The position numbers and the translations under genes were made by a program. 64,000 nucleotides of DNA from Chloropicon primus (lineage: Eukaryota; Chlorophyta; Chloropicophyceae; Chloropicales; Chloropicaceae). The notes below the pieces were generated by a model. That model saw only the letters and a list, made by a program, of their open reading frames with translations. It made no database searches and had not been told where the DNA came from. Location of the stretch: the NCBI GenBank assembly GCA_023205875.1, contig CP060773.1:353211-417210 (forward strand), read 5' to 3'. Of this stretch, positions 1 to 64,000 are shown in pieces (within the stretch, counting starts at the first letter, position 1; each line of letters begins with the position of its first letter).

Positions 1-3000
1 GCTTTGGAGATTGATGGCTCCAGAGTTGTCCACAGCAATGCCAGTAGAAAGTTCGATGGCACCACTTTGTCCAAAAGTGGAATGAGTGTCAGATGTTTTC
101 AATGAGATATCGCCTGTTTTCATTTTGCCAAAACCACTTGTCAATGACAGATTTCCACCTGATCCAAATGTAGCTGCCCCTCCACTTAAAAGAACAGAAC
201 CACCAGCATCAATGTTGGGATTCCCACCAAAGCCATCACCTCCACTTATTTCAACGACTCCTCCATTGCCGCCGTCAGAAAGATCAGCGGAAGATCCCTT
301 TCCTGCAGTCAAAGTTATGTTGCCTCCATGACCCCCTAATGAACTTTCTGTTGCCTCGCCAGCAACAACTGTAAATGATCCTGCTGTAGAACCCTTTACG
401 GAGGATGAACCGGCATGCATAGATATAGATGCTCCTAGATCTGCAACACTTGACCCTGCTCGGACTTTGATGTCTCCTGCGTTTCCATTCGTACTATTTC
501 CTGAAGCAATATTGATGCCACCTGAATTTCCAGTCAAACTATTTCCTGAAGAAACTTCAATTGCGCCAGAATCTATACTGGTAAGAACAGAGTCTCCTAT
601 CTCACCAGTTCTCAGCATGATTGCTCCGCTCTTCCCAGCAGCACTTGTACTTTCACCTGTGAGCAATTCAATATTTCCACCAGAACCTAAGCTATTTGCT
701 CCTGATGTCAAACTTATGTGACCTCCTGGGTTGCCATTGCTTTTGCCAGATTGAAAGGAAATGCTTCCTGCGGATGATGCAAAGGAGTTGCCGGTTTCAA
801 ATTCCAAGTTCCCTGAATTGCTTACTGAGGATCCCCCAGTGGTAATGGAGACAGACCCACTCCTTCCATTTGTACTGTACGGACTGACGATGTCTATATT
901 CCCTGTGTTTCCATTTTTTGATGCTCCTGCAATCAGCAGGACGTTTCCTCCTTGAGAATCAGATGCTGATGAGCCACCCTGTATGAAAACGGAGCCTCCT
1001 CCTGCAAATTCTGAAGAAACTTCCCTCTGCATATTGCCAGCTTTCAGAATCACATTTCCAGCAGACATCCTTTCCGAATCGCCACCCCGGACAAGAGCAT
1101 TACCGCCAGAGCAAGATCTCTTGCATACATCTAAATTGTCAACAGAGTTCGAATATGTCAAGTAGTCATCGATACTCAATTCCACCAGTAGATCGCCGCA
1201 AACATAAGCTTTGCCAGTGAATTCACAGCCTTGAATCAAAGCATTGTATATCAAGAGCGGCAGTTCCAGTCCATCACAATTCATGACTTCTTGTGAGCTC
1301 GTGCAATCGAGGTACGACGTGCTTCTTTCTGCACCTCCAACAAGGGAGGAGGAGCCGGCATACCCTCCATCTGAACTGGACCCTGCCGCTAAGTGAAGGC
1401 TTCCGGCCTGGGAACCATAGTTTGAAGTACTCCCGGCATCTAAATGAAGACTTACTCCATCCGCTAACCGCATGTCATCGAACGCGTTGCTGCATTCATC
1501 ATTTTCACAGCTATCAGACCTTCCATTTGCAGCTGTGATGGAGAAAACCGGTTTCTCTGCTCTATTCACATGTAGGCCAATATCTCCAAACGGCAAATTC
1601 TCGTCATCAAATTGAGCAAACCGTTTCATATACTGGGAGTTGCCTAGTTTCATTCTACTGTGAGGTATTTCTATGTCGCCAAAGGTTTCCATGATTTTTC
1701 CTCCAGAAATAGTGGCGTTTACATGACTACCGCCGATACTAATGTTTCCAAAGCCTTCTGAAATCGATCCAGAAACCAGGTCACCCACTACCCTAAAATT
1801 ATCTACATCTACACTGACTAACCCGTCTTCACTAATGCCAAGGCCAACCCCTGCCTTGACTGCTATCGTACCACTTGAGTCTGGAAGATTGATTGTTCTC
1901 GAAAGTGTAGGTTCAGATATCCGTAGCGTTGTTGTCACCCTGTTGACTACTTCCCCTTCGAATGAAAATGCCCTTCTCCCCAATACACGATTGAAATCAA
2001 CAAACTCTGATGATATGTGCCCTTCATCCCCTAAATCTATTGGCCCAAATCCCGGTTCAATTGAACCGCTGCTAACTTTGCCCAAACCAGTGATGTCACT
2101 TTGGTTTAATTCCAAATGCCCCGTTTCCCCATTCAATACAAGTGGATATGATACATCAACTACTATTGTTCCGTTGTTGTCTGGGACTACAATAGTGTTG
2201 TTACTGACTGAAGGTCCTTCGACTTTCAGAGCAGTAACGAAGCCGTCACTTTCGGACAGACCGTCAAACAAGAGAGGAAATTCACCACCTATTGAGCCTT
2301 GGAAAGTGATGACGTTGTTCGTCGTGACGTTCTGTACCTCCCTGACCACAACAGATCCCCCAAGCTCCACTGTGCCATTCTTGTCCACGGAGATTGGTTC
2401 TGGTCTTGTATCATTTTCTCTCTTCTTGCCGAGTTTCAAGCTTCCGGCTAGTTCAACTTGACCGTTCTCACTGGATTCTAGCTTCACATTTCCCGTCTGC
2501 GACGCGATGGTTATGTTTGCTGTAGAATTCAAAGAGAGTCCATCAGCATTGATTTCTAGCATGCCTCCGCCAGCTTCGTTGCCTGACGATATTTTTGTGG
2601 CATTTGCAGTGAACTCCATAACAGGCTTATCGTCCTTCTGCATCACAACCTGCTCTCCGCCTCCAAAAGCATATACTCCAAAAGCAGCATCACTCTCCTC
2701 TGTTGCTACCACCAAACCAGCAGGCTGGCCTTGTCCCGATCTGATTTCTAGCGTCGCAGAGCCCTCCCCGTCTCCAATGACAACATCAGGGTTTACCTCC
2801 GCTTCACCATCTTGCAGCAGCCTTCTCCTCTTTGGGTCTGCTATTTTGGGCGCCAACGTTTTGCTCCCAAATCGAACTGGGCCGTCGACGTCCAAGAGCA
2901 CGTCAGTAGGTGAGGAGTCATCCACCGGTCCCCTCTTTACGAGCAAGCTGCTTTGAATCATTTCCAAGCTTCCCGCGGATGTTGTCCGAAGGAGGGCACG

Positions 3001-3630
3001 GGTATGGAAGTTGTCCTCCATGTATGTGCCAAAAGACAAAATCTCATCCGCCTTGTCTGTGCTTTCTGTCGTGTGGCTTGCGATTCTTATGTGCGCCTGT
3101 GGCGTCACCCCTTGCTCCAGCAGGGAGTAGGGGTTAGGACCGTGAGCTTGGCCGTAAACTTCCAAGGCCTCGTTCACGCTCACAAAATCTCCTTGCGCCT
3201 CCACTTTGAAGTAGACTGAGACGACCACAGCAGAGGCCCAAATGAGGAGAATGGCGTGCATGAAAAGAAGCAAGAGCATGCTTGACAACTGTGCACACGC
3301 AATAAGAAGCTGCCGGCTGGCCTTCTTGATCTGGTTGGGATTCCTCCTCCCGGCATCTGCTTTCGACGTCCCAACAGGTTTTCTCCCCTTCCCCGGGTCT
3401 GGTGCAATCTTCGCCGACTTTGCCTTCTTCTTCTTCTTCACTGTCCTCAAGGGATTCGCGGAGGGCTTTGGCTCGGCGAACTTCACCTTGGACGTGATTC
3501 TTTGTGTGGTTTCAAGCGCAGAGACGGGCGCCGCTTGAGTTAGGACACAGGTTCGACGAGCGCGGTAGAGGGGAAGACGCAGAGGCACTTACTTGTTTAT
3601 CTTCTCGGGCTGAATCCTGGAGCTCAACAT
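1..3630 (-). CDS. Giant repetitive membrane-anchored surface protein, partial (C-terminus beyond left edge)
   Basis: The minus strand is open in one frame from 3499 down to base 1, about 1,160 codons, and has no stop before the edge, so the gene continues outside the window. ATG at 3630 opens a 13-codon exon; a GTAAGT donor at 3592 and an AG at 3500 restore the frame (93-base intron, inferred). The product has a basic cytosolic N-terminus (runs of K), a strongly hydrophobic segment around residues 95-120 (MLLLLFMHAILLIW...), then a spacer with Cys-containing parts, then, from about base 1080 to 1, some 15-17 degenerate units of 18-24 residues of the form SGG-N-I-x-L-x-S/A-G. Such Gly/Ser/Asn-rich alternation with regularly spaced hydrophobic residues is typical of parallel beta-helix adhesins or cell-surface proteins. 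I infer a type II membrane or wall protein. The gene is visibly AT-richer than its neighbours. Family not recognised; function unknown. Confidence 0.85.
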
Positions 3631-4325
3631 CGCTGCTCTTCCTCTCTAGCGTGCGCCTTCGATCGATATGTGTGTATGCGTCCAGATCCAGCACAATTCG
3701 GAGTGCTCTATTCCTGGCACAACGTGTGTGTCTCCTCTGAACGCGCGTCGCCCACTCTAGCCTCTGGGACTTTTCCAAACCACTCTCAAACCCATCTCGG
3801 GACCTTCAACCGCTTTTGTCATTCTCTCCGAGTCTCTCTCTCTCTCTCTCTGAGTCGTTCACACACACGCACACGCACACGCACTCCCTCTCCTCCTCCT
3901 CAGCTGCCTCGACTCTCTCGTCACTCGTTTCGTAGTTGGCCAATCCAAAAACAAAAATTTTTCTTCGATGCGCAGGACAGGACAAGCGATTGGTCAGCAC
4001 ATTCTACCTTCCCTTCCCCTTTCGCGCGGGCGAAAGAGAGGGAGGGGGGGATCCCGTCCTCGCCATCCTCGCTTCGAGTCCGTGAGTTTGGGCCAGCCAA
4101 TGCCACGCTGCCACGTCCATTCCGAGGCCAAGGGTGAACCAAAACGATTTCGTTCTCAAGATTCTCACCTCTCTTCTCTCCATTCACTTGGCTCGCTCGC
4201 TCTCCTCGCCCCTTCTCCTCTCTTCGCTCAGGAACGCAACCATCCATGACCACAAACCACGTCGTCGTGTTAATTCCATCCGTCCATTCCTCGTCATAAA
4301 ATCCTCCACAGGACGCCATTTGTCG

Positions 4326-4360
4326 CAAGCGAGAGCTCAATCGAAAGCTTGCGAGATGCT
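4326..4360 (-). promoter_or_regulatory. Shared upstream motif
   Basis: Plus-strand reading contains AAGCGAGAGCT, then TCGAAAGC and GCGAGATGC. This orientation matches copies found upstream of other minus-strand genes; the nearest is the giant surface-protein gene about 0.7 kb away. Confidence 0.45.
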
Positions 4361-4602
4361 TTTTCCAAAGATTGGTCACTTCATAACACCCGTCCCCGCT
4401 TTCGACTCGTGAGACCGATCGTACTCACCTTGGCCAATACGGTCTCACACTTCCCAGGAGAGCCGTCACGTTCCCCTCAAATGCCGCGCATTTTTGGCGC
4501 GGCTTCCCGATCAGTCGACTCCGGTGGAGGAAGGCGGAACTTGGCGACGGTGTGGAGGCCAGAGGTGTATCTTGTCGAGGGGAAGGACGGGATCACGCGA
4601 AA

Positions 4603-4636
4603 GGGCGTCTCGCGAGCTTTCCAACGGTGGTCGGGT
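4603..4636 (+). promoter_or_regulatory. Shared upstream motif before Hikeshi
   Basis: Plus-strand reading GGCGTCTCGCGAGCTTTCC followed by a GGTGGTCGGG tail. It ends about 57 bases before the Hikeshi ATG at 4693, in the orientation seen before other plus-strand genes. Confidence 0.55.
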
Positions 4637-4692
4637 TCGGCATCCTGGCCGCGGTTTCGGATCGGAAACGTACCATTCTTCGCAAAAGGAGG

Positions 4693-5528
4693 ATGGGACT
4701 CTTCGGCCTCATGTTCGTGGGGAAGTCCTTCCCGATAGGTACGGAAGCTCCGCTCTCTCCTTCGAGCTCCTCACACACACGTACACACTCTCGCTTGCTC
4801 TCGCTCTCGGGCTGTCACGGATGGACGGACGGATGGATGGATGGATTGTTGACGCTGACCCAAACTCAAACGAAAATGCTCTCCTCTTCTCTGCTGTGCT
4901 CTGCTCTGCTGTGCTCTCCTCTGCTCTGCTGTGCTCTCCTCTGCTCTGCTGTGCTCTCCTCTGCTCTGCTGTGCTCTGCTGTGCTCTGCTGGGAAGGACA
5001 GACAGCGGCCAGCTGACGCAGATATCACAAACAAACTGGGTGCTGGACGTGTGCCAGACCGTGAAGCCGAACTACGGGGACCTGAAGGAAGTTTGCCTGT
5101 ACCTTTCCGCTCCCCAGGCGCTTGACCCGAACGCGGCCTTGGGGGTGTACGTGTCGTGCGGTGGGACGGATTGGCAGTACAGGGGGTGCATCTCGAGCGG
5201 GAGGCCTTCGGATGTGTTCCCGACGAACTGGCCAACCGCGGGACAAGACTTGGTGGCGGGCGGAGCGAGGATCGGGATATCCGTGGAGCCGAGGGCGGAG
5301 CTGGAGCAGAAGGAAAGCACGAGACTGGGGAAGAAGGAAGAGTTTGCCAAGAGGGTGGCCCTCGACCTCTTTCGGTTCTTGGAGTCCTTCAATTCCGGCT
5401 GCGTGACCCAGGTCACGTCGGACCAGCTGGTCGTTCCGGCGAACTTCCTTGACCGCTGGTTCACCAAGTTTCAGAGCAAGTTCAGAAGGGATCCTGACTT
5501 CCTAACAAGGGATCGAGACAAAGCGTAG
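4693..5528 (+). CDS. Hikeshi-family Hsp70 nuclear import carrier
   Basis: Two exons, 4693-4738 and 5002-5528, give 190 residues, close to the ~197 of the animal protein. Exon 1 encodes MGLFGLMFVGKSFPI, matching the family's MFGxLVAGR start; exon 2 follows with the beta-sandwich half, including VCLYLSAP, a GVYVSC strand and GARIGISVEP (family IGISVE), and ends with the helical FVIPANFLDRWFTKFQ-type segment (here VVPANFLDRWFTKFQ). The donor GTACGG at 4739 and acceptor CAG at 4999-5001 keep phase 1. In animals Hikeshi carries ATP-loaded Hsp70 through the nuclear pore in heat stress; the same role is inferred. The 263-base intron is odd: most of it is a 20-base tandem repeat. The gene ends 175 bases from the convergent BIVM-like gene. 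Confidence 0.9.
4885..4992 (+). repeat. 20-base tandem repeat inside Hikeshi intron
   Basis: Units built from CTCTGCT, GTGCTCT and CCTCTGCT repeat about five times with a period of roughly 20 bases, immediately upstream of the intron acceptor. It supplies the pyrimidine-rich tract of the intron and is probably a slippage product. Confidence 0.8.
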
Positions 5529-5703
5529 CGGCTTCGAGAGCACACATCATCGCGGGGGTGGATGGATAAATACGCATATTTATTGAGCGGGCGGCCCGCC
5601 ACCACCACTAGGCACCAGGAGAGAGCAGCAGAATCGACCGAGGGGGATGAGTGAAACTCGCTGTGCAACCGTGTACCGTATTGTAAACAAAATTCCATTG
5701 ATT

Positions 5704-7590
5704 TTAGAGAACGGCCATTTCCCCCAAAGTCTCCTCCAGTTCCACGCCGAGGATGGCATGCCCAACCCAGCTCAGTATGGTCTCCCTCACGCTGGTGAAG
5801 TCGATCCACCTGCAAGGCTGCTGGCCTGGCTTTGCCACCAAAATTTGGCGGATGAGGCGCTTCCCAGCGTAACCCTCGTCCGCCTGGTTCTCTCGCGCGG
5901 CGTAGATCATCGAGTAGTGGTTCTGGAGGTGGAAGATGAGCACTTGAGACGGATTCGAGACACAGGACTTGAGGGCGTCCCACTGCTCCGTTACTTTATC
6001 GTCGTCATCCGCCTCGGCGACCTGGCACTGGGACCTTTTGCTTGACATGAACCTCCAAGTCCTCAAGGGGACGCCGTGGTCCTCCCTGATCTTTTCCGTG
6101 ATTTTAACGATCGTCTCGTTGCCTATGGGAGCCGTGCTCGGTTTCTCGGCGTTCAGCTTGGTCAGTCCCCCGAGCTTGGTCCACCAAGTCTTCACCTTTC
6201 CTTCGATGTCCTTCCTGTTTTGGCTGAAAGAATCTTGGACCTCGCTCTTGACCCCGGCCTCGTCCACCTCCCAGGCCTCGAGCGCTACGGGAACCATCTC
6301 AAGCAAAGCGGAGCCCAAGTTTTCCAGCTTGGGGTGAAATTGGACTCCATACTTGCCCGCGAGGGACGCCTCCAACGCATCCAGGAGATCGTCCCCGCTT
6401 TCGTGCTCTGAGATGCCAAGCAGCTCCTTCAAGTCGCGCTTGATGTTTCTTACGGCCTTTTCCCACCGAGATCTGTACATCGCGATGACGTCGCTGCCTT
6501 CCAGGCGAAGGCAAGGGCCTGCAGCGCTTGGATTCTGGTTCTCTTTGCCCACCTCCGCTTTCGATTCCTTGGGGAGCCCCGCCGCCTTGGCACCCCCACC
6601 CGTAACGCCTTGGCACTCTTCGCTCTCGCAGCTCTGCTGCATCTGCTCCATCTGGAGGACCCTCCACCTGCTAGCCAGGATGTTGCACGCCCCAGCCACG
6701 GACGCAGCGGCACAGGAGGGTGACTTTTGCTCCACCCAGCAGCTCAGGAGCTCCGGCCTCGTGTGCACCGCGATGCTTTCCATGGCGGAGACTTGGAGGA
6801 ACTTGTCCCAGAACTTCTGCTGCCCTCCCTCGGGGCAATCCCACCCGCTTGAGTTCACGTGGTGCACAAGGTCCGTTGGAACGAGGGGGTTGCATCGTTT
6901 GAGGGCTTTCTTCTTCTTGTCCAGGTCCTCTTTCGTCGATGCGAGCTTCTTGGTTGCTTTCGAGAGCTCCTTCTCCACTTTGCAGAGCTGGTTGGCCTGG
7001 GCTTCCAAACGAGTGAACTTCTCGGTCGTGATGAGAACGGGTCCGCTGCTTCTGGACGAGGTGATGATGTCCCTCACGTCTTTCTTGTACTCAAAGATTG
7101 GGATCGGAGGGCACGAAGCCTCGCATCTGTTGCCGGCCACCGTTGACGTCAACGCACCGCTGCCCTGTGTTTCCATTCGCTGCAGCTGCCCGATGACCCT
7201 CGCTTGGTTGCTCAAAGTGTCCACGAACCTCCCCCTTGCCTCATCCAACGTTGCCATCAGAGCATCTTCCTGCATCTTCAACTCCAGCCTGACCCTGTTG
7301 AACTGCTCGACCAGGTCTGTCTTTGCGCCGTCGATCTCTCTGGCAATCATGCAGAGCTCCTCCTCACACCTCTCTTTGCAAACGCTCAAGTCAGGAGGCG
7401 AGGAGGAGGAAGAGTTGGACGAATCATCATCCACTTGTTGCCCCCCTCCTGCGCCGCACTTGTTCCCGTTCAGAGCCGAGGCCTTGAGCCTAGCGATGGA
7501 CAGAGGCCTGCTTCCCTCTCTTGAAGCCGTCTTCACCCTCGAGGATGACAGCTTCACGCTCGAGTGCTTGCTGTTCTCACTGAAGTTCAT
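5704..7590 (-). CDS. BIVM-like protein with papain-like Cys/His/Asp motifs
   Basis: One exon of 628 residues from ATG 7590; the frame is open further upstream but has no earlier ATG. Residues 1-110 are Ser-rich and disordered; about 110-260 are charged and predicted coiled coil (ExLCMIAREIDGAKTDL, KLEKELSKATKKL-like). The C-terminal part carries LIFHLQNHYSMIYA and RWIDFTSVRETILSW, which resemble the conserved C-terminus of BIVM-family proteins as I remember it. A SPSCAAASVAGACNIL segment (Cys near residue 293), the His of NHYSM (near 557) and the Asp of WIDF (near 596) fall in the Cys-His-Asp order of papain-fold peptidases, so a peptidase-like domain is an inference. No signal peptide or membrane span. 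Function unknown. Confidence 0.65.
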   Translation of the reverse strand: MNFSENSKHSSVKLSSSRVKTASREGSRPLSIARLKASALNGNKCGAGGGQQVDDDSSNSSSSSPPDLSVCKERCEEELCMIAREIDGAKTDLVEQFNRVRLELKMQEDALMATLDEARGRFVDTLSNQARVIGQLQRMETQGSGALTSTVAGNRCEASCPPIPIFEYKKDVRDIITSSRSSGPVLITTEKFTRLEAQANQLCKVEKELSKATKKLASTKEDLDKKKKALKRCNPLVPTDLVHHVNSSGWDCPEGGQQKFWDKFLQVSAMESIAVHTRPELLSCWVEQKSPSCAAASVAGACNILASRWRVLQMEQMQQSCESEECQGVTGGGAKAAGLPKESKAEVGKENQNPSAAGPCLRLEGSDVIAMYRSRWEKAVRNIKRDLKELLGISEHESGDDLLDALEASLAGKYGVQFHPKLENLGSALLEMVPVALEAWEVDEAGVKSEVQDSFSQNRKDIEGKVKTWWTKLGGLTKLNAEKPSTAPIGNETIVKITEKIREDHGVPLRTWRFMSSKRSQCQVAEADDDDKVTEQWDALKSCVSNPSQVLIFHLQNHYSMIYAARENQADEGYAGKRLIRQILVAKPGQQPCRWIDFTSVRETILSWVGHAILGVELEETLGEMAVL

Positions 7591-8034
7591 CCTTCCTTCC
7601 TCCTCACTGGTGGTGGTCTCCCTCAAGCTTGAAGGAAGGCTTCCAAGATTGTATCTTTGTGAAGACAGAGAGGGGACCGAGGTTGGCACGGGAGGAGAAT
7701 GCCTGGAGTGACAGGTCCCCAATGCCTTGCCTCTGGAGCCAACGCACGCCTCAAGGGACTGATTCACTCACTCACCGTGCAGGTCCTGTCTCTTCTGTCT
7801 TCTGTCCTCCATTCAAATCATCCAAAGGTATGAGGAGGACGGAGGAGGATGGCTGTTAGGGGAAGGGGAGGGTGGAGGGTGGAACAAGGGAAGAGGGATG
7901 CCTAGATGGATTACTCTCTCCCTCTCCCTCTAAAGAATGGTGACGGATGGTGGTGGTGAGAGGTTGTCACCGAGAGAGAGAGAGAGAGAGTAAGGTGTAA
8001 GTTCATAGTAATTTCATTTCATTCATTCATTCAT
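7591..8034. other. Intergenic, microsatellite-rich
   Basis: No gene seen beyond the upstream extension of the open frame to about 7767. It contains a GAGA run (7972-7991) and an ATTC tetranucleotide run (about 8016-8040) that abuts, and supplies, the stop codon of the next minus-strand gene. Confidence 0.6.
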
Positions 8035-8501
8035 TCATTCATGATGTTCTCCCTTGTACTTGAGGTACTCCCTGTACGATGCGTTGTCTAAGGGCCTCCG
8101 CACCTCCTGTTCTTGTGCCGGTGTGTTCCAAGACCGCCAGGTGCTGGGCTTGTCCCACGTCCCTCTTGCTTTGTGAAGCGCCCGCGTGTGGGCGCGCATA
8201 TCCTCTAGCAGCTAGTGACGTGAGACACACAGACAGAGAGAGAGAGAGAGGGAAGGAGAACATAAGCACCAATCGTCAGCGAGGGGAACTTTTTCGATCC
8301 ACTGGGACGAAGCACAGAGTCGCGACACTCCATCGATCAGACCCCTCCCTACTGACCGGTCGACGAACACCGCAGCGGTCTCTCCTGGCATCTCACCTTC
8401 CGATGCAAAGGGTCGTCCTTGTCCGCTTTCTTTTCGAAAGCCTCGAGGAGTTTGTCAATATCCTCCTCGACCTTCTCGGCACCCTCTCTCTCCTCCGCCA
8501 T
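8035..8501 (-). CDS. Small conserved-looking acidic/basic protein, 93 residues, two exons
   Basis: Exon 1 is 8501-8397 (MAEEREGAEKVEEDIDKLLE..., 35 codons) and ends at a GTGAGA donor. Exon 2 is 8211-8035 using the acceptor CACTAG (or GCTAGAG nine bases on, same frame) and ends EYLKYKGEHHE. Joined, the protein is helical: an acidic coiled-coil-like half, then a Trp/Arg-rich half with WDKPSTWRSWNTP. The exons agree in phase, both splice sites fit the window's pattern, and a copy of the shared upstream motif lies 90 bases before the ATG, all of which support a real gene. I do not recognise the family. The final stop lies within an ATTC microsatellite, so the extreme C-terminus may vary. Confidence 0.6.
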
Positions 8502-9093
8502 ACCCTCTCTCTCTCCCTCTCCTCTCTCTCGTCTCTTCCGCCAACAGTACAGACACGACACAACTTCTTCCAGACAACGACCCACGAGCGAAGCGAGGAC
8601 TCTTTCGAAAGCTCGCGACACGCCTCTTCCGCTCCGCTCTCCCTCCTCCTCTCCCTCTCCCTCTCCCTCTCCCTCTCCCTCTCCTCCTCCTCTTCCCTTC
8701 ACCTCGAGCGTTTCGTTCCGCAAGTTGAAGCGTTTCTTTCTTCTTCTCCGTTCGCTTCGCTGCTGCTGCTGCTGCCGCATCACTCAAGGGAAAGAGGAGA
8801 CGAGACGAGACGAGCGGAAGGATTCCGCCATTACATTGTCAGACTCCTTCCGCTTTGCTCTTTGCTCTTTGCTCTTTGCCTCTTCTCTTCTTCTTGTGTC
8901 AAGGCTAGACAAAGCTGTGAAGCTGAAGCTGGAGCTCAAGGGGAAGTCCATTACCTTTTCTTTCCTCGGGTCAAGCGCTTTGGCTGGACAATTGACGCTT
9001 GCTTGCGTTCATCGTGGCACGGGGTCTTCCCTTGGTGGATTCTTTCGCTTGGCTTGGGTTCGGGGTCAACGCTTGACGAGGAGGAGGACGAGG
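8502..9093. other. Divergent intergenic region, small protein / bestrophin
   Basis: CTC-rich low-complexity DNA (about 8640-8695), a CTG run near 8760 and a TTTGCTC repeat (8855-8880). The plus-strand frame is open here but has only repeat-encoded SPSPSP and no plausible start before 9094. One shared motif copy at 8591-8623. Confidence 0.55.
8591..8623 (-). promoter_or_regulatory. Shared upstream motif
   Basis: Plus-strand AAGCGAGGACT, TTCGAAAGC, CGCGACACGC. It begins 90 bases upstream of the minus-strand ATG at 8501. Confidence 0.5.
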
Positions 9094-10611
9094 ATGAGCA
9101 GCAAGCACAAGAGGAGTGAGAGCGTGGGTGGCTCGCCGAGTACGAGCAGGAGGGCGGAGGAGGAGAGCCCAAGCAGTTACTCTATGTGGTACAGTCGGTA
9201 CGGGAGCAATGAGGCGGAGGGTGGGGACCTGGAGGGTGGTGAGATGGAGAGGGACATGGAGGCCACGCTCACAGCGTGCGTTACGCGCTTGGGCAGGGGA
9301 GGGCAGAAGGAGGCGAGGAGGGGCTGCTTCAAGTGGAGAGCGTCGAAGGAGACGGCAGCAGCCTTGAGGGAGGAGGGATTCGCTCCCCTTGCGGACCAAC
9401 CTCCAACCGATGGCTCGCTGGAATTCAAGTACCTCGTGGATGATATGATGCGAGTCGTGTACGAAGGCGCGGGGGTAAAGAAGATCGCGAGGTACAACGA
9501 GCAGAAGCTGGTGAGGTACGGCTGGATGAAGAGGAAGGTGTACAGGACAACATTCCTGGCGTCCTCTTATGGCTGGCTTCAGATTTTTTTCCTCTACGGC
9601 CTCACAGGATTCGTGGCCGCCATGGTATTCACGCTGCTCAAAGCCGTCGGAGCGAACGACAGGACGGTGGAGAGCCTTCAGAGTGGTCTGGAGATCTCCA
9701 GCACGATCGAGATCTTCGTGGCCTTCCTGTTGGGCAGTTTCATCAAGAAGACGATCGATATTTGGTGGGAGCTCAGGCACGACACCCTGCAACAGCTGAT
9801 GAACGTCATCGCGGACATGTGCCTGAGAATGGCGATTTACTTTCCGGGAAAGGATTACGAGGACAGGCACGCCAGGGAGACGATCATGCGTTACGGGATC
9901 TTGAGCCTGGCCCTCTTGTTCCAGGATGCGAAGAAGGTGGACATATGGAAGAAGAGACAAGCACGGGGCTGCGGCGTGTTGAACTTGGACCACTTGCAGA
10001 GGGACAAGCTCCTGACGTCCAGGGAGGCCGCGCTCCTGCACAACGTTCCCGCTAAAAGCCAGATGTGCTGGGTATGGATCTCCTCCCTCTTCACCAAGTG
10101 GTGCTTGGACGGCAGGCTGCCTGACCCCCTTGGGAACCAAAACTCGATGCTGCAGTACAGCGAAGAAGCGAGGAACGCCATCTCCACCATACTCGCGCAG
10201 CTCACGATGCAGTTCCCTCTGAGCTATTCCTACCTCATCGTTTTCTTCTGCAAGGTTTACATGGGGACGTTGGCCGTCGAAGCTGGAGTGACGGCGGGGT
10301 CCTCCCTCCTTCAGGGCCAAACCAATTACGCTACGCTGTTGACAAAATGCTTTGCACTCACAGTGTCGCCCATTGTGTACCAAGGGCTGCTGGAGCTGAA
10401 GGAGAGGGTGAGCAATCCCTTCAGGAACAATATGCAGGACTACAGCCTCAAAATGTTCCACGCTCGGCTCAGGAATGAATGCACCGGATTCTTCAAGTGC
10501 GCCATGGAGCCCCCGTACACGACGCCGGAGGATCCCGAGCCCTCCAGGCTTCCTCCTCAGTTCATCGAGCGTCAAGTGAACACCGCCATGTACGACTTCG
10601 ACGTGTATTAG
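9094..10611 (+). CDS. Bestrophin-family anion channel
   Basis: Single exon, 505 residues from ATG 9094 (MSSKHKRSESVGG). After a charged N-terminus, membrane segments appear at about 156-178 (WLQIFFLYGLTGFVAAMVF), 205-225, 374-395 (FPLSYSYLIVFFCKVYMG) and 414-436. Family hallmarks are the RYGILSLALLFQDAKKV segment, LTSREAALL followed by WVWISSLFTKW...DGRLPD (bestrophin WVP..W...L...R..GRI.D), and NPFRNNMQDY after the last span, matching the NPFGEDDDDF region. Bestrophins are pentameric chloride/bicarbonate channels; in algae and plants some act in thylakoid membranes, but I see no clear transit peptide, so location is open. Basic residues replace several acidic residues of the Ca2+ clasp region, so Ca2+ gating is uncertain. 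Converges on the TMEM97 gene with 99 bases between stops. Confidence 0.8.
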   Translation: MSSKHKRSESVGGSPSTSRRAEEESPSSYSMWYSRYGSNEAEGGDLEGGEMERDMEATLTACVTRLGRGGQKEARRGCFKWRASKETAAALREEGFAPLADQPPTDGSLEFKYLVDDMMRVVYEGAGVKKIARYNEQKLVRYGWMKRKVYRTTFLASSYGWLQIFFLYGLTGFVAAMVFTLLKAVGANDRTVESLQSGLEISSTIEIFVAFLLGSFIKKTIDIWWELRHDTLQQLMNVIADMCLRMAIYFPGKDYEDRHARETIMRYGILSLALLFQDAKKVDIWKKRQARGCGVLNLDHLQRDKLLTSREAALLHNVPAKSQMCWVWISSLFTKWCLDGRLPDPLGNQNSMLQYSEEARNAISTILAQLTMQFPLSYSYLIVFFCKVYMGTLAVEAGVTAGSSLLQGQTNYATLLTKCFALTVSPIVYQGLLELKERVSNPFRNNMQDYSLKMFHARLRNECTGFFKCAMEPPYTTPEDPEPSRLPPQFIERQVNTAMYDFDVY

Positions 10612-10710
10612 CTCAATCCGATGGAGATGGAGAGAGAGGGGGGGGGAAGGGAGAGGGGGCGAGCGATTGGGTGCTTCGCAGTTCTCTTGGGCTTACATTC
10701 TCTTGGGTTA

Positions 10711-11370
10711 TTATTCGTTCTTATTCTGAGACTTGTCCTCTCCGAAGGGCGCTTTGGAGGCGAGCATTTTCAATGCCAGGAGGAGTGGCATGACCAAGTA
10801 GGGCAAGTAAATGCCAGTGAGCGTCAGCCTTTCCACGTCCGAGAGCTTGGCGTCGCTGTTCAGCCACAGTGATCCTAAAATTGGAACCAGTGTCGTCGCC
10901 GTGTGTATGCCGTACATCAGCGCCGGCTTGCGGGAAGGAGGGGAAACAGACAAGGAGGTTCTCGTCAGCGCGCAGGGAAAGGGAGCCAATGGCATGTGGA
11001 GCAGGGGACTCACCAGTCGGATCCAATTCTTGGAACAAACGAAAGCATAAGTCGCTGCCAGGAAGAAGGGCACCTGCAAAAGGAGTTCGCACCATATGAT
11101 AGACCTCAGCCACGCCGGGCACGTTCCCATCAAAGGGTCCTTGAAGTTGTCCAGATGAAACTGCAGAAGGTCATGGCAAGCTTTTGGAAAGTACTCCGCC
11201 GGAAGGATGCATTGGCAATCCACGAACAAAGTGGTTGGCACGTGAGTCACGAAGAATATCACGAATACGAGGTCCAGGGGCCTCTGAAATATAGAAACCT
11301 TCTTCTTCTTTCCTCCGAGGGACAGCGGGTGAGCCGCTATGCTCCATCGCCGATTCGGTGCCGACGACAT
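10711..11370 (-). CDS. TMEM97/sigma-2-receptor-like EXPERA-domain membrane protein
   Basis: Exons 11370-11014 and 10926-10711 encode 190 residues (ATG 11370, MSSAPNRRW). Four spans: FQRPLDLVFVIFFVTHVPTT, the CELLLQVPFFLAATYAF helix, MYGIHTATTLVPIL, and LPYLVMPLLLALKML. The segments DPLMGTCPAWLRSIIWCELL, KNWIRL joined to PALMYGIHTATTLVPIL, and ERLTLTGIYLPYL align with animal TMEM97. The family lies in ER membranes and is linked to sterol handling. The 87-base intron (donor GTGAGT, acceptor CGCAAG) is a multiple of three without a stop, so unspliced RNA would still be translated with 29 extra residues; homology says it is removed. Confidence 0.88.
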   Translation of the reverse strand: MSSAPNRRWSIAAHPLSLGGKKKKVSIFQRPLDLVFVIFFVTHVPTTLFVDCQCILPAEYFPKACHDLLQFHLDNFKDPLMGTCPAWLRSIIWCELLLQVPFFLAATYAFVCSKNWIRLVSPLLHMPLAPFPCALTRTSLSVSPPSRKPALMYGIHTATTLVPILGSLWLNSDAKLSDVERLTLTGIYLPYLVMPLLLALKMLASKAPFGEDKSQNKNE

Positions 11371-11752
11371 CCTCCTCCAACGATGCTCCTCCTCGCTCTT
11401 CCTGACGAGTCCACGAGTCAAGTCAGCACAAACGATTTCCTTTCCTTTCCTTTCCTTTCGTTTCCTCTCGTTTCGTTTCGGCTTCCGCGAGTGAGTGAGG
11501 GTCATCCGAGAGAGAGAAGGCCACGATGCTTCCGCCTGTCATCGCCATCCCTCCTCCCTCCCTCCTTCTCGGCCGCGTCTGCCGTCCTAAACAAACACAA
11601 CTCACTCACCTCACCTCCCTCGTCCTCGTCCCTTCTTCCCGCCACGTGCCGTGCTGGCGGATTGAAGGCCAAGATAGTGAGGATGAGGAGGAGGATGAGG
11701 TGAGGATGAGGAGGAGATGATGTAATGATAATTGTTGTTCAATTCGTTTGGT
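11371..11752. other. Intergenic, 382 bases
   Basis: CT- and TTTCC-rich runs (11436-11490) and GAGGATGAG repeats (11675-11715). No gene or clear motif seen. Confidence 0.5.
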
Positions 11753-13852
11753 TTACTCTTTCAACTCCTTCCTTTCCTTCATCTCTTCCCTTTCCCTTTC
11801 CCTTTTCCTTTTGGCCAAAGCGGCGCTCCACGTCTCGTGCGTGGCCAAGAACTTGGCGACTTGCTCCTCGGGGAGGTTGCCGTGCCACTCCTTCAGCTCC
11901 TCCTCGAACGTGGACCAATCCTCGTGGTCCACGAAACTGCCCAGGGCGGGAAGCATCTGCTCCACCTCGAAGGCTTGCTGGATCTCCTTGCCCGCAGGCG
12001 TCATCTCCAGCTTGTCGTCCTCGTCCCTGTTCTTGAAGTCCTCTCGCGCGAACGGAAGGAAGTTGAGGTCTTTCAGCACCAAGGTGTGGGCAGGCGCGAA
12101 AGGCAAGGACACATTTGCCGGCGCCGAAAGCACTGCATCCCACGAAACGAAAGCAGCAGCAAAAGCAGAAGGAGATCTGTCAGGCACGACCGTGACCGCG
12201 TTCGCGGCGTTCGACTCGATAGGATTCGTCACTGGTGGTGAACTCACCTGCGGAAATGAAATTCGTCGGGACCATGTTCCTATACGCTGCAATCATGAGG
12301 CCGACCATGTGCCTGATTTGGTGGTACATGAACGATTCTCCCTGAATCGTAACCCTCAGCGCGAGCCTCTTCTCGCCGTCGCTTTTCCCCAAATTGGTCA
12401 GGCGCGCGCCGCAGCTCACCTCATGCATGTGCCTGTAGTGCGACCTGTCCAGCTTGGTCTTCCTGTTGAAAGTGTGAAACCACCTCACGTTGTCGCAGAA
12501 CTTCTCGACTTCGACTTCCCTCTCGGCCGAGTCGCCGCCCTCCTTCCCCACCGTGGATGGCTCCTCTCCCCGCTCCTCCCGCTCCGCTCCTCCCTCCGCC
12601 GCAGCCCCTCCCCCCTCCGCCGATCTGTCCCGCTTCACCTTGTCATGCTTCTCGTACAGCCTCTTCTTGAGCTTGTCCCTGTGCTTCTTCGTGTACAGCC
12701 GTCGCTCCGTGAAGTTGTGGTAAGGCTTGAACCCACAAAACAGAGGCAGAACGTTCGAGTTGAAGTCGGTCAAGGACTTCTCCACTTCCGCCGGGGAGAC
12801 GCACTCGCCGTTCTCATCGATGGCTATGCCAAGCACAGGGGCTGGAATGTAAAACTGGTACGTTCTCTTGTTGCAGAAGGCCCTCGGAGCAAAGCCCTTT
12901 GTCACCGGCGTGACGGAGAATACGCGCAACTTCCGGGGCAACTCATCGTTGACCTTTTCTACCAACTCCTTCCCGCACTTCCCATCAATCCAGTAGTTGT
13001 AAGGGCACTCCAGCTTGAGTGTCATGACATTCGCCAGGGCATGGACGCCCTTGTCCGTCCTGCTCGCCCTGTTCACCCTCACTTTCTTCTGATCAGGAAA
13101 GTTTGTCGGCAACACTCCACCCATGTCATGAAGGCCTTTGAACAGAACATACTCCAGTGTTTGTCCTTGGGCCGTGTCCTCATTGATCATGCTCCCCTGC
13201 ACAACACACACACACAATTCCAATCCAAACACAAAAGTCAACTCCGTGAGTCAGCAGGATGACCAAGCAAAGGCAATGCAGCTTGGGTTTGCATCACGTT
13301 GATGTTGATGTTGATGTTGATGTTGATGCTGTTGTTGGAAAGAGGAGAGTTCGGAACGAGGCAGGCAGGGAACGGGGATGGCATCCATTGCTCCGGATGA
13401 TACTACCCGTCGATGCCTCATCTCTTCCTCTTTCGTTTGACACCTCGATGGAAAGAAATGGTGGTCAAGTGATGCGAGTGAATGGGGATTGGGGAATGAC
13501 TTACGAGGTATCCTGTGCCGACGTAGCCGTAAAAGAATGCGACGTTCCTCTTCCTCGGCCTGTTCTCCCACTCCCTTGTCCCTTCCTTCATCGCCTTCTT
13601 CGCTCCTCCTCCGTTGGACCTCAACACCTTTGCATCATCAACAGCATCAGCATCAGCATCAGCAACACTTTTGGCCATCCTGTTCCTGTTCTCCTCGTCG
13701 TTGCTGGCGTTGGTCATCCCAAACCCTCGCCAAGCTCGGTCAGGCGTTACGTTATTGTAACGGTCGGAGGGGTGGCGAGGCGTGTGGTGGCTGCGAGGGC
13801 GGCGAGGTCCAAGTCCCAGGCGATGGAGGCGGAGTCTCATCACCTGCTGCAT
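11753..13852 (-). CDS. tRNA pseudouridine synthase, TruA/PUS1 family
   Basis: Three exons: 13852-13505, 13196-12248 and 12132-11753, with GTAAGT and GTGAGT donors and phases that agree (558 residues; 513 if the second ATG at 13717 is used, which looks more natural). Exon 1 ends with KRNVAFFYGYVGTGYL, the first strand of the fold; exon 2 opens with QGQTLEYVLFKGL and has the catalytic loop NRASRTDKGVHA with the nucleophilic Asp, then HQIRHMVGLMIAAYRNM; exon 3 adds LSAPANVSLPFAPAHTLVL. This is the eukaryotic PUS1-like architecture; it makes pseudouridine in tRNAs (positions near 27-28) and other RNAs, in nucleus or mitochondrion. An acidic, Glu/Ala-rich insertion (EGGGAAAEGGAEREERGE) interrupts the domain, and the C-terminus is highly charged. 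Confidence 0.9.
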
Positions 13853-13880
13853 CGAATCCTGCCTTATCTCTCTCTATCTC

Positions 13881-14240
13881 TGTGTGCTCATGGGAATGCT
13901 GAGAGAGAGAGAGGGAGAGAAGAGAGGGATGATGATGATGATGGTGATGGTGATGGAGGTGATGAGAAGGAGAGAAGGGCATTGTCCTCCTCCTCTCTCT
14001 CTGTCTGTCTGTCTGTCTTTCTCTCTCTCTCTGTGTGCTCATGGGAATGCTGAGAGAGAGAGAGGGAGAGAAGAGAGGGATGATGATGATGATGGTGATG
14101 GTGATGAGAAGGAGAGAAGGGCATTGTCCTCCTCCTCTCTCTCTCTCTCTCTCTGCCTGCCTGTCTCTCTCTCTGTCTGCTCATGGGGAATGCTGAGAGA
14201 GAGGGAGAGGGAGTGGAGCGAGTGAGTGAGTGATGATGAT
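13881..14240. repeat. ~150-base tandem duplication with microsatellites
   Basis: A unit starting TGTGTGCTCATGGGAATGCT, followed by GAGA, GATGATGGTGATGG and CTCTCTGTCTG tracts, occurs at about 13881 and 14032, with a shortened third copy from about 14178. It fills the gap between the FKBP stop and the PUS1 start; no gene is seen here. Confidence 0.85.
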
Positions 14241-14295
14241 GGAGATGATCCTGGGTCATCGATTGTGTACAGTGAAGCGATGCCCTCCTTTTAAG

Positions 14296-14446
14296 CTACT
14301 TGATCTTAACCAGCTCGATCTCGAAGAGCAAAGGCTCGTTGCAGTGGTTGAGGAGCTGCCTCTTCGTGGCGAAAGTCGGCGGCAGCGGCTCCAACTCGAG
14401 CTGCTTTGGCTGCTTCTGGAACTCCTGCTCCCCGGTACTGGACATG

Positions 14447-14489
<43 letters not shown>

Positions 14490-15134
14490 CAACGTCAGGA
14501 GGAGGACAAGAGCGAGAAGCGAATAGAGGCACACTTACTACCCTAGCCTGGGAGGAATCAGCGCTCTTCGTTTCCCTCCCTTCCTCATCCCTCGCACGAC
14601 GTCGCTCAGACCCGGTATGACCGTCTCGGAGCCCACCTTGAAGAGAAAGGGCTCCGTTGGTACGTCCGATGGCTGAAAGGAGACACCTTGGATGGTGCCG
14701 TAGATGAAGTAGCCATTCGATCGCCGAAGCACGTAATCAATCTCCACAACGTCCCCCTCCTTCACAGCTCTCTCTTCCTTTGGGTTCGGGCCAAGGTACA
14801 CATCCTCGAATGGGACGCCGAGCTTGGTTCGCTCGTACTTCCCCTCCTCAGCAGCGCAGGGACCCTCCTCGAGCCCAAGGACTCCACAAACAAGCAATCC
14901 GAGACTCACGGACCTGCGACCTGCAAGCCCAGCACCATCACCAACACCATCACCACCATCAACATCTGTCTGTCTCCTCCTCTCTGCCGATGATGTTGAT
15001 GCGACACGACGACTACGACGACTACGACGACTACGAAGATGAAGATGCTGGTGCCGCTGTTGTGGCGAGTCGAGGAAGCCTCGTGTGGTGGCTCCGGCTC
15101 CCCCTCCGCGTGCGCACGTACTCACTCCGTCCAT
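14296..15134 (-). CDS. Thylakoid-lumen FKBP-type peptidyl-prolyl isomerase
   Basis: Exons 15134-14539 and 14437-14296 (donor GTAAGT, acceptor CCAG, phase 2) give 245 residues. Residues 1-70 are Arg/Ser/Gly-rich, like a transit peptide. AGRRSVSLGLLVCGVLG at about 72-88 is a twin-arginine motif plus hydrophobic core, ending near CAAEEG, a likely lumenal processing region. The FKBP domain follows: VKEGDVVEIDYVLR, FKVGSETVIPGLSDVVRGM, KRRALIPPRLGY across the splice, and the final LLFEIELVKIK strand. Such lumenal FKBPs are imported folded by the Tat pathway and assist thylakoid complex assembly. The insert PKQLELEPLPPTFATKRQL before the last strand is unusual; which plant subfamily it belongs to I cannot say. 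The intron holds a long GA run. Confidence 0.88.
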
Positions 15135-15306
15135 ATCGATCGCGCAAACACCAAAGCCACCCTGGCCTCACGTGTTCAGATCAGCATTGTGGCCAAGACA
15201 AGGCCGGGTGTGGTGAGATGATGATGATGATGAACATCAAGCCGATTGCTTGTTTTTGCGTTACCTTTTGTGTCTTTAAATTACAGTTGTGTTGATAATT
15301 ATAAGT

Positions 15307-18300
15307 TTACCTGGAGCTTGTCCGAGGACGGTGCGACCCGTGCTTGTCCCTGCTCGGCGCACTGTGCTTCTCCCTGTTCGCCGGATCGAGGTACTTCTCC
15401 GGGTGAGAGAACTTGCAGGCAGCTCCGAACTTGCACACGCCATTCCTGGCAAAGTGGCCGCATTCGGGCTGGTTGGGCCTCAACGGGTAGCCGATGCTGT
15501 TCCTTCCGACCTTGTACTCGGGCGGGTGGTCGAACCTGCAAGTTTTGCAGTACCTGCACCAACCGGATTTCACAAAATATTCACACACGGGTTCTCCTGG
15601 CCTCCTTGGGTACTCCTCGTCTTCCTTGACGAGCTCCGCCGCGCTGCCCGCATCGTTGTACAGGTCGAGGGGACGAGTCTCCTCCATGCAGAAGGGCACC
15701 ATGTCGCCCGGGGTGACATCGTCTGGAAAGTACCTCTGAAGCAGGGGGTCGGACCTGAGATTCTTGCAAGCAAAACTGTACAACGCCATGAACAACTTGG
15801 GGAAGGTGGTCGCAAAGTACGTGTACACGCCGTTGGGCACCGGGCCCAAGATCTCCTTCACCTCGTCGCTGTTGTCCCTGTAGTGCCCCACCTTGTTCCT
15901 GATCATTCGCATCAGGTCTCTCAAACTGTACACAGAGTAATTCCGGAACTGCTTCGATTCCTCCCACAGGATCTTGTCGATCTGCTTGTGCCAAGGTCTT
16001 CTGTTGAGCACCTCGTTCCCGTAATTCTCCAGAGACCTCAACAGAGCAGGATTCGTCACCGTGTCCTCCTTCTCCATGCGGTGGCTCAAGTTCACGATGA
16101 AGTTCACCCTCCTCTCAAAATCCCACCAAAAGGGGTGAGCCATGACCGCCTTCATCTTCGGCCTTTCTCGGGGATTCTTCGTGATCATGGCGTACACAAG
16201 GTTGTTGGCTTCGTACCAGCTGATGTAGGCGATCCTAAGCAGGGTATCCGCCGTCCTGGGCCTGGAGGAGACGGGGTGCACCTTCTCCCTCGACTTTCGC
16301 CTCCAAGTGGGGACATAGACCTCCGGCTTGCGTTCCTTGCCATCAGCCTCAGCTTGGCACGTATCCCCCTGCCCCTTCTCCCCGGCGGCTTCATCGTTTG
16401 CGCCCTCTCCGGCGTCCCCTTCCTTCCTGTCGCCAGGTCCATCTCCCGCCGCGTCAGAGTCGCCGTCCTTGCTCTCTTCGCTCCCCAGCTCCTTCGGCCC
16501 TTCCGCCGCCTTGGCCCGCCTCCACTTGTCCGCCTCCCTGCCGTCGTCCCCCCCCAAATACATCCTCAGCATACTCATCGGCTTCAGGTCGAACTTTGCG
16601 TTGAGGATGTTGTGGTCCCTCTGAACAATGTGGTCTCCGAAAGGATGGTGCCTCGTCAAGGTGTAAAAGATGATGCATCCGAAAGAGAAGACGTCCACGG
16701 CCTTGGTGTGCCGAATGCCGCTCGTGCTGCATTCCGCAGAATCGTTGGAATCGCCACCCTTGCTGGTGCTGCTGTTCATGCCCCCAGACTCCTCTTCTGG
16801 GACGGGCTTCAGAGACCCGGGCCGATCCTGCAAATTCGCGAGAGACGACTGCCTCTGGAGCTGCTGCTGCTTCTGCAGGAGCACCTCTGGCGCCTGCCAG
16901 CCCGACGATCCCATCCCCGTCCCATCAAAGGAGCTCTGCTCCGCTTGAAGCTGCTTGCTCAGGCCCATGTCGGACACCTTTGCCTTGTTTGCGCTCGTGA
17001 GCAGCACGTTCTGTGGTTTGAGGTCCCTGTGCACGATTCCCATGTCGTGCAAAGCCCTTATGGCCTTCCCGATGTCCGAGATCATTTCGAGCAGCACCGG
17101 CGGAACGACGATGCGGACCACATCAAAGTCCTGGCACACGATGCCTCTGTTCCGGGCAACGTCCTGTCGGCTCGTCATCCGCAAAGGCACGACCCCGGAG
17201 ACCATTTTCTTGAACTTTTGCGAGTTGACAAACTCGTGAAGAGTCCCTTGGCACCTTTCAAGAGCTAGGTAGATGAATTCCTCGTCCTGTTCCATCGCGA
17301 AACAACGCAAAACACTTGGGTGGGCATCCGAAACGATCAGGGCCTTGATCTCCTTCTCTGCCATGTGGAAGAACTCCCTGAGCAAGCGCTTGACAGCGAC
17401 TTCCCTGTGATTCAGAGATCCCTCAAAGACGATCGTGCCTGCGCTGCCGTAACCCAGAATTTTGGGCGAAACAATCAAGTTCCCAATCATCACCTCCTCG
17501 TTGGCAATCTTCTTCCGGTTGCTCAGTGGACTTTGCATCTCTGTTTTCTCCATCTTCTCGATCTTCTCCATCTCCTCCCGCAGCCGTTTCTGGGTGTTCT
17601 CGATGTTCGAGTAATACTCGTACAGGTAGCCACCAAAGGTGAACAGGACTGCGATCAGCAACGTCATGAGTGCCATGTAAAACGTTGTCCACTTGCTGCC
17701 CTCAGGATCCTTCCTGGCAAGAGCGTTCGCGTCCAGTTCGTTTCCCTTCTTTTCGCCTTCCTTCTTCGCTTTTTTGTTTGTGAAAAAGGCAGGCAAGCTC
17801 TCCATGGTCTGCACGTCCTTCGACCCATCCTCAAGGGGAAACGTCATGAGCGACTTTCCCCCTCCCCTCACGTCCATAACGCTGGATAGCCGAGATCCTA
17901 TCTCTCTTGGAACCGCCAAGGCATTGCTCCCCCTTCCCCCGTCAGGTTCCTTGCCAGGGCCAAGCCTCAAGTCATTCTTCAGGTTTGGCATGATGAATAT
18001 CCCACCGGTATGAATTCCAACGAGAATGTTCCCCTCCTCTCCACGAGACTCGTCCGACCACAGCTTGATGTTGTGCACGTGGCCCGAGATGGAGTCCGAC
18101 AAAGAAGCAGACACCGGCGTGGAATCAAGCTGCTCCGACCACAACTGCGCCATGTTCTCACGAGTGTTGGCGACTCGAATTGTGTTGTCGATGGTCGTGA
18201 AAACCCTCAGAGTTTCCGCAAGCTTGGAAAATTGCTTCATGTGGGGCCCGTTGAGAAGCTTGTCGCCAGAGAGATCTCTGTCCGGCTTGAAAGGGTCTTC

Positions 18301-19278
18301 CCCGCCCAACATCGCGAGGCCTTCTGAAGCAGAAAGTTGTTTGCAATCTGTGTACGAAACGTTCCAGAGCTCTTCATTGTGTTTGTGATTGAAGGCTTTG
18401 ATCACGTACTCTGTCCTGCTCAGCAGCACGGGCTGCAATTTATCCATCACGTCTTCACCCGCTGAGACCCCCTTCCCCTCCACGCCTTTCACTTTGGGCA
18501 ACGCCAAGCCGCCGTCGGTATGGACGTCTTCCCTTCCCCCCCTCTTCCTGTTGACCAGGCCCAAGTTTTGCGTGGACTGCTGTCCGCTTCCCACGCCACC
18601 CACAGAGTCTTCCAGCACTATCTTGGCAAAGTGTTTGTCGAATATCTCGCTCACTTTTGCTGGCGACTGCAGATCGTCTGAAGTGATCTTCGACAAGACT
18701 TCCCCCGTGAGTGGGTGAATCACGAAAACCGTGTCCCTCTTCGACCCCAAAACGATACTGCCGTCCCCCGCGATGTTCGGGCTCACCTGGACAACGTCCG
18801 ACGCCTTCACCCCAAGCTTCTGTATCGCCTGACTGCCGAGCCTTATCGAGTACAACTGCCCGTCCACCCCTGGAACAATTGCTGCCTTGGGGGACAAGTC
18901 CGAGCTCCTTTGCGGCGTGATCGATGTCCTCACCAGCGCTCCTTCCGTCTCCGACTCCCACAGCTTCTCCCCACTCAAGGCGTCAAACGCATGAACCCTC
19001 CCGTCCACCGTCTCCACCAAGACAGACACCTGCATCGGCAAGGCAGACTCATCGCTCTCTTCCCCGGCACTCCCTCCCCTCCTCGCTCGACCTGCACCTT
19101 TCTGTCGCGTTTGACTCGTCGTCGTCGGAACGTTTGACACCAAAGCGGCTTGTCTGAAAGGCGTCGAGGCGTGGGCAACCAAGTGCGAGTGCGAGGCCAA
19201 GCAAACCGCCAGAATCCCCACAAGAGCGAACGCAAGCTGACGGAAACGCAGCCGTCCCCGTCGATGCTCCTTGATCAT
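15307..19278 (-). CDS. IRE1: IRE1 kinase/endoribonuclease fused to two CCCH zinc fingers
   Basis: Single exon, 1323 residues from ATG 19278. A signal anchor (about 13-33) is followed by a lumenal PQQ-like propeller domain (VETVDGRVHAFDALSGEKLW), a membrane span near 530-553, then the kinase: ILGYGSAGTIVFEG (about 606), VAVKRLL, IVHRDLKPQNVLL (about 749), SDMGLSKQL (DMG in place of DFG) and GWQAPEVL. A long acidic insertion sits at about 906-1006. The KEN RNase domain spans about 1050-1186 with RNKVGHYRD, keeping the Arg, Asn and His of the catalytic site. Unusually, two C-x8-C-x5-C-x3-H fingers follow (CEYFVKSGWCRYCKTCRFDH, about 1228; CGHFARNGVCKFGAACKFSH, about 1268). IRE1 senses unfolded proteins in the ER and cuts its target mRNA; the fingers suggest added RNA binding. 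Confidence 0.95.
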   Translation of the reverse strand: MIKEHRRGRLRFRQLAFALVGILAVCLASHSHLVAHASTPFRQAALVSNVPTTTSQTRQKGAGRARRGGSAGEESDESALPMQVSVLVETVDGRVHAFDALSGEKLWESETEGALVRTSITPQRSSDLSPKAAIVPGVDGQLYSIRLGSQAIQKLGVKASDVVQVSPNIAGDGSIVLGSKRDTVFVIHPLTGEVLSKITSDDLQSPAKVSEIFDKHFAKIVLEDSVGGVGSGQQSTQNLGLVNRKRGGREDVHTDGGLALPKVKGVEGKGVSAGEDVMDKLQPVLLSRTEYVIKAFNHKHNEELWNVSYTDCKQLSASEGLAMLGGEDPFKPDRDLSGDKLLNGPHMKQFSKLAETLRVFTTIDNTIRVANTRENMAQLWSEQLDSTPVSASLSDSISGHVHNIKLWSDESRGEEGNILVGIHTGGIFIMPNLKNDLRLGPGKEPDGGRGSNALAVPREIGSRLSSVMDVRGGGKSLMTFPLEDGSKDVQTMESLPAFFTNKKAKKEGEKKGNELDANALARKDPEGSKWTTFYMALMTLLIAVLFTFGGYLYEYYSNIENTQKRLREEMEKIEKMEKTEMQSPLSNRKKIANEEVMIGNLIVSPKILGYGSAGTIVFEGSLNHREVAVKRLLREFFHMAEKEIKALIVSDAHPSVLRCFAMEQDEEFIYLALERCQGTLHEFVNSQKFKKMVSGVVPLRMTSRQDVARNRGIVCQDFDVVRIVVPPVLLEMISDIGKAIRALHDMGIVHRDLKPQNVLLTSANKAKVSDMGLSKQLQAEQSSFDGTGMGSSGWQAPEVLLQKQQQLQRQSSLANLQDRPGSLKPVPEEESGGMNSSTSKGGDSNDSAECSTSGIRHTKAVDVFSFGCIIFYTLTRHHPFGDHIVQRDHNILNAKFDLKPMSMLRMYLGGDDGREADKWRRAKAAEGPKELGSEESKDGDSDAAGDGPGDRKEGDAGEGANDEAAGEKGQGDTCQAEADGKERKPEVYVPTWRRKSREKVHPVSSRPRTADTLLRIAYISWYEANNLVYAMITKNPRERPKMKAVMAHPFWWDFERRVNFIVNLSHRMEKEDTVTNPALLRSLENYGNEVLNRRPWHKQIDKILWEESKQFRNYSVYSLRDLMRMIRNKVGHYRDNSDEVKEILGPVPNGVYTYFATTFPKLFMALYSFACKNLRSDPLLQRYFPDDVTPGDMVPFCMEETRPLDLYNDAGSAAELVKEDEEYPRRPGEPVCEYFVKSGWCRYCKTCRFDHPPEYKVGRNSIGYPLRPNQPECGHFARNGVCKFGAACKFSHPEKYLDPANREKHSAPSRDKHGSHRPRTSSR

Positions 19279-19875
19279 GGTCCTCCTGCACTCCGCCACC
19301 TTGAACCTTTTCGGGTGCTCCTTCGAGGCTCTCTTCGTCGCTGTCTTCTCACACCTCCATCATGCTGACCATCCCGACGCCTCGAGCACCTCGCCGTCCC
19401 TGGCCTCTCGCCGTCACGGCTTCCGCCAAAGTATGAACGAAGCGTTGCTCTCAGTGCGTCCTGTCGAGTCACCCCCTGTTTCGGGTCCTCAAATCTTCCT
19501 CAGACCGCTTCCAGTTTCAAGCGAGAGCTCTTTCGAAAGAAGAAGAGATGGTGCTTCCTCCTCGCTCTCTTCCTTTCTCCCTCTCGACCTCCCCCGCCCC
19601 CCACTGCCTCACAAGCGTCCGCCTTTCTCTCTCCCTCTCGGCTGGGCTCGATCGGTTTGTCCCGTTCAGCCTCGCCGGCGATCGCTGCTCTCGGAGATCA
19701 AAGGCTTGGGAGATCAGAGCTTGGAGGGGGAGGAGTTGCAGGGCGAGGTGAGGGTGATCACAAGGAGGGAAGGGGCATCAAGTGACGTGCGCACCAAGAT
19801 CATCTCACGATCTTTCGCTGGAGTCCGCAGTCGATCAAAATGACCCACGGGTGAGGGAGCTGGTGGAATGGAGGA

Positions 19876-19908
<33 letters not shown>

Positions 19909-20034
19909 CAACTACCTCTCGTAACGTAACGTTCATACACATAGGAAAGCGAGGTCCTCTGCGGTCCTCTGCGCTCCACCGGTGATTTATTTGGTAAGAC
20001 TTCTGCCGCGAAAGGTGGACCGTACCCATGCCCC
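19279..20034. other. Intergenic, upstream of IRE1
   Basis: No gene supported. Contains a shared motif copy at 19517-19551 facing IRE1, a second in the opposite orientation near 19802-19833, and an ACAC microsatellite (19877-19907). Confidence 0.55.
19517..19551 (-). promoter_or_regulatory. Shared upstream motif before IRE1
   Basis: Plus-strand TCAAGCGAGAGCT, TTTCGAAAGA, AGAAGAGATGG; starts about 240 bases upstream of the IRE1 ATG. Confidence 0.5.
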
Positions 20035-21001
20035 CTACAGCTCCTCGATGAGAGGTTTGAAGTCCTCAGAGGCAGGACGCGGTGAGGCGCCGTCGTCGTT
20101 GCCTCTGGAAGGGTTCTCAACAACGAGGAGCTTCTCCTCCAGGGAGCTCCCTTGCGGATTTGCGTCGACTGGCGCTTGCCTTGCGGACGCGTTCGACTTG
20201 GGATTATTGCTTGCCTTGTTCCTCTCCTCATCCTCTGCCAGCTGCTCGAATCGCTTGGCCATCGTCCCCGCCATCGACTGGTAGAAAGCCATCACCTGCG
20301 GGTTGTTTTGGTACTTCTTGATGTTCTCCGGATTCTTCGCGATGTCGTTGACCGCCTGCATCACTTCGGGGTTGTCGAACCCCTTCATGAGGTCTGGGTT
20401 CTGCATCACGTTCTGCATCATGTCCGCGGTGGGCTTCATCGCATCAGCGACCTTCTCCTTCATTTGCATCAGCTTGGCCTGGTCCGAGTTCGGGTCGATC
20501 TTCATCCATTCTGGAACTTTTGTTTGGCTGCCCTGGCCACCCAAGTCCCCCCCTCCCTTCCATGCTTTGATCTCCACCATCCCATCCTTCTTCTTCTTCT
20601 TCTTCTTCTCCTGCTGCTGAGGCTTCTTCCTCGGAGCATCGAAGAACCCACGCCTCATTCCCTGCTTCACAGGAGCCGCTTTGCTGGCCGCCCTTGCAGC
20701 CGGCTTGGCAGCGTACGCTCCTGCCAAATACAGCAATGCAGAGAGCCATCTTCAGTCTCACAATTCCCTGGCACGGTTGCCATCAGCTTGTTTCACTTAC
20801 CATCTTTCACGCCGAGCTTGCTCAGTTCCTTGGACACGTCGTCCAGTGGCGGTGGAGCCTCTGTTTCTCATCACGACGATAGAGCAAAGAAGAAGAAGAG
20901 TCGATGTCAGACATCCTAATCTTCCAGGAGGCACTCGTTCATCGGCCAGCAATCTTTGCATTCTTCTTCTTACCGTCTTCTTCATCAGAACTGGAGGACA
21001 T
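20035..21001 (-). CDS. STI1-domain (DP-like) co-chaperone-type protein
   Basis: Three exons, 21001-20974, 20860-20801 and 20720-20035, all joined in phase 1, encode 257 residues beginning MSSSSDEED. The protein has an acidic start, then EAPPPLDDVSKELSKLGVKDG, an Ala/Lys-rich part with MRRGFFDAPRKK and a run of seven lysines, and a helical STI1 region: MMQNVMQNPDLMKGFDNPEVMQA followed by NPENIKKYQNNPQVMAFYQ. STI1 repeats occur in Hsp70/Hsp90 co-chaperones, ubiquilins and plastid TIC40; no TPR or ubiquitin domain is present here, so the partner is unknown. The C-terminus is low-complexity and ends PLIEEL. No signal or membrane segment. Two of three exons are very short (28 and 60 bases), unusual for this window. 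Confidence 0.8.
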
Positions 21002-21417
21002 CTTGAACCGTCCTCCACAGCAGAGTGTCCTCTGGTTCTAGCAGGTGTTGGACCAAAGCTCGTGTCACTTCACAGGTGTCACGCAATCCTCGCGATGGGA
21101 TGCACCGCCTGCTGGATCCCTTGCCTCCCTCTTGCGCCTGTTGAACCGGAACACCCCTCCACTCCACCCTCTGGCTGCCCCCTCCAAGCACCACTTGGTG
21201 AGAGGAGCTCGGTCTATGTTAGACTAAACTGTGCCAAATCCTTCACAGGACGCCATTCGTTTCGATGAAAGGCTCTTTGGGAAGCCAATGAGACGATCTT
21301 GACATCTTTAAACTCCCTCACCTCGTCCCTCTTCGTTCTCGTGGTCCATACCTCGCTCAAACTCACCTCGCTGGTCTGATGGTGCACTGATCCCCTGGAC
21401 AAGATCTGCAAAGCAGA

Positions 21418-21472
<55 letters not shown>

Positions 21473-21605
21473 GAGAGGAGATTTTATCCCTGTGTCATCC
21501 TCCTGAAGGATCCTGCATCGCATCTTGGCATCATCTGCGTCCAAGGAAAGGATGGAAGGCTTCATCTTTGGGGTTTGAAGTGACAGAGGAGCAGGGAGAA
21601 GGAAG
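21002..21605. other. Intergenic, divergent STI1 gene / type II membrane protein
   Basis: No gene supported. Holds a ~60-base GA microsatellite at 21419-21480. A CTTCACAGGACGCCATTCG string at about 21241 echoes one at 4310 near the surface-protein promoter. Confidence 0.5.
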
Positions 21606-22931
21606 ATGAACCAAGGGAAGCAGAGGAGTTGGCGTGCTTACGCACGTCACGTCAGGGGGGCTGTGGACGACCTGCGGAGAGGGAAGCTCAAGGGACACAT
21701 GCTTGAAATCGGCATCGTGTTCTTGCTTTTCATCACATTGATGGGATACTTCGTGCTTCAACCCCAGACCACTGCGAAGAGGAAGATCAGTTCCTACTTC
21801 AAGGATATCCAGCAGGAGGCCAAGTATCACAGACAGCAACTGCTGAAGATCCAGGAAGAGAGGAATGGATTGGACAAGCTTGAGAGTTTCCACTCCAGTG
21901 CCTATGCCAAGCTCATCTCTGAATTCGAGGAAGCTTTGTCGAAGGATGTCTCCCTTGGCGCGGCACAACACGTGCTGCTTCAAGAGATCTGCAGAGATCC
22001 GCTTCATGGACTTCAAGGTCAATACTTTGCGTCAGAGGGTCAGAACTTTGACAACAACGGGCCACTGAATGAGACGTGGCCAGGTGTTGTCGCCGCAGCG
22101 GTGGGTCAGGTGGTGAAGCAGACCAAGGAAGGTCGGGCGGGCATGACTTCGTGTTCCCTGTTCGACGTTGGCAGCAGCAGCAGACCTGATATCTTGGTTG
22201 AGATCCTCAATACTGTTTCATCAAGCGAGTGCGAGACGTACATCTACGAGACGACGAGCAGCAGCGTGGAGCGCCTTGAGCAGGCGCTTGAAGCCTCACC
22301 TCACACCCGGCGCGTCGGCCTGAAGGGGTTCTGGAACTATACGATGGATGGCAAGTCAGCTCCGTTCAAGGTGACCACGATGGACACGCTGATGGCGGAG
22401 CAGCTCCAGAAGCACGAGTACTTGGAGAGCGACCTCATAGTGGCGAGGATAGGTAGGATGGTGGACGATAGTTTTTGGAAAGAGATACATGGAGGAGCGG
22501 ACACGATCGAGCGCATCGCGGGCAGGAGGATCAATCTCAGCCCGCTGCAGGGGCTCGAGAAGTTCTTGCTGCTGAAGAGGCTCACCATGGTGGTTTGGGA
22601 GTCGTACACGGATCACAAGCTCAAGGAGGAGATCGACTACGTGTCTAGCTTCGGGTATAAGGTATACATAGTGGGAAGAAAAAAGTTTGTGAGGGTTGAT
22701 GGCTACTACTACGACCAGAAATACAGCGGACTGAGCCAAAGCAACTCGGCGTTCGGGATCGAGGAATCGTACTTGGGAACGTGCCACTTTTCGGTTACTC
22801 TCGTAGCGTTTGTGGAGACCCACAGCATTAACTCGTTCATACAGCAAGAGCAGCTGCCGTGCAAGCATTTCAAGGGCGTCAGCTGCAAGTGCGACAACTT
22901 CAGGACGGACCGAGTTTATGACATGTGCTGA
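21606..22931 (+). CDS. Type II membrane protein, unknown, possibly Golgi transferase-like
   Basis: Single exon of 441 residues. A short basic cytosolic tail (KQRSWRAYARHVRG) precedes one membrane span at about 34-54 (MLEIGIVFLLFITLMGYFVL), then a likely coiled coil (to about 105) and a lumenal globular domain with SSSRPDILVEILN, ESDLIVARIGRMVDDSFWKE, LTMVVWESYTDH and YKVYIVGRKKFVRVDGYYYD. The short stem and lumenal domain resemble Golgi glycan-modifying enzymes, and the strand pattern is reminiscent of FkbM-type methyltransferases, but I cannot place it with confidence. Five Cys residues cluster at the C-terminus (CKHFKGVSCKCDN, ending YDMC), suggesting disulfides in the secretory pathway. 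Ends 116 bases from the convergent gene at 23048. Confidence 0.75.
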   Translation: MNQGKQRSWRAYARHVRGAVDDLRRGKLKGHMLEIGIVFLLFITLMGYFVLQPQTTAKRKISSYFKDIQQEAKYHRQQLLKIQEERNGLDKLESFHSSAYAKLISEFEEALSKDVSLGAAQHVLLQEICRDPLHGLQGQYFASEGQNFDNNGPLNETWPGVVAAAVGQVVKQTKEGRAGMTSCSLFDVGSSSRPDILVEILNTVSSSECETYIYETTSSSVERLEQALEASPHTRRVGLKGFWNYTMDGKSAPFKVTTMDTLMAEQLQKHEYLESDLIVARIGRMVDDSFWKEIHGGADTIERIAGRRINLSPLQGLEKFLLLKRLTMVVWESYTDHKLKEEIDYVSSFGYKVYIVGRKKFVRVDGYYYDQKYSGLSQSNSAFGIEESYLGTCHFSVTLVAFVETHSINSFIQQEQLPCKHFKGVSCKCDNFRTDRVYDMC

Positions 22932-23047
22932 GCACCAAGCAGGGGGTTAAAAGAAAAGATTTTGTTTCGTTTTTTAGCACGACGACACCTCGGTCCTCCT
23001 CCCCTTTCCTTTTCTTTTTTGGTGTGTGTGTGCGTGTCTTGGAACGA

Positions 23048-23884
23048 TTAACCTCCGCTCCCGGAGGGCTGGCTCCCGGAGGGAGGTGTGCAGAGGAAGG
23101 ACAGCGCTCCGCAGAATATCTCCGTGGACGCCTCGGCGATCTGGGTGCCGGTGGTTTGCAGGCCGCTGACGAGGTTGTTGCCAAAATCCGTGAAGGCGCT
23201 CCCAACAGAGTTCAGGCCCTCCTCCAAGGTGGAGTTGCCTGATAGCACGTTCGAGATGCTCTCTCCGATAGTGTTGCCCGCCGCCGAGAGATCTTGCAGA
23301 GCCGGTTCCACCACGCTTGTGGCGTTTTGCACAACGTCCGCCACGTACTGACGCCCACCGCCTTCTGTGATGACGTCGGTGACGTTCGACACCCCGTCGA
23401 CAATCTCGCCCACGGTCCGCACCCCCTTTTGGAGTCCTCCGACGATCCCGCTGAGGTCTTGCACGACCTTTTGGAGCTGCCCGTTCGTAAGCGCGGGCCG
23501 CAGCCTGATGCTCAGCTGCGAGGCGTCCCCCAGGAAGCTGTTGTTGAGCTCGCCGAAGAGCGAAGTAATCGACCAAGTCCCAAGGGCAACGGCAACCGCA
23601 GTCAGCACGAAAGCGACCAGCTGGCACACCCTCGCACTGATTTGGACGCAGGCCTGCCTCCTGTACTTTCTCACGTCCACAACGAACTGGGCATACTCCT
23701 TGCTGCTGACTTTTATGATGCCGTTCTTCAACCTCTTCCCCTTGTAGGTGAAGTGTTGCCCCTCCCTCTGCCCGACCTCGGCGATCTCAAGCAGCTCCTG
23801 GCTCACCTGATCCGCCCTCGACACGGAAGAGTCCCCTCCCCTCGCGCTCAGCAACTGCGCCCTCGCTGTGTCTGGCCCGCTCAT
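23048..23884 (-). CDS. Single-span membrane protein with Gly/Asn-rich helical ectodomain
   Basis: Single exon, 278 residues from ATG 23884 (MSGPDTARAQLL); the frame stays open upstream but that part is Arg-rich leader. An N-terminal region with HFTYKGKRLKNGIIKV and VRKYRRQACVQ precedes a membrane span at about 95-118 (QLVAFVLTAVAVALGTWSITSLF). The rest is a long amphipathic helical domain with repeated Val/Ile/Gly/Asn patterns (GIVGGLQKGVRTVGEIVDGV, NVTDVITEGG, NNLVSGLQTTGTQIAEA), several N-x-S/T sites and a PSGSQPSGSGG tail. No family recognised. It is transcribed away from the similarly organised gene at 24214 from a 329-base shared promoter, suggesting a related pair. Confidence 0.7.
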   Translation of the reverse strand: MSGPDTARAQLLSARGGDSSVSRADQVSQELLEIAEVGQREGQHFTYKGKRLKNGIIKVSSKEYAQFVVDVRKYRRQACVQISARVCQLVAFVLTAVAVALGTWSITSLFGELNNSFLGDASQLSIRLRPALTNGQLQKVVQDLSGIVGGLQKGVRTVGEIVDGVSNVTDVITEGGGRQYVADVVQNATSVVEPALQDLSAAGNTIGESISNVLSGNSTLEEGLNSVGSAFTDFGNNLVSGLQTTGTQIAEASTEIFCGALSFLCTPPSGSQPSGSGG

Positions 23885-24213
23885 CACCGCCCCCTCGCAC
23901 GATGTGAAGAACCGTTTCACGCCCTCACGCCCTCCCTCCGTCCTCCCTTGCGCCAAGCGAGGGCTGGATGGAAAGCTCTCGAGACGCTCTTCAAGCCTCT
24001 CTCCCTCCCTTCTTCCCTCTCTCTTCGCCCCTCCCCTTCGAACGAACGCAAACGCTTCTCCTAAAACCCCATCACGGACTCCCGCCAAAAAAACTGTAAC
24101 GCTCGTAACGCTCAATCACGGCTCTCGAGACGAAAACGGCGGGAGAGAGTGAGAGAGTGAGGCCTGACTTGAGGTTTGACAATCGCGGCGGTCGAGGATA
24201 TTGCACGACGAGG
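23885..24213. other. Bidirectional promoter region
   Basis: 329 bases between two divergent membrane-protein genes; contains one clear shared motif copy (23952-23989). No gene seen. Confidence 0.6.
23952..23989 (-). promoter_or_regulatory. Shared upstream motif
   Basis: Plus-strand GCCAAGCGAGGGCT, GATGGAAAGC, TCTCGAGACGCTC, one of the best matches; 68 bases upstream of the minus-strand ATG at 23884. Confidence 0.6.
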
Positions 24214-25038
24214 ATGAGCACGAGGAACCCAGCGTACGACCGGCCGGTGGAGCCGGTGGCTTCCATGTCGCACCAGCCGCCGATGGAGCAGAGGAAGGCC
24301 GACCATCCAGATGAGGACGAGGAGGTTGCGATGGAGGTTGCCCCCCTGCTCCACGCGGAGATGCAGAAGGTTCACGGAAGGACGAGGTGCCAGACCTGTG
24401 CAATCGTCACACAAACCGTCCTGTACGTGAACTCGGGCCACAAAGCACGCAAACACAATTCCACCACCACAACCACCAACTTTTCTCTCTTTCTCTCTGC
24501 CTTGCTTGCACATCAGAGCTCGAGGTCGCTGACAAAACCTACCCTTCCTCCTCTGCCTTGCCCGTGCGTGTCCCTCTTGTGTCCCTGCATAGGCTTGTCT
24601 GCATAGGCCTGGTGATCATCGCAGGCGTCGTTGTCATCGTCGGGGAGTTCCAGTCCCTGAACAAGGAGCTGGACTCGATCGCGTACACGGGAGAGCTTGC
24701 GAGACCCTTGCTCCAGGACGGGGCGACCTTGGCCAACAACTTCAACAGTGAGTGGGAGGAAGCGTCTTGGTGATGCGGTTGAATGACTGAGCTGACTCAA
24801 TTCTGGATCTTTTCTTGCCGCAGACTTGACTGGAGACCTCGAAGGTAACCTTGGAATCACCGGGAATGGTTCCGTGGCGTCGGGAGTGAGAGACTTCACC
24901 AACCAGATCGCAGATGCGGGGAGGCAGCTCTTCAATGGGTTGACGGGGGCCCTCACAGGTGCCACAGGCAACGGAACCGACGCTCCCGCGGCTCCGGCGC
25001 CGCCGCCAGCAGGAACAACAACACAGGGAGGGAATTGA
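24214..25038 (+). CDS. Single-span membrane protein, three exons
   Basis: Exons 24214-24422, 24593-24747 and 24824-25038 (donors GTACGT and GTGAGT, acceptors CATAG and GCAG) join in frame to 192 residues. An acidic cytosolic-looking half (HPDEDEEVAMEVAPLLHAE, RTRCQTCAIVTQTV) leads into one membrane span made across the first splice (LLVCIGLVIIAGVVVIVG), then EFQSLNKELDSIAYTGELARPLL and a Gly/Asn/Thr-rich region (NLTGDLEGNLGITGNGSVAS, DFTNQIADAGRQLFNGLTG) ending in a Pro/Ala tail. The layout and the amphipathic Gly-rich ectodomain echo the divergent neighbour at 23048-23884, so the two may be diverged paralogues or subunits of one complex; this is inference. Function unknown. Confidence 0.7.
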
Positions 25039-25137
25039 GCCGAGCAGCTGCATGCAACACAAGATCTCTCGGACGTTTGGGTGGGCGGCGGCTTCGTTTC
25101 ACGTAGTTTACACCTAATCCTTTCGTTACAACCATTT

Positions 25138-26186
25138 TCACGACAGCAAGTCCACCTCCTGCCGCGTGAGCAGTCTCCACTTTCCCTCGGGCAACCCCTC
25201 GACATCCCACGGGCCGATTCGGGTCCGAAAAAGGTCGACGACCTTCAGGCCAACCTTGGAGCAGCACCGCCGAATCTGGTGCTTCCTCCCTTCCCTGAGC
25301 TCGAAACCCAAAACTTTCTTGTCCTCGGCATCCTGCTTCACGACCATTCTCTTCAGCTTCACTCCGTCCAGGTTCATGGACCCGTTCAGCCGCTTCACTT
25401 GCTCCGCGGACGCGTCCCTGTCCACCTCGACGACGTATCTCTTCCAAACGTCTTTGGTTCCTATGACCCTCCTCGCGAGGACGCCGTCCTGGGTCATCAG
25501 AAGCAGTCCCCGGGACTCTTTGTCCAAGCGACCGACGACTGCCATGTGCCAGGGCTCTTTCACGACAGCGCGAGTCATCGCTCCGTCCGGTGCCGGGCCC
25601 CGCCCCTCGGGAACAAACTGGTTCTCGGCCCTCAGGAGCTCCCAGGCTGGGGTCTGTCCGAGCTTGTGGTCCGGCTGTGGTTCGCGCAGAAGCAATTTCA
25701 GTCCCAAGGAGAACACACACACACACACACACACAGAGAGAGAGAGTGAGACGCACGCACGCACGCACGCACGAAAGGGAGAGCGAGAGAGCGATGACCC
25801 ACCTGTGTGCTCACGATGCCCATGGGCTTGTGCAGTATCGCCGTTGGCTGTTCCTCCTTCACGATGGTGATCTCCGCCCCGACGTCGATCTTCCTCCCCG
25901 GATCCCGGTGTACCTGCCCATCCACCATCACCTTGCCGTCCTGCATGAGCCTCTCGCTCTCCCTCCTGCTCGCCAAGCCGCGCTGGGACATAATCTTCGC
26001 CGCCCTTTCCAGGTGGTGTTGTGCCTCCTCCTGCCTCCTGGCGCCCCCCTTCCTCGAAGTGCCCGCAAGGTAAACGTCCTTTGGCACTGGCCTCGGCCTC
26101 CTGCTGGACTCCGTCCCCTCCCTCCTCCTCTGCCCTCCCCTGCCCTCCCCCCACCCGCTGCTTCGGCAAACGCGCACCTTCTTCAT
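25138..26186 (-). CDS. RsuA/RluB-type rRNA pseudouridine synthase (organellar)
   Basis: Exons 26186-25803 and 25674-25138 give 306 residues. Exon 1 carries an Arg/Gly-rich leader, then an S4 RNA-binding domain (LERAAKIMSQRGLASRRESERLMQ written in part: KIMSQRGLASRRESE, GKVMVDGQV) and the LHKPMGIVSTQ strand. Exon 2, after the CACAG acceptor, continues with TPAWELL and the catalytic loop VGRLDKESRGLLLMTQDG containing the active Asp, then KRYVVEVD, LREGRKHQIRRCC and the terminal LTRQEVDLL. This bacterial-type enzyme modifies small- or large-subunit rRNA; in a eukaryote it should act in plastid or mitochondrion, and the leader could be a targeting peptide. The 128-base intron contains CACACA and GAGA repeats next to the acceptor. 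Confidence 0.88.
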
Positions 26187-26231
26187 CACGACTTGAAATG
26201 GGCGAGGAGAGGATGTCCCGGCATCAAACGA

Positions 26232-26269
26232 GTCAAGCGACGGCTTTTTCGAAAGATATCAAGGTCTAG
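26232..26269 (-). promoter_or_regulatory. Shared upstream motif
   Basis: Plus-strand GTCAAGCGACGGCT, TTTCGAAAGA, TCAAGGTCTAG; 46 bases upstream of the ATG at 26186. Confidence 0.5.
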
Positions 26270-26387
26270 TTTCACTGAGTATCGAAGATGATCTCCCCTT
26301 CGCCCGAAAATCGGTATCAAATCTCCATCCTATCGCGACCACCCCGAGGACGATGGCGATGATGTTGTTCCCTCCAAAACGTTTTAC

Positions 26388-26628
26388 GACCCACTCCGTG
26401 CGTCAAAATCTTCAACCGAGGTGTCGATGGAAATCTATTGAGACGGAACTTTGACTCTCACCCTCCTCTCCTTGTCCTTGTCCTTCCTCTTCCTCTCTCC
26501 AGCCCGTCACCTCACCTCCAGCTTCCAATTGCTTTGATTTATATTTTGATCTCCCTCTACCGAACCACTCCGTGGGTCAAAATCTTCACACGAGGTGTCG
26601 ATGGAAAGATCTTGAGACGTAGAATTCC
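26388..26628. repeat. Direct repeat carrying the shared motif
   Basis: Two ~68-base copies, 26388-26455 and 26560-26628, share CCACTCCGTG, GTCAAAATCTTCA, CGAGGTGTCGATGGAAA and TTGAGACG. They differ at a few positions. No gene start is recognised nearby, so they may mark an undetected transcript or be a mobile copy. Confidence 0.7.
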
Positions 26629-27469
26629 ATTATAGGCACCAAACCCTCCTTAGAGCACCGCAGCGACTGACCTATCCCCTCTCTTTCCCAGACCTCTTGA
26701 CCGAACCGTCCCTCCCTGCTTGGTGTGAAACATTCACCATGCATTTCGCAATACTAAACGTCTCTCACCAAAACCGATATGTACACTATGTATGAGTCCT
26801 GGTACACTATTTGTGAAACCCCTGGGGCGCCCCAGAGGTTCCAAGAAAATGAAAAGGAGAGTGAGTTCTTGAGTACTTTGTCCAACGAATACGAGTGTTT
26901 TTGTCTGTGTATGACGTTTATTAATGTGTCGGTCGCGAGGGTATTTCCCACCAAGGGTCAAGAGAGCGAGGAGAGGGAGGACAGGACCGCTTCTCTGGGT
27001 TGGCCTCATTGCTCCAAAGTCGGCTACGTTGGTGTGGTATTGGATCCAAGATCGTACCTTTCCATTAGCAAAAGGTTCCTTCATCCAAGGGAAGCGCCAG
27101 GATCGGCACCACCGCCAGGGACGAGACGCTGGAAGGGCCAAGACCCTTGGGTCAGTGCAGTGGGCCAAGCTCGGGAAGCCCACCCAACGCTTGAGTGACA
27201 CAGGCTCACCAAGGTTCACAAGCTTGTGAGGTGGATCTCTGTCTACAAACGGGAATTACTTGTCATCATTGCCGTCAAAAGACAAGCTTGTCTCCTGTAT
27301 CGCTCCCAACACGGCGGCGTGCGTGTGTTCGTCATGGCTGGCAAAGGTTTGAGTTGCTCTTCCGGAAAGATTATAGTTTGCTCTTTGCTCTGAAGAGGTC
27401 GTGCTTGGCTGATAGACTGATCGCTTGATTGAATTAACGAGACAGAAGCAACGAAGCAATATCCACAAG

Positions 27470-29929
27470 ATGTCTGGCAGAAGGATATCGGACAGTGACA
27501 TACCCAACATAGGTGACGCTGTGAGGTCATCTTGGTCGGGTTCCCTCTCGGAGTTGAAGAACAAAGCCTTTCCCTCCCAGTCCTCCAAGGGGGATGACGC
27601 CACGGGAAGCTTCACCTCGAGCAGGAAGCAGTCCAAGTGGCATAGCATCAAGAGAAGCCCTTTGGATGTCCAGCAAGTGAAGACGGAGATAGAGGGCCTG
27701 CGCAACTCGGAGCACAGGCTGAGCAAGATTATGGCCAACTTGGGCAACCCGAACAGCAAGAGGAAGGGGAGGAGGATCCACAGGAAGAGCATCCTGGACA
27801 TCAAGAAGAACGAGAAGCTGCTGCAAGTGGAGTGGAAGCGGAGGTACTGGGACCTCTTCCTGTGCTTTTACATCATCCTGTACGACATTCTCTCGCCGTA
27901 CCGGATCGCGTTCTTCGACAGCGCGTACCGGGGAAGCGCTGGGTTCTGGTTCGCCTTCGAGCGCCTCACGGAGCTCCTCTTCGTGTGCGACATCATCCAG
28001 TACTACTGGGACGTCTTCCTGCTCCTGATGCCGTTCCTGAACCCCAACATGGAAGGAAGGCACACCATCAAGATGGTGAACATCCACGAGACGATACCGT
28101 ACAAGTCCCTCCTGGTCGACTTGATCTCGCTCATGCCCCTGGAGCCCATCGTGATCGCGAGCTGCGGCTCGGACTACAAGTGCAAGTCGGTGGCCAAGTG
28201 CCTGCCATTCTTCAGGATGCTGAGGACGTTCACAGTCATCATCACGCAGAGGCGGTACGAGAAGCACTTGCTGCACATCAACATCATCTCCGTGGAGCTC
28301 TTTCAGCTCTTCGCAAACATTTTGCTCCTCGTGATTCTCGTCCATAGCTCGGCGTGCCTTTGGTGGCTGACTTACGTCCTGGAGGGCTACCCGGAGAATG
28401 GTTGGGACAACTTTGTGAACAAGTTCGAGCTGGACGACTCCCCCGTGACCGACAGATACGCCGCGGCCTTGTACTGGTCCACCCAAACCATGACGACAAT
28501 TGGTTTTGGAGACGTGACCCCCTCCACCGTCCCGGAGCTCACCGTGAGCATCATCGTCATGATCGTCGGCGCCGTGACCTTTGCCTACTTCGTGGGTAAA
28601 ATGTCTGCCAACGTCCAGGACGCGAACAAGGGGAGCAGTCGGTTCCACCAGGTCATGCGAGAGCTGAACGAGTTCATGGTGCAGAGGCAGCTTCCTCCGA
28701 GCCTGCAGACGAAGATCAGAGCCTTCTTTCAGTACAGGCATCTGTCCGGCAAGTGGGGATTCGATGAGAGCGCGCTCCTGAGGGAGATGTCCCCGACCAT
28801 GAGGGCCTCGGTGATCCTGTACAACAACAAGGACGCGATCAGGAGGGTCCCCTGGTTCGCGGACGGCGAGCCTGACTTCCTGTTCCGGATCTGCGCTTGC
28901 CTTCACACCATTTACTGCGCGCCGGGGGAGCTCTTGATCCGGGAAGGGGAGATCGGCCAGGAGATGTACCTGCTCATCAAGGGGCAGGTGGAGATCTTCA
29001 ACCAGACGGGGACCTTTCACACGGTGATCGAGGCAAAGGACGCCTCGGAGGCAAAGTACTTTGGGGAGGTGAGCGCGCTCTTCGGGGACAGGAGGCTGGC
29101 CTCGGTCAAGGCCCTGTCGTTCCTGGACGTGCTGTCCATCTCCAAAGTGGACCTGGACGCCGTGCTGGATTACTTTCCTGCTTTGAAGCACAGGATCAGG
29201 ATGGAGGGGTCGAGGAGGAGGCGCCGGCGCATCTTTGTCAAGGTCATCGCCGTGGTCAGGCTGATGAACCTCGCCCGGACGGACAAGAGGGTGACCACCG
29301 ACTGGACGGTGGAAGACCTCTTGAACTTGAAGAACAACCTCGCGAAGAGGCAGACGGGCGACATCATCGACCCGACTCTGAACGAGATGCAGGGCATGTC
29401 CTTGGGGCACATCAACGAGATCGCCAGCGTGGGCAACATGTCCTCCGTGGCCAAGTCGAGGCGCAGTTCGTACGCCTCGGTCAAGGACCTCGGGGTGACC
29501 GACAGGGAGTTCCTGGACGAGATCAACATCAAGATACAGGACAAGAAAGAGAAGCAGCTGCAGACGAGGCCCGCGCGGTCGTACAGCGATTCGGCGGGCC
29601 TCTCAGGGCTCGTCGAGCGGAGCAACAATTCCGTGACTTCCCAAAGCAACGAGAACGAGGAGAATGGCCAGACGACCCACTCGGCCGGCCCGACTGTCGC
29701 GGAGTCATCCTTCGACCGGGACAGGCTGCTTCTGGGCAGCGTTCAATCCATGCTGCAGACCTTCAAGGACGACCTCCTCGGGCAGCTCGACGAGCGCTAC
29801 CAGCGGGTCGGCGAGTCCTTGGACCGACGGATCACCAAGGGACCCGGCCAGGCAAAGGACAAGGCCTCGAGGAAGAAGAAGCCCAAGGTAGCTTTGGACC
29901 GAGTCATCGGCGACACGCCCCCAAAGTAG
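27470..29929 (+). CDS. Voltage-gated-type K+ channel with cyclic-nucleotide-binding domain
   Basis: Single exon, 819 residues from ATG 27470 (MSGRRISDSD). S1 lies at about 127-150 (WDLFLCFYIILYDIL), S2 at about 160-185, a weakly charged S4-like helix near 245-265 (FFRMLRTFTVIITQRRYEKH), S5 at 278-302 (ILLLVILVHSSACLWWL), the pore with filter MTTIGFGDVTP near 345, and S6 at 358-382. A C-linker leads to a CNBD at about 465-590 (APGELLIREGEIGQEMYLLIKGQVEIF, in part; YFGEVSALFGDRRLASVKA). The GFGD filter predicts K+ selectivity. The architecture is that of EAG/KAT/HCN-like channels at the plasma membrane. S4 has few regularly spaced Arg residues, so voltage dependence may be weak. The Ser/Gln-rich tail ends in a Lys-rich stretch. 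Confidence 0.92.
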   Translation: MSGRRISDSDIPNIGDAVRSSWSGSLSELKNKAFPSQSSKGDDATGSFTSSRKQSKWHSIKRSPLDVQQVKTEIEGLRNSEHRLSKIMANLGNPNSKRKGRRIHRKSILDIKKNEKLLQVEWKRRYWDLFLCFYIILYDILSPYRIAFFDSAYRGSAGFWFAFERLTELLFVCDIIQYYWDVFLLLMPFLNPNMEGRHTIKMVNIHETIPYKSLLVDLISLMPLEPIVIASCGSDYKCKSVAKCLPFFRMLRTFTVIITQRRYEKHLLHINIISVELFQLFANILLLVILVHSSACLWWLTYVLEGYPENGWDNFVNKFELDDSPVTDRYAAALYWSTQTMTTIGFGDVTPSTVPELTVSIIVMIVGAVTFAYFVGKMSANVQDANKGSSRFHQVMRELNEFMVQRQLPPSLQTKIRAFFQYRHLSGKWGFDESALLREMSPTMRASVILYNNKDAIRRVPWFADGEPDFLFRICACLHTIYCAPGELLIREGEIGQEMYLLIKGQVEIFNQTGTFHTVIEAKDASEAKYFGEVSALFGDRRLASVKALSFLDVLSISKVDLDAVLDYFPALKHRIRMEGSRRRRRRIFVKVIAVVRLMNLARTDKRVTTDWTVEDLLNLKNNLAKRQTGDIIDPTLNEMQGMSLGHINEIASVGNMSSVAKSRRSSYASVKDLGVTDREFLDEINIKIQDKKEKQLQTRPARSYSDSAGLSGLVERSNNSVTSQSNENEENGQTTHSAGPTVAESSFDRDRLLLGSVQSMLQTFKDDLLGQLDERYQRVGESLDRRITKGPGQAKDKASRKKKPKVALDRVIGDTPPK

Positions 29930-30081
29930 GAGGCAACAATTTTTAGGATGATCTTCTCCTCCTACTACTTGAGTGCATCCAGTGGAGAGAGGACGCACGC
30001 AAGCACGGCAGAAAAAAACAAAGAAAAGCCTTCTCAGTGTAAGAGTATCAAGTATGAACCGTTATCTATTATATTATCAAA

Positions 30082-30711
30082 TTAACCGTGGCCGAAGAGC
30101 CTGTAGTCCACGACCTTGAAGCTGGCGACGACGTCTTTGAAGGCCTCGACCGCGTCGCGGACGAGTCTCTCCCTCTCCCCCTTCGAGCTTCCAGCGGCGC
30201 CCTCCACCTTGCCGAACGAGGAGCTCTTCTCGCTGATGGCCAGGGGGGTGTTCATCGTCACGAGAACCTCCGTCTCGTACTCGGGTATGGCGATGTCGCA
30301 CAGGCACAAGTGTACCTGATTCGCGGCCTCGGCCTTGTCCTTGTCCTTGGCTATGCCCTGCACCCCGAAGAGCAGCGTGACTTGGGACATTGGCGTCAGG
30401 GAACCAGGACAAAGCGCTTCCCGGTAGCCCGTCTCGATGACGGGGCTCTCCGTGCACCCAACAGCCTCGTTCGCCTTGGCCAGGTCCCTGAAGTGGAACA
30501 GAGCCGCGTGCTCGCACCCTTTGGCGTGGACCTCTTTCTCGTACTCGACGATCTCGACGATGAGAGACCGATCCGTCTCCGGCTCCGCGAAACATTCTTG
30601 GTGGTCCGGCACCTGGCGATACTCACTCAAGTCCTTCATCCCACCAGGGACCTTCATGGTGATCATACCCCCATACAGGGGCCTCTCCTCCAGGCGTCCT
30701 TCACGACCCAT
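30082..30711 (-). CDS. Mog1/RANGRF family Ran-binding protein
   Basis: Single exon, 209 residues from ATG 30711 (MGREGRLEERPLYGG). The start ERPLYGGMITMKVPGGMKDLSEYRQVPDHQECF (quoted in part: PLYGGMITMKVPGG, YRQVPDHQECF) matches the Mog1 signature LFGGAI...P..F.D.S..R.VPDNQEVF. The rest fits the Mog1/PsbP alpha-beta fold: SLIVEIVEYE, a helix HFRDLAKAN, then strands QVTLLFGVQG, VHLCLCDIAIPEYETEVLVTMN, and a final helix-strand ending VVDYRLFGHG. Mog1 promotes nucleotide release from Ran and so supports nuclear protein import; Hikeshi, also an import factor, lies elsewhere in this window without obvious linkage. A Ser/Gly/Lys insertion (SSFGKVEGAAGSSKGERER) is lineage-specific. Convergent with the K+ channel, 152 bases apart. 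Confidence 0.88.
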   Translation of the reverse strand: MGREGRLEERPLYGGMITMKVPGGMKDLSEYRQVPDHQECFAEPETDRSLIVEIVEYEKEVHAKGCEHAALFHFRDLAKANEAVGCTESPVIETGYREALCPGSLTPMSQVTLLFGVQGIAKDKDKAEAANQVHLCLCDIAIPEYETEVLVTMNTPLAISEKSSSFGKVEGAAGSSKGERERLVRDAVEAFKDVVASFKVVDYRLFGHG

Positions 30712-30915
30712 TCGATCCGTCCTATCTCGTAAACCAAGACTCGACCTGGCGTGATCCCCAGAAGTGTGACCTGAAGAATCCTTGACCAATCCCTACGACC
30801 TCTTGCGACCCTCGATTCGCCCTCCACTGCGTCGCAAAGTCACGCCACTCCTGCTCCTGGCTGCTCCCCAACGCCTTGATGGCCAAAGTTGGCGACCACT
30901 CCGGTTGCCAAACGA

Positions 30916-30950
30916 GTCGAGTGAGGGCTCGTTCGAAAGATAAAGAGATT
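30916..30950 (-). promoter_or_regulatory. Shared upstream motif before Mog1
   Basis: Plus-strand GTCGAGTGAGGGCT, GTTCGAAAGA, TAAAGAGATT; about 205 bases upstream of the ATG at 30711. Confidence 0.5.
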
Positions 30951-31230
30951 TTCTACCGCGATGTGTTCTCTCCTTTCCCTCTTACGCTCTCGTTCTTGCC
31001 ATCTCTCTCGTTCTTTCCGCTCCTCGGTCGATCTTTGCTCCCCTCGGACGCGCGGAAAAACTGTTTTCCTATGGCCATGTATAATTAATGTCGTATAGAG
31101 AATAAGCCGCGGAGCTCCTCCAACGGATTTCTCTAGAGGAAGGAAAAGGTAAGTTGACCAAGATTGAGAAGAGGAGAGAGACTTTGGAGGAAGATTAAGA
31201 ACGCTTAGGGTGGAGTGAGTGCTGTGACAA

Positions 31231-31515
31231 GCGTGAAAGATGATTCCTCGCTTCACAAGCTTTCTTTCAAGCCCTTCCTTGTGCCCTGGGTCTCCGTAAT
31301 AGACGAGAAACTCACGTATTGACCAAGCTGAGGCACAAGTTCAAAGCCCAAGCTTAGAGACTATGAGCACCGAAGGGGGGGGGGAGAGGGAGGCTGTGCG
31401 TCGTGTCAAGGGTGCAAGATGGTTCCTCGTGTCTTTCTCTATCGAAAGAGCATTCGTTCGTCCTTCCTTCCGCCTTGGTTGTCCGGTATGGACGAGAAAC
31501 TCACGTATTGACTGA
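31231..31515 (+). repeat. Duplicated upstream segment before membrane-protein gene
   Basis: Two diverged copies about 190 bases apart share GATTCCTCG/GGTTCCTCG, CTTTC, TCGTCC-like pyrimidine tracts and GACGAGAAACTCACGTATTG. Each includes a degenerate form of the shared upstream motif in the plus-gene orientation. Confidence 0.6.
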
Positions 31516-31781
31516 CTCGTGACTACTGACTCTTGTTGGCGTTTTCCTTGGCAGAGGCAGGCGGCAGAGAGGCCAGCAGGCGGCAGAGGGACGGAGGAGG
31601 AGAGGGAGAGCAAGGGAGGACGTCATCCCTGGCATTTGCTAATCGCTGACTCCGGCTGGAGGGAGGGCAGGAGGGAGAGAGGGAGAGACACCCCTTGTGG
31701 AGGAAGAGACCCCTTTGTGGAGGAAGGGACCCCTGTCACACTTGTCACAACTTGTGTTCAAGTTGTTAAGGACCGACCAAG

Positions 31782-32864
31782 ATGACGAGCTTGAAGAATT
31801 GGGAGGCGCAGGCGAGGACGAACTCCATCCTGGCGGGGTCCATCCAAGCCCTGGAGGCTCGGGTGGACGACTGCTATGTTCTGCTGGACTGGTAAGTGTG
31901 TGCTCGTTCTTTGGTCGTCGTCGGGGCTCGTGCTGACACTTCCTCTGTCTCGTGTCTTGTTGTGCGTTTTGCTCCTCTCAGGCGAGAAGAGGTGGAGGGG
32001 AGGCTCGAGGACATCGGAGGGGACATCATTATCATGAAGGACAAGCAAGACTCGAACGAGAGGAGGGCGCAGGAGGTGCAGCAAGCGCAAGCGAGCGCGG
32101 TGGCGAGAAGGCCGAGCATCCTTGGGCGGCTTCGGTCGGGCTCCGTGACAGCAGTGAGCGGCGAGGATGCCGCTGCTGAGGCCCTGCGAGCGGTCACGGA
32201 GCAGTTGACAATCGTCAAGACGAAGAAGAACCCCTTGGTCCGACTCAAGAACCTCTTGAGCTACTGCGTCGCGGCGGCCGGACCCACCGAAGTCCGAACC
32301 TTCTCCGCGCAGACATCAAACCTCCTACTCACGGTCGTCTTGCTTCTGTACGTGTACTCGTACGGCAACGTGATCTCGCAGATCGAGATCAGCTTGCTGA
32401 GCTTGTCCATCTTGGTCTCCACCACCGTCAGCTACCTGAACGCGAGCAAGCGGACGCTGAGCAAGTGCAACTTGTTCCTGGGCTGCGTGGTGTGGAGCAT
32501 GTGCATCAACGCCAGCATCTTGAAGGACGCCATCGAGGAGGTTGGCAAGCACTACTCCTTCTGCAGACTCAACCTCAAGTCCCTGGACTCGAACCGGTGT
32601 GACCTGAGGCAGATGCACGCCGCGTACAAGGGCAGTTTCGGACTCGCCACGGCCATCATCTCTGTCTACTGCTTTTACCTGACGACCTGCTGCCGCGACG
32701 AGATCGAGAGCGAGAGGACGTCCAGGGCTATCAAGGACAAGCTCGTGGCGAAAATATCTGCGTCGCCAAGAAAGTCCGTGATGAAGAGGTTTAGCATCTC
32801 GGGGAAGGGCAACGCCCCACCGCCGATGAGGAGAATGTCTCTCGTGGACGCCGGGAACTCGTGA
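31782..32864 (+). CDS. Multi-span membrane protein, unknown
   Basis: Exons 31782-31891 and 31982-32864 (donor GTAAGT, acceptor CTCAG, the split codon is Trp) give 330 residues. The N-terminal third is helical and charged (EAQARTNSILAGSIQALEAR, MKDKQDSNERRAQEVQQAQ), probably coiled coil. Four hydrophobic segments follow: LLLTVVLLLYVYSYG, IEISLLSLSILVSTTVSYL, NLFLGCVVWSMCINASIL and FGLATAIISVYCFYLTTCC. A loop between the third and fourth holds CRLNLKSLDSNRCDLRQMH, with Cys pairs that could be disulfide bonded. The tail is basic with SPRKSVMKRFSISGK-like phosphorylation-type sites. The tetraspan plan with a Cys-containing last loop is like MARVEL or tetraspanin proteins but no signature is seen, so I leave function open. 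Confidence 0.75.
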
Positions 32865-33061
32865 CGCGGAAGAGGAAGGAAGGGGGAGGTTTTAGGGCAT
32901 CTTTCCGGATCCATTCATCCATCCCGGGTGGCTGCTGCCCAGTCGCCTAGCACACCACACAACTCTTGTATTTTACGAAAGAATCCACCTACTACCTGCG
33001 CACGCAACTCCTCGTGCCATCGGCCTGCTCCCTTGTCATCCACCATCACCATCCCATTTGC

Positions 33062-33094
<33 letters not shown>

Positions 33095-33434
33095 CTGGTG
33101 CTGGTGCTGGATGAAACACATCGTCGAAAAGATGGAGGCCAATGCCAATCCAATAGATGCCTCCCTCCCCTCCCTCCATTCATCCCTCCATTCATCCCTC
33201 CTCCCCTTCTCCTTCTCCTTTCCTCCCCTTCTCCTGTTTCTCTCTGTTCCCCAAAAAGAAACTCCAGGGAGAGCATTTCGGGAGTGGGGAAGGGGAACAA
33301 ACGAGAGGGATTTCGACGGAGACAAAGCGTCAGGAGGGCGAGGGAGGCAACGTCATCAAACGCTTCACCTCTTCATCTTTCCAACGAGCCGCTCCACTCC
33401 TCCGTCGCTTCCATAACGAAGCGGCGGTGTCCTC
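32865..33434. other. Intergenic between two plus-strand membrane-protein genes
   Basis: Simple repeats (CT, TGTG, CTGGTG at 33061-33108; CATTCATCC at 33176-33200). Shared motif in plus-gene orientation at 33363-33398. No gene supported. Confidence 0.5.
33363..33398 (+). promoter_or_regulatory. Shared upstream motif
   Basis: Plus-strand CTTCACCTCTTCATCTTTCC then ACGAGCCGCTCC; ends about 37 bases before the ATG at 33435. Confidence 0.45.
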
Positions 33435-34069
33435 ATGCCCTCATCCTTGTGGAGCAGCCAGAGGACAGGAGCACCGAGGGAGGGGAGCGTCACGAGTGGA
33501 GGGAGAGTGAGAACGGCGACGACGGGGACGAGAGACACTGCGACACCTCGCACTCGTCACATTCTCCATGTTTCTCCCTCTTCCTCTTCGCAAGAAACGA
33601 ACAGAACGAGGACAGGCGTTGCTCATCACCATCACCATGACCAGCATCATGGGAAGCTCCGGCTTCATTCCGGAGTGACGAGGAGGAGGAGGACAATTGC
33701 AAGGGTTTACCCTCGGGAGAAGTACAAGTACACACAAGGAAGGGAGAAGCCGCTCGATCCTGACGTCGCTGATGTGAGTCCTTTTGCTTTTCCCTCAGCT
33801 CTCTCTTTCCCTCTCAAGTGAATGGAAACTGATTGCATCTTCATCTTCATCTTCATCACCATCATCTCTCTCTGTGGCTCTGTTTTCATTCTTCTTTGCT
33901 GGTGCAGGTTTTGGTGAACGCGGTGTTGATCTTTGGGGTAGCGAGTACGCCGTGGCTGTTGGACCCGGACAACGTTATCGTATGGGTGCCACTCACTGCA
34001 GGAGCATTGGCTGTCATTCCACAGGTGAGCACGAGCACGTGAATGGCCCCAGAGGAGTCTCTCTTCTCT

Positions 34070-34115
<46 letters not shown>

Positions 34116-34550
34116 TTCTCTTGACTAAACTTGCTGCGCGTTCAGGTTCGTGGCGGAGCCCACCAGATGCTCGATATCGTGAGGAGGAGGCTGTCCAGAG
34201 CATGGAACGGGGGAAGGCAGGAGCGGCCGGGGGAGGGTGGGTACGGCAGGAGCACATGGGAGGCGCCCTCATCGAGTTACCATCCTAGATCACCCAAGCC
34301 AGTGACCCGATACGAGAACGAAACTGGGGACGAGGAGGACCAAGCCGAGGGAAGCACGACGGGCGACGCCGGGTCAAAGAGGAGGGAAGGAGGGGGGCCT
34401 TCGATGGTGCAGAGGAGGTCGAATTGGAGCACTGGGGGAGTCGGCGGCTTCGCCAAAAGGGGAAGGAGCAAGGCGAAGCCAGTGCCCTTGGCCTTGCGAA
34501 TAATATTCTCCGTCTTCCCTTTCATGAAGTACTGGGGAGGGTTCCTTTGA
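33435..34550 (+). CDS. Membrane protein with transit-peptide-like leader, unknown
   Basis: Exons 33435-33773, 33908-34024 and 34146-34550, all joined in phase 0 with GTGAGT/GTGAGC donors and CAG acceptors, encode 286 residues. Residues 1-85 are rich in Ser, Thr, Arg and His with few acids, as in plastid or mitochondrial presequences. YPREKYKYTQGREKPLDPDV then leads into two hydrophobic segments, VLVNAVLIFGVASTPWLL and VIVWVPLTAGALAVIPQV, separated by a short DPDN turn. The second half is hydrophilic (HQMLDIVRRRLSRAW, an acidic GDEEDQAEGS stretch) and ends with a short hydrophobic LRIIFSVFPFMKYWGGFL. I do not recognise it; a plastid membrane protein is an inference. The second intron is mostly a CT microsatellite. 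Confidence 0.65.
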
Positions 34551-34622
34551 CTCCGGCGCGGTGCATATAAAGTTTTGTAAGGATAGTATAGTAGTACACA
34601 CAAATAGGGCTCAGCTCGGGCC

Positions 34623-34993
34623 TCAAAGCAGCATGTCTTCCAGCTGGACTTGCGCTTGCTCCAGTTGGGAGAGCAGAGTATAAAACTGTTGTATCGAAAG
34701 CTCTATCGTCTTCACAACTGGCTTGCCCTCGTCCTTGTTGAAGATGAGCTTCAAGTGAACGAAAGTTCGACCCACTTGCTTCACCTCACTCGTAGAAGCA
34801 GTCACTGATGTATTGTGATGTGATAGGATGTGATATCGAGTCGACGCAGCAGCAGCAGCAGCAGCAGAGAACACGACGACGACGAACAAAAAGAGAAAAA
34901 GTGGAATAGGTCAATAAGCTTGGCCCCTCTGCATTTTGTGTCCGCTTCCTCAGACTCACCACCAAAGCGCCACTCGAAGTCCACGAGCTCCAT
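34623..34993 (-). CDS. COMM-domain (COMMD7-like) protein, apparently short
   Basis: Exons 34993-34960 and 34804-34623 join in phase 1 to give MELVDFEWRFGVTASTSE... and a 71-residue product. LVDFEWRFG, VKQVGRTFVHLKLIF and IELSIQQFYTLLSQLEQAQ match the COMM domain of COMMD7 and relatives, which form a ring complex that binds the CCC/retriever recycling machinery. Family members are about 200 residues with an N-terminal helical domain; here the frame stays open upstream to about 35146 (GARRFLEDSHSFE) but has no ATG, and a shared upstream motif sits right there. Either a short COMM-only protein is made, or an upstream coding exon has been missed. Confidence 0.6.
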
Positions 34994-35139
34994 CTCGAAT
35001 GAATGGGAATCCTCCAAGAACCTCCGTGCCCCTTCACTTGTCCTCGCTGTGCTCCCCTCCCTTGGCAAACTCTTCCCGGTCCTCGCCCTCCCAACCTGCA
35101 CTTCTGTCTTCCCCAGCCTTTCCTGGCTCCGCTCCAAAG

Positions 35140-35181
35140 GCGTCAAGTGATGGTACCGATGGAAACAGATCGTGAGACGCG
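35140..35181 (-). promoter_or_regulatory. Shared upstream motif
   Basis: Plus-strand GCGTCAAGTGATGG, CGATGGAAACAGATC, GTGAGACGC. The outer GCGTC and GACGC are complementary, so the element could fold back on itself. Confidence 0.55.
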
Positions 35182-35300
35182 CTTTCCTTCACCCCTCCAC
35201 TCGCTGTGCTCCTCTACCACAGACCTTGGCCCTCCCTCTCCTCCCACAAAAGGCACACAGAGGCCAGACAGCTTTTATCAACCACCACGGGCGCCAAATG

Positions 35301-35339
35301 CGTCAAGTGAGAGCTTCACGGAAAGACCTTGAGCTCTAG
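35301..35339 (-). promoter_or_regulatory. Shared upstream motif
   Basis: Plus-strand CGTCAAGTGAGAGCT, CACGGAAAGACC, TTGAGCTCTAG; second copy upstream of the COMM-domain gene. Confidence 0.5.
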
Positions 35340-35914
35340 TTTTGTGTGATGCCAATGACTTGTCCACACTTGATCCCGTCCTCCCCGCCGATACCGCGCC
35401 TTCGTCCGACCCTTTGCCCAATCCTGTATCCTGTCCTTGGGATCCATGCACTTACGAATTTCAGCCTCATTTCTGGAGGATTAGGAGCCTCCAGTTTTCA
35501 GGATAAGGCAGAGAAGAGACGGTGAGTGATGTGCAAAAACAGGTGCGAAGACGAGAAGGGGTGAGGTCTTGAGGTGCACCAATCGATGCCTTACCCTCTC
35601 ATCTTTCCATAGATACCTTCCTCGCTCGGAATGGCGGAGGGATGAGGATGGGAGAGACTAATGAGGTTTCATTTTTTGTCTGTTTTGGAAGCCTGGGAGG
35701 CAGGGAGGTTGGTAAGCGAAGAGTGGCGAGGAGGGGGCTGCGGTGCGGAAGGGACCCCGCGGGATTGAAGCATCGTGACATTATCTTTCGTTCGACGCCT
35801 CACTCGAAGGGGATGGCGAAGTTTTTGAGGATTCATCATCCTGACTCCTGACTTGTTTTTGCCTGTGTCCTGTGTGTGTGTTGTCGCAGGCTGTGACTCG
35901 GTGCTGGGGCTGAG

Positions 35915-38878
35915 ATGGTCTTGGGAGGGACGGCAACGACGAGGAGTGCAATGGTAGTGCCTCGGGTGAAGAAGAACATCAAACCATTCGCCTGTTCGGG
36001 TTTGCCTGCATCAGGGACCGCGGGGTCTCGGAGTCTGCAGCGGCCGCAAACCAAGGCGGGGCCCGCGCACGTGCGGGCGAGGAGCGAAAGGATGAAGCGG
36101 GTGGCGGGGTTCGGGCACGGCTTGAGGTGGTTGCTGCTCTCGGAGAGGAGGACCTTCGCGTGCCGAGCTCTCTCGAGCAAGAAGGGGAGCGAGCAAGTCG
36201 CGGGCGACTCGGGCGGGAGGAACCTGTACCCGTTCGACACCATCGAGAAGAAGTGGCAGCTGTACTGGGAGGAGAACGAGACGTTCAAGGTGGAGGAGGA
36301 CGCTCACTTGAGGGACTCCGGGGCGGGGAAGTACTACGTCTTGGACATGTTCCCTTACCCGAGCGGCTCTGGGCTGCACGTGGGCCACCCCGAAGGGTAC
36401 ACCGCGACGGACATCACGGCGAGGTACAAGAGGATGCTGGGCATGCAAGTGATGCATCCGATGGGCTGGGACGCTTTCGGGCTTCCCGCAGAGCAGTACG
36501 CGATCAACACGGGCACCCACCCCCGCGAGACCACCTTTGCCAACGTCGACAGGTTCCGGCAGCAGCTGAAGAGCCTGGGGTTCAGTTTCGATTGGTCGAG
36601 AGAAGTGAGCACGACAGATCCGGACTATTACAAGTGGACGCAGTGGATATTTCTCAAGCTCTTTGAGAAAGGGCTGGCGTACCAGGCCGAGGTCCCGGTG
36701 AACTGGTGCCCTGCCCTCGGCACCGTCCTGGCGAACGAGGAGGTGATCGACGGACTGAGCGAGAGGGGCAGCCATCCGGTGGTGAGGGTGCCCATGAAGC
36801 AGTGGATGCTCAAGATCACAAAGTACGCCGAGAGGCTTTTGGAGGACTTGGACGAGTTGGACTGGAGCGACTCGATCAAGGAGATGCAGAGGAACTGGAT
36901 CGGAAAGTCAGAAGGCGCGACCATCGGGTTCAAGATCGTGGCCGACCACCTGGAATCCGACTCGGGTCTGGACATGGAGGTGTTCACCACGAGGCCGGAC
37001 ACGCTTTTCGGGGCAACTTACTGCTGCCTCGCGCCAGAGAACGATCTCGTGAAGAAGATATGCTCCGAGGAGCAGCTTGCGGCGGTCGAGAGGTACGTGG
37101 AGGAGGCGAGCAAGAAGTCAGATCTGGAGAGGACAGAGCTGCAGAAGACAAAGACGGGCGTTTTCACGGGAGCCTTTGCCGTGAATCCAGTGAACGGGAA
37201 GAAGGTTCCCATCTGGGTCGCAGACTACGTGCTGGGATCCTACGGCAGCGGGGCTGTCATGGCAGTCCCAGCGCACGACCAGAGGGACTTTGAATTCGCC
37301 GAGGAGAACGGCTTGGACGTGGAGTGGGTCGTGAAACCACAAACCAAAAAGGGGAAGAAGGGTCAGGGCGAGGGCGAAGCGGAGCCCGAGGCAAGCGGCG
37401 CGTTCACAAAGGATGGCGTCAGCTTCAACTCTTCGAACCCTTCCACCGGTTTGTCTCTGGACGGCCTCGAGACCCACAAAGCCAAGGAAGCCGTCCTGGC
37501 GTGGCTGGAGCAGCACGGGTGCGGCAAGAAGCAAGTGAACTACAAGCTCAGGGACTGGCTCTTTGCGAGGCAGAGGTATTGGGGGGAGCCCTTCCCCATC
37601 GTGTACGACAAGTCGAACCCGGATGTTCCCATCCCGCTGTCGCCGAGTGATCTCCCCCTCACCCTGCCGGACGTGGAGAGTTACGAGCCCACCGGCACCG
37701 GTGAGTCTCCCCTCGCCGGTGTGAGGGACTGGGTGGAAGTGTCCATGGACGGCAAAGAGTACTTGAGGGAGACGAACACGATGCCTCAGTGGGCTGGGTC
37801 GTGCTGGTACTACTTGAGGTTCCTGGACCCCAAAAATCAGGACATGCTGATCGATCCGAACAAGGAAAAGTATTGGATGCCCGTCGATCTCTACGTTGGC
37901 GGAGCGGAGCACGCGGTGCTCCATTTGCTTTACGCGAGGTTCTGGCACAAGGTGCTGTACGACATTGGGGTGGTCACCACCAAGGAGCCCTTTGGGAAGC
38001 TCGTGTCCCAAGGGATGATCCTGGGAGAGGTGGAGTACACGGCCTACAAGGACCCTGCCGATGGACGTTACGTGAGCATCGACAGCAAGGACAGGGACTT
38101 GTCCGATCTGGAGGGCGTGAGCTTGGACTCGTCCCAAGTGGTGAAGAAGGGTAAGGGCTACGTTTTGAAGGAGGACGAGAACGTGCTGGTGAGCGCTAGG
38201 GCCCACAAAATGAGCAAAAGCAGGGGGAACGTGATCAACCCGGACCATATCGTGGAAGCCTACGGTGCGGACTCGCTCAGGCTTTACGAGATGTTCATGG
38301 GTCCTCTGTGCGATACCAAGGTGTGGAGCACGAGGAGCGTGGAGGGAGTCTACAGGTTCTTGGGGAAAGTTTGGAGGTTTTTGGAGGGAGGCGTGGAGGA
38401 CACGGGTGCCACCAAAGAGCAGCTTCAAGCGATCCACGCATGCATCAAGAAGGTCACCGTGGACACGGAGGAACTTCGGTTCAACACGGCGATCAGTGCC
38501 ATGATGGAATTCATGAACGAGGCCACCAAGTGGGAGACCAAGCCAAGGGAAGCTTGCGAGCCCCTGGTCCTGATGCTTTCGGCTTACGCGCCTCACATCG
38601 CGGAGGAGCTTTGGAGCCGGTGCGGCCACGGCGGGTCTTTGGCCTACGAGAAGTGGCCGTTATGCGACGAGTCCCTCCTCGTGAGCGACAGTTACGTCCT
38701 GCCCGTGCAGATCAACGGGAAGATGAGGGGCAAGGTCGAGGTCCCCACTTCAGCGACCCAGGACCAAGCGATTGAGGCCGCCCTGACCGTGCCCAACGTG
38801 GAGAAGCAGGTGGAGGGCAAGGAGATCTTCAAAGTCATTTTCGTCCCGGAAAAGATCCTAAACGTCATTGTAAAGTAA
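35915..38878 (+). CDS. Leucyl-tRNA synthetase, bacterial type (organellar)
   Basis: Single exon, 987 residues. The first ~100 residues are a basic, Ala/Ser/Arg-rich presequence with internal Met residues ([19 protein letters not shown]) that could serve as alternative starts for two organelles. Class I features follow: [17 protein letters not shown] (HIGH-type motif), [12 protein letters not shown], the CP1 editing domain with [13 protein letters not shown] and [17 protein letters not shown], the [14 protein letters not shown] region, and [15 protein letters not shown] (KMSKS loop), then the anticodon-binding helices and a small C-terminal domain ([14 protein letters not shown]). It charges leucine tRNAs in mitochondrion and/or plastid. 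A Lys/Glu-rich insertion ([18 protein letters not shown]) in the editing domain and one near [10 protein letters not shown] look lineage-specific. Confidence 0.95.
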
Positions 38879-39150
38879 TCGAAGCTAGCAAGGCTTGTTT
38901 CTACTTCTCCTACTTCTTGTTCTCTCGCAAGAAAGCGTAAGGTATATTGATTTTTATCCTGATTTTTTTCACAAATAAAGGGTTTGGTGGCAAATTGCTC
39001 CTCCTAGGCTCCCCCCGACGAGAAGAGAAGAGAAAAAACAGTCCTTTTCCTTTTCCTTTTCTTCCCGTCGACAGCATATTTTCAAGCCATTTCAGTCTGG
39101 TTTTTTATTGGTGTTCGCTGATACTTTTGGTGTCTCTCAACTCCGGCTCC

Positions 39151-40035
39151 CTAGTACTGGGCACCGAATCCAGACGAGTCCATCTGCTGGAATCCACCTG
39201 GGACCTGCATTGGTGGGGCGGCGGCGGCGTCGAAACCGGCCTGTTGTGGGGCAGCGGCGGCCTCGAAGCCAGGCATACCGGCCTGGGCAACCGCTCCGTC
39301 GTAGAAGCCTCCCTCGGCAGGGGCCGCCATCAAGCCAGGGTCAACTCCGGCAGCGAAGCCCATCTCGGCGGCTGGGAACTCGGTGGCGGCCTGCTGGGCT
39401 GGCTCGGCCTCTGGCTCCTTGGCCTCCTCAGGCTCCCTGTAGAAGAACAGGTCGACCATGACGTCCCATGGGTTCTGGGCGGTCACGGTTCCTCTCATCT
39501 GCAAGACCATCCTGCACAAAATGTAGTACAAGACACCGATGGAGTGCTTTCCCTTGTTGTTGGCAGGGATAGCGATATCGACGTTCTTCAAAGGAGAGTC
39601 CGTGTCGCAGAACGCAATGGTTGGCAAGTTGCAGTACGCGGCCTCCCTTCCCGGCTGGGTATCAGTCCTTGGGTCGGTCAAGATCAAAAGCCTTGGCTCC
39701 TCATACTTGTCCGTGATCTGGTTCGTGAAGGTACCTGGAGTGTGCCTTCCTGGCAAGGTCTTGGAACCCGTGTACTGGGCAAACTTCAACACCGCCCTCT
39801 GACCGTAAGGCCTGGCAGACAACACAGCAATGTCTTGAGGGTTCTCGATCGCGCAGATCACTCTCGCCGCCATCTGGAGCTTCTCCCAAGTCTTTCCCAA
39901 GTTGAACACGTAAAGCCCATCGTTTCTCCTCCTGTACACGTACCTCTGCATCTGATAGTCGCAGTTCTTGGTTCCCAAGTGGCACGATGCGGCAAGCATC
40001 ATCTGGATGTCAGCTTCCTTCTGAGACACGGCCAT
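39151..40035 (-). CDS. RPSA: 40S ribosomal protein SA (uS2)
   Basis: Single exon, 294 residues from ATG 40035 ([16 protein letters not shown]). Family blocks are [85 protein letters not shown] and [16 protein letters not shown], in the order expected for eukaryotic uS2, followed by the usual acidic/Ala tail, here extended with Gly/Phe/Gln repeats (GFDAAAAPP, ending SGFGAQY). It is part of the small subunit near the mRNA exit and is needed for 20S pre-rRNA maturation. Codon use is strongly biased to one codon per residue, as expected for a highly expressed gene. A GTTTTTCGAG acceptor-like site just upstream suggests an intron in the 5' leader. Confidence 0.97.
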
Positions 40036-40111
40036 TTTGCACAAGCTTGTTCTATACTTCTCTCCTCCTTCGTTCACTCTCGAAAAACCTGCCAGCCAGC
40101 CAGGAAGAAAA

Positions 40112-40122
40112 TAGGGTTTAGG
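40112..40122 (-). promoter_or_regulatory. Telo-box-like element upstream of RPSA
   Basis: Minus strand reads CCTAAACCCTA, the same core as the plant telo-box (AAACCCTA) that is common near ribosomal-protein gene starts. Single copy, 77 bases upstream of the ATG; could be chance. Confidence 0.35.
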
Positions 40123-40202
40123 AATTAGGAAAGGGGTGGGGTTAGCATCGGCATGAACCTCGCGACCGTGTCGACGGTCCCGGGCGAATGAAAAGGTAAG
40201 AG

Positions 40203-40230
40203 TGGGGTCCTTCGAAAGAGGAAGACATGA
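40203..40230 (-). promoter_or_regulatory. Shared upstream motif (partial) before RPSA
   Basis: Plus-strand GGGTCCTTCGAAAGAGG then AAGACATG; about 170 bases upstream of the RPSA ATG, same orientation as at other minus-strand genes. Confidence 0.45.
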
Positions 40231-40574
40231 AGGTTTCGAATTCATCGACTCTCATCATCTTATACTTCATCTACGACACGAATATCGTCAAACAAAACGT
40301 ACCTCTCTCCGTGTTTCGTCGACTGCGCGCACAAAACTTCTTTGGCTTTCGTCGTTTCCGCCGCCGAATTTTTGGCGGCCGTAATTACACTAAAACCAAC
40401 CCATTTGACACTATTTGAATTTTGAAATATGAATTTTGAAGTTTCATGAAATGAAAAAGGGGCGTCGATCCTATGGACAATCTCCTGAATCGGGGGCACT
40501 GCATGGTGTGTTTGTCTGTCCCTAGGGGTTGAAGTGTGTGAGGTTGAGGTTTCAGGAGGTCTAAACCAGCGATA

Positions 40575-40616
40575 GGGCGTCTCACGATCTTTCCAAAGAG
40601 CCCAGCCTTGCTTGGG
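40575..40616 (+). promoter_or_regulatory. Shared upstream motif before SEC23
   Basis: Plus-strand GGGCGTCTCACGATCTTTCC, AAAGAGCCCAGCC, TTGCTTGGG: close to the full consensus in the plus-gene orientation. Confidence 0.6.
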
Positions 40617-41166
40617 TCTTGTCTTGGGTTCTCTCTCTGTGTCCAGATACAGACCCTCAGACCTGGCGTGTGTTTGTGTGGGAGGTGCAACGGAGGCAGA
40701 GGAGGGGAGGAGGGGGAGGAAGGGGCCGAGGGGAGAGCCGAGTCAACCGAGAGGCCTCGTCTCTTTCCCTTTTCGATTGGTGCTGGCATTGCTCGGGTCT
40801 TGGGGACTCGTTCTTCCCGGTGAACTTCACTTCTGGGAGAAGTCTTGAAGCGAGGTGAGTCCACTGGAGGACGAGGAGTACGAGGACGAGAGAAAGGGAA
40901 AGGTCTTCGTTGGATGCTTTGCTCCCGGCCTCCTCTTTCAATTGATTCCCTCACTCCAAGGAAAGGAAGTGACTGACTCTGGTTCCGGTGAAGGGCCTTG
41001 GGAGTGGCCAGTGCCTGAGGCCTGAGGAAGACTTCGTGGACCAGGACGACGGGGAAGGGGCAGACGGGCACGCAGGGAGACGAGCAAGCACGCGCGCGCG
41101 CACACAGAGGGAGGCGTGCAGTTTTTTTTTTTGTGAATTTCGGTTCAAGCGCACAAGCAACACATC

Positions 41167-43485
41167 ATGACTTCGTCCTCGAGTTGCTTCCAGGAGGAGG
41201 AGAGGACAGGCGTCCGGTTCTCTTGGAACGTGTGGCCGACGAGCCGGATCGAGGCCTCGAGGATTACTGTGCCGTTCGGGGCGATGTACACGCCCTTGAA
41301 GCACGCGGCCTCGGAGATTCCTTGCGCGCCGTACGAGCCTCTGGCCTGCAAGCAGTGTGGAGGCATCGTGAACCCCCACTGCCGGATCAACTTTGAGCAG
41401 AAGACTTGGATGTGCGTGTTCTGCCACACCAGCAACAACTTCCCATCGCACTACGCGGGCATGAGCGAGTCCTGCCTTCCCGCGGAGCTGTTTCCTGGCA
41501 ACGAGGTCATCGAGTACCAGCTCCCCCAAAGGAGCAGCATCGTGCCGACGTTCCTGTTCGTGGTGGACACCATGCTGGAGCCCGGGGACCTCAGGGCAGC
41601 CGTCGTGGCCTTGCAGCACTCCCTGGAGCTTATACCGCAGTACGCCCACGTCGGCCTTGTGACGTTTGGTGAGATGGTCCAAGTGTACGAGCTGGGCTTC
41701 CAGCAGTGCAGCAAGCACTTCCTACTGCGGGGCGACGCGGACCACTCGAGGGACTCCGTCATGCAGATGCTCGACCTCGGGGTGAAGCAGCAGAAGAGGC
41801 AGCCGCAGGTCAACGGGCAGGGCAAGGGGGAGGACACCACGCCTGCGGAGAGGTTCTTCCCGTCCCTGTCTGATTGCGAGTTCAACCTCAGTGCCATCGT
41901 GGATGTGATCGAGACGGATCAGCAGGACAAGAGGCCAAGGCACAGGCCGCTGCGGTGCACCGGGGCAGCCATGGCGGTGGCGGTGGCGCTGACTGAGATC
42001 TGCATGCCGACGGGAGGGTGCAAGATCTGCTTGTTCTCGGGGGGGGCTTGCACGTTCGGTCCGGGGAAGATTGTCCAGACGGACTTGTCCTGCCACTACA
42101 GGACTCACCACGATTTCGACAAAGGTTCCGGGCCAGCCATGCAGCTGTTTGGCAAGAGCGCGACTCACTACGAGGGGCTCGGGGTGAGGCTGGTGCAGAG
42201 CGGCAACAGCTGCGACCTTTTCGCTTGCTCCTTGGACCAGGTCGGCGCGGCGGAGATGTATTCTATGATGGAGCAGACCGGGGGGAACATCATCTTGAGC
42301 GAGTCCTTCGAGCACCACGTGTTCAGGGAGTCCCTCAAGAAGGTGTTCGAGAGGAAAGACGGGACGGGTGACCTGGAGGCGGCATTGAGCGTGGAAATGG
42401 AGATCAAGTGCTCGCAGGAGATCAAGGTGAGCGGGCTGATCGGGGCAGCCCTGGGGATGGGCAAGGACAGCAACCTGGTGAGCGAGATCGAGATCGGGGA
42501 GGGGAGGACGGTCCGGTGGAAGGCGGGAACGGCCAACAAGTTCTCGACTTACGCAATCTACTTTGACATCGTGATGCAGCACACGGATGGGCAGCAGCAG
42601 CAGCAAAGCCTTCAGACCTTCCACATGCAGTTCGTGACCGAGTACACGCACTCTCGGGGCCAAAAGGCGATGAGGGTGACGACGGTGACGAGGAGGTGGG
42701 CCCCCCCAGGCTCCCCGGAGATCGGGCTTGGTTTCGACCAGGAGTCAGCTGCGGTGCTGATGGCGCGCATGGCGATTTCCAGGGTCGAGGAAGGGCAGGA
42801 CATCATCGACACAATCAGGTGGCTCGACCGGATGCTCGTTACCCTTTGCGCCAAGTTCGGAAGCTACAACTCCCAGGGGCCCCACAACTTTCACTTGCCC
42901 CAGCAGTTCCGGAAGTATCCCGAGCTCATGTACCACCTGAGGCGGTCGCAGGTCCTGCAGGTCTTCAACAACTCCCCCGACGAGACGGTCTTCTTTCGGC
43001 TCGCTCTGAAGAAGGAGGGAACGTACAATTCCCTTCTCATCATGCAGCCTCAGCTCTTCGCCTACTCTTTTGAGAATGACGGGAGGTCTCAGCCGGTCCC
43101 CCTGGACGCCACTTCGGTCGCCGCGGACCGAATTCTCGTCCTGGACACCTTCTTCGTGGTCCTTGTGCATTACGGGACCACGATCGTGCAGTGGAGGAAC
43201 GAGGGTTACCAGGACAAGGAGGAATACGCTGGCTTCAAGGCGATGCTCCGCGCGCCGAGGGCAGACGCGCACCACATTGCTGGGAACAGGTTGCCTTACC
43301 CCAAGATTGTGGAGTGCAACCAGAATGGAAGTCAAGCGCGGTTCCTCTTGGCCAAGCTCAACCCCTCGGTCACGTACGCCAGCGGCGGGCAGGTCCTGGG
43401 GGGCGAGGCCATCAGAACGGATGACGTGAACATGGAGACCTTCTTGGAGCACCTCGGCAGGCTCGTGGCAGCCCAAAGGAAATAA
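41167..43485 (+). CDS. SEC23: COPII coat GTPase-activating subunit SEC23
   Basis: Single exon, 772 residues, the usual length. The order is beta-barrel (RFSWNVWPTSRIEASRI), zinc finger (LACKQCGGIVNPHCRIN then WMCVFCHTSNNFP, a four-Cys site), trunk domain (VPTFLFVVDTML, AHVGLVTFGEMVQVYEL, KICLFSGGACTFGPG), helical domain and C-terminal gelsolin-like domain (ILVLDTFFVVLVHYGTTIVQWR). The arginine finger region (YNSQGPHNFHLPQQFRKYPELMYHLRRSQ, in part) follows the family. SEC23 with SEC24 forms the inner COPII coat on ER exit sites and stimulates GTP hydrolysis by SAR1. A short Gln-run (QQQQQS near residue 478) is the only low-complexity part. Convergent with the Nudix gene, 40 bases apart. Confidence 0.97.
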   Translation: MTSSSSCFQEEERTGVRFSWNVWPTSRIEASRITVPFGAMYTPLKHAASEIPCAPYEPLACKQCGGIVNPHCRINFEQKTWMCVFCHTSNNFPSHYAGMSESCLPAELFPGNEVIEYQLPQRSSIVPTFLFVVDTMLEPGDLRAAVVALQHSLELIPQYAHVGLVTFGEMVQVYELGFQQCSKHFLLRGDADHSRDSVMQMLDLGVKQQKRQPQVNGQGKGEDTTPAERFFPSLSDCEFNLSAIVDVIETDQQDKRPRHRPLRCTGAAMAVAVALTEICMPTGGCKICLFSGGACTFGPGKIVQTDLSCHYRTHHDFDKGSGPAMQLFGKSATHYEGLGVRLVQSGNSCDLFACSLDQVGAAEMYSMMEQTGGNIILSESFEHHVFRESLKKVFERKDGTGDLEAALSVEMEIKCSQEIKVSGLIGAALGMGKDSNLVSEIEIGEGRTVRWKAGTANKFSTYAIYFDIVMQHTDGQQQQQSLQTFHMQFVTEYTHSRGQKAMRVTTVTRRWAPPGSPEIGLGFDQESAAVLMARMAISRVEEGQDIIDTIRWLDRMLVTLCAKFGSYNSQGPHNFHLPQQFRKYPELMYHLRRSQVLQVFNNSPDETVFFRLALKKEGTYNSLLIMQPQLFAYSFENDGRSQPVPLDATSVAADRILVLDTFFVVLVHYGTTIVQWRNEGYQDKEEYAGFKAMLRAPRADAHHIAGNRLPYPKIVECNQNGSQARFLLAKLNPSVTYASGGQVLGGEAIRTDDVNMETFLEHLGRLVAAQRK

Positions 43486-43525
43486 TAATAAGAAATATAC
43501 GACAATAAGGAGTCACAACTATTGC

Positions 43526-44404
43526 TCAAAACGATTCGATGATTGGGCAAAAGTGAAGGGAAACTTGCTCGTAGACCTCCTTCTTGAAGTGCACGACTTG
43601 GTGGGGCATCTCCGACAGGGGCATCCAGCACCACTCGGAGAACTCTCTGTTCTCCTCGCCCCTGGCCGCCAAGTCGATGTCGCTCGCGTCTCCCGTGAAC
43701 CTCAACAAGAACCACTTCTGCTTCTGGCCCTTGAAGACTTTCTTCTTGAACCTCTTCCTCTCCTCCTTGGTGACCGTCGTGACCCCTTTCTTCGCCACAA
43801 CCCTCTTCACGTACGCTGTCGCTATCCTCTCCTTGACGCTGGTCGGGAAGTCGTAGGCCAGCCACTCGTCCACCTCCGCCACAAACTCAACGCGCTCCGG
43901 CTTTATCCCAGTCTCCTCCTCGAGCTCCCTCAAGGCCGCCAGCCTGGGATCCTCCCCCCTGTCTATACCGCCCTGAGGCATCTGCCACGCCCTGCTGTCG
44001 TCGTCCACTCTCCTCGCGGCGAACACCAAACCAGTCCTCTCGTCCAGAACGCACAACCCAACATTCTTCCTGTACTTTTGCAGGTACTCCACCTCAATGC
44101 AGTCGGGCAGCTCCGGCAACCCCGGGATCTGCTGCCCAGGCCCTTCCTTCCCGGAGGTGGACGCGGAGGTGGACGCGGAGGTGGACACCTCCCCTTGGTG
44201 CTCGTGGGGGTTGCCCGAAAGGCTCGGTTCCGACACCGAGGCCAGGACAGGACCCAAGGAGCCCTTCTTTTCCTCCCCTCCTCGTATCCGCCAAAGGGAC
44301 AACGAGGGCGAGCCGATGCCAGTTACGGGGAACGATCCGCTTTGTCCTTGCCCCCTCCACCTCGCCAGCACCTTCCCTCTCATCCCCCTGACCACGGCTC
44401 TCAT
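43526..44404 (-). CDS. Nudix hydrolase, plant-type Ap4A/RNA-pyrophosphohydrolase
   Basis: Single exon, 292 residues from ATG 44404 (MRAVVRGMRGKVLARW). Residues 1-120 form an Arg/Ser-rich leader, partly low complexity (STSASTSASTSG), compatible with plastid or mitochondrial import. The catalytic domain opens with YRKNVGLCVLDE and QMPQGGIDRGED, giving a complete Nudix box GGIDRGEDPRLAALRELEEE followed by TG; the REL-EEE glutamates that bind metal are present. Downstream, WFLLRFTGDASDIDLA and EFSEWCWMPLSEMPHQVVHFK match the RppH/diadenosine-tetraphosphate hydrolase group, as in Arabidopsis NUDT26/27. A Lys-rich insert (TKEERKRFKKKVFKGQKQK) lies between the box and these strands. It likely degrades Ap4A or removes pyrophosphate from 5' ends. 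Confidence 0.88.
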   Translation of the reverse strand: MRAVVRGMRGKVLARWRGQGQSGSFPVTGIGSPSLSLWRIRGGEEKKGSLGPVLASVSEPSLSGNPHEHQGEVSTSASTSASTSGKEGPGQQIPGLPELPDCIEVEYLQKYRKNVGLCVLDERTGLVFAARRVDDDSRAWQMPQGGIDRGEDPRLAALRELEEETGIKPERVEFVAEVDEWLAYDFPTSVKERIATAYVKRVVAKKGVTTVTKEERKRFKKKVFKGQKQKWFLLRFTGDASDIDLAARGEENREFSEWCWMPLSEMPHQVVHFKKEVYEQVSLHFCPIIESF

Positions 44405-44497
44405 GACGATGGATAGGATGCTATCAACAGGCAGGAGACACAAGTTCGTTCAGTGAGTTTCTCGCTCGTCGAATCCTCGTCACTCGGTCGTTTCTCT

Positions 44498-44534
44498 CGA
44501 GCGAGGGGTCGACGGAAAGATCGCGACGAGACGC
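44498..44534 (-). promoter_or_regulatory. Shared upstream motif before Nudix gene
   Basis: Plus-strand CGAGCGAGGGGTCGACGG, AAAGATCGCGACGAGACGC; 94 bases upstream of ATG 44404. Confidence 0.6.
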
Positions 44535-44680
44535 TTCTATCGTCCCTCCCCTCGTCCCTCCCCTCGTCGCGAAGGATCCGCAACTCGACCGTCTCTTCAA
44601 GACTTGAGACCAAAAAAACCACCTCACGCACAAGGGACAAGACAAGAACGAGCTCAAAGCCTCCACAGAGGGTCGTTCCT

Positions 44681-44719
44681 GTCGAGCGAGGGGTCGACGG
44701 AAAGATCTCGAGAAGACGG
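44681..44719 (-). promoter_or_regulatory. Shared upstream motif, second copy
   Basis: Plus-strand GTCGAGCGAGGGGTCGACGG, AAAGATCTCGAGAAGACGG; nearly identical to the copy 185 bases to the left. Confidence 0.55.
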
Positions 44720-45265
44720 TTCGATCATTTCGGTTCCCTCGCGCTTTCCCTCGTCCCCCTCGTCGCCTTCCCCTCGCGTTTCCTCACCTCTCTCTCTCTC
44801 GTCCTGGCGCGATGACGTCTGCTGGCCACTCGATTCGAAAATCCATTAAAATCGAGATTTTGAGATCTTGTCTACTAAGGAGTGTAAAGATCAAGAAGGG
44901 ATGTGGATCCACATCAACCTTTCCTCTCTTCTCCTCTCGGGGTTCACTGCAACTGGCATCCATCATGGATGCATGCATGGCTTCTCCTTCTCCTTCTCTT
45001 CTCTTCTCTCTTGCTTTCTCTTCTCTCTTGCTTTCTGTCCGCTTGTGTGGCCTCTGTCTGTCTGTCTGTCTGTAGCTCTCTCTCTCTCTCTCTCTCTCTC
45101 TGTTTGTCTGTCATCGAGGCACAGGTAGAGGAGGAGGGCCATCGATGCCTTCCTCTCTCTCCCTCCTTGCTGCTGCTGCTGTTGTTGTTGTTGTCGCAAG
45201 AAAGTAACCAAGTAAGTCTATGACACGATGATGATGACGATTGATTATTTTGTCTTCCTTGTGGT

Positions 45266-45777
45266 TCAGCACTTCCATATTAGTACACCAGTCTCCCCTG
45301 CTACAAACACGTACAAGATGTTCTTGGTCTCGTGCGAGACCTCGAAGGCGAACCCCTTGCCGGCCACGCAGTGCCACGGAGAACCAAACTTCTTGTCCAT
45401 GCTCTCCTTGATGAACTAGTGAGTCAGTGGAGCAGCAAAGTGAGTCAGTCAGTCAGTCAGTGAGACACAGAGACCAAGCCAAGCCAAGTCAAGCTCGGGT
45501 GGGTCAGCCGAGGTTCTTAGCGTCGTCGTGAGGACGAAGGGAGAGGTGTGTGTTGTGTGTGTGTGGGGGGGGAGGAAGAACACCAGGTGGTGATGATGAT
45601 TTGGTTTTGTGTTGAACTTACGTGTGTGCACTTTTGGAGGTCCTTTGGGAACTTCTCCACCGCGTTCATGCAGATGTCCACCGCTTCATCCCTGACCTCA
45701 GCCATCATATCCGTGTGCTTGACAAGCGAGTAGTTCGCCATCTTCAAAAAGGCCTCCCTCTCCTCCGGTATTTGCAT
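45266..45777 (-). CDS. Dynein light chain, LC8 type
   Basis: Exons 45777-45622 and 45415-45266 (GTAAGT donor, CACTAG acceptor, phase 0) give 101 residues. MMAEVRDEAVDICMNAVEKF aligns with the first LC8 helix, and exon 2 encodes FIKESMDKKFGSPWHCVAGK, then FAFEVSHETKNILYVFVAGE and TGVLIWKC, matching LC8's [22 protein letters not shown]...THETKHFIYFYLG.VAILLFK. The N-terminus is ~12 residues longer than LC8, and a leader exon ending at a GTAAG donor near 45948 would join in frame (LELANR then ELFAKMQ), so the true start could be further upstream although no ATG is seen there. LC8 is a dimeric hub in cytoplasmic and axonemal dyneins and many other complexes. The sequence is divergent, closer to axonemal relatives than to canonical LC8. 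Confidence 0.82.
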
Positions 45778-46830
45778 TTTGGCAAACAATTCTCTTCACA
45801 GACTCTGACATGAATTGCGACCAAACCACACCACACGAAACAGTGTCAGGCGTTATCAAACACACAAAACACAAACCAAAGGCTTCTCTGTCTGTCTCTG
45901 TCTCTCTGTCTCTCTGTCTCTCTGTCTCTCTCTGTGCCTTACCTCTGTTGGCCAGTTCTAGTCTTCCAATAAAGGACACAGTGGTCCACTCGATGAATGC
46001 TTTGCTCCTTTTAGCCTACCGCCTCCTCCCTCTTGGTCTCCCTCAAGCCAAGCCAAGCCAAGCCAAGCCAAGACCTCTGCCTCTGCCTGTGCTTCTCTCT
46101 CTCTCTCTCTGTTTGTTGCTGGCGAGTCCAACCCAACCAATGAATGACACAATTATATCAATCCAATGGGAAGGGAAGCGTTGGTCCTAAAGCCAAAGCC
46201 AAAGCCAATAATGGTCTCCTCCTCCTCCTCCCTCTCTCTCTCTCTCCTGCCTCTTCCTGTCTCCTCTCCTCTCTTCAACCCTCTGCTTCACCCTCTCCTT
46301 CACCTCCATTGGTCAAAGTTCCCATTATCTTAATCAAAGCCAAGATAGCATGAGATTATATTATAGTGTACACCGTACACTCAAAGATCCGATCTTGGAA
46401 AACCAATTTCCCCAATCCTCCAACGAAGGGAGACGAGGCAGGAGAGAGAGAGGAAGGTGAGTTCGGGAAGGTGTGGGCGGCGAGGACGGAAGGAGAGGTG
46501 TCCGATGACGGTTTAAGGCGATTCCTCGTCTCTTTCTCTTTCGTTAGACACCTCACTCGAAACATTTGGTGACCTAGTGATGGTTTAAGACACTGAAACG
46601 TTTGCATTGTTTCTCTCCTCACGGTGGGTCGTGGTAGTGCAAGGGGAAGGAGGGGAGAGGAACGACAGGGGAGGGTTTGGATCATCGGAGAGGGAGAGGT
46701 GGGCGCATCCACACATCGACACCATCCTTTTCCCGAACGGACGGTGCTCGAGAAGGGTTTCGGTTCTCGTGTGTTGGGGGAGACGCACCGGACACGAGTT
46801 TGGTTTTGGTGCTGATTGATTGATTGATTA
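45778..46830. other. Divergent intergenic region, LC8 / NEK10-like kinase
   Basis: CTCTGT microsatellites (45890-45940), a CCAAG repeat (46045-46070) and CTCC-rich DNA. A possible leader exon of the LC8 gene ends near 45948. A shared-motif variant (46511-46556) faces the kinase gene. GATT repeats precede its ATG. Confidence 0.5.
46511..46556 (+). promoter_or_regulatory. Shared upstream motif variant before NEK10-like gene
   Basis: Plus-strand GATTCCTCGTCTCTTTCTC, TTTCG, TTAGACACCTCACTCGAAAC. It is a weaker match: the reverse strand reads GAGTGAGGTGTC then CGAAAGAGAAAGAGACG. Confidence 0.35.
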
Positions 46831-49800
46831 ATGATGGCCAGCGGTACTTCTTCTTTTTCGTCTTCCTCTTCCAAGGAGAAGAAGGAGAAGGAGTCCATGC
46901 TGGAGGCGGCCACGGGGATCATCAACATCTTGGAGAGCGGCGAGAAGCCGGACGAGGAGAAGGCAGAGAACCTCCTGGAGGTGCTCGTCGTCAAGTGCGC
47001 CAGGTGGTACGACTTCACTTTGAGGGATGACGGGGACGACTTCTTCGCGCAAGCCCTCAGCAGGTTGTTCGACGGGGTCGTCAGGAAATGGATCCTGAAA
47101 CCGAACTGGCTCAAGTGCCCGAGGGATGAGAACTACTCGTCCTCCTACTCGTCGGAGGAGAGAAAGGCGAGCAACGGGGGCTCGTCCTGCTCCCCGAGGA
47201 GCGAAAGTTACGCCCGCCCGGGGCTCCTTCTCAATGTCCTTCAGCTTGTGCGACTTTTCACGAGGGACTGCAATTACAGGAAGCAGCTCGTTTGTGACGC
47301 GGACAAGGCGGAGAGCCTGGGAACGATCGCCCAGTTCCTGGCTTGGAGATCGAGGGCCCACTTCGAGGAGAAGTGGCTTCTGCCGAGCGGGAAGGAGAGG
47401 GAGGCCATGTCCACTCCGCTGGGGCGGGAAATGCTGGTCGAGTGCGTGAGCATCGTCAGGCGGCTTGCCACGGACAAGGATCATTGCGAAGCTCTGTTCT
47501 CTACGAAAATGAAGAGCCAAGTGCAAGCGATGCGGCAGAGGCGCCAGGGGAATCAAAACAATCAGAACAATCGCAGCGACCACATGCAGGAGTTCGGCAT
47601 CGCCGGTACGCTTGCGTTGCTCTTGCACACGACGGACAACGCCATCTTGCCGCTGGCCATCGACTCGCTCACCCACATCGCAGAGAGGATGAACGACCGG
47701 ATCGACGACTGGGACGAGGCGGCGAGGGGTCCGAAGCTGTCCAGGGAGGAGAAGCTTGTCATCGTAGACACACTGAGGCACGTCTCCTGCTGCGGGATAG
47801 AAGTGATCCTGAAGATGATTGAGAGCTACTCGAGGCCGTTCAACAGGCTGGCGGCCACCCTGCTTACCACCCTCCTGTCCCTCGAGGAGGTGAGGACGCA
47901 AGTGCTCGTGGACCAGTACAAGAGCGGGAGCGGGGTTCAAAAGAAGAACAGGAAGGTCGTGGGGTCTGAGCCGATGGAGGGCGCTCCGCTCATCCAGAGG
48001 CTCGTCTCCAAGTTCTCGTACTGTGAGAGGGAGCTCTACGTGCCCATCCTGAACGTTCTCTCTGTCATCCTGCAGGAGAACTTTTTGATCTCCGATCTCC
48101 GGGATGTGGGCGGCATTCCCATCATTCTCAACTCCATCCGCACGGAAACCTTTGCGGGAAAGGGCAAGGAGGGCGACCGGTTGAGAGCCTCGATGGACTT
48201 TGTGTGTGCCGTCTCGCGATGCATTCAAGTGATGTCCATTGATGACGAGGCTTCCTACCAAGTCAAGCAGTGCAACGGCGTTTACCTCCTGGGGAGATGC
48301 CTCGTGCAGCCGTGGGACCCAGCGGATCCAGACTTCTTCCACGACAACTCCCCGTCTCTGGCTGCCAATGGGTGGAGCCAGAAGGGCGGCGGGGCAGCCA
48401 ATCCGTTGACGGTGTACAACCTCGTCGAAGCGTCGAGGGTCCACCTCGCGAGGGCCCACGTCCTGAGAGCGCTGCGTTACATTTTCAGCTCGGAGAGAAA
48501 CAGGGACATCTTCAAGAAGCTGATGCCACCGGACTTCTTCTCCGCGTTCATTGACGTTGGCCACTACCAAGAATCGCTCAAGCCGTACTTGAGGCTGGCG
48601 GAGTTGATGCACGAGAGCGAGGTGGTTCGATCCAAGGACCAACCCAGGGAAGAGGCGGGACCCGGTGACGACGGCGCGGCGGTCGCGGGGGCGGTTCCCC
48701 CCTCCTCGGCCGAGGACAGCGGCCTGAACAACCTGCAGTCCCCACGGATCACTCACTGGACCCGCGTGGCTCTCAAGGAAATCGACAAGAATTCTCAGAA
48801 CGACATCGTCAAGATCGTGAACGGGTACCACTTCGTCGAGCTCCTGGGCAAGGGGGCCTTCGGCAGCGTCTACAAGGCGAGGAAGAAGGGGTTCTCTGCC
48901 CACGAGGAGAAGATTTGCGCAGTGAAAGAGCTGGCGCTGGAGGACGTTCACATCTTTGGTGCCACCAAGAAGGAGCAGGAGGAGGCCAAGGCCGCCATCG
49001 CGGAGGAGATGAAGATCCTGTCGGAGATGGATCACCCCGGGATCGTGCATTACTACGAGAGCTTTGAGAAAGATGGCAAGGTCTACATCGCCATGGAGTA
49101 CGCCGGAGGCATGAGTCTCGAGGATCGGATCAGGAGCCTGGAGGCAAGAAACCAGAGATCGAGCGAGACGGAAGTGTGGCAGATCCTGACCCAGCTCTGC
49201 CTTGCCTTGAGGTACATGCACCAGGACAAGGAGATCGTGCACAGGGACCTGACCCCGGCGAACATCATCATCTCCCTCGGGAACGACATCGTGACGGTCG
49301 GCGAGGCTTCCTCTGACCAGCCCCTGACCGTGAGGATCACGGATTTCGGGTACGCCAAGCGCAAGGAGGAGGGAGGCTTCGTCATGCGGTCTTTGGTGGG
49401 GACCATCACCTTCTGTTGTCCAGAGATCGTGCAGCACCAGGTCTACACGGACAAGGCTGATGTTTGGTCGCTGGGGTGCATCTTGTACAACGTCATGCTC
49501 CTCAAGCCGCCGTTCTCGGCCTCGAACATTTTTAACATCGCGCAGAAGATCGTGGAGGGCCAGTTCGACCCCCCCATCGAGTCGGACAAGGTCCCTTGGT
49601 ATTCCTCGGAGCTCAAGCGGCTGGTCGGTCGGATGCTCACCGTGGACCCGGAGAAGAGGCCGAGCATTGGTGAGATCATCGTGGAGATCTCCTCCCGCGT
49701 TGCCCGGGAGACCGACTCGATGCGGTCCAAGATCAGGCTGCTGGAGGAGGAGATTCACATGGAGCGCAAGTACTTTGTGAGGGAGAAGAGAATCGCCATG

Positions 49801-50409
49801 AAGACCCAGAACGCACTGGAGAAGGCCAACTCGGCCTCGTCCATCAGCTCCATCATGGGCTTGGAGGACGGCTCGCTGTTCAACGGGGCAGCCTCTTACG
49901 GCAACACCGTCGCTGCTGGCGCTGGAAGCAACATCAGCGCGAACGGGGACCTGGAGTCACCAAAGCTCGTCCCGCTGAGTCAGTCCATGGCTGCAAAGGC
50001 TCCGTTGAACCTGCAGCCAAACATCGGCAAGCTCTCCACCTTGTCCACGCTGTCCAACGCCCCCGGCCAGTCCACCAAGACGAAGATCAGCATCCCCCAG
50101 AGGAATTTGCGGGTTCTCACGGACCCCGTGATCGACATGCTCACGCAGGTGCACAAGCTCATGCTCGTCGCCCAGCTTCCGCCGTCTTTGGATCTCCACG
50201 CGGACGGGAGGAGGCAGTTCTTGCAGCGGGTTCATCTCCACCTCTTCGCCTCGGATCAGAGGGCCGGCGCCATCAAGGCTCACCTCGCGAAACTTGTGGA
50301 GCAGAGTGAGGATCCCATCGATGGCTTGGGTCTGCACGAGACTATTTCGTACGCCCACGTGCACACCATGCTCGAGGACATCTTAAAGGAAACCAATATC
50401 CGTTATTAA
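46831..50409 (+). CDS. NEK10-like kinase with N-terminal armadillo-type repeats
   Basis: Single exon, 1192 residues. Residues ~70-620 are helical with armadillo-like repeats (QLVRLFTRDCNYRKQLVCD, LLHTTDNAILPLAIDSLTHI, LLTTLLSLEEVRTQVLVD). The kinase spans about 667-935: LLGKGAFGSVYKARKK, AVKELALED, MDHPGIVHYYESFE, IVHRDLTPANIII (about 803; the HRDLTP spelling is typical of NEK10), ITDFGYAKRK, GTITFCCPEIVQ and KADVWSLGCILYNVML. An IIVEISSRVARETDSMRSKIRLLEEE coiled coil follows, then a Ser/Asn-rich link and a final helical domain. Arm repeats plus NEK kinase plus coiled coil is the NEK10 plan; in animals NEK10 acts in motile cilia and DNA-damage checkpoint control. With LC8 next door this hints at flagellar or cell-cycle use, which is inference. 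Confidence 0.88.
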   Translation: MMASGTSSFSSSSSKEKKEKESMLEAATGIINILESGEKPDEEKAENLLEVLVVKCARWYDFTLRDDGDDFFAQALSRLFDGVVRKWILKPNWLKCPRDENYSSSYSSEERKASNGGSSCSPRSESYARPGLLLNVLQLVRLFTRDCNYRKQLVCDADKAESLGTIAQFLAWRSRAHFEEKWLLPSGKEREAMSTPLGREMLVECVSIVRRLATDKDHCEALFSTKMKSQVQAMRQRRQGNQNNQNNRSDHMQEFGIAGTLALLLHTTDNAILPLAIDSLTHIAERMNDRIDDWDEAARGPKLSREEKLVIVDTLRHVSCCGIEVILKMIESYSRPFNRLAATLLTTLLSLEEVRTQVLVDQYKSGSGVQKKNRKVVGSEPMEGAPLIQRLVSKFSYCERELYVPILNVLSVILQENFLISDLRDVGGIPIILNSIRTETFAGKGKEGDRLRASMDFVCAVSRCIQVMSIDDEASYQVKQCNGVYLLGRCLVQPWDPADPDFFHDNSPSLAANGWSQKGGGAANPLTVYNLVEASRVHLARAHVLRALRYIFSSERNRDIFKKLMPPDFFSAFIDVGHYQESLKPYLRLAELMHESEVVRSKDQPREEAGPGDDGAAVAGAVPPSSAEDSGLNNLQSPRITHWTRVALKEIDKNSQNDIVKIVNGYHFVELLGKGAFGSVYKARKKGFSAHEEKICAVKELALEDVHIFGATKKEQEEAKAAIAEEMKILSEMDHPGIVHYYESFEKDGKVYIAMEYAGGMSLEDRIRSLEARNQRSSETEVWQILTQLCLALRYMHQDKEIVHRDLTPANIIISLGNDIVTVGEASSDQPLTVRITDFGYAKRKEEGGFVMRSLVGTITFCCPEIVQHQVYTDKADVWSLGCILYNVMLLKPPFSASNIFNIAQKIVEGQFDPPIESDKVPWYSSELKRLVGRMLTVDPEKRPSIGEIIVEISSRVARETDSMRSKIRLLEEEIHMERKYFVREKRIAMKTQNALEKANSASSISSIMGLEDGSLFNGAASYGNTVAAGAGSNISANGDLESPKLVPLSQSMAAKAPLNLQPNIGKLSTLSTLSNAPGQSTKTKISIPQRNLRVLTDPVIDMLTQVHKLMLVAQLPPSLDLHADGRRQFLQRVHLHLFASDQRAGAIKAHLAKLVEQSEDPIDGLGLHETISYAHVHTMLEDILKETNIRY

Positions 50410-50942
50410 TAAGTCCAAAATCCTTCGTTCCCGATGACAAATCATTCGAAATAGACCCCCTGTCTGTCAGTCAGTCAGTCAGTCAGTCATCACGAGAACT
50501 CCAAAGCCAAAGCCTCTCTCTCTCTCTCTCTCTCTCTCTGGCCTGTCTGCGTGTATCCCTCCATCCTTCCTGTTCCCCTCCACCATCATCATCTCATCAA
50601 CATCTCCTTCTGATCTGCTGCAGCTGGTGCTTGTGAGTGAGTGATCAAGTGAGGCTACCTTGGAAAGAGGAAGAGACAATGTACCCGTCCCTCCCTCCTC
50701 CTGCCCCCTTTCATCACCATCATCATCATCAACATCTCCTTCTGATCTGCTGCAGCTGGTGCTTGTGAGTGAGTGATCAAGTGAGGCTACCTTGGAAAGA
50801 GGAAGGGACAATGTACCCGTCCCTCCCTCCTCCTGCCCCCTTTCATCATCATCATCATCAACATCTCCTTCTGATCTGCTGCAGCTGGTGCTTTTTCTTC
50901 CGGCAGTTTCCGTTTTCCGTTTTCAGTGGTTTGTGCTTCGCG
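50410..50942 (+). repeat. 133-base tandem repeat, intergenic
   Basis: Two full copies and a partial third (about 50590-50893) contain CATCATCATC, TGATCTGCTGCAGCTGGTGC, GATCAAGTGAGGCTACC, TTGGAAAGAGGAAG and TACCCGTCCCTCC. The motif-bearing parts start at 50643 and 50776. A TCAG tetranucleotide run is at 50466-50488. No gene seen in this gap. Confidence 0.85.
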
Positions 50943-51219
50943 ATGGAGCAGCGGCGAGGAGGAGGAGACTATGTGGAGCTTGAGGTCATCGAGGACGGAA
51001 CCACGAGGGGATCCTCGACCCACGCCACCTCTGGCCAAGAGGAATCCACCTCTCAGGTCCTGAGAAGGAGAAGGTTTCACTGGCCATCACCTGCCTTCCT
51101 CCTTTTGGCGTTTGTCTTGGCCATGGCATCCTTTCTCTTTGGCACAGCGCTGAGGACGAGCGACGGAGGAATCAAGAGAACAAAGGTAAACACGATGTCG
51201 ATGCCGATGGCGCACCGCT

Positions 51220-51293
<74 letters not shown>

Positions 51294-52825
51294 GCGATGG
51301 CTCGGCTACCTTTGGGTTGATGTTGTTGTGGAAACTCAGCTGCTGACTTGTCTCTCGATTTGATTTGGTGTTGGGATGGCTTGGGCGAAAGGTTTACCGT
51401 GGCTCTGATGGAGGGTCCATTGCTCTTCCGGAGACTTACGTGCGTCCTCTGGTCATTGGACACAGGGGATCCTGCGGCATGCTGCCAGAACACACCCTAG
51501 AAGGATACAAGCTGGTGAGTCTCGTGTTTGGTTCCTCCATCCATCCATCCAACAGCCAACCATCATCCGAGACAAAGTAGACTGATTTTGTTTTCTTTTT
51601 GGTTTGGTTCGATAGGCGATGAAGCAGCATGCGGATTGCATTGAGTGTGACGTGATCTTGACCAAAGATGGTGTCCCCATCTGCAGGCACGACCTGACTT
51701 TGGAGCAAACGACGGATGTGGCTTCGAGGCCGGAGTTCGACCACAAGAGGACGACGAGGGATGTTGAGGGGGAGACGACGACGGGTTGGTTTGCCGTCGA
51801 CTTCACGTTGGATGAGCTCAAGCAGCTGAGGGCATTGCAGAGGTTGGATTTCAGGGACCCCAATTACGACGGACTGTTTCAGGTTGCGACCCTCCAGGAG
51901 CAGATCGATCTTGTCAAGGAGAACAGCGGCGACGGCGGCGACGTGGATGTCTTGAGCGGTCACGATGACGAGGCGGCCAGTTGGCACCTGAAGCTTTTGA
52001 ATTACTTCATGAAGTTTTGGGGGTACTCTTCCGAGGACAAGGACAAGGGGACAGATCAAGGCCACCACCACCACACTCCGAAGACTTGTCTCTACCCAGA
52101 GTTGAAGAGCACCACGTGGCACAACTCTTTGGGCATGTGGGGAGGGAAGCGGTCCGAGGACATCATTCTCGATGTTCTGGAGAAGAACGGTTACAAGACG
52201 AAAGACGACAATATTTATTTGCAGTCCTTTGAGACGCTCGACTTGGAATACGTGCACAAGAAATCTTCCTTGAAGCTCATCCAGCTCATCGGTGCCCCTG
52301 ACGTGGTTCAGTGGTGAGTGCGCGCGCGATCCCTGCGCTCCCGTTTCCTCTGCTATGTTATTTTGTTTTGGAGGGGGTCTGACTTTGCTCTCCTTCTCTC
52401 ACCCTCTCTCTCTCTCTCTGCCTGCCTCCAGGGACACGAAGAGGCCGTACGAGGAGCTCATGTCCGAGAAAGGTATTTCTGAGATCGCAAAGTACGCCTT
52501 TGCGGTTTCGCCGAGCAAGAACGACATATGTGAGAAGAACACGACGACGGGCTATATCGATGCCAGCTCCGTCGCCAAGGGCAGATCCTGGGTGGAAATG
52601 ATCCACTCCAAGGGTCTCCTGGTCCACCCTTGGGTTCTGAGGGACGAGGACCGGTACCTGGCGTGGAACTACGGGCAGGACGCTTACAACGAGTACACCA
52701 TGTTCATCAGGGACGTTGGCGTGGACGGCTTTTTCACCGACTTTCCTGCCACGGCTTCCAACTACATCCGCTTGTTCGAGCTGGACCTCGCCTACCAATC
52801 ATCCCACAAGGAAAAGCTCCCTTGA
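50943..52825 (+). CDS. Glycerophosphodiester phosphodiesterase, membrane-anchored
   Basis: Four exons, 50943-51185, 51392-51514, 51616-52313 and 52432-52825, join to 485 residues; donors are GTAAAC, GTGAGT, GTGAGT. A cytosolic tail with RRRRFHWPS precedes one membrane span at about 49-69 (AFLLLAFVLAMASFLFG), so the catalytic domain faces lumen or outside. It begins LVIGHRGSCGMLPEHTLEGY (catalytic HRG and metal-binding Glu), then DCIECDVILTKDGVPICRHD, and ends with LLVHPWVLRD and VDGFFTDFPATASNY. The enzyme releases glycerol-3-phosphate and an alcohol from deacylated phospholipids; in algae this is linked to phosphate scavenging. The insertion with GDGGDVDVLSGHDDEAAS is atypical. Intron 1 contains a ~65-base CT run. 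Confidence 0.9.
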
Positions 52826-53447
52826 CGCGGACAAACACACACACACACAGTTTTGTTGAATGAATCGTCTGTCACAATCAAAATTAGGAACAACGCATCG
52901 CCCCTCCCCGCCCCCTTCTTCTTGTCCCAGCAAGTGAGAAGAGTTCTAGTGTGCTGCTTTTCAAGTGAAAGACACAATGCATCGATCACTCCCTCCATGA
53001 CTCCTCCGCCTCCTCCATCATCATCCATCCATCCTCCTCTCTCTAGGGAACGAAACTGGGCGAGTCAGGCTTCCTTGGAAAGAGCAAGAGATCATGTGCC
53101 CATCCATCCTCCCCTCCCCTCACATCATCATCATCAAATCATCATCCAACCATCCATCCTCCCCTCTCCTCCTCCTCCTCCTCCTCCTCCTCATCATCAT
53201 CCATCCTCCTCTCTCTAGGGAACGAAACTGGGCGAGTCAGGCTTCCTTGGAAAGAGCAAGAGATCATGTGCCCATCCACCCCCCCTCCCCTCACATCATC
53301 ATCATCAAATCATCATCCAACCATCCATCCTCCCCTCCCCTCATCACATCATCATCAAATCATCATCCATCCTCCTCTGATTTATTTTGACCGTTAGCTT
53401 CTCTTTTGAAAAAAAAAAAAATAAATAAACGACAGACGAAACGACGA

Positions 53448-53494
<47 letters not shown>

Positions 53495-53505
53495 GACGAG
53501 TGAAG
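52826..53505. repeat. Intergenic with 172-base tandem duplication
   Basis: A unit containing CTCTCTAGGGAACGAAACTG, GGGCGAGTCAGGCTTCC, TTGGAAAGAGCAAGAG and ATCATCATCC tracts occurs at about 53037 and 53209. Each copy carries a variant of the shared upstream motif. Pure CATC, A- and GAC-microsatellites fill the remainder up to the ATG at 53506. No gene seen. Confidence 0.8.
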
Positions 53506-54951
53506 ATGAGGCGCATGACGCTGGAGGAGTACGAGGAGGAGGAAAGGGCCTTGGGTTCCGTCTTGAGGAAAAACACAACAACAACAACAACAACAACAAC
53601 GGAGAGGAGAGGCAGGAAGAAGAAGAAGAAGAAGGATAACACCACCACCAACAACAACAACACCAACAACAACAACAACATGAATGATGGTGTTGTCCTT
53701 CTTGCGGAGAGGTTCGAGAACGAGCTCGTCGAGTACAACAACAACAACAACAACAAGCAGAAGCTTCATCCTCATGCTCATGCTCATGCTCAAGCTCCTG
53801 CTCATGGCGAGGGTGTTGGTGTGGATGAGGTGGAGCATGGGAAGAGAGCAGCAGCAGCGGTGGCGGTGGCAGGCGCCTCGTCGTCGTTTTGTTTGTCCCA
53901 AGGGGATTGGGAGTGTGGAAGGAACAGGAGTTTGTCGTGGTCCAGGAGTATGGAGAGGGCGAGGTACCTGGAGAGTGAGCACAAGAGAAGCACGATGAGG
54001 GTGAGGGAGGCAGAGACGAGGAAGAAGTTGTTCCTGATGAAGTTGAAGCACGAGGCCAAGGTGGAGGACCTCGGGGAGCTCGAGAGGGAAAGGAGTCTGA
54101 GCCGAAAGGCGATGGCGTCCGTCCTGGAGGAGAAGAAGAGGGCGAGGGAGGAGAAGGAGAAGGCAGAGAGGAGGTTGAGGGAGATGAGGGAGGAAGTCAG
54201 GCAGGAGAGGCAGCAGAAGGAGAACCTGTACACAATCATCCAATCGCAGCAGCAGGAGCAGCGACGGAGCAGGAAGCAAAGGAAAGCGCCCGAGCCTTCG
54301 CCTTCGCTGCCGGCCTCGCCCGAGGAGGACCGCGAGACCCGCCCGTCGAGGGGAAACGAAAGTGTGGGGACCCCGAAGAACCACAAGGTTCAGCTGAGGC
54401 AGAGGGTCGTGCCGCTGAAGGAGGTGGAGGAGAGGAGCCGGGGCAGATCCAGGCAGCGGGTGGAAGAGGCCAGCACGAGCTCTGGCGCGAGCGCCGAGAG
54501 AGCTTCCGGGGGGAAGAAGGGGGTCGTCGACCTGACCGTGCCTTACCAGCCTCCTCAGGCCAAGAGCGAGGCCGCCAAGTCCGTCAGAGCCGTCCTCGAA
54601 AGGAAGCGCAAGGAGGAAAAGGAGAAGCAACCTCTGGGCGTTGTGAAGCTGGAGGACGTTGACAAAAAGCTTAGCGAGTGCGAAAGGAACGACAAGCTCG
54701 CGAAGAGGAAGACCAAGGACTCCGCAAACAAGGCCGGCGCCTTTGCTGACAAGAGCAACACGGCCCCAAACACGAAGAAGATCGAGCAGGCTGCCTCCGC
54801 GGCGGCGGGGGAGGGCACCAAGGCTGACGCCACCAAGAGGAAGTTTCAGATGCAGAGCAATGGCTGGTCCGGCACGTCGTGCTTGAGCGCGCTCCCTCCG
54901 AACCTCCTTTTCGGAGAGAACTTCAGGGTTCCCAAACTCCTGAAGAAGTAA
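53506..54951 (+). CDS. Low-complexity, charged coiled-coil protein, unknown
   Basis: Single exon, 481 residues from ATG 53506 (MRRMTLEEYEEEE). The first third is encoded by microsatellites: ACA/ACC runs of Thr, AAC runs of Asn, a GAAGAAG run of Lys and a CATGCTCATGCT stretch giving HAHAHAQ. Between them lies MNDGVVLLAERFENELVEY. Residues ~190-260 are strongly charged and helical (REAETRKKLFLMKLKHEAK, EKKRAREEKEKAERRLREM), a probable coiled coil. Further basic/acidic disordered sequence ends with MQSNGWSGTSCLSALPPNLL then FGENFRVPKLLKK, which looks like a conserved terminal motif. No catalytic domain seen; the basic character suggests a nuclear or RNA-associated protein but that is a guess. 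Ends 44 bases from SEC15. Confidence 0.7.
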   Translation: MRRMTLEEYEEEERALGSVLRKNTTTTTTTTTERRGRKKKKKKDNTTTNNNNTNNNNNMNDGVVLLAERFENELVEYNNNNNNKQKLHPHAHAHAQAPAHGEGVGVDEVEHGKRAAAAVAVAGASSSFCLSQGDWECGRNRSLSWSRSMERARYLESEHKRSTMRVREAETRKKLFLMKLKHEAKVEDLGELERERSLSRKAMASVLEEKKRAREEKEKAERRLREMREEVRQERQQKENLYTIIQSQQQEQRRSRKQRKAPEPSPSLPASPEEDRETRPSRGNESVGTPKNHKVQLRQRVVPLKEVEERSRGRSRQRVEEASTSSGASAERASGGKKGVVDLTVPYQPPQAKSEAAKSVRAVLERKRKEEKEKQPLGVVKLEDVDKKLSECERNDKLAKRKTKDSANKAGAFADKSNTAPNTKKIEQAASAAAGEGTKADATKRKFQMQSNGWSGTSCLSALPPNLLFGENFRVPKLLKK

Positions 54952-54995
54952 AAAAAAAAGGTCTTTTTGTTGTTGTTTACATGAAACCAATCCGA

Positions 54996-57833
54996 TCAAA
55001 CGTTACTGAGCAGCTTCCCGGACAGCTCGTTTATCGTAGCCTTCGCGGGGGCCTTGCCCAGGAAGGGCATCTTGGCAATCGCGCTGTGGTCCTTGGGAAT
55101 CTCCTGGTACTTGCAGAGCAGCCGCCCCAGGACTTGGTTGTTGATGGTGGGGTAAAGAGACAACTTCACCGCGGGGTCCAGGATGCTCTCAGGGGCACAG
55201 CTCAGGAGATAATCCAAGACCTGCACCAAGCCCGCAAAGAGGATGTCCACGTCGTCGTCCTCCAGGGTCTTCACGGCCAAGGCTTTGAGGTGGCGCATGT
55301 CTGCCTTGAGCTGAACCATCGAGATCAGATTGAACCTGGAGACCGCAGAGCAAGAAAGAAGCTGCAAGATGTGGTCCGCGGCGTGTTGGAAGACTTGGCT
55401 GAAGAGGTGCATGTGCAGATACTCCGGCATGTACTTCTTGCTGTCTTGGGACATCTTCTTGATGAATGCCACGATCTCCCTCGCGCACTCCGATTCTTTG
55501 CACACCTCGTCGATGTTCCCGCCTCCCGAGCTGGTGGCCTGGTCCTCCACCAGTTCCATTTCGCCCAAGCTCGATGGGCACCAGTCCATCATGATGTAGT
55601 TGGCGCTGTACGAGTCCACTTTGGCGCACAGAATTTCCAGCACGTTCTCCTCAGTAAGGTCCATGACCTCGTACAGAATGTCAAGAAGGGCCCTTGGCAG
55701 AGACCCGGCTTCCCCGTCCTTCCCCTTCTTCCTCGACACGTACTCTGGCGATTCCATGATGTTGCGGAAGGCCTCCTCAGACTCCCTTCTCATCTCCTTG
55801 GTCGCGGCCACTTGGTCGCCGCGGGAGGAGCAGAGGGTCGCCACGAAGGTCTCCAGGCCGTGGAGGGCAGGGATGAAGCCAAAATAAATGTTTGCCATCA
55901 TCTGCGACGCTTCCCTCAGGTCGTTCTGTTCATCCTTGACCATCTCCTTCACTTGAGGCAGGATCACAAAGTTCGCAATGGAAAGAGCAATGTCACCCAC
56001 CTCAGTAACGGCGTCCTCGTCATAAAAGCTCAGAGGAAAGGTCAAATCCTCGCCGATCCTCGTGCCCTCCACCAAGGAAAGCCCGTCCTTGAGCAACCCC
56101 AACATCAAGTTAACCACTTCAGGAACGCAGGCCGAGTACCGAGCGACCCCCTCCACGCCCCCAAGGTACCAACCCTCCGCGCTTCCCGAGGCCTGGACCT
56201 TGGTCAGGAGGGAAGGCTTCAGCTTGCCCTGCAAATCCTCCTTGCAAATGGCCGTAATCCATTCCGTGGACTCCTTCTGCAGGGTCTCCGCGTATTCCTC
56301 CACGGCCGTGTTAATCAAGGACTTGAGGGGCTCCACGTTCAGACCGAAGTGAGAGGCCACGGTGGAGGCCAAGGCAACGTGCGTGCATATGCCGCAAGCC
56401 TGCGCCAGGAAGTTTGTGCGCGAGGAGAGCCAAGCGGACAGCCGGGCCACCAGAACCTGGAGTGCCTCCTCCCACTCTTCCACGATGTCCTCTGGCGAGA
56501 TCATGCCCTGCGTCGAGTGCAGGACTTTGTCCTCGATGATGATGAACCCCAGTATCCGCTCCATTTGGTCCGAGAACTGATCCAGGAAGGGCGAGGAACC
56601 GCCTTTTTGCTCCAGGTCGCTCCTCAGCTGCAGACGCCTTTGGTGCCTGTAGTTGTTGGCAAAGGTCTCGTCCATCCCCAAGCGGGAGTAAAGGTACCTG
56701 CAGCGGTGGAGGATGGTGAAGTCAAGATCAGAGAGCACCCCGTCTTTCCCGTCCTCGTCATCCTCCCGCAGACCAACCGCAAACCCATTCTCCCCGTCCG
56801 CGCCCCCAGCATCTTCCCGCTCGAATGGGTTTGTGCTCTTCCCCTCCCTACCCTGCTCGCTTCCCTCCAGCGCCTTGGCCAGCATGTCCTTCAGGGGCAG
56901 GCCCCAGTCCTCTCTCACCCGCTTGAGGGTCTCCTGGTGCCTCGCGATCGTCCCCGCCGCCCCTTTCATCCTCCTCCTCACCTGGTCCAGCTTCCGCCGG
57001 GCCACGCTCCTCTGCTGCGTCCTGGCATTCAGGAGCCACTTGTTGAACTCCTCGCTGGTCCTCGACAGAAGCCGCAGCCTGACGTCCGAGATAGCCTCCA
57101 CGAGCCACCGGTCGAATTCCTTCCCTCCGACGCCGTTCGCTGCCTCCGCGTGGGAAGCTTTCGTCAGACCTTGCCTCTTCTGCTCCCTCTCTTGGTCCAG
57201 AAGCTCCAGCAGGTCCAGCACCTCGAAGCCCTCCAAGGCGTTGCTCCCCTTCTCCGCGCTGCATAGCAGCTCAAGCACCTGTATCGTCGACTCCAGCTCC
57301 ACCCTCGCCTTGTTGTGGGCCTCCACCGCACCGTAGCACGCCGCGAGGTCGTTCAGCAGCTTGAGCTCCGGCTCGTTCCTCTTGACCACAAAATCGCAAT
57401 GCTTCTCGATCTGCCTCTTCAGCTGCTCCGCTTCCACTTTTATCCCACTCAACTCGTCCATCGTTTCCACAAAGTCACTGCAGTTCTTCCTGCACAGGAG
57501 CTCTATCTCTTTGCTGTCCTCCGCTATGCACAAGTCCAACGCCCGTTGCACCGCCTCCTCCCCTTCCCCCTCTTCCTCCGCATCCACTCCTCCTCCTCCT
57601 CCTCCTCTCACGCAAACTCCTCCACCATCCTCATCCCCATCCCCATCCCCTTCCCCTTTGCTGGTCTCCTGGAGCTCGAGTGCAGCGCGGAGGACGGTGG
57701 TGAGGTCCTGGTGGTCCAGCGCCCTGGAGACGCGCTCGGACAACCGCTCTACGTACTTGCTCGCCGTGCTCTCCTCCTCCGCCGCCTCATGCTGGTGGTG
57801 GTGGTGGTGGTGGTGGTCCGCCCTCGTCGCCAT
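54996..57833 (-). CDS. SEC15: Exocyst complex subunit SEC15
   Basis: Single exon, 945 residues from ATG 57833 (MATRADHHHHHHHQHE, a His run coded by a GTG/GGT microsatellite). The frame stays open further upstream but there it is encoded by tandem repeats. Exocyst EXOC6/SEC15 features are IELLCRKNCSDFVETMDELS, an EAEQLKRQIEKHCDFVVKR coiled coil, the helical rods with LEGSEQGREGK, FGLNVEPLKSLINTAVEEYA and ACVPEVVNLMLGLLKDGLSL, and the C-terminal helical bundle (HLFSQVFQHAADHILQLLSC, ISMVQLKADMRHLKALA). SEC15 binds active Rab GTPases on secretory vesicles and tethers them to the plasma membrane. An acidic, Gly-rich stretch (GEGDGDGDEDGGGVCVRGGG) near residue 55 is repeat-encoded and probably variable. 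Confidence 0.9.
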   Translation of the reverse strand: MATRADHHHHHHHQHEAAEEESTASKYVERLSERVSRALDHQDLTTVLRAALELQETSKGEGDGDGDEDGGGVCVRGGGGGGVDAEEEGEGEEAVQRALDLCIAEDSKEIELLCRKNCSDFVETMDELSGIKVEAEQLKRQIEKHCDFVVKRNEPELKLLNDLAACYGAVEAHNKARVELESTIQVLELLCSAEKGSNALEGFEVLDLLELLDQEREQKRQGLTKASHAEAANGVGGKEFDRWLVEAISDVRLRLLSRTSEEFNKWLLNARTQQRSVARRKLDQVRRRMKGAAGTIARHQETLKRVREDWGLPLKDMLAKALEGSEQGREGKSTNPFEREDAGGADGENGFAVGLREDDEDGKDGVLSDLDFTILHRCRYLYSRLGMDETFANNYRHQRRLQLRSDLEQKGGSSPFLDQFSDQMERILGFIIIEDKVLHSTQGMISPEDIVEEWEEALQVLVARLSAWLSSRTNFLAQACGICTHVALASTVASHFGLNVEPLKSLINTAVEEYAETLQKESTEWITAICKEDLQGKLKPSLLTKVQASGSAEGWYLGGVEGVARYSACVPEVVNLMLGLLKDGLSLVEGTRIGEDLTFPLSFYDEDAVTEVGDIALSIANFVILPQVKEMVKDEQNDLREASQMMANIYFGFIPALHGLETFVATLCSSRGDQVAATKEMRRESEEAFRNIMESPEYVSRKKGKDGEAGSLPRALLDILYEVMDLTEENVLEILCAKVDSYSANYIMMDWCPSSLGEMELVEDQATSSGGGNIDEVCKESECAREIVAFIKKMSQDSKKYMPEYLHMHLFSQVFQHAADHILQLLSCSAVSRFNLISMVQLKADMRHLKALAVKTLEDDDVDILFAGLVQVLDYLLSCAPESILDPAVKLSLYPTINNQVLGRLLCKYQEIPKDHSAIAKMPFLGKAPAKATINELSGKLLSNV

Positions 57834-58165
57834 CCTCCTTCCTCTGGTTCTGGCCTTGTCTGCTCTGCTGAAGGGAGAGGAGTGTGACATGAGGAGGAGG
57901 GAGGAGGGGGAGGACAATGGGAGCAAGGTCTGGACAACCAATCTGCATGCAAGAATCTGGAACGCTTCCTTGGGACTCTCTCTCTCTCTGGCCTGTCTGG
58001 CTTGCTTGGCCTTGTCTGCTCTGCTGAAGGGAGAGGAGTGTGACATGAGGAGGAGGAGGGAGGAGGGGGAGAGAGAGAGAGAGGGAGGACAATGATATAC
58101 AAGGTCAGGATCATGATCTACATTCACTGATCTACATTCACTTTCTTGGATTCATTTGAAACGGC
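57834..58165. repeat. Intergenic with ~154-base tandem duplication
   Basis: The string TTGTCTGCTCTGCTGAAGGG, GAGAGGAGTGTGACATGAGG recurs at about 57857 and 58011, each followed by GGAGGAGG-type runs. No gene seen; a copy of ATCTACATTCACT is duplicated at 58113-58143. Confidence 0.8.
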
Positions 58166-59740
58166 CTAAAAGTCAGCGTGCGGCAGGGGTTCGGAGAAGG
58201 TGCAATCCACGCTGTACCTCCCTCCGGTGCCGGTGCCGGTGCCGAGGGAGGTGGCAGTGGGGAAGAGGCCCTCCGTATGGATGCTGGAGAACAACAAGTC
58301 GTCATACGAGCTCAGTTCCGCGCCAAAGCTGGTGTCCAGATCGTTCAGGAAGTCATCCATCTCACTATTCTTCGCCTTTTCGCTGCCGTGGCTGATCGGC
58401 GGCCACTGCTGGAAACAAGGGCCTTGCTGGCTCCGGCTCTTTCTGTGCCTCGGCGTCTTGAGGTCGTTGCTGCTGCTGTTGTTGTTGGCGGTGAAGGTGC
58501 TGCGCTCCGAGTACGACGAGGAACCGCCCCAAGCCATGTGGGAGTTCATCGACAAGACCGAGAAGTGCTGGTCGTTGTGCGCAAAGGTGAACCCGTTGCT
58601 GGGTCCGGGCTCGGCGTACGCGAGATCCGCCGAGAGCAAGGTCGAGTCCGGGCTGATCCCCATGGAGTTCAGCTGCTTCCTCTTGGCCGCGGCTGCCTTG
58701 CCTGCCTGCGCTCTCGGAATCCACTCCGCGTTGGAGGCCCTGTCGGCCTTGGGAGCGGCCTTCCTCAGCGACGAGTCCCTCTCGGACGCGGCGGAGTTGG
58801 ATCTCGCGAGGCCGCCGGGGCCCAGCGCCTTCCCGCGCGAGGAGGCGTCCCCCAGGTCGTCGCCCACCCTCCCGCTGCTCGCGCGGAGGACGGGCTCGCT
58901 GGCCGCCGGTCTGATGGATCCCTTCCCCTCCTTGACGAGCTCCCTGGTCAGCTCCTTGGCCTCCTCCTCCGTGGTCAGCTTCCTGAAGGTGATCAGGAAG
59001 TCCTCCCTCCTGCCGGTCCTGATCGCGGCCAGGATGGGGTCCTCGGCATAGCTCTCCGCGGGAAAATTCAGCCTGGCCTCGCTGCCCCGCAGGAACAGGG
59101 CTCCCCTGTCGTAAGCCCTCGCAGCATTCGTCGGGTTCGTGAAGTACCCGAGGTGGAGCTGCTTGCCCTTCTCCCCGCCCTCCAGCGTGCCCCCCCTCGC
59201 CCACACGTGCGCCTCCCACTTCTTCCTTCGGTACTGGGAGATCCCGATCAGCTTGTCGGCTCCCCCACCCCCCCTCTTCGACCCCCTCTCCGACGTGTTC
59301 GGGCTCGCCATTGGGGACTTGGTGATCCCCTTCCCCTTGCCCCTCACCTGGCTCGGCTTGGGCTTCCTCCTGCCCCCGGCCTTGGCCTTGGAAGGGCTCC
59401 GAGCCGGAGCGGCCTGCGTCGCCGCCGCCGCCGGCTGGTCCAACCTGCTCGCGTGGTAGATCACCCCCCCCAGCCCGAAGCAAGTGTCCTCGTACTCCCT
59501 GCTTCCCAAACCATGCTTCCCGAACAGGGGCTTCCCGCCCCTCACCGTCTCGTCCTTCCCCCCACCCAAAGGAGGAGCGGCACCCAAAGGAGGAGCGGCA
59601 CCCAAAGGAGCGGCATCGGGGTAGCCCTGGTCGTGGTGCGCCAACGCACTCCGCACCGCCCAGTGCCCCGGTCCATCCCCCGGCGTCGTGTAGTCCAACA
59701 TCCCGGGCAAGATCGGCACCGGCGTCGGCGTCGGCGTCAT
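58166..59740 (-). CDS. AP2/ERF-domain transcription factor, single AP2 domain
   Basis: Single exon, 524 residues from ATG 59740 (MTPTPTPVPILPGM). The AP2 domain lies at about 163-225: LIGISQYRRKKWEAHVWARG, GKQLHLGYFTNPTNAARAYD, and RGSEARLNFPAESY, with the three-strand sheet and helix signatures (LGYF, AARAYD, NFP). Upstream is a Gly/Lys/Arg-rich region (KPKPSQVRGKGKG) that may aid DNA binding or nuclear import; downstream, KLTTEEEAKELTRELVKEGK, a long Ser/Ala-rich part, a poly-Ser/Asn run and an acidic end (EMDDFLNDLDTSFGAELSSY DDLLF) resembling an activation domain. AP2 factors are typical of the green lineage and regulate transcription via GCC-like boxes; target unknown. Repeats of PLGAAPPLGAAPP and a run encoding TPTPTPV are slippage-prone. 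Confidence 0.9.
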   Translation of the reverse strand: MTPTPTPVPILPGMLDYTTPGDGPGHWAVRSALAHHDQGYPDAAPLGAAPPLGAAPPLGGGKDETVRGGKPLFGKHGLGSREYEDTCFGLGGVIYHASRLDQPAAAATQAAPARSPSKAKAGGRRKPKPSQVRGKGKGITKSPMASPNTSERGSKRGGGGADKLIGISQYRRKKWEAHVWARGGTLEGGEKGKQLHLGYFTNPTNAARAYDRGALFLRGSEARLNFPAESYAEDPILAAIRTGRREDFLITFRKLTTEEEAKELTRELVKEGKGSIRPAASEPVLRASSGRVGDDLGDASSRGKALGPGGLARSNSAASERDSSLRKAAPKADRASNAEWIPRAQAGKAAAAKRKQLNSMGISPDSTLLSADLAYAEPGPSNGFTFAHNDQHFSVLSMNSHMAWGGSSSYSERSTFTANNNSSSNDLKTPRHRKSRSQQGPCFQQWPPISHGSEKAKNSEMDDFLNDLDTSFGAELSSYDDLLFSSIHTEGLFPTATSLGTGTGTGGRYSVDCTFSEPLPHADF

Positions 59741-60891
59741 CCTCTCCAAAGCAAGCAAGTCAACACCAAAAAAAAGAAAAACAACCCAAAGCCCCAAGGT
59801 GACAACCGGAAGAAGAGAAGAGAAAGAACCCCCCAAGTCCCTCTCGGAGTCGGAGTCGGAGTCGGAGTCGGAGTCGGAGTGGGCGTTCGCCACCCCAGTG
59901 CACCCCGTCCCTCTCCCGCGGCGTCCCAAACCTCAACCTCAACAACCTCCTCAGGGGCCGGCCGCGTTCGGACGTTACACAAAAACTCCAAACGTAACGC
60001 CCTCCGCCCCTCCGTCCATTTTTTGTGTACATTTTGCGTGTTCCAAATGGGTTTGGTTTGGGTTTGGGGGGACGAAAAGGGTTTTGAGGTCGTGTAGGTT
60101 TCCCGTTGTAAACGTTTCTCATGGAAGGTTTCTGGCTGAGAATAGAGTTCACCACGTGCGAAAAGGGCGGAGGGTGGTGGTAGCTGCTACAGACCGGAGG
60201 AGGAGGCTACGGCCGAGGGCTACGGCGAAACCACCACCGGTCGATCAAGATAAGACCCTCTCCTCTGGGAGGACGGAGGACGGAGGACAACCTTTAAGAA
60301 CAGCCTCCCTTCCCTTCCAACGACAACTGCACTTGGGGAACTGACTTGGCTTGGTGCCGGGTCAGGGCGGAGAAGATAGGAGGCTAGGCAGGCCACACAT
60401 CATCAGCATGGACAAAGACGACGAACAATCGGGTGGAACAAGCTCCCTTCCAACGACAACTTCAGTTCGAAAGACCTGCCTGCTGGTTTCCAAAGATGGG
60501 GACCGGACCGGACCTACGCTATAACCTCCCAACGGACTTGATCCACCACCACACTCGCTTGGGTGCCTGGGACCAAGACACCCACAAGACAAAAGAAGAA
60601 GGGAAGAAGAAGAAGTCTCCCAAAAAGGATAGGATCCGACAATCAATCTACCTAAAAAATTATTTTCAATTGTTTTCGCTTTCGTTGTGTCTATTTCCTC
60701 GGCGGCGGAAGTTGCGGAATCATCCGTCCGCCTCCCACCGCCGCCACCAACCCACCTCTCCTTTCTCTCCGTCTCCCAGTCTCCCTGTGTCTCGTCTAAC
60801 CTCGCTCCTTCCGGAATCCACCATAAAACAATCAAGGGGGCGCGCGCGCGCCAGCTCCCGCCCCGCCGGAGCGGCGGCGCTCTCCACGGGC
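59741..60891. other. Intergenic between AP2 and rhodanese genes
   Basis: A GTCGGA hexamer run (59847-59880) and two copies of CCCTTCCAACGACAACT (60312, 60450) lie here. The latter is followed by TCAGTTCGAAAGACC. Open stretches exist on both strands but none looks coding. The 3' end of the rhodanese gene is GC-rich (CGCGCG at 60841). Confidence 0.5.
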
Positions 60892-62089
60892 TCAGGCGCT
60901 GGCCTTGACGGCGTCCTCCCACTTGATCCAGGTCTGCATGTCGACGCTGTCGATGTGCATGTCCACCTTGTCGACGGGGGTGAACCCGGCTCCGGTGGTG
61001 TGGACGCCCAAGGCGTCGCCGTCGGCGGTGTACACGGTGGAGTACTTGACGGTCTGCCCCCTGCGGACCAGGAGCAAAAGGAAAGAAGAAGAACTCGGGT
61101 TGTCAGACGTCGTCGGCGTCGCCGGGGCCGAGGGGGGGAACGCACGAAGAAGAGCAAGTCCCCTCCTCCTCCCAAGTCACGCGCTTCAGACTTACCTTCT
61201 CTCGATCCTGTTCTGCTTTGGGTAGGGCTTGAAGAAGAAGTTCCACTCGATGAATCCTCCCTTGAGGCCCACGATGTTGGTGTACCCCTCCGCGTCCAAA
61301 AGCATCAGGACCTGGATGGCCCTCTGGGTGCCGTCGGAGCACACCACCAGGATCGGGGTGTCCTTGTCAGGGAAGGCCTCCTTGATCTGGTCCATGAACT
61401 TCGGGTTGGCGGTCTGGGTGACCTCCAGCTCGGCCGGGGAGACGCTCAGGTTCCACTTCCTCACCGTGTCGATCAGAGGAATGTTCACGGCCCTCGGGGT
61501 CTGCCCGTCGCTCTCGACCTCCGGCACGGAGCGCACGTCCAGGTACTGGTACCCCTCCTCGTACAGGCACTGGAGGCCACCAAAGAGCGTGGCAACGAAA
61601 GAGAGAGAGAGAGAGAGGCAAGAGAAGGTTTCCAGGCAGCGAGGCGTCAGTCAGCCAGAGGTCTTCGTCGGTCGGTGACGGGCACACCAGCGCGAGGATG
61701 CGAGCGAACCAACTGGGCTACTACTTCTGCGCGCAGAACACGCCCACGCCCGTCGCCCTGCTGCTGCTGCTGTTGTTGCTGTTGGTGGTGTTGTTGGACA
61801 CCTCACTTACCCTGCCCTCCTCGACGTTGGCGACTCCCTTGTCCGGGAAGGCGGCCATGACCTCCTCGATGAAGTCAGGGTCGGGCCAGATCTTCGGCTC
61901 GGGCTCCGGCTCCTCCTGGTACGCTGGGTAGCCCCTCACCCTCATGTCGCGAGGCACCACGACCCTCCTGCTCACCCCGTTACTCGTGTTGGTGTTGCTC
62001 GTGTTGGTGTTGGTGTGTGTCCTCGCCATCCTCCTGGCTCCGACCTTGCCCACCAAGCACTGCTTCATCGTAACCCTCGTGGTCGCCAT
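60892..62089 (-). CDS. Plastid-type rhodanese-like protein, three exons
   Basis: Exons 62089-61811, 61569-61196 and 61060-60892 (GTAAGT donors, CCAG and GCAG acceptors) encode 273 residues. Residues 1-60 are basic with Thr/Asn repeats (RTHTNTNTSNTNTSNG), a likely plastid transit peptide. The rhodanese domain starts near CLYEEGYQYLDVRSVPE, continues PRAVNIPLIDTV and FMDQIKEAFPDKDTPILVV, and has the active loop CSDGTQRA with the catalytic Cys and the loop Arg, then LLDAEGYTNIVGLKGGFIEW. The C-terminal exon adds VKYSTVYTADGDALGVH, GFTPVDKVDMHIDS and WIKWEDAVKASA. Similar thylakoid rhodanese-like proteins of plants lack a settled role; sulfur transfer or redox sensing are candidates. PDPDFIEEVMAAFPDK in exon 1 resembles FMDQIKEAFPDK in exon 2. 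Confidence 0.88.
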
Positions 62090-63340
62090 CTTCGCTCCGT
62101 CCAGGCGTCGTGTTTTGTCCAGCACTCCACTCGTCCTCGTCGTCGTCCTCGTCGTTGTCTCTCCCTCTCGCTCGCTCTCCTCCGAAGAAAGATCTCCTTT
62201 CCTTTCGGTCGTTCTCAGCCTTTCGTTTCAGATAAAATAGAGAGCACGAAATGCATGGGGAACCCTGAGGGAGGAGGGGTTGGAGGACACCATGGAGGGA
62301 GGCCAGGGGACTTGTGTTCCAGGTGTGTTTGGGGGTCTGTGTGGGTCCAATTGGGGGCCTTGGAATGTCTTGTTCTCACTCGTTTTGCTCCATGACGTTG
62401 AATGGGAGGAGGGGCCCAGATGATGATGTGTGCTTGGGTCCGGGCACTGGCGTCGAGGGGTGAGAGAGGAGAGGTGTTCTTGGGGCAATGCAGGAGAGTG
62501 GGAGGGGAAAGGAGGCAACGAGAGGTGGTTATGGGTAGTTGTTCGTGGATTGGATCATCTGTGTTTGGTACATGCTGACTTGATTGTGTAATGTAGGTGT
62601 GTATGATATGATTCTGTTGCTATTATTGTCCATTTTGGGGCCTACTTTTTGGTACGAATAGTGGAGTGACGGATCCAGTTCGTGTCCGATGGCTATTAAA
62701 CTTTGTCAGAAGCGGCTTGTATTTTATATTTGGATACTCCTTTAATATTGTGTATCTTCCCGTCGTCCTTGAACCTGTAGAGGTCCATCTGTCGGACCAC
62801 TAAAACCCAAACCACAGACCTCCATGGATGATGATGATGTTGTGTGAATGGAGTCCGTGATGGAGAGACCTGTTCCGGGTGGAGTGCAATCTAGGGCACC
62901 AGAGAATAACGAGGTCCAATCGTAAACCTTACCCTGATCCACTCTTCTGCTGGAATCCGTCGTCTTATGCGACCTGGTTTAGGGCCGACTAAAAGCCAGA
63001 TCACACTTAAGACTTATACCAGAAAGAAAAAGTGCGGTGGCTGGAGGCACCACGGAAAGCTTGTATGATGCGGCGGTGTCTTTCACTTAGGCTTCTTTTG
63101 TTCTCCGGCTCCTTTCCTTGGCCAGGACTTCCTTCCTTCCTTCCTCGGGCAAACCCTACTCAAGGCACTTCGGACCCACGAGAGGGCCTTTTAGGCGTTA
63201 GGTTTTAGGACTCCCAAGGCTTTAGGAAACGCGGTGACTCGGAGGCACCATGGAAAGCTTGGATGATGCGACGGTGTCTTTCTCTTAGGCTTCTTTTGTT
63301 CTCCGGCTCCTTTCCTTGGCCAGGTCGTCCTTCCATAGGT
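62090..63340. other. Gene-poor subtelomeric DNA
   Basis: 1.25 kb with no supported gene and, from about 62550, a lower GC content. It contains the 195-base duplication at 63036-63330 and scattered GTTAGG/TTTAGG words that foreshadow the telomere. Confidence 0.6.
63030..63325. repeat. 195-base subtelomeric tandem duplication
   Basis: GGAGGCACCACGGAAAGCTT and ATGATGCGGCGGTGTCTTTC, then TTCTCCGGCTCCTTTCC and TTGGCCAGG, occur at about 63045 and again, with a few changes, at about 63240. The CGGAAAGCTTG part resembles the core of the shared upstream motif. Confidence 0.85.
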
Positions 63341-64000
63341 TTAGGCTTGTAGGTTTGTAGGTTTGTAGGTTTTAGGTTTAGGTTTAGGTTTTAGGTTTTA
63401 GGTTTTAGGTTTAGGTTTTAGGTTTTAGGTTTAGGTTTTAGGTTTTAGGTTTTAGGTTTTAGGTTTTAGGTTTTAGGTTTTAGGTTTAGGTTTTAGGTTT
63501 TAGGTTTTAGGCTTTAGGCTTTAGGCCTTAGGCTTTAGGTTTTAGGCCTTAGGTTTTAGGCCCAGGCTTTAGGTTTAGGCAGGTTTTAGGCAGGTTTTAG
63601 GTTTTAGGTTTAGGTTTTAGGTTTTAGGTTTTAGGTTTTAGGTTTTAGGTTTTAGGTTTTAGGTTTTAGGTTTTAGGTTTTAGGTTTTAGGTTTTAGGTT
63701 TTAGGTTTTAGGTTTTAGGTTTTAGGTTTTAGGTTTTAGGTTTTAGGTTTTAGGTTTTAGGTTTTAGGTTTTAGGTTTTAGGTTTTAGGTTTTAGGTTTT
63801 AGGTTTTAGGTTTTAGGTTTTAGGTTTTAGGTTTTAGGTTTTAGGTTTTAGGTTTTAGGTTTTAGGTTTAGGTTTTAGGTTTTAGGTTTTAGGTTTTTTA
63901 GGTTTTAGGTTTTAGGTTTTAGGTTTTAGGTTTTAGGTTTTTAGGTTTTAGGTTTTAGGTTTTAGGTTTTAGGTTTTAGGTTTTAGGTTTTAGGTTTTAG
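63341..64000 (+). repeat. Telomere, TTTTAGG repeats
   Basis: Nearly pure TTTTAGG runs to the window end, with G-rich strand toward the terminus, as at a right chromosome end. The inner 250 bases mix variants TTTAGG, CTTTAGG, CCTTAGG and TGTAGG; the outer ~400 bases are almost homogeneous, with rare TTTAGG and longer-T units. Confidence 0.97.

Follow-up and report, generated by a model that had tools for sequence, protein, structure and literature searches.

A long, strand-specific DNA element repeated before genes of Chloropicon primus suggests a gene-start signal of an undescribed type

What kind of signal is a sequence block that recurs before many unrelated genes, often more than once and at a regular distance from itself? 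This question is raised by the 64,000 nucleotides (the window) that form the right end of chromosome 20 in Chloropicon primus RCC138; its congener Chloropicon roscoffensis stands at 77.9% ANI. To our knowledge, core promoters are hardly known in most eukaryotic lineages, including prasinophyte algae, and the word "promoter" is absent from the accessible portions of both Chloropicon genome papers. The presence of many 70-base copies before genes, often about 182 bases apart, suggests that they are a hitherto undescribed type of gene-start signal, the layout of which may be fitted to chromatin.

The shared motif upstream of genes that the original prediction had noticed is real. A 70-column weight matrix, applied ungapped with a cutoff of at least 15 bits, found 74 matches in 264 kb (the window together with 200 kb sampled elsewhere) and none in the reversed sequence; the matrix training set overlaps in part with the sequence in which copies were counted, and the 200-kb sample is systematic rather than random (positions 100001 to 110000 of each chromosome). 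Instead of the ~40 bases first proposed, the element spans ~70 bp and holds ~39 bits of information in the weight matrix, and all initiators and downstream elements known to us are far shorter. One unit consists of a G-rich tract of ~85 bp followed by the ~70-bp motif, which reads about GAARCRTYGTCTC TTGMTCTTTCGAAAGAG CCCTCGCTYGAA AGRAWTGGCGCYCNGGTGAGGAT and contains the palindromic core TCTTTCGAAAGA. Within the tract, the fractions of G and C are 0.46 and 0.14, and G exceeds C in 78 of 79 clean copies, i.e., matrix matches minus the antisense overlaps of the palindromic core. Taken alone, the left half of the motif matches the window eight times with at most three mismatches (0.36 expected), and the right half matches 19 times (14.5 expected); since the latter is not significant, the motif must be treated as a whole block. 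TATAWA, counted inside the 70 bp only, occurs in 0 of 79 copies.

The window holds 27 clean copies, 11 of which were absent from the original prediction. Sixteen of the 17 copies listed there were recovered in place by the matrix at 15 bits or more. The remaining one, at 35140 (minus strand, approximate ends 35117..35186), carries a small insertion, scores under the cutoff, and was found by the left half of the motif with three mismatches (35163-35180); the ungapped matrix overlooks insertion-bearing copies of this kind, another example being stretch L002, which fits the pattern and has no matrix match. From the left, copies lie at 4296..4365 (-, 58.4 bits) with a head-out partner at 4599..4668 (+, 21.0 bits), at 8560..8629 (-, 40.8 bits), and, newly found, at 13412..13481 (+, 46.0 bits). 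The copy upstream of an IRE1-like kinase/RNase gene (15307-19278, -) at 19488..19557 (-, 53.9 bits) has a new head-out partner at 19794..19863 (+, 44.3 bits), and another new copy precedes an STI1/HOP-domain gene (21233..21302, -, 44.3 bits). Beyond a copy at 23924..23993 (-, 46.1 bits), whose anchor lies 92 bp before the ATG at 23884, a triple array comprises a proximal copy (26204..26273, -, 38.2 bits), a new middle copy 179 bp from it (26383..26452, -, 47.0 bits), and a new distal copy a further 174 bp beyond (26557..26626, -, 52.3 bits). Others are found upstream of a Mog1-family gene (30888..30957, -, 54.1 bits), as a tandem pair 179 bp apart (31242..31311, +, 22.2 bits, and 31421..31490, +, 27.4 bits), and at 33359..33428 (+, 23.9 bits). 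The copy at 35274..35343 (-, 39.0 bits) is the head-out partner of a new one at 35585..35654 (+, 46.2 bits), which is followed after 182 bp by another new one (35767..35836, +, 50.9 bits) with its anchor 131 bp before the leucyl-tRNA synthetase ATG at 35915. A Ribosomal_S2-family gene (copy at 40167..40236, -, 25.0 bits), a Sec23/Sec24-family gene (40571..40640, +, 32.9 bits), and the protein kinase gene 46831-50409 (46520..46589, +, 58.9 bits) each lie downstream of one, and the NUDIX gene with its ATG at 44404 lies downstream of two, at 44468..44537 (-, 57.3 bits, anchor 116 bp before the ATG) and 185 bp further upstream (44653..44722, -, 63.0 bits). The last four weight matrix matches, all new and on the minus strand, sit in recent tandem duplications of 132 bp (50616..50685, facing the 3' end of a plus-strand gene, and 50748..50817) and of 172 bp (53031..53100 and 53203..53272).

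The genome-wide enrichment to be expected of a general signal was found: a 23-mer pattern gave 384 exact and 996 one-mismatch matches in the whole genome, compared to 0 and 4 for the reversed pattern. Dividing 996 by 25/71, the share of matrix matches reached by the 23-mer, yields an estimate, with wide error, of ~2,800 copies in a genome of about 8,700 genes, so that the original claim of a motif upstream of most genes does not extend to the genome. The neighboring genes are unrelated in kind (tRNA synthetase, kinases, Sec23/24, NUDIX), and the copies are spread very unevenly. The first 1.06 Mb of chromosome 1 holds no copy among the matches listed, and none was found at four light-harvesting loci (L029 to L032, two of them overlapping); one light-harvesting protein is of the chlorophyll a/b type. 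P values for the contrast between stretches with and without copies are untrustworthy because the grouping was partly post hoc: L009 to L011 were placed in the second group for having none, only L033 and L034 were picked beforehand as predicted-empty, and L018 (no gene predicted) and L007 (overlap) were excluded. No match to the pattern turned up in viral contigs or prokaryote genomes, which has little bearing on an algal element. The uneven distribution, the G-rich tract, and the ~182-bp phasing did not feature in the original prediction.

Relative to genes, which were modeled as ORF segments scored by codon use and without introns, the placement is selective. Predicted coding sequence holds 0 of the 79 clean copies. 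Among the intergenic regions of the window and 16 stretches, copies are present in 18 of 22 divergent regions (leaving four without), 12 of 38 co-directional regions, and 1 of 29 convergent regions (P = 4e-9 for divergent versus convergent). Of the 79 clean copies, 60 point toward a first downstream gene prediction that runs in their own direction and 13 toward one that runs the opposite way, and six have none within the stretch. The orientation, originally proposed to be fixed, is so insofar as neighboring copies face away from each other (within 400 bp, 13 pairs are head-out and none is head-in); in regions between co-directional genes, however, nine copies point with the predicted genes and 11 against them.

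Where, then, might transcripts begin? Among 42 genes whose start codon is usable, 17 have their ATG 59 to 131 bp downstream of the anchor. The range of 40 to 270 bases before the ATG given for most copies in the original prediction applies to part of them, as a usable start codon less than 300 bp from the anchor is present for nine copies of the window (range, 70 to 294 bp). Because the gene models miss first exons, little trust can be placed in long distances between motif and ATG, e.g., in L022, where an apparent intron containing snoU36a follows a copy with its likely ATG ~118 bp off (judged by eye), and where removal of the three ATGs between copy and likely start would need a putative 5' intron. 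Across 24 genes with the coding start within 300 bp, 10 upstream ATGs fall between element and start against 25.2 expected (standard deviation, 4.5), with 0 of 300 shuffles as low; per kilobase this is 4.5 versus 8.5, because the null leaders turn out longer. Control triplets showed no depletion. The effect is weaker at 600 bp (49 versus 63.5, P = 0.023) and not visible in the 11 genes with the coding start within 160 bp (4 versus 4.8). This depletion suggests that transcription probably starts at or near the element. Just upstream of the copy, ATGs are mildly depleted as well (14 versus 20.4), and some transcripts may therefore start further upstream.

The copies also keep characteristic distances from one another. 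Same-strand pair patterns, counted with a few single pairs read on both strands, gave 17 matches at 71 to 131 bp, 327 at 131 to 191 bp, and 77 at 191 to 251 bp (controls, 6, 4, and 3). Among the listed matches of the 327 (100, minus those showing one pair from the other strand), 85 of 94 spacings fall at 171 to 191 bp and 71 of 94 at 177 to 188 bp, with a mode of 182 bp. The doubled spacing of 331 to 391 bp gave 24 matches (control, 1). Head-out pairs, ~262 bp apart, were counted in two classes of gap length, with 106 matches in one and 95 in the other (one control match each); of the 98 listed among these 201 pairs, 54 are spaced at 250 to 274 bp. Head-in pairs are rare, with four found by a pattern one base per side stricter than the head-out pattern, and at least three of these four are, by eye, palindromic cross-hits of head-out pairs. 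By the same judgment, about 10 of 14 off-lattice matches look like palindromic cross-hits. A ~182-bp wave of base composition was looked for inside genes and not found.

From the element's sequence, abundance, polarity, placement, and spacing, we infer a mechanism that we hold to be somewhat probable: a long strand-specific DNA promoter element, located at or within a few tens of bases of the transcription start and duplicated at nucleosome-length spacing. The ~70 bp, which approximate the footprint of an initiation complex, would be bound by a sequence-specific complex, either TFIID-like or a multi-finger factor recruiting such a complex, and initiation near the pyrimidine-rich TCRCTYG block would leave a leader of roughly 40 to 110 nt. 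A substantial part of the genes would have further copies, two or three in all, placed one nucleosome repeat (~182 bp) apart, such that the tandem copies could occupy consecutive linkers and each provide an alternative start, and head-out pairs ~262 bp apart would act as bidirectional promoters. Tandem duplication would make new copies, of which selection would retain the spacings that fit the chromatin lattice.

Could the element instead organize chromatin, leaving separate nearby signals to start transcription? An abundant architectural factor similar to yeast general regulatory factors or CTCF might bind it and both clear and phase nucleosomes beside promoters, as the motif length and ~39 bits would suit a multi-finger protein, the tandem spacing is of nucleosome length, and the G-rich tract adjoins nearly every copy. 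However, the polarity, the tight coupling to the start codon, and the downstream depletion of upstream ATGs exceed what such a site would need, and we consider this explanation unlikely. The unit of about 180 bp, the uneven distribution, the location of some copies within a dispersed repeat, and an identity of 0.69 between tandem partners compared to 0.49 between copies of different pairs might also be taken as traces of a mobile element resembling an introner or a MITE. A unit roughly as long as one nucleosome would then have inserted into promoter linkers and mostly decayed, except for a useful core; the copies have diverged too far for the ends of such a unit to be placed. Insertion of introners into nucleosome linkers is indeed reported in the accessible part of PMC9860276. 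Yet no more than 4 of 15 tandem pairs have a spacer whose likeness to the upstream flank exceeds the 95th percentile for unrelated pairs, copies are absent from predicted coding segments, and a conserved splice site is lacking (inside the 70 bp, GTRAGT occurs in 0 of 79 copies and GTGAG in 14). A mobile remnant is therefore quite improbable, and the last two observations led us to reject an introner proper.

The position shortly before the ATG and the palindromic core would also be compatible with a 5'-leader RNA element acting in translation or stability, an option to which we assign little credence: additional copies lie one and two repeat lengths upstream, the window gave no Rfam match at gathering scores, and pairing cells of the core amount to 57.2% versus 56.6% when shuffled, without covariation. 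This lack of covariation disfavors a leader acting as folded RNA, and an RNA hairpin was rejected, whereas the broader original suggestion of a core promoter or 5'-leader element, be it the core promoter itself or a factor site adjoining it, draws partial support from the enrichment, the intergenic restriction to gene starts, the polarity, the ATG clustering, and the upstream-ATG depletion. That the copies represent a coding repeat, a low-complexity artifact, or chance is hardly credible and already refuted by the controls. Frame 0 is free of stop codons in 42 of 61 copies (null, 35.7; standard deviation, 3.1), but the other frames are above their null as well (29 versus 25.5 and 22 versus 13.9), the ~182-bp spacing is not restricted to multiples of 3, and reversed controls returned neither matrix matches nor exact 23-mer matches. 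A promoter of small RNAs was likewise rejected, given that Rfam matches are lacking in the window and number two, one tRNA and one snoRNA, across 14 of the 22 ten-kilobase stretches. ARAGORN, run with the bacterial code, reported no tRNA in the window or the 22 stretches; it missed at least one, because the Rfam search found one in the stretches.

Returning to the strand-specific promoter element, it is tempting to speculate, albeit with considerable doubt, that it belongs to a promoter code in register with chromatin, in which ~70-bp start elements lie one or two nucleosome repeats apart per strand and ~262 bp apart head-out, with alternative starts in successive linkers and two promoter systems in separate domains. 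At least one large segment, the initial 1.06 Mb of chromosome 1, seemingly lacks the element, so that the genome would hold two such systems, and this segment raises the question of how one genome runs two promoter types. If true, the ~182-bp repetition would be a natural case of chromatin spacing written into promoter DNA, and the element may serve as an endogenous promoter in a small marine alga.

How does the element compare with known systems? Yeast general regulatory factor sites are promoter sites that could organize nucleosomes, an ability that the Chloropicon element may share; they are much shorter and are not known to be repeated at nucleosome spacing. The oomycete core promoter elements, named Inr/FPR, belong to another lineage and reportedly have a consensus far shorter than ~70 bp, and we know of no ~180-bp tandem copies of them. 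Both they and the Chloropicon element, the latter putatively, are non-TATA promoter signals of a little-studied protist lineage that emerged when upstream regions were analyzed for motifs across the genome, as far as the accessible part of PMC3599244 describes the former. The vertebrate CGCG element TCTCGCGAGA (PMC6192621), bound by BANP (PMC10206803), is associated, in the portions available of these papers, with TATA-less, bidirectional housekeeping promoters, a class to which the Chloropicon promoters may also belong, and the Chloropicon sub-block GTCTCRMGA looks similar to it. However, the CGCG element measures 10 bp, whereas ours measures ~70 bp and is directional; exact TCTCGCGAGA occurs in 0 of 79 copies and TCTCGCGA in 4 of 79, and we rejected this candidate. 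Finally, although introners, studied in Micromonas and Aureococcus according to the available part of PMC9860276, are spliced introns inside genes and the Chloropicon copies are intergenic and without conserved splice sites, the two are alike in being short repeated picoalgal elements tied, in our case putatively, to nucleosome linkers.

The motif of the original prediction, about 40 bases in two halves with 17 copies in the window, proved to be real and broader than described. Its left half was recovered in the window (8 matches when up to 3 mismatches were allowed, where 0.36 would be expected), whereas the right half alone occurred at chance level. Searching the genome (17,584,162 bases, in contigs of 417,210 to 1,855,637) with the 23-mer TCTTTCSNWMGANCNNTCNNTYG showed genome-wide enrichment, with 384 exact matches against 0 in the reversed control, and 996 against 4 when up to one mismatch was allowed. 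A weight matrix built up from exact matches became stable at 70 columns and ~39 bits. With microsatellites masked, it found 74 matches scoring 15 bits or more across 264 kb (the window plus 20 ten-kb stretches, one per chromosome), compared with none in the reversed sequence of the same 264 kb, where the top score was 9.8. Removing antisense overlaps caused by the palindromic core left 71 copies in the 264 kb and 79 when other loci were included; 27 clean copies lie in the window, 11 of them absent from the original list. Since the one-mismatch pattern recovers 25 of the 71 matrix matches, the genome-wide total may be ~2,800 copies, compared with about 8,700 genes (8,693 in strain CCMP1205; PMC12301720).

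Within the core, CTTTC is near-invariant, and the right arm of the palindrome varies without compensating changes. Upstream of each copy lies a tract rich in G (mean G 0.46 and C 0.14 over positions -110 to -27), in which G exceeds C for 78 of the 79 copies. None of the 79 falls inside a predicted coding segment, and the next predicted downstream gene runs in the direction of the copy in 60 cases and in the opposite direction in 13; for the other 6, the stretch contains no such gene. Across the window and 16 stretches, copies occur in 18 of the 22 intergenic regions between divergent genes, in 12 of the 38 between co-directional genes and in 1 of the 29 between convergent genes (divergent versus convergent, P = 4e-9), and in all seven divergent regions with both orientations the minus-strand copies lie to the left of the plus-strand copies. 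Between co-directional genes, 9 copies share the direction of the genes and 11 oppose it; several of these 11 point into gaps of 1-3 kb in which the predictor may have missed genes, and four (window positions 50616, 50748, 53031 and 53203) are recent duplicates aimed at gene 3' ends.

We considered the link to transcription using 42 copies that are proximal and co-directional and have both a coding segment at most 900 bp away and a usable start. The distance from the anchor, our reference point on each copy, to the ATG was 59-131 bp in 17 of the 42 and at most 300 bp in 28. Between copy and start, these 28 leaders contain 19 ATG triplets, against 33.1 in dinucleotide shuffles, and show no depletion of GTA, TAG or GAT. 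Under a fairer null, in which the choice of start codon was repeated on shuffled leaders, the 24 genes whose coding start lies no more than 300 bp away contain 10 upstream ATGs where 25.2 (sd 4.5) are expected; their leaders total 2,220 bases against 2,952 in the null, hence 4.5 versus 8.5 ATGs per kb. The corresponding figures are 4 against 4.8 for the 11 genes within 160 bp and 49 against 63.5 for the 37 within 600 bp. Upstream of the copies, ATGs are not depleted from -300 to -130 (47 versus 44.6) and mildly depleted from -130 to -27 (14 versus 20.4). This pattern suggests that the transcribed leader begins at the copy or somewhat upstream. Where the original prediction had guessed a core promoter or 5'-leader element, the best reading is a promoter element that acts as DNA and lies at the transcription start or close to it. 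At one sampled locus (L022), the likely ATG of an RRM gene lies, by eye, ~118 bp from a copy; because three other ATGs intervene, one would need to assume a 5' intron there. The same gene harbors snoU36a (L022:6606-6698) in an apparent intron, with exons beginning near 6244 and 6814.

Neighboring copies keep preferred distances. In the window and sampled loci, same-strand pairs within 400 bp are spaced at 132, 172, 174, 176, 179 (three pairs), 182 (four), 183, 185, 188, 196, 330 and 353 bp; 13 pairs pointing apart lie at 242-369 bp, and none within 400 bp point together. Genome-wide, a relaxed core gave 17, 327 and 77 same-strand matches at 71-131, 131-191 and 191-251 bp (controls 6, 4 and 3), counts that include a few pairs read on both strands. 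In the 94 matches listed for the 131-191 bp class, the spacing is 171-191 bp in 85 and 177-188 bp in 71, with a mode of 182. The doubled spacing (331-391 bp) yielded 24 matches (control 1) and an off-lattice spacing (251-311 bp) 14 (control 0), of which ~10 resemble, by eye, palindromic cross-hits of pairs pointing apart. Two gap classes of pairs pointing apart yielded 106 and 95 matches (control 1 in each), with a peak at 250-274 bp (54 of the 98 listed); pairs pointing together gave 4 matches with a somewhat stricter pattern. Phasing at nucleosome length is seen as spacing, from which we infer a nucleosome mechanism; base composition inside genes carries no ~182-bp wave.

In 15 tandem pairs, partners share an identity of 0.69, compared with 0.49 between copies of different pairs, but in just 4 of the 15 is the likeness of the spacer to the upstream flank above the 95th percentile found for unrelated pairs. 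Copies thus appear to originate through duplication, and the spacer then seems to diverge in sequence but to keep a length of ~182 bp, which is the main argument for selection on spacer length. One tandem duplication of 132 bp (window 50594-50857), 98% identical, contains the element. A dispersed repeat (contig positions C1:1798104, C4:1352353, C5:250754, C9:467927 and C13:82028), similar across much of an 80-base comparison, carries a pair pointing apart with CACAAAGTCC or a variant close by, and may serve as promoter for a multicopy gene family.

The window (C20:353211-417210) reaches the final base of its contig, one of 20 chromosomes in strain RCC138 (57.44% GC; PMC12301720, Table 1). An array with 14-bp spacing at this chromosome end (63339-64000) adjoins or belongs to the telomere region, and 13860-14218 contains three repeated units, each of ~145-150 bp, built around GGGAATGCTGAGAGAG. 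By Pfam, the gene content is ordinary: bestrophin, EXPERA, pseudouridine synthase, IRE1-like kinase/RNase, cyclic-nucleotide channel, leucyl-tRNA synthetase, Ribosomal_S2, Sec23/24, NUDIX, kinase, GDPD and Sec15. The IRE1-like gene (15307-19278, minus strand) has two CCCH zinc-finger matches following its RNase domain, to our knowledge an unusual addition. Elsewhere, a 10-kb stretch (C10:100001-110000) of lower GC (53.4%), CpG observed/expected of 0.53 and no gene by codon score contains near-identical stretches of tens of bases ~2 kb apart, and is perhaps a giant repetitive gene.

Copies are unevenly distributed. Of the 384 exact 23-mer matches, the first 100 by contig order include 94 on contigs 1 to 7, for which range tests against uniform spread gave P values of 2e-5, 0.018, below 1e-5, 0.21, 0.003, 0.0004 and 0.002, respectively. 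On contig 1, which measures 1.86 Mb, all 15 exact matches lie past 1.06 Mb, and none of the patterns has a listed match before that point, where weak copies are possible. On contig 3, the 14 exact matches are confined to 245-679 kb of 1.50 Mb. No copy (best score 6.9) was present in two loci selected because they were predicted to be empty (L033, L034) or in three from the sample (L009-L011), although all five contain genes; none of their 20 intergenic regions carries one. It is tempting to speculate about a chromatin-register promoter code in a genome with two promoter systems in separate domains. This appears rather unlikely, and slightly more so because further copies at 1.25 and 1.31 Mb leave the right arm of contig 3 sparse, not empty. 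The four light-harvesting loci examined (L029-L032, two overlapping) lacked a copy, including L030 on a copy-rich contig; a different type of promoter may serve highly expressed genes. One light-harvesting protein of this genome is of the chlorophyll a/b type.

The word "promoter" is absent from the main texts of both Chloropicon genome papers (PMC6731263 and PMC12301720; term search), and no such element appears among the titles and abstract openings listed for openly licensed papers, including 15 of 67 papers containing CTTTCGAAAG, which is weak evidence of absence. Two near comparisons were rejected: the vertebrate CGCG element, whose defining feature the copies lack, and introners, from which the copies differ in location and splice sites. 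Also among the nearest comparisons to the element are the non-TATA core promoter elements of other protists.
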